From positions 1 through 27,449 of IMG/VR virus record IMGVR_UViG_3300020165_000128: 27,449 nucleotides of DNA. The stretch is one strand, 5' to 3'. Made by a program: the position numbers and the translations under genes. Below are positions 1-27,449 of this stretch, in pieces (position 1 is the first letter of the stretch; every line of letters begins with the position of its first letter). Source of the stretch: a virus. Below the pieces are notes generated by a model. The model ran no database searches, was not told the origin of the DNA, and worked only from the letters and a program-made list of their open reading frames with translations.

Positions 1-2472
1 GCCCCAAACAAAGCCGAGTTGCTATCGGACCCAGACATTTCTGAAGAAACAAAAAGATATATTGCAAACGGAGTTGCCTGGATTGATCTTCTCAAGATAA
101 ATTTAGAAGATGGCGGAGGAGAATCAGTTATTGAACAATTCGCAGCCGCGAATGGCATAGACACAACAAGGTATTTACAAAAAGCCGCATTAGAAAATAG
201 TTTAGCTTATAATTCAAGCCAACAAAGGATTAAACTAAAACTTGCTTATAGTACAGAACAGCTTGACATGCTTGGTCCAAAGAAGCTTGGCGTAACACAA
301 GACGATTTTGACAAGTATAAAGAACAGATCAAAGCCCAGACAGAAGTTTATTACTTAAATCTTCATCAAAATGCTATAAACTTCAATGCTGCTGATAAAT
401 CTGTGGAAATACAAATAGACTATGTTGCCGCAACTGGAACAAACACAATTGAACGACAAACCGATTTATTGTTTGACGCCTACTTGTATGAAAAAGAACT
501 GCAAGCAAATGATGCAATATGTGCAATTCAAAAAGAAGTTGATAATGAGGAACGCGTTGAGATTGTTATAGATCCTTTTGGTGCCGATGTTCTACAAGTT
601 GGGGATACCGATGTCTCCCTCGCCGGAACCCGCTTAAGTGGACAAGGAACCAGTATGGTGGTGAGGAGCCCCGAAGAAAAACAAGAAGCACTAGCAGATC
701 TTGACAAACTTAAGAAAAGACTACAAACTCTCCAAGCAAATAAGCTTATAAACGGATTATATGCATCTTCGCTTTATCCATTCGGCACATTTAAGAAAAA
801 AGTAGATAATTCAATAAGCCAAGGAATTGAAAAATTCACAAGAACAAATCTATTATTTGTACCTGCTCAAGATGTGACTGGAAAAATTACAGGAAAAATA
901 ACACCCGGAACGACAAATGTAAATCTGGGAGTCCATTATTATAATTCCTATAATCCAGGCGATTTAGAGGACGCGGTAGAGACAGCAACAGCAGTCCGTA
1001 GAGCACAGCAAGCTGCCCAGCAGGCTGGATTTCAAGACGAGGAATTAGAGGACTTGTTGGACAATGATTACTTAAATATAATTGCGGGAGATGAAATCAA
1101 TCTTGAATATGTTTTCTTTGGCGACATTATTGAAACTGCATTTGAGGTATTGGCAGCCAACAATAGATTAGCTGAAAGCACAACATTTTTTGAATCTTTT
1201 GAATTTCAATCAAGCTATATTCAATCAGTTCGGAGAGATCCTGATGCAGAAGGACTAAATCGAGTTTCGGGAGTAGAGGCTTCAGACTATACTTCAAATA
1301 ATGTAGAATTTTTTGTAACTCCTTTTTACTATTTATCTTATGGCGCACAAACTCGAAGAAGCGGACCTTATAAAGGAACCAGTGTTGATCCAAGAGTTAT
1401 TGAACTTTATAAAGAATACGGCGAAATTCTTTTTTCTAATATTTCATATAAAAATCCAGCGGACGTTAATAATACGATTACAATTAGCCTTGCTGATGTT
1501 CCAATCTCTATGATTGAATTTAAGAAGTGGTTTATTAAAAATGTAAGCTCAAAAAGAAAAAAACACTTTTTTATTAAAAACTATATTGAGTCTTTAATTA
1601 AGTGGGTATCCAAATTAATTGGGGACGCGGTAGCGGAAGACCAAAGTAAAACAACTGACTTGGAGCCTCCACAATTATTAGTAAACAGATACTTTCTCAA
1701 TCTTGATAAATACGCTTTTTTGCCGAGGGTTGATAACAGTGTATTGAACAACAGGGTTGATATTGTAGCACTACAGCAGTATGTTGATGAACAAGCCACA
1801 TCTGAGAGTTTAAACGCAAAAGTTCTAACAATACTTGGTCAAACTCCAAATATAAATCTTGGAACAGGCACGAGAACAGGAGACAAAGAAGAAGACAGAG
1901 CAAAGAGAATTCCACATATTTTATATGGCGGCGCCACAAAGGGGTTGCTTAACGATGTTAGTTTTCAAAGAGAGGACATGGTTGGACTTCGAGAGGCTCG
2001 CCTTTTTGAGGGCGAGAATATGTACTCTTTAGATATTTTAAGAGAAAAATATAACGCCACTATTCGTTTCTACGGTAATAATTTTTTCAAACCGGGAACA
2101 TTTCTATATTTAAATCCAGCCACCTTTGGTGCTCAGGAGGCTTTAGGTTCGTCAGCAGATCTACAATCTCCTGCACGGCTCTTGGGACTCGGCGGTTATC
2201 ATTTAGTTATCAGAGTTTCTCACGAAGTAGACCTTACTACCAACACTTGGTACACTTATGTTGATACACAATGGGAGGCGTTTGGAGATGATGACCGCCA
2301 AGGCACAACTGATGATGAAGACGAATGTAAAACATCAATCGTCGCCCGCGCCGGAAATGCATTAGATTTATCTAAAAACGCAGACAGACAACGACTAGTC
2401 AACAGAATACTTGCCACTGGAGACGAGAAGCTAATTGAAGCAGTAAAGCAGCAGGAGCCAGACTTATTTTGA
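1..2472 (+). CDS. Large probable virion structural protein, 5' end outside the window
   Basis: The reading frame is open from base 1, so the gene very likely starts upstream; the first in-frame start-like codon inside the window is a TTG at 19, and from there 817 residues are encoded. I do not recognise the family. The protein is acidic and rich in Asn, Tyr and Asp, with no signal peptide and no clear membrane segment. A short Lys-rich, possibly helical stretch lies around residues 505-540. The C-terminal quarter has beta-strand-like wording (for example GYHLVIRVSHEVD near residue 730, followed by YTYVDTQWEAF) that loosely resembles the end of tail-hub or baseplate proteins; this is an impression, not an identification. 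It sits 15 nt before another large unrecognised protein, and fibre-like genes lie further on, so a virion role is inferred from size, composition and context. Confidence 0.6.
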   Translation, partial: APNKAELLSDPDISEETKRYIANGVAWIDLLKINLEDGGGESVIEQFAAANGIDTTRYLQKAALENSLAYNSSQQRIKLKLAYSTEQLDMLGPKKLGVTQDDFDKYKEQIKAQTEVYYLNLHQNAINFNAADKSVEIQIDYVAATGTNTIERQTDLLFDAYLYEKELQANDAICAIQKEVDNEERVEIVIDPFGADVLQVGDTDVSLAGTRLSGQGTSMVVRSPEEKQEALADLDKLKKRLQTLQANKLINGLYASSLYPFGTFKKKVDNSISQGIEKFTRTNLLFVPAQDVTGKITGKITPGTTNVNLGVHYYNSYNPGDLEDAVETATAVRRAQQAAQQAGFQDEELEDLLDNDYLNIIAGDEINLEYVFFGDIIETAFEVLAANNRLAESTTFFESFEFQSSYIQSVRRDPDAEGLNRVSGVEASDYTSNNVEFFVTPFYYLSYGAQTRRSGPYKGTSVDPRVIELYKEYGEILFSNISYKNPADVNNTITISLADVPISMIEFKKWFIKNVSSKRKKHFFIKNYIESLIKWVSKLIGDAVAEDQSKTTDLEPPQLLVNRYFLNLDKYAFLPRVDNSVLNNRVDIVALQQYVDEQATSESLNAKVLTILGQTPNINLGTGTRTGDKEEDRAKRIPHILYGGATKGLLNDVSFQREDMVGLREARLFEGENMYSLDILREKYNATIRFYGNNFFKPGTFLYLNPATFGAQEALGSSADLQSPARLLGLGGYHLVIRVSHEVDLTTNTWYTYVDTQWEAFGDDDRQGTTDDEDECKTSIVARAGNALDLSKNADRQRLVNRILATGDEKLIEAVKQQEPDLF

Positions 2473-2487
2473 TAGGTCAGAATAAAC

Positions 2488-3837
2488 ATGCCGAGAGATA
2501 GATTAAAAAAGAGATTTGAGTTAAGAAAAAGGTTTTTGTCAAAAATTGTGCCTACATCTGAACACGACAATTTTTATGATTCTTCTTTAGTTTCTTATTA
2601 TGGTAAAGTAGATTCTGGAGGCAATATTGTATACCCATCTGAAAAATACTTTAGCACATTACCAAACCCAAACAAAACCTCTGGTAATACGTTCTACGTT
2701 CTTAATTTTGTAGCTCAAGCATTTAATGACTTTAGAGATTACTACATCAAAGGTGTCTCCACGGGTATTGTCAAAAACGATAAGACAAGACTACTAGAAC
2801 CTATCCGTGCCTGGGAGAGTATGCATGAGCTATACGCTAGAAATATCGAACAAACATACTCAGTGGTAATTAACGATTATATGCAAACTCCAAGTCGCTT
2901 CTTTGGTCCCGATAGTTTTTATCCGAAAGACTTTGATCACTTTGTTAAATCTTTTAAGAGGTTCTTAACAATAGCGGGTCGTGATATTAAACTAAGTCGT
3001 TCATCTTTCGTTCTTTCTACTGAGTGCCCTTTGTCAACTACGGGCTTGGCAATTGAGGTAGGACCAGCTATGGGGTATTCTGACATCAGTAAAGTAACGA
3101 GTGATTTTTACAGCGATCCAAATTTTAGCTTTTACATGAAGGCTCTTAAGAAATTTGGATTTATGGCAGATGTGGACTACCCAGGTAGGATTATCGCAGA
3201 TGTCGGATCTCCAGCCATGCAAGCGTATATGGAAAATTTTGGAATTACATTTGACAATCTCTTTGAAACGTATTATTATAAAGCAGGAGATTATGATTAT
3301 GACCTGATCAAGGTCTATCTTTATCAGTTTTACAATAGCTATGTTACCGACTACCCAATCAAGACTGTGATTAAGGACCGAGGATCTGTTAGAACAAGTA
3401 AATATTCAGTTCAATCAGGAAATTTTAGGACAAGCATACTTCCGCTACCGACCGCGACCTCAAGACTTGTTTGTGAGAAAACCACAACAGAAGTGATTCA
3501 GCGAGTCAAGCTAACGCAGAGCGATTTAGAAAACAAATATGATGACACTTACTGGCTTAACATATACATCGAAATACTAAACTATGAACTCGGCAGCGCA
3601 TTAGATGGAAATGAATTGTCCAAAGCGATAAAAAACACACAAGATATAAATAAAAATGTTGACTTTGATTCCGCAAAGAGTTATATTAATGGAGTGTTTA
3701 AAAAAATACGCTTCCCACTTCAACAAAGAAAACAAATGTCATCTCGTGCTGACACCCTTTCTGTGCCAACTCAATCCGGTAACGGCTCATCAACTACCAC
3801 ATCGGGCGGCTCTTCCGGCGATGCTGGCGGATACTAA
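2488..3837 (+). CDS. Probable virion structural protein (449 aa), unrecognised
   Basis: This is a long Tyr/Phe/Asp/Ser-rich protein with no recognised domain, signal peptide or membrane segment. It begins with a strongly basic stretch (MPRDRLKKRFELRKRF) and ends with a low-complexity Ser/Thr/Gly tail of about 25 residues (SGNGSSTTTSGGSSGDAGGY), typical of a flexible virion-protein terminus. The start at 2488 follows the upstream gene by 15 nt; the ribosome-binding site is weak (AGG about 12 nt upstream), which fits translation coupled to the previous gene. It is followed after only 9 nt by the family A polymerase gene, an abrupt change from structural to replication content with no terminator between. 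The virion role is inferred from the neighbouring gene and composition only. Confidence 0.6.
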   Translation: MPRDRLKKRFELRKRFLSKIVPTSEHDNFYDSSLVSYYGKVDSGGNIVYPSEKYFSTLPNPNKTSGNTFYVLNFVAQAFNDFRDYYIKGVSTGIVKNDKTRLLEPIRAWESMHELYARNIEQTYSVVINDYMQTPSRFFGPDSFYPKDFDHFVKSFKRFLTIAGRDIKLSRSSFVLSTECPLSTTGLAIEVGPAMGYSDISKVTSDFYSDPNFSFYMKALKKFGFMADVDYPGRIIADVGSPAMQAYMENFGITFDNLFETYYYKAGDYDYDLIKVYLYQFYNSYVTDYPIKTVIKDRGSVRTSKYSVQSGNFRTSILPLPTATSRLVCEKTTTEVIQRVKLTQSDLENKYDDTYWLNIYIEILNYELGSALDGNELSKAIKNTQDINKNVDFDSAKSYINGVFKKIRFPLQQRKQMSSRADTLSVPTQSGNGSSTTTSGGSSGDAGGY

Positions 3838-3846
3838 GAGTGATAC

Positions 3847-5049
3847 TTGTTAGTCCAAACCTTAGACGATAAAAAACACTGTGTCGGTATATACCACGAC
3901 GGCAAACTAATCTATGACTGCGATGAGTTTGACTTCGACGCTGTATCTGCGACTTGGAACTACAACCCTGCTTTTTCACAAAAAGACGCTCTCATTGCCT
4001 CTCTATTCGTCGGCGGCAAATCCTTAAATGAAGTTTGCCCTGATTTTCTTAGACACCGCTGGGACACCATTAGCACCCGCCTGAACGCTTTCTATAAGTC
4101 ATTTTCCACTGCCAAAATAAGCTTGGATATCAATTGCTTCTTTGACCTTGTTCCTCAACGATTTTTGTTAGAATACTGCGAGGTCAAGAATAAAATTACA
4201 GATCACATTGTTAAGACACACACCAAGCCTGCGAACTATGACTTCCTCCGTTCTTTGGCGGAGTTGACTTATGACATCAGCCAACAAAAGCTAAATGTTG
4301 ATTACTCAGAGATCGCCCGCGACAGCCATCAACTAAAGGTGCGCAACTTCCTTAAGAAGTCCAAATACACCAAACCGCACATCAACTACAATATGTGGGG
4401 CACGAAGACTGGACGCATGACGACTTATAAGAGTTACTTTCCAATCCTCACACTTGACAGCGAATATCGCTCTATTATCAAACCGACAAACGATTACTTC
4501 GTGGAGCTTGATTACAATGCAGCGGAACTTCGTGTTCTGCTTGGGCTCAGCGGCAAGCAGCAACCCACTGAGGATCTCCACATCTGGAACTTGAATAACA
4601 TATATCGTGGAAACGGAACAAGAGATGAAGTAAAGAAGCGCATCTTCTCTTGGCTTTACAATCCTCAGTCAAAAGATTATGCACCACGCCGCTTTTATGA
4701 TCGCGAGGGCATCTTAAGAAAATATTGGAATGGGCAAGTTGTCATTACTCCGATGGATCGTGTAATCAGTGCGGACAAACACCACGCATTAAACTATTTA
4801 ATACAAAGCACAACAAGTGATGTCGTGCTTTCCAGAGCATTTAAAATTGCAGAGAAGCTAAAAAATAAAAATTCTTTTATTTCTTTCACACTTCATGATA
4901 GTATTGTTATAGACTTTGACGATACCGAGCGTGATTGTGTCCAAGAGTTGTTGGAGATATTTTCTCAAACTCCTTTTGGAAAGTTTCAGGTTAACTTAAG
5001 TGCGGGCAAGTCATATGGGGATATGAGGAGGATTGAATGGATACAGTAA
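3847..5049 (+). CDS. polA: Compact family A (Pol I-type) DNA polymerase, polymerase domain only
   Basis: This encodes a template-directed DNA polymerase of family A. The motifs are clear and in order: KTGR (residues 187-190, matching the TGRLSS region); motif A LDYNAAELRVLLGLSG with catalytic D222; motif B R259-x3-K263-x3-F267-x3-Y271, exactly the O-helix spacing; an IQSTTSD segment matching QGTAAD; and motif C LHDS with H350 and catalytic D351 (the usual Glu of HDE is Ser). At 400 residues it is much shorter than Klenow fragment: the distance from motif B to motif C is about 88 residues against about 124 in E. coli Pol I. No 3'-5' exonuclease motifs are visible in the first 170 residues, and the 5'-3' nuclease is a separate gene at 8724. 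The start is a TTG preceded by AAGAG; no in-frame ATG occurs before residue 183, so the TTG is favoured. The neighbouring gene overlaps it by 13 nt. Confidence 0.88.
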   Translation: MLVQTLDDKKHCVGIYHDGKLIYDCDEFDFDAVSATWNYNPAFSQKDALIASLFVGGKSLNEVCPDFLRHRWDTISTRLNAFYKSFSTAKISLDINCFFDLVPQRFLLEYCEVKNKITDHIVKTHTKPANYDFLRSLAELTYDISQQKLNVDYSEIARDSHQLKVRNFLKKSKYTKPHINYNMWGTKTGRMTTYKSYFPILTLDSEYRSIIKPTNDYFVELDYNAAELRVLLGLSGKQQPTEDLHIWNLNNIYRGNGTRDEVKKRIFSWLYNPQSKDYAPRRFYDREGILRKYWNGQVVITPMDRVISADKHHALNYLIQSTTSDVVLSRAFKIAEKLKNKNSFISFTLHDSIVIDFDDTERDCVQELLEIFSQTPFGKFQVNLSAGKSYGDMRRIEWIQ

Positions 5050-5873
5050 TCGGACTTGGAAAAGCTGGTTGTGCTATTGCAGACAAGTTTGCACAATATC
5101 CTCAGTATAAGACCTTTAAGATTGACTCCGAGGGTCTTGACCCTAAAAGCAAAAACTGCCATTTGTTAAAAAAACAAGACAGCCCTGAGAAGTACGAGAA
5201 AACCGTTCGCTCGATGAAGACATTCTTTGCCAAAACCACAGACAATATTCTATTTGTATTGTCTGGTTCTGGCATGATCTCCGGCGCTTCACTTCAAATT
5301 CTAAAGAACCTCCGAGGAAAGAAAGTTAATATTCTTTATATCAAGCCAGATATGGAATTCTTGGGACACATGAACATCCTCCAAGAGCGAGTAGTAAGAA
5401 ATGTTTTACAAGAGTATACCCGCTCCGGTGTGTTCAATCGTATTTTTCTTGTAGATAATAAGAAAGTAGAAGAAGTTCTGGGCGATGTTCCAATTATTGG
5501 CTACTATGATAGGCTAAATGAACTGATTGTCTCCACTATTCACATGGTTAATATTTACGATCACCAGAAAGCGATCCATGCGACCCCATTTGATAAGGCA
5601 GATACAACACGCATTTCAACATTTGGCATTGTAAATGTGGACGAGGGCAAAGAAAAATTGTTTTTTTCCCTTGACAACATCCGAGAGAAGTGTTATTATT
5701 ATGCTATCAACTCAAAAGCATTAGAGACAGACGGAAAACTTTTGCGAACACTAACTGACAATATTAATAAAAACATTGGTAAGGACGTTCGAGCAGGGTT
5801 TCAAGTTTACTCTACCTCTTATGAACAAAACTACGGGTACTTGGTGGCAAACACCGAGTTAACGAACAATTAA
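5037..5873 (+). CDS. Divergent tubulin/FtsZ-like GTPase
   Basis: This is probably a filament-forming GTPase of the tubulin/FtsZ fold. An N-terminal glycine loop (VIGLGKAGCA, residues 4-13) matches the first FtsZ nucleotide loop. FVLSGSGMISGAS (73-85) sits where FtsZ has GGGTGTG. It is followed by a beta strand ending in KPD (103-105), like the FtsZ 'TKPF' strand, then a helix, then FLVDNKKVEEVLG (137-149), like 'IPNDKLL', and a core helix. PFDKAD (184-189) could correspond to the T7 catalytic loop (FtsZ VDFAD). At 278 residues it is shorter than FtsZ or PhuZ and lacks a long C-terminal tail. The G-box is degenerate, so GTPase activity is not certain; a Rossmann-type dinucleotide protein is the alternative. 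The start lies inside the polymerase gene with a good GAGGAG site 6 nt upstream, so the two are translationally coupled. Confidence 0.6.
   Translation: MDTVIGLGKAGCAIADKFAQYPQYKTFKIDSEGLDPKSKNCHLLKKQDSPEKYEKTVRSMKTFFAKTTDNILFVLSGSGMISGASLQILKNLRGKKVNILYIKPDMEFLGHMNILQERVVRNVLQEYTRSGVFNRIFLVDNKKVEEVLGDVPIIGYYDRLNELIVSTIHMVNIYDHQKAIHATPFDKADTTRISTFGIVNVDEGKEKLFFSLDNIREKCYYYAINSKALETDGKLLRTLTDNINKNIGKDVRAGFQVYSTSYEQNYGYLVANTELTNN
5671..5699 (+). promoter_or_regulatory. Possible internal sigma70 promoter
   Basis: TTGACA at 5671-5676 is followed after 17 bp by TATTAT at 5694-5699. It lies within the tubulin-like gene and could serve the small membrane protein and SSB. The boxes also spell ordinary codons (Leu-Asp-Asn and Tyr-Tyr-Tyr), so chance is a real alternative. 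Confidence 0.25.
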
Positions 5874-5880
5874 GAATTAT

Positions 5881-6156
5881 ATGAAAACCACACTAAATTT
5901 TTTAAAAGACCACTGGAAAAGAATGACTACATTGTTTGCTCTTTCTCTAATTGGCACCTTTGCAGCAATGCAGGTTCATAAAAACGGAATTGAACTTGGA
6001 AAAAAGGTTGGGCGATGTGAAGTCACTTGCGCTCTTTTTATTGGAGACTTTATTGCACTCGATGATGACGGATGCCAATGTGAACTGGCAGCAGGATTTG
6101 TCGTCACAGTTCCAATAGATCCAGATTATTTTGAAAATTCTTTGACAGAAGAATAA
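5881..6156 (+). CDS. Small single-pass membrane protein with four cysteines
   Basis: This 91-residue protein is of unknown function. A basic N-terminal segment (MKTTLNFLKDHWKRM) is followed by one hydrophobic stretch at about residues 16-32 (TTLFALSLIGTFAAMQV), so it is either an N-terminally anchored inner-membrane protein with its C-terminus in the periplasm or a secreted protein with an uncleaved signal. The external part has two cysteine pairs, CEVTC (46-50) and CQC (65-67), suited to disulfide bonds, and an acidic tail. There is no lipobox. It begins 8 nt after the tubulin-like gene with a poor ribosome-binding site, and the SSB promoter overlaps its last codons. A lysis-related role such as a spanin subunit cannot be excluded, but no partner is adjacent. 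Confidence 0.6.
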   Translation: MKTTLNFLKDHWKRMTTLFALSLIGTFAAMQVHKNGIELGKKVGRCEVTCALFIGDFIALDDDGCQCELAAGFVVTVPIDPDYFENSLTEE

Positions 6157-6170
6157 AACTATGTTACAAT
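6142..6170 (+). promoter_or_regulatory. Sigma70-type promoter for the SSB gene
   Basis: A perfect -35 box TTGACA (6142-6147) is followed by a 17-bp spacer and TACAAT (6165-6170). A second -10-like TATAAT lies at 6172-6177. The -35 box overlaps the 3' end of the upstream membrane-protein gene. Transcription should start near 6177, just at the base of the leader hairpin. Confidence 0.75.
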
Positions 6171-6179
6171 CTATAATAG

Positions 6180-6208
6180 CAAAGCGAGAGAGTTATCGCT
6201 TTGACTCT
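6180..6208 (+). promoter_or_regulatory. Hairpin in the SSB mRNA leader, candidate autoregulatory element
   Basis: An 8-bp perfect inverted repeat (6180-6187 with 6196-6203, CAAAGCGA/TCGCTTTG) closes an 8-nt loop. The loop bases AGAGT (6189-6193) are complementary to ACTCT (6204-6208) immediately after the stem. In T4, gp32 represses its own translation by nucleating on a leader pseudoknot. The zero-length link between stem and second strand makes a classical pseudoknot strained here unless the lower stem opens; the two pairings may instead be alternatives. The autoregulatory role is inferred. Confidence 0.45.
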
Positions 6209-6243
6209 AGACCAACCAGTCACAACTACAAGGAGAAAAGACA

Positions 6244-7008
6244 ATGGGAATTGATTTAGATAAAATGAAGCAGCGCAGGGCTGCACTGCAAGGAAAAGGC
6301 GGAGGTAACCGCGATACGTTCTGGCGTCCACAAGATGGCGAACAGACTATTCGTATTGTTCCTACCGCTGACGGCGATCCCTTCAAGGATTTCTGGTTTC
6401 ACTACAACGTAGGAAACAATCCAGGCTTCCTCAGTCCAAAGAAGAACTTTGGTGAAGAGGATCCACTGAACGACTTTGTTCGGAAGCTTTTTAACGAGGG
6501 CACCGAAGAAAGTATTAAAATGGCGAAGTCGCTTATGGCACGTCAAAGATTTTTCTCACCCGTACTTGTACGAGGTGAAGAAGATAAGGGTGTTCGTATT
6601 TGGGGTTATGGAAAACAAGTATATGAGCAATTGCTCAACCTTGTCCTTAATCCAGAATATGGAGATATTACCGATACTGATACAGGAACTGATCTTGTTC
6701 TTCATTATGGTAAGCCACCCGGAGCAAGTTTCCCACAAACGAAGCTTACTCCACGTCGTCGCTCTTCTGTCCTCTGTGATGAGGCAGTTGGTGGTGACGA
6801 ACGATGCGCGGAATTTCTTGAAAGTATTCCAGAATTCGACACGCTCTTTGAGCGTAAAACGCCAGCAGAAGTAGGCGCTATGTTAGACGCATACCTGCTT
6901 GGTGAAGAAGGCACCAACGAGGGGACTGGTTCAACCACAACCCCTCCTCCCTCCACTGACACAGTGTCCTCTGTTGACGCTGCCTTCAACGAACTCATGG
7001 GAGCGTAA
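6244..7008 (+). CDS. Single-stranded DNA-binding protein, T4 gp32-like
   Basis: This protein coats single-stranded DNA during replication and recombination. A short basic N-terminus (KMKQRRAALQGKGGG, residues 7-21) resembles the gp32 region needed for cooperative binding. It is followed by the core beginning WRPQDGEQTIRIVP, a pattern typical of gp32-like proteins in T4-related phages. The C-terminus is acidic and Ser/Thr/Pro-rich (about residues 222-254, ending SSVDAAFNELMGA), matching the partner-binding tail of gp32. It is 254 residues against 301 in T4, and only two cysteines are present, so the T4 zinc site appears absent. A strong AAGGAG site precedes the ATG. The gene has its own promoter and leader hairpin and is followed by the recombinase gene, its normal functional partner. 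Confidence 0.8.
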   Translation: MGIDLDKMKQRRAALQGKGGGNRDTFWRPQDGEQTIRIVPTADGDPFKDFWFHYNVGNNPGFLSPKKNFGEEDPLNDFVRKLFNEGTEESIKMAKSLMARQRFFSPVLVRGEEDKGVRIWGYGKQVYEQLLNLVLNPEYGDITDTDTGTDLVLHYGKPPGASFPQTKLTPRRRSSVLCDEAVGGDERCAEFLESIPEFDTLFERKTPAEVGAMLDAYLLGEEGTNEGTGSTTTPPPSTDTVSSVDAAFNELMGA

Positions 7009-7024
7009 TCCCCGCGCCCACAGG

Positions 7025-7062
7025 GAGGCACAGGGTTATCAGGTGCCTCACACTTTTATTTT
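7025..7062 (+). terminator. Hairpin between SSB and UvsX genes, weak terminator or attenuator
   Basis: GAGGCAC (7025-7031) pairs perfectly with GTGCCTC (7043-7049) across an 11-nt loop, followed by a T-rich run interrupted by A (7054-7062). The interrupted U-tract suggests partial termination or an mRNA-end-stabilising structure that would keep SSB output above that of UvsX. Confidence 0.5.
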
Positions 7063-7071
7063 GGAGATTAA

Positions 7072-8196
7072 ATGAGAATGGCGAAAGCTAAAACTACAAA
7101 AGCAGGTAAGTTAAACTTATCTGATATGCGTGCCCTTATTAATAAAAGGGCTGGTCTGAATGTCGCTCACGACTTGACTGAACAAAACCCCACCGAGGTT
7201 AAAGAGTGGATTCCAACTGGCTCTCGCTGGTTGGACTCAATTATTTGTCGTGGTAAACTTTCTGGCATCCCCGTTGGTAAGGTTGTTGAGATCGCAGGTC
7301 TTGAAGCAACAGGAAAGTCTTATATGGCAGCCCAAGTTGCTGCGAACGCTCAAAAGATGGGAATGGATGTTATTTATTTTGACTCTGAGTCTGCGATTGA
7401 TCCGGCTTTCCTTGAGAAAGCGGGCTGCGACTTGAGCAGCCTCCTCTATGTTCAGGCAGCTTCTGTTGAATTTGTTTTGGAGACTATCGAGGATCTCTTG
7501 GCAAACAATGACAATCGTATGTTGTTTATCTGGGACTCTTTGGCTCTGACTCCAGCTATCTCGGATATTGAAGGAGATTTCAACCCTCAGTCCTCTATGG
7601 CTATGAAGGCTCGCATTCTTGCAAAGGGCATGTCTAAGTTGACTGTACCCATTGCTAACTCGCAGTCTACCTTCTTGGTTCTTAACCAGTTGAAGTCAAA
7701 CATCACTCGTTCGCCTTCTGAGGCTATGACGACCCCTTATGTCACACCAGGCGGAAAGGCTATGATTTATGCATACTCACTTCGCATCTGGCTGACTGGG
7801 CGAAAAGCTAAGGCATCTTTTGTCACTGATGATAAGGGCTTTCGTATCGGTTCAGAGGTTAAGGTAAAGTTGGAGAAATCTCGCTTTGGTACTCAAGGTC
7901 GGCAGTGTAACTTCCGAATCCTTTGGGGAGATGAGATTGGCATTCAGGATGATGAAAGCTTGTTTGATGCAATCGCTGGCTCATCCAATTTGGTTCGCAC
8001 AGGCGCCTGGTATACTCTCTTGGACTCCTCTGGGAATGCCCTGGGTGCGAAGTTCCAAGCAACGAAGTGGACTGACCGAATGGCAGAAGAAGAATTCCGG
8101 TCAAGGGTCCATGAGATTATGGACGAGGAAGTTATTTATAAGTTTGACAAGCGCGAAGGAAACGCAGCAGATTTTTATGAAGAAAATGATGAATAA
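7072..8196 (+). CDS. uvsX: UvsX/RecA-like recombinase
   Basis: This is an ATP-dependent strand-exchange protein that forms filaments on single-stranded DNA for recombination-dependent replication and repair. It has a Walker A motif GLEATGKS (residues 76-83), a VIYFDSESAID strand (about 99-109) matching the RecA region that carries the catalytic Glu, a Walker B-like LFIWDSLAL, and FLVLNQLKSNI with the terminal Gln-Leu/Lys region of the ATP switch and DNA-binding loop L2. The C-terminus is acidic (ADFYEENDE), as in RecA and UvsX. At 374 residues it is close to T4 UvsX (391). The start at 7072 has GGAG 5 nt upstream; a second ATG at 7078 is possible and would remove two residues. It follows the SSB gene across a hairpin and precedes a lipoprotein gene by 39 nt. 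Confidence 0.88.
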   Translation: MRMAKAKTTKAGKLNLSDMRALINKRAGLNVAHDLTEQNPTEVKEWIPTGSRWLDSIICRGKLSGIPVGKVVEIAGLEATGKSYMAAQVAANAQKMGMDVIYFDSESAIDPAFLEKAGCDLSSLLYVQAASVEFVLETIEDLLANNDNRMLFIWDSLALTPAISDIEGDFNPQSSMAMKARILAKGMSKLTVPIANSQSTFLVLNQLKSNITRSPSEAMTTPYVTPGGKAMIYAYSLRIWLTGRKAKASFVTDDKGFRIGSEVKVKLEKSRFGTQGRQCNFRILWGDEIGIQDDESLFDAIAGSSNLVRTGAWYTLLDSSGNALGAKFQATKWTDRMAEEEFRSRVHEIMDEEVIYKFDKREGNAADFYEENDE

Positions 8197-8235
8197 TAAA
8201 ACTAGTTATACGTCTATAGAACAGGAGTTAAAACA

Positions 8236-8538
8236 ATGAAATCACTTATTACCGCCGCTCTTTTTGGAGCTTTTCTTTCTGGGTGTGTTGCACACGCTCA
8301 TCCACCACAACAAACGCACGTTCGTGTGCCTGTCCACCAAGTTAAAGCTTGGGTTTGGACACCAGGCTATTATCGAGCTAATGGTGTTTGGGTACGTGGA
8401 TCTTGGAGTATTCAATATGTTGAGCGCCATATGTTGAATCGCAATCCTCGCACGCATGTTCGCTGGGTTAAGGGGCGTAAGCGACCAGTGCCTCCACCCA
8501 GGCAAGCTCGTCATCGTCGCCATCAACACCGACGATAA
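8236..8538 (+). CDS. Small lipoprotein with a WxxGxW-type repeat
   Basis: The first 16 residues form a lipoprotein signal peptide ending in a lipobox (FLSGC, cysteine 17), so the mature 84-residue protein should be lipid-anchored in the periplasm or outer membrane. The segment VWTPGYYRANGVWVRGSW (about 40-57) matches the tandem Trp/Tyr-Gly-Trp repeat found in small bacterial envelope proteins of the YXWGXW type. The tail is very basic and Pro-rich (PPPRQARHRRHQHRR). It has a good ribosome-binding site (ACAGGAG) and is followed directly by a terminator, so it ends the SSB-UvsX unit. It may be a host-derived envelope gene or an outer-membrane lysis or exclusion factor; sequence alone cannot decide. 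Confidence 0.75.
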   Translation: MKSLITAALFGAFLSGCVAHAHPPQQTHVRVPVHQVKAWVWTPGYYRANGVWVRGSWSIQYVERHMLNRNPRTHVRWVKGRKRPVPPPRQARHRRHQHRR

Positions 8539-8540
8539 TC

Positions 8541-8580
8541 AAAATGCCCCCACAGAAAACAAGTTGGGGGCATTTTTTTA
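8541..8580 (+). terminator. Strong intrinsic terminator
   Basis: AAAATGCCCCC (8541-8551) pairs with GGGGGCATTTT (8566-8576), an 11-bp stem with a 14-nt loop, and a run of T follows. It sits 3 nt after the lipoprotein stop codon and separates that unit from the tRNA promoter. Confidence 0.92.
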
Positions 8581-8593
8581 TTTAAAATAACCC

Positions 8594-8622
8594 TTGACAA
8601 CACCACAAAGTAATGGTATATT
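8594..8622 (+). promoter_or_regulatory. Sigma70-type promoter for tRNA-Leu and the exonuclease
   Basis: TTGACA (8594-8599), a 17-bp spacer and TATATT (8617-8622) form a near-consensus promoter. The predicted start site is within a few bases of the tRNA 5' end, so little or no 5' leader would need removal. Confidence 0.8.
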
Positions 8623-8630
8623 ATTATTAA

Positions 8631-8717
8631 GCTTGAGTGGTGGAATTGGTAGACACAAGGGACTTAAAATCCCTCGCCAGTATTGGCATGCGGGTTCGAT
8701 TCCCGCCTCAAGCACCA
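8631..8717 (+). tRNA. tRNA-Leu, anticodon UAA
   Basis: The 87-nt cloverleaf is complete: acceptor GCTTGAG (8631-8637) pairs with CTCAAGC (8707-8713), followed by A and an encoded CCA (8715-8717). The anticodon stem AGGGA/TCCCT holds the loop CTTAAAA, giving anticodon UAA, which reads UUA leucine codons. The long variable arm (GCCA/TGGC) and a GCGGG-TTCGATT-CCCGC T arm are those of a class II leucine tRNA. It is likely carried to support phage codon use. Confidence 0.96.
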
Positions 8718-8723
8718 TCTATT

Positions 8724-9686
8724 ATGAAACGACTATTAGTAATTGACGCTCTCAACTTGATGTTCCGAAACTACATCGTGAACCCAAGTTTATCTACAAA
8801 CGGACAACCCATTGGAGGGCTTAAAGGCTTCCTCCAGTCTCTCCAGAAACTTATCAGGGAAACAAAGCCTGACCAAGTTGTCATCTGTTGGGATGGTGAG
8901 GGTGGTAGCCAAAGACGAAAGTCACAAAACAAGGGCTATAAAGAAGGTCGTAAGCCTATTCGTCTGAACCGCGATATTCGCAACCTAACTGAAAACGAAG
9001 AGATTTCTAATAAGATCTGGCAACAGACACGCCTCGTTGAATATCTTAACGAACTGCCGATTGTCCAGTTGATGCTACCCGCTGTTGAAGCAGATGATAT
9101 TATTAGTGTCGTCGTACAGCATCCAAGTTTTGCTGGATGGCAAAAAGTTATTGTCTCATCAGACAAAGATTTCTTTCAGTTGTGTGACGGTGAAACCATT
9201 GTCTTTCGACCCATCCAGAAGCAAATCATCAACCAGACGGGGCTTGTGGAACAACATGGCATTCATCCAAAAAACTTTGCCCTTGCCAGAGCCATCGCAG
9301 GAGACAAGTCAGACAATCTTCCAGGCGTTGGAGGCGTTGGGCTCCCGACAATCTCAAAACGTTTTCCGTTCTTAGCTGAAGATGTCTCATATGACATTGA
9401 CACATTGATGAAATATTCCAAAGAACACGCAGGTAAAGTCAAGGCATACACGAATGTACTTGAAAAACGAGCAGTGGTAGAAGAGAACTACAGGCTCATG
9501 CAGCTTTACACACCCTCAGTTAGTGTACAGGGTAGACAGAAGATCAATTATGCACTTGGCAACTTTAAGCCAGAATTTGCCAAAACAAATGTAAAGGCAA
9601 TGATGATTGAAGATGGATTTGGTGTTGTAAACTTCGTCGATATGTATGCTTGGATGAATAAGATTGTAGCAGATTCCCGAATATAA
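8724..9686 (+). CDS. 5'-3' exonuclease / T4 RNase H-like flap nuclease
   Basis: This is a FEN-family nuclease that removes RNA primers and 5' flaps. Metal-binding acids appear in the family order: D8 (LLVIDALNLMFRN), D57 (VICWDGEGG with SQRRK after it), E122/D124/D125 (VEADDIIS), D147/D149 (SSDKDFFQL) and D194/D197 (AGDKSDNLPGVGGVG, the helix-hairpin-helix region). At 320 residues it is the size of T4 RNase H and of the N-terminal nuclease of Pol I, and it complements the exonuclease-less family A polymerase at 3847. An open frame runs back to 8637, but that part is tRNA, so the ATG at 8724 is the start. That start is 6 nt after the tRNA CCA and has no Shine-Dalgarno sequence. It is followed 14 nt later by the nucleotidyltransferase-like gene. 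Confidence 0.88.
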   Translation: MKRLLVIDALNLMFRNYIVNPSLSTNGQPIGGLKGFLQSLQKLIRETKPDQVVICWDGEGGSQRRKSQNKGYKEGRKPIRLNRDIRNLTENEEISNKIWQQTRLVEYLNELPIVQLMLPAVEADDIISVVVQHPSFAGWQKVIVSSDKDFFQLCDGETIVFRPIQKQIINQTGLVEQHGIHPKNFALARAIAGDKSDNLPGVGGVGLPTISKRFPFLAEDVSYDIDTLMKYSKEHAGKVKAYTNVLEKRAVVEENYRLMQLYTPSVSVQGRQKINYALGNFKPEFAKTNVKAMMIEDGFGVVNFVDMYAWMNKIVADSRI

Positions 9687-9700
9687 AACTATTTATTAAC

Positions 9701-10555
9701 ATGAAACTATACAACAAATGGAGAGAAACTTTCGGAGAGTCAAATAAAACAAATTTGAACTCTGAAATTCTCGTTAAGGGCTTTAAAAATTTTATAAACG
9801 AAGACAACGATCCTGAGTCCGTGGATCTGTCAAGTTTTGAGTTTCACGATGAACTCAACCAAGACTTTTGGAATCAAGAGGACGATAGATTAGATCCCGA
9901 GATTCGTGCTAAACTAATGGCAATTGCTAATGATTTCTGGGACTCTCTTGAAGTCGGTGACACTGAGTATGATGATATTACTTTCACTGGCTCACTGGCT
10001 GCCCACAACTACTCTCAGTTTTCAGATGTAGACCTCCATATTCTTGTTGACTTTTCCAATGTCGATGACAAGGTTGATTTGGTGCGAGAATACTTTAACG
10101 CCATGAAGTCTATCTGGAATCGTCTTCACGATATTCTTATTAAGGGCTACGAAGTTGAGATTTATGTGCAAGATATTAATGATCCCCACGAAGCACAAGG
10201 TCTTTATTCAGTGCTTAATGATGACTGGATTAAAAAGCCTACCCTTGACAAGCAAGACTTTGACAAGGACAATATAAAGAAAAAAGCAGCCGGTCTTATG
10301 GATCAAATTGATCGCCTTCAGCCGCTTCTTGACGAGGGCAAGTACGAAGAGGCAGAAAAATACGCAGAAAAACTAAAAGCTAAAATCAGTAAAATGAGAA
10401 AAACAGGATTAGAAACAGTTGGTGCATACTCTGTTGAAAACCTCGCTTTTAAAGTGCTGAGAAGAAATGACTACCTCGGCAAGCTTTCTGATGCTAAACG
10501 AGAGGCTTACGATAAAATGCTTTCAATCAAAGAGCAGCAAAACACCAAGGAATAA
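9701..10555 (+). CDS. Nucleotidyltransferase-fold protein (Pol beta superfamily)
   Basis: The central region carries the nucleotidyltransferase signature: FTGSLAAHNYSQFSDVDLHI with Gly-Ser at 97-98 and metal-binding D109 and D111, and a likely third acid in YEVEIYV (E153). The target, which could be a nucleic acid, a tRNA end, a protein or a small molecule, cannot be deduced. The first 35 residues (MKLYNKWRETFGE and FKNFINED) form a separate tail before the domain, and residues about 195-245 are strongly charged helix, probably coiled coil. It starts 14 nt after the exonuclease with no clear ribosome-binding site and ends 2 nt before a virion-type gene. The fold assignment is confident; the biological role is unknown. 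Confidence 0.72.
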   Translation: MKLYNKWRETFGESNKTNLNSEILVKGFKNFINEDNDPESVDLSSFEFHDELNQDFWNQEDDRLDPEIRAKLMAIANDFWDSLEVGDTEYDDITFTGSLAAHNYSQFSDVDLHILVDFSNVDDKVDLVREYFNAMKSIWNRLHDILIKGYEVEIYVQDINDPHEAQGLYSVLNDDWIKKPTLDKQDFDKDNIKKKAAGLMDQIDRLQPLLDEGKYEEAEKYAEKLKAKISKMRKTGLETVGAYSVENLAFKVLRRNDYLGKLSDAKREAYDKMLSIKEQQNTKE

Positions 10556-10557
10556 TA

Positions 10558-10977
10558 ATGGCAACGTTTAATTCATATCAGTCGGGATTACACAACGTAG
10601 GCTCGTTCCAAGTTAGTTCGAGCCCTTACGCTACAGCCTCGCTTGATATCAACCCTGGACCTGACTTTGCCAGCAGCCCAGTTGTGTTGCAAATTGATTT
10701 TGATAGAGTGTCAAAATTTATTGTTATAAAAAACGAAGTCTCGGTTGATTTAGATGATGCCCCTCTGCGTGTAGGCTTTTCTGAAAATGGAGTAAAGGGC
10801 ACAAACTATATCGTACTTTTTAACGATGAAAACTTCACAGCAGATTATAAGGTCAGTCGTCTTTATTTGATGGCACACACAGCCGTGTCATCTTCAGCCT
10901 CTGTTATCGCAGGTATGACCGGCATTCACTCTAATCAATTAGAGCATAACTGGTCAGGCTCCTTGGGAGTAGGGTAA
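10558..10977 (+). CDS. Small beta-rich protein, probable virion component
   Basis: This 139-residue protein is not recognised. Its composition is Ser/Val/Asp-rich and the pattern of alternating hydrophobic residues suggests beta structure; there is no signal peptide, membrane segment or catalytic motif. It ends with the stop codon overlapping the start of the next gene (TAATG), so the two are translated together. The next proteins are fibre-like, so a tail-fibre or head-decoration role is inferred from context. AAGGA upstream of the ATG supports the start. Confidence 0.6.
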   Translation: MATFNSYQSGLHNVGSFQVSSSPYATASLDINPGPDFASSPVVLQIDFDRVSKFIVIKNEVSVDLDDAPLRVGFSENGVKGTNYIVLFNDENFTADYKVSRLYLMAHTAVSSSASVIAGMTGIHSNQLEHNWSGSLGVG

Positions 10978-11615
10978 TGGGTTTCGGTGGCAAGTTACCA
11001 AGAGGGTATCTAAGATCCTTGGAGAGAGATTTTCCACAAAGAGATGAATTTAATACTTACACGGCTAGTGCAGCGACCCAGTTCTCAACCAAAGTGGAGC
11101 TTAACACTTACACTGCCAGTGCCGCAACCAGTTTTACACCGAGAACTGACTTCAATACCTACACTGCCAGTTCCCCCGCAGCAGGCACAGGTGGCGGTAT
11201 CTTCTCTCAATCGGCTGGCGGTGAACAACTTGCAACCAGTAGTGTTGTTTTTAGTGGTAGTAATCCAAATTCGCTCATTCTTAATGTTGAGGGAATTTCT
11301 GAATTAAGTGGCGGTTTAATTCACAAGCGTTTTGTAAGAACCAGTAATTATACACTAACAACGACTGATTACCTTGTAGCAGCAGATACTAGTGCAGGTT
11401 CATTTACAATTTTACTCCCAGATGCCTCAACAGCAACCGAGGGTCAGACTTGGGTTTTTAAAGATGAGGGCGGTGTCGCCCCAGCAAACAATGTTATTAT
11501 TCGTCCTACAGTGGGTGGGCAAACAATTGATGGAAAGGCTGAGATTAGATTAGAATCATCTTATGCCGCAATCCACATGTACACAGATGGTGTGAGCAAA
11601 TATTTTATTTTCTAG
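10977..11615 (+). CDS. Short tail-fibre-like protein with three NTYTAS repeats
   Basis: The N-terminal part contains three copies of a repeat of about 17 residues, seen as EFNTYTASAATQF, ELNTYTASAATSF and DFNTYTASSPAAG (about residues 21-65), followed by a Gly-rich hinge. The last 95 residues form a beta-rich domain with LPDAS, a Gly-rich turn, IDGKAEIRLES and a C-terminal aromatic residue. The same pattern closes the 813-residue protein downstream, so the two share a C-terminal domain, probably for trimerisation or particle attachment. The start overlaps the previous stop codon. The fibre-like call rests on repeats, composition and this shared domain. Confidence 0.68.
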   Translation: MGFGGKLPRGYLRSLERDFPQRDEFNTYTASAATQFSTKVELNTYTASAATSFTPRTDFNTYTASSPAAGTGGGIFSQSAGGEQLATSSVVFSGSNPNSLILNVEGISELSGGLIHKRFVRTSNYTLTTTDYLVAADTSAGSFTILLPDASTATEGQTWVFKDEGGVAPANNVIIRPTVGGQTIDGKAEIRLESSYAAIHMYTDGVSKYFIF

Positions 11616-11692
11616 TCTTTAATTAAATTTAAAATATTTTGTAAATTGACGACAACCTCTCCTATATACGAGTGGATGGGGCTAACACATTT

Positions 11693-11739
11693 CGGATGCA
11701 CACTAGTGGTGCGTCTGCGTGTGGAAACCTGCGTCCACA
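11693..11739 (+). promoter_or_regulatory. Two tandem hairpins in the leader of the repeat-rich fibre gene
   Basis: In the 153-nt gap 11616-11768, a 9-bp stem with two G-U pairs (11693-11701 with 11709-11717) is followed by a 6-bp stem, TGTGGA (11720-11725) with TCCACA (11734-11739), 29 nt before the ATG. Neither has a U-run, so they are not typical terminators; a translation or mRNA-stability role is inferred. The flanking 11616-11645 is very AT-rich. A TATATA at 11663 could be a -10 box, but no properly spaced -35 was found. Confidence 0.5.
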
Positions 11740-11768
11740 TATTTTAAACTATAGGAGATAAACAAAAT

Positions 11769-14210
11769 ATGGCTTATAAATTTCAACATGGACAAGCAAT
11801 CCTTTCTGGTGCATTAGATCAAGAGGGCTCCATTGACATCAAAGATGATGGCTCTGGAGAATTCGAGTTAAAGCACGATGGTAACACCATCCTTAACTCT
11901 TCCCGCGCTCTTGGTAATGTGACATCCATTTCTGGTTCAACGTCCATTTCTGGTCGAGATCTCGTTCTTGACGTTGGCGGTAAAGTTGGTATTTCAACTG
12001 ACACCGACCTCGTAACACTCACCGCTAATAAAGTTAGCGTTGCAGGTGTTCACTCAGCCTCTGCACGCATCGACGGCTTCGGTCTTCGCATCGACACAGG
12101 CGGTGTCATCGGAACCGCAGGAGACAATGATCTCTTGACACTTAACAACGGCTCACTCGTTATTGCTGGTGCGGCTCAGGTTAGCACTGGCTTGTCTGCA
12201 ACTGGTGGAAACATCGGCGCAGCCGCTGGTTCTGTTTCTGGTTCTGCTGGACTCGCTGGTCGCGGTCTTACACTCGACGTTGGTGGCTCGATTGGTATTA
12301 CTACTGATACTGATCTCATCGCACTGACTGCTAACAATGTTGCCATCGCAGGTGCTCTTTCTGCTTCTACCCGAGCAGATGCTAGAGGACTTCGCATTGA
12401 TACTTCTGGTATCATCGGAACCGCAGGAGACAACGATCTCTTGACTCTTAACAATGGCTCGCTTCTTGTTACTGGTCAATTGACTGCTTCTGTCGCAATG
12501 AGTGCTTCTTTAATTCAATGTACAACACTTGAGGTTGGCGCTGAATCTATTAAAATTGGTAGCACTACAATTAACGAAACCGAGCTTGCTGGACTTGACG
12601 GCATTACAGCCGGTACAGTTGCTGCCAGTAAAGCAGTTATCGTTGATTCCGACAAAGACATCACTGGTTTCCGTAATGTAACCGCCACAGGCGCTTTTGT
12701 TATTGGAAACGCAAGCATGGCTGAAGCTGATTTGGAGCAAATTGATGGCATTACCGCTGGTACTGTTGCTGCTTCTAAGGCTGTTGTCGTAGACGCTAAT
12801 AAAGATGCTTCTGGCTTCCGTAACATTACTGCTGCTTCCCTTTCGAGTTCCGCTCGCTCTGACGCATTCGGTCTTCGTATCGATACAGGTGGTGTTATTG
12901 GAACCGCAGGAGACACAGACCTCCTGACACTTAACAATGATCAACTTGTTGTTGCTGGTGCTGCCCAAGTTAGCGCTGGCTTGTCTGCAACTGGTGGAAA
13001 CATCGGTGCAGCCGCTGGTTCTGTTTCAGGCTCTGCTGGTCTTGCTGGTCGTGGAGTAACAATTGACGAAGGTGGAAAGCTTGGTACAAGTGCTGATGCT
13101 GACCTTGTGCAACTCGACGCTAATAAAGTTAGTGTTGCAGGTGTTGTCTCTGGTTCTCAAAGACTTGATGGTCGAGGACTTCGCATTGACACAGGTGGTG
13201 TTATTGGTACTGCTGGAGACACAGATCTCTTGACCCTTAACAATGGCTCGCTTGTCATTGCTGGTGCTGCCCAAGTTAGCACTGGTTTGTCTGCAACTGG
13301 CGGAAACATCGGTGCAGCCGCTGGTTCTGTTTCAGGCTCTGCTGGTCTTGCCGGTCGCGGTCTTACAATCGACACAGGTGGTGTCATTGGAACCGCAGGA
13401 GATGCAGATCTCTTGACACTTGCTAATGGAGCGCTTCAAATTGCTGGTGAGCTTTCTTCCTCTGGAGAGATTGACGCTCTTGCTGTCAATGCTCACTCTT
13501 TCGCAATTGATAACAGTGATTTCATTGATGCTGACAAGCACATTACTGCTGGAAACCTTTCTGGTTCTGGTAATCTTCTCGCTGCTGGTACAGTTCGCCT
13601 TGATGGTGTTGCTGCTGCAACAATCGCAGAGGGTGCTGACTTCTTCTACATCTTGGATGCTGATGATAACTTGATGAAGAAAGAGTCTGTTGCTGATGTC
13701 GTTTCCGGTCTTGCTGGTGATGGTATCAAAAATGGTGCTAACAAGTTTGCTCTTGACCTCAACGAGTTGACTGCTGCCGCTGTTGATGTTGCTAACGATA
13801 GTATCGCTATTGTTGACGCTAACGACTCTAACCTTTCTAAGAAAGAAAGCATTGCTGACCTTGTGTCTGGAATCGCTGGTTCTGGTCTCAACGCTAGTGC
13901 GGGTGTTCTTTCCATTCAATCTGGAGAGGTTACTCCAATTCGTACTGACGGCGCTGTTAATACCACTGCCTTGGTCGAAGGTTACAACTATATGACTGGC
14001 TCTGCTTCCAAGTCCGTGACACTTCCTGCCTCACCATCTGTTGGTGATGTTGTTGTTGTCAAGGCTGGTAACTTGGCTGACGGCGAAAAGCTTACAGTCG
14101 CACGCGCTGGTTCACACACAATTGACGGACTTACCTCTGTCGAACTTGAGTCTGACTACGCTGCTGCGAGTTTCGTATACCTTGTTGCTAACAACTGGGG
14201 TATCGTCTAG
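11769..14210 (+). CDS. Large repeat-containing tail-fibre-like structural protein
   Basis: This 813-residue protein is low in charge and very rich in Gly, Ala, Ser, Thr and Asp. About eight copies of a ~41-residue module run from about residue 55 to 570 (core pattern GRGL-IDTGG-IGT-GD-DLLTLNN---VAG); three copies carry an extra ~20-residue Gly/Ala/Ser linker. Two copies of a different module (DGITAGTVAASKAV-VD--KD--GFRN) interrupt the series near residues 275-350; that second pattern is common in marine phage structural proteins. The C-terminal part contains two ADDNLMKKES/ANDSNLSKKES-type repeats and ends with the domain shared with the 212-residue protein. There are no enzymatic motifs. TAGGAG 11 nt before the ATG is a strong ribosome-binding site, and a strong terminator follows, so it is probably transcribed at high level. 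Confidence 0.8.
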   Translation: MAYKFQHGQAILSGALDQEGSIDIKDDGSGEFELKHDGNTILNSSRALGNVTSISGSTSISGRDLVLDVGGKVGISTDTDLVTLTANKVSVAGVHSASARIDGFGLRIDTGGVIGTAGDNDLLTLNNGSLVIAGAAQVSTGLSATGGNIGAAAGSVSGSAGLAGRGLTLDVGGSIGITTDTDLIALTANNVAIAGALSASTRADARGLRIDTSGIIGTAGDNDLLTLNNGSLLVTGQLTASVAMSASLIQCTTLEVGAESIKIGSTTINETELAGLDGITAGTVAASKAVIVDSDKDITGFRNVTATGAFVIGNASMAEADLEQIDGITAGTVAASKAVVVDANKDASGFRNITAASLSSSARSDAFGLRIDTGGVIGTAGDTDLLTLNNDQLVVAGAAQVSAGLSATGGNIGAAAGSVSGSAGLAGRGVTIDEGGKLGTSADADLVQLDANKVSVAGVVSGSQRLDGRGLRIDTGGVIGTAGDTDLLTLNNGSLVIAGAAQVSTGLSATGGNIGAAAGSVSGSAGLAGRGLTIDTGGVIGTAGDADLLTLANGALQIAGELSSSGEIDALAVNAHSFAIDNSDFIDADKHITAGNLSGSGNLLAAGTVRLDGVAAATIAEGADFFYILDADDNLMKKESVADVVSGLAGDGIKNGANKFALDLNELTAAAVDVANDSIAIVDANDSNLSKKESIADLVSGIAGSGLNASAGVLSIQSGEVTPIRTDGAVNTTALVEGYNYMTGSASKSVTLPASPSVGDVVVVKAGNLADGEKLTVARAGSHTIDGLTSVELESDYAAASFVYLVANNWGIV
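12159..12270 (+). repeat. Long direct repeat in the fibre-like gene, copy 1
   Basis: A 112-nt unit encoding VIAGAAQVSTGLSATGG, a Gly/Ala/Ser linker and AGRGL. It is nearly identical to the units at 12948 and 13254, differing mostly at third codon positions. Confidence 0.85.
12948..13059 (+). repeat. Long direct repeat in the fibre-like gene, copy 2
   Basis: Second in-frame copy of the 112-nt unit, with Ala for Thr in the VSAGLSAT segment and a different final codon pair. It lies 789 nt after copy 1 and 306 nt before copy 3. Confidence 0.85.
13254..13365 (+). repeat. Long direct repeat in the fibre-like gene, copy 3
   Basis: Third in-frame copy of the 112-nt unit; its encoded peptide is the same as that of copy 1. 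The protein is conserved while the DNA differs at silent sites, so the duplications are not very recent or have been partly homogenised. Confidence 0.85.
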
Positions 14211-14245
14211 ACCATACTCTTATTCAATTTTATTTGGATATTCCT

Positions 14246-14280
14246 GGGTGCCCCTCCTTGTGGGGGGCATCCTTTTTTTT
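14246..14280 (+). terminator. Strong intrinsic terminator after the fibre-like gene
   Basis: GGGTGCCCC (14246-14254) pairs with GGGGCATCC (14264-14272) with one G-U pair; two more inner pairs give an 11-bp stem with a 5-nt loop, followed by eight T. It isolates the 813-residue gene from the next gene. Confidence 0.93.
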
Positions 14281-14308
14281 GTAGACTATTTATGTTGGAG
14301 GGTTTTTG

Positions 14309-15061
14309 ATGGCTTATAAATTTTCAAGGGGTGGACGCGAGTTCGGAGACATTGAGTTCGAGGGAGATGCGGGCACAGGAATTGATTTTGAGGAAGATCA
14401 GGTTAGTTTGGAAACAGGAGGAACCCAGCGACTCCTTGTTAATAACTACGGAGCAACAATTACAGGCTCTCTTGAGATTACAGGTTCGGCACAATCGTTA
14501 CTCGTATTACACACCCGAGATGCTGATAATCTAAAAGAAATCGCTTTTTTTAAAGACGGCAGCGCCGCTGCTGCAATGCAGATTAATAGTGCAGAGCATT
14601 TTTTTATTGAAAACGAGAACTCAAAAGATATAATATTAAGAACCAACAATCAGAACACAATTAGAATTTACGGCTCCAGCCAAAGAGTGGGAATCAGTCA
14701 GCCGCATGGCTCAACAACAGCAAACGGGGCACTTGATGTCACAGGAGAAGTTATGATAACTGGCAGTCTCCACATTCAAGATAGAATAGTGCTAAAACAA
14801 GGCAGCGACCCATCAACATTAGATGATCATGCTCATGTTTATTCCAAAAACAATTTAGCAAACGAGGCTGAAGTGTTTGTTAGGGACGAGGCGGGCAATG
14901 TTACAAAAATCTCACCACATAACGAACAGGGCGAGTGGGAATATTTTTCAAAAAATGTTAAAACTGGTAAGGTGTTTCGTGTTAATATGGAAAAGATGAT
15001 TCGCAAACTTGAAGAACTTACTGGCGAATCGTTTATAGAAGAGTGGAACGAAGATAAATAA
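14309..15061 (+). CDS. Fibre-associated or virion structural protein (250 aa)
   Basis: This beta-rich protein begins MAYKFSRGG, echoing the MAYKFQHGQ start of the 813-residue fibre-like protein, which suggests a shared N-terminal attachment or assembly feature. The middle has Gly/Ser/Thr-rich segments such as ITGSLEITGSAQ and GALDVTGEVMITGSLHIQ, typical of fibre shafts. The last 45 residues are charged and helical (GEWEYFSKNVKTGK, then VNMEKMIRKLEELTGE), a pattern I associate with conserved structural proteins of marine T4-related phages. GGAGG 6 nt upstream selects the ATG at 14309 over the TTG at 14306. It stands alone between the preceding terminator and the helicase promoter. Confidence 0.65.
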   Translation: MAYKFSRGGREFGDIEFEGDAGTGIDFEEDQVSLETGGTQRLLVNNYGATITGSLEITGSAQSLLVLHTRDADNLKEIAFFKDGSAAAAMQINSAEHFFIENENSKDIILRTNNQNTIRIYGSSQRVGISQPHGSTTANGALDVTGEVMITGSLHIQDRIVLKQGSDPSTLDDHAHVYSKNNLANEAEVFVRDEAGNVTKISPHNEQGEWEYFSKNVKTGKVFRVNMEKMIRKLEELTGESFIEEWNEDK

Positions 15062-15069
15062 TTATTTAT

Positions 15070-15097
15070 TTGACACACGACCCAGTTGTGTTATAAT
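15070..15097 (+). promoter_or_regulatory. Sigma70-type promoter for the helicase-RNR unit, with a palindromic spacer
   Basis: TTGACA (15070-15075) and TATAAT (15092-15097) are both perfect and 16 bp apart. The spacer contains an imperfect palindrome, ACACGAC (from 15075) against GTTGTGT (to 15091), which might be an operator; no cognate regulator is evident in the window. Confidence 0.82.
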
Positions 15098-15127
15098 ACC
15101 TATGTAATATAATATTCAGGTGTACAT

Positions 15128-16492
15128 TTGAACTCGCAAGAGCATACTAATTTTAGCAAATACGGCAAATCTTTTCAAGAGGGTCTTGCCGCCCTCATTC
15201 TGCAAGATAGGGCTTTTTCAGACCAGATCCAAGAGGTGCTGGAGACGGATTATTTTGAACTAAAATATTTACAGGTATTCGTCGGCAAGATTTTTGATTA
15301 TAAAAAGGAATATAGTGTTCATCCAACTGCTAAGATTCTTTTGACGATTCTTCGTACTGGGTTAGAAGAAGAAACAGATGCGGTAAAGAAGCAGACCCGA
15401 GATTATTTTTCACGAATTTATAACACTGATGTAAGAGATGAAGACTTCATCAAAAATACGTCGCTTGACTTTTGTCGCAAGCAAACGCTAAAAGAGGCTA
15501 TGATTAAGTCCGTGGGTTTGCTGAAAAGTTCATCATATGATGAGGTTGCAAAAGTCATAACCGATGCTGTTAAACTCGGCAGTAATTCTGATTTTGGCTA
15601 TGATTATGTTGCAGATTTTGAAAAACGTTTCGAGATAAAAGCCCGTGATCCAGTCAGCACTGGGTGGGATGAGATTGATCAGCTTTGTCGAGGCGGTATT
15701 GGAAATGGTGAGCTTGGTGTTGTGATCGCGCCAACAGGTGCTGGTAAGTCCATGGTGCTTGTACATCTTGGAGCACAGGCACTCTTACAGGGAAAGACGG
15801 TTGTACATTACACGCTTGAGCTTCAAGACACCAGTATTGGTATTCGCTATGATAGCTGTATTACTGGCGTCTCCCTTTCCGAGATGCATTCTTTTAAAGA
15901 AATGATTTACGAAAAGGTACAGGAAGTACCTGGGCGCCTAATTATTAAAGAGTACCCAACAAAATCTGCCAGCACCCAGACAATTAAAAATCATCTGGAA
16001 AAACTTAAACAAAGAGATATAAAAGTTGACATGATTCTGGTAGACTATGGAGACTTGTTGAGACCTGTTACTGTTACGAGAGAAAAGAGGCACGACTTGG
16101 AATCTATTTATGAAGAATTGCGAGCAACAGCACAAGAAAATAAATGCCCAGTCTGGACTGCATCTCAAACTAATCGTTCAGGTCTAAACGCAGAAGTTGT
16201 AACCCTGGAGGCAATCTCCGAGGCATACAGCAAATGTTTTGTTGCTGACTTTATTTGTTCAGTATCCAGAACAATTGACGATAAGAACAATAATACAGGG
16301 CGGCTATTCGTTGCCAAGAACAGATTCGGTCCAGACGGGCTTGTTTATCCAGCCAAAATGGATCTCAGCAGAGTTAAGATTGATGTGCTACCTTCGACGG
16401 GCGAAACAATCGGTGAAATTCAAGTTAATGCCGCGAAACAGCAGTCAGAGAAATTAAAAGAAAGATATAAACAATTCAAGGATGGGAAATAA
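15128..16492 (+). CDS. DnaB-like replicative helicase (T4 gp41 type)
   Basis: This is a hexameric, ATP-driven helicase that unwinds DNA at the replication fork. The RecA-like motor domain occupies residues about 175-430: PVSTGWDEIDQLCRGG, then Walker A APTGAGKS (201-208), the H1a-type VVHYTLEL with its Glu, and Walker B MILVDYGDL (302-310). Further on come a WTASQTNRSG segment with the sensor Gln and a KNRFGPDG segment with a likely arginine finger. The N-terminal 160 residues are helical and less conserved, as in the partner-binding domain of DnaB/gp41. At 454 residues its length is normal for the family. The TTG start has AGGTG 6-8 nt upstream and follows a consensus promoter. It overlaps the RNR gene by 11 nt. 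No primase is seen in the window. Confidence 0.88.
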   Translation: MNSQEHTNFSKYGKSFQEGLAALILQDRAFSDQIQEVLETDYFELKYLQVFVGKIFDYKKEYSVHPTAKILLTILRTGLEEETDAVKKQTRDYFSRIYNTDVRDEDFIKNTSLDFCRKQTLKEAMIKSVGLLKSSSYDEVAKVITDAVKLGSNSDFGYDYVADFEKRFEIKARDPVSTGWDEIDQLCRGGIGNGELGVVIAPTGAGKSMVLVHLGAQALLQGKTVVHYTLELQDTSIGIRYDSCITGVSLSEMHSFKEMIYEKVQEVPGRLIIKEYPTKSASTQTIKNHLEKLKQRDIKVDMILVDYGDLLRPVTVTREKRHDLESIYEELRATAQENKCPVWTASQTNRSGLNAEVVTLEAISEAYSKCFVADFICSVSRTIDDKNNNTGRLFVAKNRFGPDGLVYPAKMDLSRVKIDVLPSTGETIGEIQVNAAKQQSEKLKERYKQFKDGK

Positions 16493-18893
16493 ATTGGGAA
16501 AATTAAAAGACTACTTCGGTGGTGATGAGTTAGCGTCAAATGTATGGCTAACAAAATATGCTTTGAAAGATCAGAGTGGAAAGGTTTTAGAGGAAACACC
16601 AGATGATATGCACCACCGCATCGCATCCGAGTTTGCCCGTATTGAGGCAAAGTTTGGCGGCAAAAGTGCTCTGTCTGAGGAGCAAATATTTGATTTAATT
16701 AAGAATTTTGAATATATTGTACCTCAAGGCTCACCTATGATGGGTATTGGAAACAACCATGTCAATGTCTCACTTTCCAATTGTGTGGTCGTTGCCTCCC
16801 CAGACGATAATATTTCTTCAATTCTTGATTCCGGTAAATCTCTTGCCAACCTATTTAAAAGACGCTGTGGCGTAGGGCTTGATCTTAGTGAGCTTCGTCC
16901 CGAAGGCACACCCGTTAATAATTCCGCAGGCACCACCACAGGTGCTTGGTCGTTTGCTGACTTATATTCATATGTTTGCCGTATGATTGGTCAGAACGGA
17001 CGCCGTGGCGCACTTATGATTTCGATGGATATTCGCCATCCTGATATTGAGAAGTTCGTGACCATGAAACACGATCTAACCAAAGTCACGGGTGCAAATG
17101 TGTCTGTTAAAATTAGCGATGACTTCATGGAGGCAGTACAGAACAATGGAACATTTACTCTTCGGTTTCCTGTTAACTCAGAAAACCCGAAATACACAAG
17201 ACAAGTGGAAGCCGCCGCTCTCTGGCAGCAAATCGTAGAATCAGCTACCAAGACAGCAGAGCCAGGACTTTTGATGTGGGGTAATATTGAAAAATATCTC
17301 CCTGCCGAAGCATATGCCGATGACGGCTTCAAGACGATTTGTACCAATCCTTGCGGAGAAATCCCGCTCTCGGCTTACGATTCGTGTCGATTGATTTCTG
17401 TGAATCTAAAAAGCTTCGTAGATCGAAAGTTCCAAAAAAATACGGAGTTCAATTTTTCCAGATTTTCGGAAACTGTTGCAAAGGCTATGAGACTATCTGA
17501 TGACTTAGTGGAACTTGAAATAGAAAAGCTTGATAATATTATTAAAGCCTGTGACACCTCCGATGAAGTCGAGCTTTGGGAGGAACTGAAGACTGCCTGT
17601 GTTAATGGAAGACGAACTGGTTTAGGCACACATGGCTTGGCAGATGCTTTGGCATGTCTTAACTTAGCTTATGACTCTAAAGAAGCGATGTCAGTGATTG
17701 ATAAAATCTATGAAACTTTTAAAATCGCCGCTTATACAGAGAGCGTCCGCTTATCCGAGGAGCGAGGTGCTTTTCCAGTATTTAATTGGGAAAAGGAGAA
17801 GAGCAATGCCTTTATCCAATCTCTCCCACCGGAACTGCAAGCACTCATTGCTCAGCATGGAAGACGGAATATCTCAATCTTGACCAATGCGCCAACCGGC
17901 TCTGTTTCTATTCTCTCTCAGACTTCATCTGGTATTGAGCCTGTTTTCCGAAACACTTATACTCGGCGCCGTAAGCTGTCTCACAACGAAACAGATATAC
18001 AAGCCGATTTCATTGATGATTTGGGTGATAAATGGACTGAATATGAAGTTTTTCACCATAATGTTCGGGATTATCTTGACGCTAATAACACCGACGAGAT
18101 TCCTGATTTTTTCACGGAATCCGACGCTATTGACTGGGAAAACCGAGTAAAAATTCAGGCAGCAATTCAGAAGCATATTGACCACTCAATTAGCTCAACA
18201 ATTAATCTTCCCAAGGGCACCAATCCAGAGGTTGTTTCTCGCCTTTACCAACTTGGCTGGAAACTTGGATTAAAGGGCATCACTGTTTATGTTGATGGTT
18301 CGCGTACCGGCGTCCTTGTCACAAACACCGAGGAAGAAAAAGAATCTTTCCCACAACACCAGGCTGTAAAACGCCCCTCTGAATTACCCTGTAGCATCCA
18401 CCACACAACTATTCAGGGAGAGAAGTGGATTATTTTAGTAGGCATGCTTGACGGCAAACCTTACGAAGTTATGGGGGGTCTATCAAACTTAATTGAGATC
18501 CCTACAAAGCATACTGAAGGGATTCTTGTAAAGCACCCTCGAAAAACAAAGAATTCTGTTTATGACTTGCGAGTTGGCAAGAATGGTGATACAATTGTTG
18601 TAAAGGATCTTGTCAAAGTCTTTGATAATCCAAACTACGCAGCCTTTACTCGCCTTATCTCACTTTCGCTACGACATGGAGCAGACATTCAATATGTTGT
18701 TGAACAAATGCAAAAAGACCGAGACAGCGACATGTTCTCGTTCGCCAAGTGTGTCGCGAGGGTTCTTAAAAACTACATCACCGATGGATCGGCAGCAAGC
18801 GACAAGATCTGCCCCGAGTGCGGCGCCGATGGGCTTATTTATGTTGAGGGTTGCTTAACTTGCCGCAATTGCGGCTATTCAAAATGTGGATGA
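16482..18893 (+). CDS. nrdJ: Class II (adenosylcobalamin-dependent) ribonucleotide reductase
   Basis: This enzyme reduces ribonucleotides to deoxyribonucleotides for phage DNA synthesis. The catalytic triad N289-C291-E293 lies in NPCGEIPL; the redox cysteines are C101 (SLSNCVV) and C302 (YDSCRL). Other family blocks are GRRTGLGTHGLADAL, NAPTGSVSILSQTSSGIEP and DHSISSTINLP. The C-terminus carries a zinc-ribbon-like CPECG and CRNCGYSKCG, the thioredoxin-interacting tail typical of NrdJ. There is no radical-generating small subunit gene nearby, which agrees with class II; cofactor must come from the host. At 803 residues it is full length. It overlaps the helicase gene by 11 nt, and AAGGATG provides little spacing for a ribosome-binding site, so coupling is likely. 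The neighbouring dUTPase serves the same pathway. Confidence 0.9.
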   Translation: MGNKLGKLKDYFGGDELASNVWLTKYALKDQSGKVLEETPDDMHHRIASEFARIEAKFGGKSALSEEQIFDLIKNFEYIVPQGSPMMGIGNNHVNVSLSNCVVVASPDDNISSILDSGKSLANLFKRRCGVGLDLSELRPEGTPVNNSAGTTTGAWSFADLYSYVCRMIGQNGRRGALMISMDIRHPDIEKFVTMKHDLTKVTGANVSVKISDDFMEAVQNNGTFTLRFPVNSENPKYTRQVEAAALWQQIVESATKTAEPGLLMWGNIEKYLPAEAYADDGFKTICTNPCGEIPLSAYDSCRLISVNLKSFVDRKFQKNTEFNFSRFSETVAKAMRLSDDLVELEIEKLDNIIKACDTSDEVELWEELKTACVNGRRTGLGTHGLADALACLNLAYDSKEAMSVIDKIYETFKIAAYTESVRLSEERGAFPVFNWEKEKSNAFIQSLPPELQALIAQHGRRNISILTNAPTGSVSILSQTSSGIEPVFRNTYTRRRKLSHNETDIQADFIDDLGDKWTEYEVFHHNVRDYLDANNTDEIPDFFTESDAIDWENRVKIQAAIQKHIDHSISSTINLPKGTNPEVVSRLYQLGWKLGLKGITVYVDGSRTGVLVTNTEEEKESFPQHQAVKRPSELPCSIHHTTIQGEKWIILVGMLDGKPYEVMGGLSNLIEIPTKHTEGILVKHPRKTKNSVYDLRVGKNGDTIVVKDLVKVFDNPNYAAFTRLISLSLRHGADIQYVVEQMQKDRDSDMFSFAKCVARVLKNYITDGSAASDKICPECGADGLIYVEGCLTCRNCGYSKCG

Positions 18894-18936
18894 TATGACA
18901 ATTCATCGTAATATGTACGACAAAAAAGGAAAAACT

Positions 18937-19221
18937 ATGCTACAGCCATTTAACAGGCACATTTTAATCACACCAGAATTTATTGAGAGGGAAAAGAAAA
19001 AAGAACAATCAGCAATTCTACTACCTGAAGACTATACAAAGGTAGAGGGCAAATACTGCACCGCCATTGTTCACAATACAGCCGAAGATTGCCGTTTCGA
19101 AAATCTATCAGTCGGAAGTCGCATCCTCGTTGATCGTGCCATGATTGAAGAAGTGGAGCACAATGGAGAAAAGCACCACCTCATCTTAGACAACTATGTA
19201 ATTGCACAAGTCACGGAGTAA
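18937..19221 (+). CDS. GroES/gp31-like co-chaperonin candidate
   Basis: This 94-residue protein is the size of GroES (97) and shows its layout: an N-terminal strand (LQPFNRHILITPE), a polar loop followed by SAILLPED (like GroES GGIVL), an internal strand after EGKYCTAIV, the LSVGSRILVDRAMIEEVE segment (like VGDIVIFND) and a final hydrophobic strand NYVIAQV (like DILAIVEA). T4 gp31 is a similar GroES substitute needed to fold the capsid protein with host GroEL. The match is by pattern, not by a unique motif, so other small beta-barrels are possible. The open frame begins at 18886, but AGGA 6 nt upstream favours the ATG at 18937. It follows RNR and precedes a 47-codon gene. Confidence 0.55.
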   Translation: MLQPFNRHILITPEFIEREKKKEQSAILLPEDYTKVEGKYCTAIVHNTAEDCRFENLSVGSRILVDRAMIEEVEHNGEKHHLILDNYVIAQVTE

Positions 19222-19225
19222 ACAA

Positions 19226-19369
19226 TTGACGCACCACTATTACGACTTTTTCATGACTTATGACCGACCCCTCAAAAAAGAAAAAGAACAGATTTCGGGA
19301 TCAGTAGAGCAGAAAACCGAGAAGAAAGAAGAGAACAAAGAAACTAAATGTTCCGATACGGAAAAATAG
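19226..19369 (+). CDS. Very small Lys/Glu-rich protein (47 aa)
   Basis: A TTG codon at 19226 preceded by CGGAG with 7-nt spacing opens a 47-codon frame ending at TAG 19367-19369. The product starts MTHHYYDFFMTYDRP and continues as a highly charged Lys/Glu segment. There are no recognisable motifs. It fills the 126-nt gap after the co-chaperonin gene and overlaps the following gene by 22 nt. The strong ribosome-binding site is the main support; its small size and TTG start limit confidence. Confidence 0.5.
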   Translation: MTHHYYDFFMTYDRPLKKEKEQISGSVEQKTEKKEENKETKCSDTEK

Positions 19370-20256
19370 CACTTGGGTGCTCACTAAGTTCGGCACTTTA
19401 TTGTTTTTATAATCAAATACCAATGATTTATGTTGAAAGGCGTAAAATCCACCCATTTGAGTTTTTTAAACCCAATACCGATCTTAGTTTACTAAAAATA
19501 GAACCCCTGCGTTATGACTTGAAAATGTCTGACGAAGGGGTTGCCGTGTTTGGACCTTCAAAACAGCAGGTATACGAGAAAATCATGGTCTTGTTGTCCC
19601 TGTCTGGACTTGTGCCGTTTTCAAATTTAGCAAAATCGGCTCATATTGATAAAAAACACTTGAAAATTATTACAGAGCACAATAGAGTTTACAAAGTCGA
19701 ATATGATGAACTGATCGTGTTTGATGATACAAAAATATCGGGATTATCGAGTATTTTAAAAGATAATAAAAATCAAAAAACACAGATTTTAGACTGGTTT
19801 GAGATTAACCAGGGATCCGGCACCAAATTGGACTATATTCAGACTGAGGGCGATTTTATAAACCAGATATTTTTGTACGAGTCAAAGCGACCTGACGTAA
19901 ATCAACAATTCAAGGATTTGGTGGCAATATCTCGCCTAACATCAGACGAGGCAAAGTACGAATACCAAAACTCTGATACATATGCTCGCTTTAAGGTGTT
20001 GAAGTGCATGAAGGAGGCTGGAATTCGGGGTCCAAAAAACGGCAAAAATCCAAACTATCCAGAAAGGTCACAAGAGCCTTTCAAGTGGCTATCTCCAAAG
20101 ATAACTTTTGTAAAACGTGAAATTGTACCACCTCCGATGTCGAAATATCGAAACACCAAAAAGATTAACTTTTGCTATGACACCCCAGAGCAGATTATGT
20201 CAAACAGCGACATAAAAATCAATTCTTACCCAACCAAGCTTTTGAACGCACTTTAA
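19348..20256 (+). CDS. Unrecognised protein with a Rossmann-like N-terminus
   Basis: The first 35 residues (KIALGCSLSSALYCFYN then PMIYVERR) read like a beta-alpha-beta dinucleotide-binding unit: a hydrophobic strand, a Gly/Ser-rich turn, a helix and a second strand ending in Glu. The turn is GxSLSS, not the classical GxGxxG. Later, YKVEYDELIVFDD (about 115-127) looks like the 'binding-domain' strand of FAD/NAD oxidoreductases. The rest (about 130-302) is not recognised. A flavin- or NAD-linked enzyme is possible but unproven. Its TAA stop overlaps the ATG of the next gene, so the two are made together and probably act together. The ribosome-binding site is weak. Confidence 0.6.
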   Translation: MFRYGKIALGCSLSSALYCFYNQIPMIYVERRKIHPFEFFKPNTDLSLLKIEPLRYDLKMSDEGVAVFGPSKQQVYEKIMVLLSLSGLVPFSNLAKSAHIDKKHLKIITEHNRVYKVEYDELIVFDDTKISGLSSILKDNKNQKTQILDWFEINQGSGTKLDYIQTEGDFINQIFLYESKRPDVNQQFKDLVAISRLTSDEAKYEYQNSDTYARFKVLKCMKEAGIRGPKNGKNPNYPERSQEPFKWLSPKITFVKREIVPPPMSKYRNTKKINFCYDTPEQIMSNSDIKINSYPTKLLNAL

Positions 20257-21209
20257 TGGAACCAAAACCAACCGTCAAATTAACATCTTTTCATTTGGCA
20301 GGAATTATTCCTGTCGCTGGGCACAAGCACGATTTTGGCTTCCAGTGGGACAATGTTTTGATGCCCATCGCAGAAAATTATACTGCCTTGGAGAGAAGTG
20401 TGATGGAATGTGCTTATGCGGGTTGTGAGACGATTTGGATTGTTTGCAATGAAGATGTTCAGCCGCTCATTCGCCACAGATTAGGTGAAATGGTGCAAGA
20501 CCCTATTTGGTATGGCAGAACTCTGTCTTTAAACCCGGAAGAAGAAAGAAAACAAATACCAATTTATTATGTCCCAGTTCATCCAAAAGATCGTGATCGG
20601 GTTGACTGCTATGCTTGGAGTATACTCCATGGGGCAAACACCGCATACTGGATCAGCAAACAAATGAGCGTATGGGTCACGCCAGATAAATACTATGTTT
20701 CTTTTCCGCTTAGTATTTACCCAGAAAACGCACCGAGAGTGCATAGAAAATTAATTTCTAGTGACAACAACTTCTTTTTCTGTTATAATGGTAAAACATT
20801 GAAAGACGGCGAATACATGGGGTTCACATTTGGACCCGAAGATTTTATTAAAAGCAGGCAAGTGATTAGGAAAGAGGGAACGAGAGAATGGAAGGACAGC
20901 AACAACGAAATACCTACAGAAAGACTACCATTTGAAAAAAGATGGTCTGCACGTCATTTTTCTCTTGACAAAGTATTTAAACCTGTTATAATATTAGAGT
21001 CAAATACAAAAGAGTTGGAGTGGTATCACGACTTATCAAGTTGGGATGGCTATACCGGCTATTTTGCATCTGAAGAATCAAAGACAATACAACGTCCTTA
21101 TAAAGGCTTATTAAAATACCATGAATGGAATGGTTTAGGAGTAGAAAATGCCAACAAAGACAACATCGGTGACACCGAACACAACAACGGATCTACAGAA
21201 TCAGATTGA
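20256..21209 (+). CDS. GT-A-like nucleotidyltransferase/glycosyltransferase candidate
   Basis: The N-terminal half resembles sugar-phosphate nucleotidyltransferases: LAGIIPVAGHKHDFGFQWD (a nucleotide-loop position), PIAENYTALERSVMECAYAGCETIWIV (like the P-[ML]-L-x-R-x-I-x-x-x-x-x-AG-x-x-x-I segment), then IPIYYVPV and a middle segment with SILHGANTAYW. The usual Lys/Arg-rich GxGTR signature is not seen, so a modified or different GT-A activity is likely. A role in nucleotide-sugar production or DNA or receptor modification is inference only. Start and stop overlap with neighbours: ATG overlaps the preceding TAA, and the last 62 nt overlap the small gene at 21148 in another frame. Two promoter-like sequences are embedded in its 3' half. 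Confidence 0.55.
   Translation: MEPKPTVKLTSFHLAGIIPVAGHKHDFGFQWDNVLMPIAENYTALERSVMECAYAGCETIWIVCNEDVQPLIRHRLGEMVQDPIWYGRTLSLNPEEERKQIPIYYVPVHPKDRDRVDCYAWSILHGANTAYWISKQMSVWVTPDKYYVSFPLSIYPENAPRVHRKLISSDNNFFFCYNGKTLKDGEYMGFTFGPEDFIKSRQVIRKEGTREWKDSNNEIPTERLPFEKRWSARHFSLDKVFKPVIILESNTKELEWYHDLSSWDGYTGYFASEESKTIQRPYKGLLKYHEWNGLGVENANKDNIGDTEHNNGSTESD
20761..20789 (+). promoter_or_regulatory. Possible sigma70 promoter inside the GT-A-like gene
   Basis: GTGACA (20761-20766, five of six consensus bases), a 17-bp spacer and a perfect TATAAT (20784-20789). It would add transcription toward the DnaE gene. Confidence 0.45.
20965..20992 (+). promoter_or_regulatory. Consensus sigma70 promoter inside the GT-A-like gene, upstream of dnaE
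   Basis: Perfect TTGACA (20965-20970) and TATAAT (20987-20992) boxes with a 16-bp spacer. It is the same architecture as the helicase promoter at 15070, and it lies about 155 nt before the 74-residue gene and 400 nt before dnaE. Confidence 0.7.
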
Positions 21210-21372
21210 TTCGTTAAAACAGGAACTTGATACAGAGCGTGCAAAGACACGACATTTTGGGAGTGTCCTTGGTCAAATGCGATATCGTATCACAGAAGTG
21301 CTGGATTTAGATCCACAGACACGAACTAAGATTTTGACCGAGATTGATAGCGTATTCACACGCGCACTGTAA
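21148..21372 (+). CDS. Small coiled-coil protein (74 aa)
   Basis: The N-terminus is Thr/Pro-rich (MPTKTTSVTPNTTTD) and is followed by a heptad-patterned helix (LQNQIDSLKQELDTERAK, about 16-33) and a second helical segment. There are no catalytic motifs. An AGGAG site 6 nt before the ATG supports translation even though the first 62 nt overlap the preceding gene in another frame. It ends 18 nt before dnaE, so it may be co-regulated with it or be a small partner of the replication machinery; that is inference. Confidence 0.65.
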   Translation: MPTKTTSVTPNTTTDLQNQIDSLKQELDTERAKTRHFGSVLGQMRYRITEVLDLDPQTRTKILTEIDSVFTRAL

Positions 21373-21390
21373 GAATTAGAGGAGGGTAAG

Positions 21391-24300
21391 ATGAACGACC
21401 GAGTAAAAAGTGAAATTCCATTTGTAGGGCTGCACGCACATAGCGTGGCAGGTTCGTTATTTGACGCACTTGGGTATCCCCCAGACCACATGGACTTTTG
21501 TTATGAAAATGGTGGTGATGCATTAGCATTGACCGATCACGGAAACGCCAATGGTCTTTCTCATCAAGTGCTCCATGCCAAAAAGATGAAAGAAGAGGGC
21601 AAGAACTTTAAGCCCATCTTCGGAACGGAAGCATATTTTATTCCGTCTATCTCTGATTGGCGCAAAGAGTATGAGAAAGCCCTTGAGGACAAGAAGCGTG
21701 CCAAAACTCTAGGTTCGGAGTTGAGCGGCGCCACTGTAGAAGACGAGAATTCCAGTAAGAAAGTCCAAGATGTGTTGCGCCGTCGTCGTCATCTTATCCT
21801 CCTCGCACAAAATCAAACAGGACTTCAGAATATCTTTAAGTTGATTTCTGAGAGCTACAAGAGCGAAAACTTCTATCGTTATCCTCGCATGGACTATGAT
21901 CTCCTTGCGAAGTATGGAGAGGGAGTTATCGCTGCTTCGGCTTGCCTCGGCGGCGTGTATTCTGGTAATTACTGGGAAAACCGCGAAGCTGGTGAAGAGG
22001 CAGTCCTTCAGGCTATGCGTGAAACAACTCGCAAGATGATGTCCATCTTTGGAGATCGTTGGTATGGCGAGTTGCAGTGGAATAATGTTCCAGAGCAGCA
22101 CATTATTAACAAGTTCATCATTCAGATGCACAAAGAATTTGGTATCGGTCTTGTTTCTACGGCTGATAGCCACTATCCAAGTAAAGATGCGTGGAAAGAC
22201 CGCGAACTTTATAAACGTCTTGGCTGGCTTGGTAAGGCTGCTCCATCTTACGAGAGCACCGAACTTCCGATTGGCGTTGACGAGATTGGGTATGAGCTTT
22301 ACCCGAAGAACGGCGACCAAATGTGGGAGTCTTATAAGAAGTATTCAGAAGAATGCGGCGTAGACTACGATGACGACATTGTTATGAAGTCCATCACCCA
22401 CACTCACGAAATCGCCCATCAACGAATCGACGACTTTTTACCCGATAACAAGGTTCGTCTTCCTGATTTTGTTGTTCCTGCTGGATATACTGCGACCCAA
22501 GCACTGGTTAATATGTCTCTCGAAGGCTTGCGCCAACAGGGGTTGCACAATAACAGGGAATATTCTGATCGCCTCCGTCGCGAGCTAAGTGTTATTGATG
22601 ATCGAGGTTTCTCAAAATATTTCTTAACAATGAAGGCAATTGCCGACCGAGCAAACGATTGCATGCTCACAGGTCCAGGTCGTGGTTCTGCCGCAGGCTC
22701 ACTTGTGGCTTATGCCCTTGGAATCACTCAGATTGACCCAATTAAGTATGGTCTTCTGTTCTCCCGCTTTCTTCGTTCTGATGCTACTGACTATCCAGAT
22801 ATTGACTACGATGTAGCAGCACCGATGGACCTAAAAGAGCGGTTGATTAAGGAGTGGGGCGACACTACAGTTGTTCCAATCTCTAACTGGAATACTCTTC
22901 AGTTGCGATCTCTTATTAAGGATATTTCCAAGTTTTACGGCATCCCGTTTAAGGAAGTGAACGAGGTCACAGGCAAGATGCTTTTGGAGGCAACACCAGC
23001 CGCTAAGAAGGCACACGGCATTAAAGCAGGTGTGTACACGCCCACGTTTGAGGAGACAAAAGAATACTCTCCAACCCTACAAGCGTTCTTGAACAAATAT
23101 ACCAATATTGCTAATCATATCGATATGTTATATGGTCAGGTGCGTTCTTGTTCCCGTCACGCAGGCGGTGTGGTGGTCGGAGAAAACCTTGATAATTGGA
23201 TGCCTTTGATCAACTCCAAAGGTGTCCGTCAGACGCCTTGGGCAGAGGGTCAAAATGTTCGCCACCTTGAGCCGATGGGTTTTATTAAGTTCGATATCCT
23301 TGGGCTTTCTACGCTTGCAATGCTTGATGGAGCAATCCGTCATGTTCTCAAGCGACATCACAACAATCCAGAGCCAACTTTTAACGATGTAAGGGATTAT
23401 TACAATAAGAATCTGCACCCAGACTCTATTAATTTGGAGAATCAGGAAGTTTACAGCAACATCTTTCACAAGGGCAAATGGGCTGGTATTTTCCAGTTTA
23501 CAGAGAAGGGCGCTCAGGGCTTCTGCCAGCGAGCAAAACCCACCAGCATTGTGGACATTTCTGCCATTACTTCCATCTTTCGCCCTGGTCCACTCTCTGC
23601 AAAGGTTGATGACCAATATGTGGAGGCAAAACAGCACCCACAATATATCAAGTACGACCATCCTCTCATTCAAGAGGTAACTGAGGAAACATACGGCTTT
23701 CTTATCTTTCAGGAGCAGATCGCTATCCTCGCCCATAAACTCGGCAAGGATCTGTCTTTGGACGAGGGTAACAAGCTCCGCAAGCTCCTTACTAAGAAGG
23801 GAACAGGCAAAGGGCACGAAGCCAAAATGAAGATTCACTCCAAGTTTATTACTGGATGTGTTGAAAAGGGCATTGGTCAAAATATCGCCCAAGGCATTTG
23901 GGATAAGTTTGAATATTTCTCAGGCTACGGCTTTAATAAGTCACACGCTGTTTCTTATTCTATGCTGTCTTATCAGTGCGCTTGGCTGGCTCATCACTAT
24001 CCCGCAGAGTGGATGGCAGCATTCTTGGACAAAGAGCCCGAGAGTAGAAAAGAGAAAGCAATTAATATTGCCAAAGGCTTTGGTTTCAATATTAAAAAGT
24101 TGGATGTGAATACTTCTGGTCGTGTTTGGGAAATCTCCGAAGATGGCAAGACACTCATTCAGCCTCTAACCTCTATCAAGGGACTTGGTGAGGCGGCTAT
24201 TCAGCAAATCTTAGGCAACCGCCCATTTAATAAAGTTGAGGACTTCATCTTCAATGAAAACATGGTTTACTCTAAGCTTAACAAGAAGGCACTTGATGTT

Positions 24301-24822
24301 CTTGTGCGCTCAGGGGCAATGAATGGGCTTGTAGATAACCGCTTTAGTGGGCTTAAGCACTTCTGGTCTGCCGTCGCTGTTGACCGACCTCGCAAACTAA
24401 AGAAGTTCGAAGAAAACATTGAGTTGTATCGTCCAGAAGGCGACTTCGAAGAGGAAGACATCATTCAATACACCGTTGAACTCACAGGTGTGTTTCCAAT
24501 GTCAGAAGTCATGAATCAAAGTATCATGGATAAGTTATATCAAAACATGATTCCTCCAATTGGTGAGTTTGATCCTGATTTGAAGGTGACTTGGTTTATC
24601 CCTCGCAAGATTGTCCCGAGGAAAACAAAGAACAATAAAGAATACTGGGTTGTTGAGGTTATCGACGACACCGGCACTACATCAAACATTAAGTGCTGGG
24701 GCGTGAACTCTAAGCTTGATATCCTCTATCTTAACCGCCCGTATATGGCGAAGCTTGACTATCACCCAACATGGGGTTTTAGCACGAGATCTTTACGACA
24801 TAATTTTAGATTATTGTCTTGA
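21391..24822 (+). CDS. dnaE: DNA polymerase III alpha subunit, DnaE-type family C polymerase with PHP domain
   Basis: This is probably the phage replicative polymerase. The PHP domain (about 1-270) shows all nine metal-ligand positions: H15 and H17 (HAHS), D25, H50 (TDHG), E80 (GTEAYF), H134, C185 (SACLGG), and D259 and H261 (STADSHYP). The polymerase core carries GPGRGSAAGS (428-437), catalytic D470 and D472 in PDIDYD (469-474), and a third acid D635 (IKFDILGL). Further on are KSHAVSYSMLSYQCAWLAHHYPAEWMAAFL-type family C sequence, a helix-hairpin-helix (TSIKGLGEAAIQQIL) and a C-terminal OB-fold (about 1065-1130). At 1143 residues it matches E. coli DnaE (1160). Residues about 88-130 form a charged insertion. 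GAGG 9 nt upstream supports the ATG. No DnaQ proofreading subunit is seen. Confidence 0.95.
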   Translation: MNDRVKSEIPFVGLHAHSVAGSLFDALGYPPDHMDFCYENGGDALALTDHGNANGLSHQVLHAKKMKEEGKNFKPIFGTEAYFIPSISDWRKEYEKALEDKKRAKTLGSELSGATVEDENSSKKVQDVLRRRRHLILLAQNQTGLQNIFKLISESYKSENFYRYPRMDYDLLAKYGEGVIAASACLGGVYSGNYWENREAGEEAVLQAMRETTRKMMSIFGDRWYGELQWNNVPEQHIINKFIIQMHKEFGIGLVSTADSHYPSKDAWKDRELYKRLGWLGKAAPSYESTELPIGVDEIGYELYPKNGDQMWESYKKYSEECGVDYDDDIVMKSITHTHEIAHQRIDDFLPDNKVRLPDFVVPAGYTATQALVNMSLEGLRQQGLHNNREYSDRLRRELSVIDDRGFSKYFLTMKAIADRANDCMLTGPGRGSAAGSLVAYALGITQIDPIKYGLLFSRFLRSDATDYPDIDYDVAAPMDLKERLIKEWGDTTVVPISNWNTLQLRSLIKDISKFYGIPFKEVNEVTGKMLLEATPAAKKAHGIKAGVYTPTFEETKEYSPTLQAFLNKYTNIANHIDMLYGQVRSCSRHAGGVVVGENLDNWMPLINSKGVRQTPWAEGQNVRHLEPMGFIKFDILGLSTLAMLDGAIRHVLKRHHNNPEPTFNDVRDYYNKNLHPDSINLENQEVYSNIFHKGKWAGIFQFTEKGAQGFCQRAKPTSIVDISAITSIFRPGPLSAKVDDQYVEAKQHPQYIKYDHPLIQEVTEETYGFLIFQEQIAILAHKLGKDLSLDEGNKLRKLLTKKGTGKGHEAKMKIHSKFITGCVEKGIGQNIAQGIWDKFEYFSGYGFNKSHAVSYSMLSYQCAWLAHHYPAEWMAAFLDKEPESRKEKAINIAKGFGFNIKKLDVNTSGRVWEISEDGKTLIQPLTSIKGLGEAAIQQILGNRPFNKVEDFIFNENMVYSKLNKKALDVLVRSGAMNGLVDNRFSGLKHFWSAVAVDRPRKLKKFEENIELYRPEGDFEEEDIIQYTVELTGVFPMSEVMNQSIMDKLYQNMIPPIGEFDPDLKVTWFIPRKIVPRKTKNNKEYWVVEVIDDTGTTSNIKCWGVNSKLDILYLNRPYMAKLDYHPTWGFSTRSLRHNFRLLS

Positions 24823-24847
24823 CAATTAAAAATACCTCAGTTATAAT
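24819..24847 (+). promoter_or_regulatory. Consensus sigma70 promoter overlapping the dnaE stop
   Basis: Perfect TTGACA (24819-24824) and TATAAT (24842-24847) with a 17-bp spacer. The -35 box overlaps the dnaE stop codon. It should drive the 96-residue gene, dut, the nuclease/methyltransferase pair and the genes beyond. Confidence 0.85.
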
Positions 24848-24873
24848 AGTAAAACATTAATTAGGAGAATGTA

Positions 24874-25164
24874 ATGGACTTATCACTTGTAAGTAACGAT
24901 GTTGTTGTGGAAGCACAACTTAACCAAGAAGAAGAAGCAAAGCGCCAAAAGGTGCTTGAATATATTCGCTCACTCAGGGCGATTGAGGATGCTATCGAGC
25001 CATACGCAGAACAAAGGCGTGAACTCAAGGCAGAATTCAAGGAGCAAGGTTGGCTCTCAGGAGATGAGATCTCTATCGCAGTAAAGGCTTACCGCATGCT
25101 CAAGGCAGATCAAGATATCGACGAGCTTGTTGAGATGTTTAACTTCTTGCGAGGTGAGAAGTGA
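24874..25164 (+). CDS. Small helical protein (96 aa), unknown function
   Basis: It is almost entirely predicted helix: a heptad-like segment (EEEAKRQKVLEYIRSLRAIEDAI, given here in part) followed by a basic-acidic segment (AEQRRELKAEFKEQGWLSG) and a final helix with ISIAVKAYRMLKADQD. The layout faintly recalls the GapR/DUF2312 DNA-binding family, in which a coiled coil is followed by a short helical tail, but I would not assign it. It is the first gene after a consensus promoter, with an AGGAG site 6 nt before the ATG, so it is probably well expressed early. Its TGA stop overlaps the GTG start of dut. Confidence 0.65.
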   Translation: MDLSLVSNDVVVEAQLNQEEEAKRQKVLEYIRSLRAIEDAIEPYAEQRRELKAEFKEQGWLSGDEISIAVKAYRMLKADQDIDELVEMFNFLRGEK

Positions 25165-25619
25165 TTATTGAATATCACAGAACCCACTTTAATTCGCACC
25201 CTCCAACACGAGGGAACCCAAGCGATGCGGGGCTGGATGTTTATTTTTCACCAAAGGAACGGGAAGCAATTACCATTGAGCCAGGACAGAGTGTCATTCT
25301 GTCCACTGGGCTTAAGTTTGGTGTCCCTCACGGCTATATGCTGGAGGTAAAGAATCGTTCCAGCGTTGCATCAAAGCGTTCACTGATTGTGGGTGCCTGT
25401 GTGGTGGATTCGGGTTATGACGGAGAAGTCTTCGTCAACCTCCACAACATTGGGACTGAACCACAGATTGTTGAGCCGCACACTAAGATTGCACAGGTTG
25501 TCATGACACCAGTCGTTTCATTCCGTGCTCTTGAAACCACGAATCCAGACCTTTATGGCTGGTATCCTATTACAATTAGCGAAAGAGGCGATGGAGCCTT
25601 GGGGAGTACAGATGAATAA
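25161..25619 (+). CDS. dut: dUTPase (deoxyuridine triphosphatase)
   Basis: The enzyme hydrolyses dUTP to dUMP, keeping uracil out of phage DNA and feeding dTMP synthesis. The five trimeric dUTPase motifs are present: 1 SDAGLDV (21-27), 2 RSSVASK (66-72), 3 VVDSGYDGE (81-89) with catalytic D83, 4 KIAQVV (109-114), and 5 ERGDGALGST (141-150). In motif 5 the usual RGxGGFGST reads RGDGALGST: the aromatic residue that stacks on the uracil base is Leu. The length of 152 matches the family. The GTG start overlaps the preceding stop (GTGA), so translation is coupled. It serves the same pathway as NrdJ. Confidence 0.92.
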   Translation: MIIEYHRTHFNSHPPTRGNPSDAGLDVYFSPKEREAITIEPGQSVILSTGLKFGVPHGYMLEVKNRSSVASKRSLIVGACVVDSGYDGEVFVNLHNIGTEPQIVEPHTKIAQVVMTPVVSFRALETTNPDLYGWYPITISERGDGALGSTDE

Positions 25620-26085
25620 GATTGAGTTTGACACTATCTACAAGTTCGACCTCAGTGGGACTTTTAGTTTTGGTAGCCTTAACAAAGAGCAGTTGAAAGA
25701 GGTTTACAAGGATGGGCGAGTTGCCTCACATCTTTTAGAGCCACAGCTTGTTAATTGGTTTCCAGAAATTAGACATGTGAAGGGCTGTAAAGATCACGAT
25801 CATGTCGATAGAATAGACGAAAATATTAAGTATGATGCCAAGAATTTTACTAAAGCTGGTGGCTGCAAATTTCTGCCTTCAAATATGATTGGTGTTGGTC
25901 GAAAGTTTGATCAAGAGCAGTTTTTGCTTAAAACACAAAAAATGAATTATATTATTTGTGATATTATTGACTTTCCAGAAATCAAAATTATTTTTAAGAA
26001 GGGTAGCCAACTAGCTGATAAATATTGCAACGGATGTATTCCAAGATCAAAGCGAGAGGAGCTATTTGGTGAGCCAGCACTCTAA
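25612..26085 (+). CDS. Candidate nuclease (PD-(D/E)xK-like) next to a DNA methyltransferase
   Basis: This 157-residue protein is not firmly recognised. A stretch from E43 through D66/D69 to YDAK (74-77) and then LPSNMIGVGR (88-97) follows the order of a PD-(D/E)xK restriction-type active site: an acid, then D-x-K on a strand, then a polar Ser/Asn loop. A hydrophobic strand pair (YIICDIIDF, IKIIFKKG) follows, as expected for such a core. Several Cys/His residues (C59, H62, H64, C85, C139, C142) could instead bind zinc. GGGGAG 5 nt before the ATG at 25612 fixes the start, which overlaps dut by 8 nt; the open frame begins earlier at 25525. Its end overlaps the methyltransferase gene by 17 nt, which is the basis for proposing a restriction-modification pair. 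Confidence 0.5.
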   Translation: MNKIEFDTIYKFDLSGTFSFGSLNKEQLKEVYKDGRVASHLLEPQLVNWFPEIRHVKGCKDHDHVDRIDENIKYDAKNFTKAGGCKFLPSNMIGVGRKFDQEQFLLKTQKMNYIICDIIDFPEIKIIFKKGSQLADKYCNGCIPRSKREELFGEPAL

Positions 26086-27082
26086 ATTAGACCAATTCTA
26101 CACTAAACCATCAATCGCTGAATTTGTTGTCGGCATGATTGATTGTACACCGTATGATTTAGTTTTAGAGCCATCTGCTGGAGCAGGAGATTTTTATAAA
26201 TTATTGCCAAAATCTACAAGATATGGTATTGATTTAGCACCAGCACATCCTGATGTTATTGAGCAGAACTTCTTTGACTATAAACCTGATTCAGTCGGAA
26301 ATATTTTAACAATTGGAAATCCGCCTTTTGGCAAAAATTCAAGTTTAGCTGTTAAGTTTTTTAATCATGCAGCACAATTTTCTAATTGTATTGCCTTTAT
26401 TCTGCCCAGGACATTTAGAAAAACGTCAATAATTAACAAATTAGATAATAGATTTCATCTTAAAACAGAGACAATTCTTGATCCTAATGGTGCTTTTTAT
26501 TTACCCACAGGTGAGCCATATAGTGTGCCCAGTGTTTTTCAAATTTGGGAAAAGAAAGACATAGAGCGAGAAAATGAAATTATTTATCAAACTCATCCTG
26601 ATTTTGAGTTTTTAGGAACCAATAGTTATGAGTTTTCTCAAGTAACTATAGTTGTCAACATCCCTGGAATCTATTATGGTCATCGCAGCAAAGAAATTTA
26701 CACTATACCAAACACAGAATTGCAGCAAATAAAAGATTTACGCAAGAAGTATCCAAAATTATTTTCTAATCATCAATTTTCAAAAGCAAAGAAAAATTTA
26801 ACATGGTTGAGAGAGCCTGATTTTGCATGGCGACGTGCCGGTGGAAGAGCCGGTGAGATTTTTGAAAACTATCAAGACCAGCCAATTGAGGGATTTGAAT
26901 TTATAAAAATCAACAATCCAATAGCAAAAAAGATATTTATTGAACTATGGAATAATGTGTGGAACCCAGACAATAATAATGAAAAAAAAGAAGAAAAGTG
27001 GGACACTGCTGGGCAGCCTAGTATATCAAAACATGAATTAATAAAAGCCTACACTAATGCAAAGGAAACACATGAATCGTAA
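26069..27082 (+). CDS. N6-adenine-type DNA methyltransferase
   Basis: It should transfer a methyl group from S-adenosylmethionine to adenine in DNA. The motifs are: motif X-like DQFYT (8-12), motif I LEPSAGAGDF (33-42) that binds SAM, an acidic end to the second strand (GIDLAP, 53-58), and the catalytic motif IV GNPPFG (83-88). The remainder (about 120-337) would be the target-recognition part; its specificity cannot be read. At 337 residues it is normal for a solitary or type II enzyme. The GTG at 26069, 7 nt after GAGGAG, is preferred to the TTG at 26066. The start lies inside the candidate nuclease gene. It may protect phage DNA from host enzymes, or from its own neighbour. Confidence 0.85.
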   Translation: MSQHSKLDQFYTKPSIAEFVVGMIDCTPYDLVLEPSAGAGDFYKLLPKSTRYGIDLAPAHPDVIEQNFFDYKPDSVGNILTIGNPPFGKNSSLAVKFFNHAAQFSNCIAFILPRTFRKTSIINKLDNRFHLKTETILDPNGAFYLPTGEPYSVPSVFQIWEKKDIERENEIIYQTHPDFEFLGTNSYEFSQVTIVVNIPGIYYGHRSKEIYTIPNTELQQIKDLRKKYPKLFSNHQFSKAKKNLTWLREPDFAWRRAGGRAGEIFENYQDQPIEGFEFIKINNPIAKKIFIELWNNVWNPDNNNEKKEEKWDTAGQPSISKHELIKAYTNAKETHES

Positions 27083-27356
27083 GCAACGACGTGCGAGAGA
27101 CGCACAAATCCGAAAAGACGGAAATGAGGACTTAGCGGCACAAGTCGCCATGTTCGGTAAACTACCCGAAGAATGCACTGCCTGTGAGATCCCATATGAT
27201 AAGAAAAATAAACAGATGGCAACAACTTGGAACGTTGTTGTTCGTAAAGAGGACGAGGAAAACCCCGTTCGGCTTTATTGCCCACATTGTTGGAACACAG
27301 CACAAGAAGTTATAAGCAATTTCCTTAAAACCATGGAAGAGAAAGATGAACCTTGA
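27072..27356 (+). CDS. Small zinc-ribbon protein (94 aa)
   Basis: Two CxxC knuckles, CTAC (35-38) and CPHC (70-73), are separated by about 31 residues with strand-like sequence (TTWNVVVRKED), forming a typical zinc ribbon. The N-terminus is basic (MNRKQRRARDAQIRK), which would suit nucleic-acid binding. The function is unknown. AAGGA 5 nt upstream selects the ATG at 27072 over the in-frame ATG at 27057. It overlaps the methyltransferase gene by 11 nt and the next gene by 11 nt, so it belongs to the same coupled unit. Confidence 0.68.
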   Translation: MNRKQRRARDAQIRKDGNEDLAAQVAMFGKLPEECTACEIPYDKKNKQMATTWNVVVRKEDEENPVRLYCPHCWNTAQEVISNFLKTMEEKDEP

Positions 27357-27449
27357 AACACACCTCACATTTGACGACGTTTTGCTGACACCTCAGTATA
27401 GCAACATTAAATCGCGCAGAGAGGTTACGCTAAATACAGAATTATCAGA
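27346..27449 (+). CDS. guaB: IMP dehydrogenase-like gene, 5' part only
   Basis: The 34 visible codons begin MNLETHLTFDDVLLTPQYS and continue NIKSRREVTLNTELS. This is the N-terminal signature of the IMPDH/GMP reductase family (E. coli GuaB has LTFDDVLLVPAHS followed by a polar stretch and DLSTQLT). The TFDDVLL-P wording favours IMPDH, the enzyme that converts IMP to XMP on the route to GTP, over GMP reductase, but the rest lies beyond the window. The ATG overlaps the zinc-ribbon gene by 11 nt and has a GGAAGAG-type site upstream. It would be a third nucleotide-supply gene after nrdJ and dut. Confidence 0.75.
   Translation, partial: MNLETHLTFDDVLLTPQYSNIKSRREVTLNTELS

What the first reader, a model, noticed from the sequence alone, without database searches (positions are those of the whole stretch)
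3847..24822. Two DNA polymerases of different families in one phage region
Both a family A polymerase (3847-5049, motifs A, B and C intact) and a full-length DnaE-type family C polymerase (21391-24822, all three catalytic Asp) are present. Phages normally encode one replicative polymerase. The family A enzyme is stripped to 400 residues, without exonuclease, and the 5'-3' nuclease is a separate gene. It may have been demoted to gap filling or primer replacement while DnaE took over the fork, or DnaE was acquired later.
Basis: partly seen in the sequence, partly recalled or inferred. Interest (0 to 1): 0.75.

Follow-up and report, generated by a model that had tools for sequence, protein, structure and literature searches.

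The report
Phage with two DNA polymerases
A widespread group of uncultured ocean viruses of bacteria always carries two different DNA-copying enzymes, a complete bacterial-type one and a small cut-down one; this pairing was first described in 2024, so the window is a new example of a known oddity, although its large spread and a tubulin-like gene beside the small enzyme are worth following up.

Summary
The window, an uncultured viral fragment, holds a 400-aa family A polymerase (3847-5049) and a 1143-aa DnaE (21391-24822), both with catalytic residues intact. It is not an assembly accident: all 33 records examined that carry both genes (the window and 32 relatives) have them on one strand, in the same order, 11-20 kb apart, including large 115-205 kb records; no record long enough to show both lacks one. 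Both genes are under purifying selection and diverge in parallel.

The pairing is already described. The small enzyme is divPolA1 (PMC11348598, 2024), a divergent PolA found beside a 'regular' polymerase of family A, B or C. Homology to the divPolA1 of Flavobacterium phage immuto is supported, and the downstream order (SSB, UvsX, 5'-3' exonuclease, DnaB, ribonucleotide reductase) is immuto's. Because immuto pairs divPolA1 with a full-length PolA, arrival of DnaE did not strip it. Most likely DnaE is the fork enzyme, and divPolA1 plus the Pol I-like 5' nuclease do gap filling, primer replacement or recombination-linked synthesis; roles are inferred.

Noticed: the gene overlapping divPolA1 (5037-5873) has a confident tubulin/FtsZ fold and is conserved across the clade.

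The parts
3847..5049 (+). divPolA1-type family A DNA polymerase, 400 aa, TTG start; shrunken 3'-5' exonuclease and thumb regions, short fingers
5037..5873 (+). 278-aa tubulin/FtsZ-superfamily fold protein, overlapping the end of divPolA1 by 13 bases; conserved neighbour across the clade, no homologue found in phage immuto
6244..7008 (+). gp32-like single-strand DNA-binding protein
   Evidence: Pfam gp32 5.3e-11; PHROG 1192; immuto SSB homologue
7072..8196 (+). UvsX/RecA recombinase
   Evidence: PHROG 97 1.8e-55
8724..9686 (+). 5'-3' exonuclease / flap nuclease like the N-terminal domain of Pol I (ORF listed from 8637; first 29 codons overlap tRNA-Leu)
   Evidence: immuto homologue 5e-46
15128..16492 (+). 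DnaB-like replicative helicase
   Evidence: PHROG 19 6e-71
16482..18893 (+). ribonucleotide reductase large subunit
   Evidence: PHROG 84 5e-116; Pfam Ribonuc_red_lgC 2e-96
18886..19221 (+). GroES-like co-chaperonin (weak), typical neighbour of the regular polymerase in divPolA1 phages
   Evidence: PHROG 3188 E 0.0032; NCBIfam 0.0034
21391..24822 (+). DnaE-type DNA polymerase III alpha, 1143 aa, all catalytic Asp and Taq-like PHP metal ligands present, C-terminal segment that looks like an OB fold by eye
25161..25619 (+). dUTPase
   Evidence: PHROG 135 1.8e-33

Best explanation
This is a fragment of a T4-morphology phage genome (large relatives 115-205 kb) with a two-polymerase replication module. 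DnaE is most likely the fork enzyme: it has a complete polymerase core and a PHP domain with all metal ligands, which in some bacteria is a 3'-5' proofreading nuclease, and it works with the phage DnaB helicase and a DnaG primase encoded elsewhere in the genome, perhaps on the host's beta clamp. The small family A enzyme, divPolA1, is probably an active but distributive polymerase without proofreading. It is encoded with SSB, UvsX and a 5'-3' nuclease that resembles the N-terminal domain of Pol I. Together, divPolA1 and that nuclease look like a DNA polymerase I split into two genes, used to replace RNA primers, fill gaps and extend recombination intermediates. Shown: both genes, their residues, their conservation and co-inheritance. 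Inferred: activities, division of labour, clamp use.
For: Catalytic residues of both kept across the clade. dN/dS low for both where it could be estimated: PolA 0.06-0.17, DnaE 0.03-0.10. Pair in 33/33 records, same strand and order, gap 11.3-20.0 kb; every record with only one ends before the other is expected. Distance matrices correlate (r 0.86, 0 of 2000 permutations as high), with PolA diverging 1.7 times more than DnaE. PHP ligands H15, H17, D49, H50, E80, H134, C185, D259, H261 present, several of which E. coli has lost. divPolA1 model pLDDT 91, best match Bst Pol I large fragment Z 25.1; 177 residues before the palm against about 333 in Klenow, and 40 against 74 after the O-helix. The 5' nuclease matches Pol I residues 1-243 at 2.4e-38, while divPolA1 matches Pol I's C-terminal end. 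DnaG homologue in three large relatives; no family B polymerase.
Against: No biochemical or expression data. No bacterial-type clamp was found in 10 large relatives, the T4-type clamp search had no working control, and the E. coli clamp-binding motif is not conserved in this DnaE. divPolA1 sits in the replication cassette proper, while the neighbourhood of the regular polymerase is mixed, which led the authors of PMC11348598 to link divPolA1 itself to replication. Domain-level loss of thumb and exonuclease was judged from lengths and sequence alignment, which are unreliable in the N-terminal half.
Confidence: 0.6

Rival explanations
1. divPolA1 is the core replicative polymerase or an essential part of the fork, and the exchangeable 'regular' polymerase (DnaE here) does repair, lagging-strand or late synthesis.
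For: divPolA1 is the constant element, in a fixed order with SSB, recombinase, nuclease and helicase in both immuto and the window clade, while the regular polymerase may be A, B or C.
Against: Shortened N-terminal region and fingers, no intact proofreading domain, faster divergence than DnaE; the immuto copy has lost counterparts of E710, R754 and H881; DnaE keeps every feature expected of a replicase.
Confidence: 0.2
2. divPolA1 serves recombination-dependent replication: it extends UvsX-made D-loops or repairs breaks, as polymerase theta (also family A) does in eukaryotes, rather than maturing Okazaki fragments.
For: Encoded with the UvsX recombinase and gp32-like SSB; Foldseek matches include polymerases nu and theta, although Pol I from bacteria ranks equally well.
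Against: The Pol I-like 5' nuclease in the same cassette points to primer or flap processing; nothing here separates the two roles.
Confidence: 0.15
3. divPolA1 has drifted to a non-polymerase or RNA-polymerase-like role.
For: Motif C reads HDS instead of HDE in most of the clade; the immuto copy is more eroded; the related divPolA2 has been suggested as a possible RNA polymerase.
Against: The HDS motif also occurs in the ordinary polymerase of bajarodcaudo virus 5; E710 and Y766, typical of DNA polymerases, are kept. A DnaG primase exists in relatives, so no primer-maker is missing.
Confidence: 0.05

Closest known systems
divPolA1 of Flavobacterium phage vB_FspM_immuto and related phages, 14 in all (PMC11348598, Virol J 2024)
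   Same: Homologous divergent PolA, extra to a regular polymerase; same order PolA - SSB - RecA - 5'-3' exonuclease - DnaB - ribonucleotide reductase; T4-like gp20, gp23 and sheath homologues in the window clade's large genomes; GroES/GroEL and nucleotide genes near the regular polymerase.
   Different: Window clade keeps E710, R754 and H881 counterparts that immuto has lost; regular polymerase is DnaE, in immuto a full-length PolA; an extra tubulin-fold gene lies directly after divPolA1.
divPolA2 of barbaviruses (PMC11348598)
   Same: A second, exonuclease-less divergent PolA beside another polymerase (PolB).
   Different: 80-85 kb genomes, variable gene context, N-terminal domain unrelated to known ones, PolB partner (as published; not compared here).
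Jumbo phage group 2.2 with PolB plus a split minimal PolIII alpha (PMC7824862)
   Same: Two polymerases of different families in one phage.
   Different: Family B plus a reduced, split family C enzyme, whereas here family C is full length and family A is reduced.
Bacterial DNA polymerase I
   Same: Palm and O-helix residues; 5' nuclease resembles its N-terminal domain.
   Different: Polymerase and nuclease are separate genes; 3'-5' exonuclease and thumb regions strongly shortened.

Membership tests
divPolA1 | Homologous to immuto divPolA1 rather than to an ordinary phage PolA | tested here: met
   phmmer 2.1e-13; hhalign probability 97.7, E 2e-12 over 276 columns, against 53.7 and 1.3e-4 over 100 columns for immuto's own regular PolA; tree groups them at 99/98, with a long-branch warning
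divPolA1 | Encoded in addition to a regular family A, B or C polymerase | tested here: met
   DnaE in the window and in every record long enough
divPolA1 | Main palm catalytic residues conserved | tested here: met
divPolA1 | Thumb truncated | tested here: inconclusive
   About 156 fewer residues before the palm than Klenow, shared by exonuclease and thumb; no superposed coordinates at hand
divPolA1 | 3'-5' exonuclease inactivated, catalytic Asp replaced | tested here: inconclusive
   Exonuclease region about 65 residues against 194; E357, D424 and D501 positions changed, a D aligned with D355, but the alignment is weak there
divPolA1 | Conserved replication genes downstream | tested here: met
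   Same order as immuto, with a 5-kb insertion of structural-like genes before the helicase
divPolA1 | Regular polymerase near GroES/GroEL and nucleotide genes | tested here: met
   GroES-like 18886-19221, reductase, dUTPase; GroEL about 8-10 kb beyond DnaE in relatives. The GroES match is weak
divPolA1 | Genome of 155-190 kb | tested here: inconclusive
   Window is a 27-kb fragment; large relatives run from 115 to 205 kb, completeness not estimated
DnaE-type DNA polymerase III alpha | PHP, Pol beta-like palm with three Asp, fingers, HhH | tested here: met
   NCBIfam TIGR00594 superfamily 597.9 bits over cut-off 434
Tubulin/FtsZ superfamily (5037-5873) | Tubulin fold | tested here: met
   Model pLDDT 93; CetZ Z 24.6, rmsd 3.0, 256 aligned
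Tubulin/FtsZ superfamily (5037-5873) | Glycine-rich GTP-binding loop and catalytic T7 loop | tested here: inconclusive
   Conserved GLGxAGC start and G(S/G)GxISGA loop; no clear NxDxxD T7 loop seen by eye; Pfam Tubulin only 0.06 for one relative

The most novel reading that the evidence does not exclude
The divPolA1 cassette and the tubulin-fold protein that overlaps it form one functional unit: a phage replication apparatus in which a cut-down family A polymerase works with a tubulin-like protein (for example to position or partition replicating DNA) while a DnaE runs the fork, a plan unlike either T4 or nucleus-forming phages.
Probability: 0.15. Interest if true: 0.7.

Novelty: new member of a known kind. 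Interest (0 to 1): 0.38.

Why it matters
The pairing was reported in 14 phages; here it is a fixed trait of a large uncultured, apparently mostly marine clade (hundreds of IMG/VR stretches match each gene), so it is not an occasional acquisition. It gives an intact, well-conserved form of divPolA1 for biochemistry, better than the eroded immuto copy, and an ortholog set that makes the 'split Pol I' idea testable.

Tried and rejected
Chimeric assembly: rejected, 33 records with the same arrangement. Decay of one enzyme: rejected by intact residues and purifying selection; apparent stops in some relatives are terminal or lie upstream of the start. A missing primase that divPolA1 might replace: rejected, a DnaG homologue is present in three large relatives. 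A third polymerase: no family B match in 11 records. Separate DnaQ-type proofreader: RNase_T family in only 2 of 10 large relatives. T4-type clamp search: nothing, but the control genomes gave nothing either, so uninformative. Host from a WOR-3 genome bin (CP070664.1, 89% divPolA1): rejected; the stretch has 100-base N gaps and DnaE is split between positions 3 kb and 461 kb of the 'chromosome', so viral contigs were scaffolded into a bin. Published divPolA1 records LR796625 and MK892584 are not held. Kazlauskas et al. 2016 on viral replication is not held. Local hhalign in the Python box gave no output; the compare tool was used instead. Supplementary tables of PMC11348598 could not be read.

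Full report
What is there. The window is a 27,449-bp linear IMG/VR viral record. It carries a 400-aa family A polymerase at 3847-5049 and a 1143-aa DnaE at 21391-24822, both on the + strand. Between and after them lie a tubulin-fold protein, gp32-like SSB, UvsX, a tRNA-Leu, a 5'-3' nuclease, a block of repeat-rich structural-like genes, DnaB, ribonucleotide reductase, a GroES-like protein and, after DnaE, dUTPase and a methyltransferase-like gene.

Are the two genes intact? Aligned to E. coli Pol I, T7 gp5 and phage polymerases, the small enzyme keeps the counterparts of R668, D705, E710, R754, K758, F762, Y766, N845, Q849, H881 and D882; E883 is Ser, as in the ordinary polymerase of bajarodcaudo virus 5. 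DnaE keeps the three catalytic Asp (470, 472, 635) in all 25 clade members aligned, and PHP ligands that E. coli lacks, such as H15, H50 and H261; Cys 185, also a ligand position in the Thermus enzyme, was seen in the window. One relative, G001, has Asn at the D49 position. Estimates of dN/dS against the close relatives where dS was usable are 0.06-0.17 (family A) and 0.03-0.10 (DnaE).

Is the pair an accident? No. Relatives of the small enzyme (41-100% identity) and of DnaE (58-99%) were fetched from viral contigs and whole records searched. In 33 of 33 records with both genes (the window included) they lie on one strand in the order PolA to DnaE, 11.3 to 20.0 kb apart. In every record that shows only one gene, the contig ends before, or about where, the other would be expected: DnaE-only records have at most 11.1 kb upstream, and PolA-only records at most about 11.5 kb downstream. 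One PolA-only entry (G044) was typed with the full contig length; its real downstream stretch is about 9.5 kb (L045 coordinates). Evolutionary distances of the two proteins correlate (r 0.86; 0 of 2000 permutations as high), although part of this is shared descent; the small enzyme diverges about 1.7 times more.

What is the small enzyme? The most significant named phage hit covering most of it is Flavobacterium phage immuto. PMC11348598 describes this immuto protein as divPolA1: a PolA present in addition to a regular polymerase of family A, B or C in 14 phages, with palm residues kept, thumb truncated and exonuclease inactivated, followed by conserved replication genes. The window protein matches immuto divPolA1 (phmmer 2.1e-13; hhalign 97.7%) far better than immuto's regular PolA (53.7% over 100 columns), and a tree joins the two at 99/98 with a long-branch warning. 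Immuto's order divPolA1, two genes, SSB, recombinase, 5'-3' exonuclease, DnaB, ribonucleotide reductase is that of the window, apart from an insertion between exonuclease and helicase. TerL, gp20, gp23, sheath, GroEL and DnaG homologues are shared by three large relatives. The published group already includes members with a family C partner, so the window is a new member of a known kind.

Structure. The AlphaFold model (pLDDT 91.3) matches Bst Pol I large fragment (4ez6, Z 25.1, rmsd 4.0, 357 aligned). Only 177 residues precede the palm against about 333 in the Klenow fragment, and 40 against 74 follow the O-helix. Exonuclease and thumb are therefore strongly reduced; which residues were lost could not be settled without superposed coordinates.

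How it probably works. The 5' nuclease is closest to the N-terminal domain of Pol I (PRK05755 residues 1-243, 2.4e-38), and divPolA1 matches the C-terminal end of the same family. The simplest reading is a Pol I split into two genes, beside a DnaE that copies the fork and may proofread with its PHP domain (the PHP activity is established for some bacterial DnaE enzymes from general knowledge, not tested here). Recombination-linked synthesis with UvsX is a close rival. No clamp was identified: the bacterial clamp family gave no match in 10 large relatives, and the T4-type search was uninformative.

History. Because immuto has divPolA1 together with a full-length PolA, the shrinkage was not caused by the arrival of DnaE. 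Swapping of the regular polymerase under a constant divPolA1, as published, fits better than demotion of the family A enzyme.

Beyond the finding. The gene after divPolA1 (5037-5873) has no significant family match in the window protein, but its model (pLDDT 93) is a tubulin/FtsZ/CetZ fold (CetZ Z 24.6; best viral match annotated FtsZ, TM 0.80). A tblastn match lies shortly after divPolA1 in nearly all fetched loci, and no homologue was found in immuto. PMC11348598 mentions neither FtsZ nor tubulin in its main text.

Noticed in passing
5037-5873 (+): 278-aa protein overlapping the end of divPolA1 with a confident tubulin/FtsZ/CetZ fold, conserved as divPolA1's neighbour across the clade, without a clear catalytic T7 loop.
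   Followed up: partly
L250 (CP070664.1, WOR-3 genome bin): A public 'chromosome' holds this virus's genes in pieces separated by 100-base N gaps, with DnaE split about 457 kb apart: viral contigs scaffolded into a genome bin.
   Followed up: yes
10558-15061 (+): A block of structural-like genes, including an 813-aa protein with repeats (11769-14210), sits inside the replication cassette between the 5' nuclease and DnaB; in relatives G001 and G029 these two genes are adjacent.
   Followed up: partly
8631-8717 (+): tRNA-Leu (taa) directly before the 5' nuclease gene; the longest ORF reads through it.
   Followed up: partly
9701-10555 (+): 284-aa protein with weak nucleotidyltransferase (Pol beta-like) similarity and a strong match to PHROG 36119 of unknown function.
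   Followed up: no
26066-27082 (+): Methyltransferase-like protein (NPPF motif) with matches to PHROG DNA methyltransferases.
   Followed up: no
3251, 5671, 6142, 8594 (+): Four sigma-70-like sites with 11 of 12 matches (TTGACA, 17-base spacer), two of them shortly before SSB and before the tRNA/nuclease pair.
   Followed up: no
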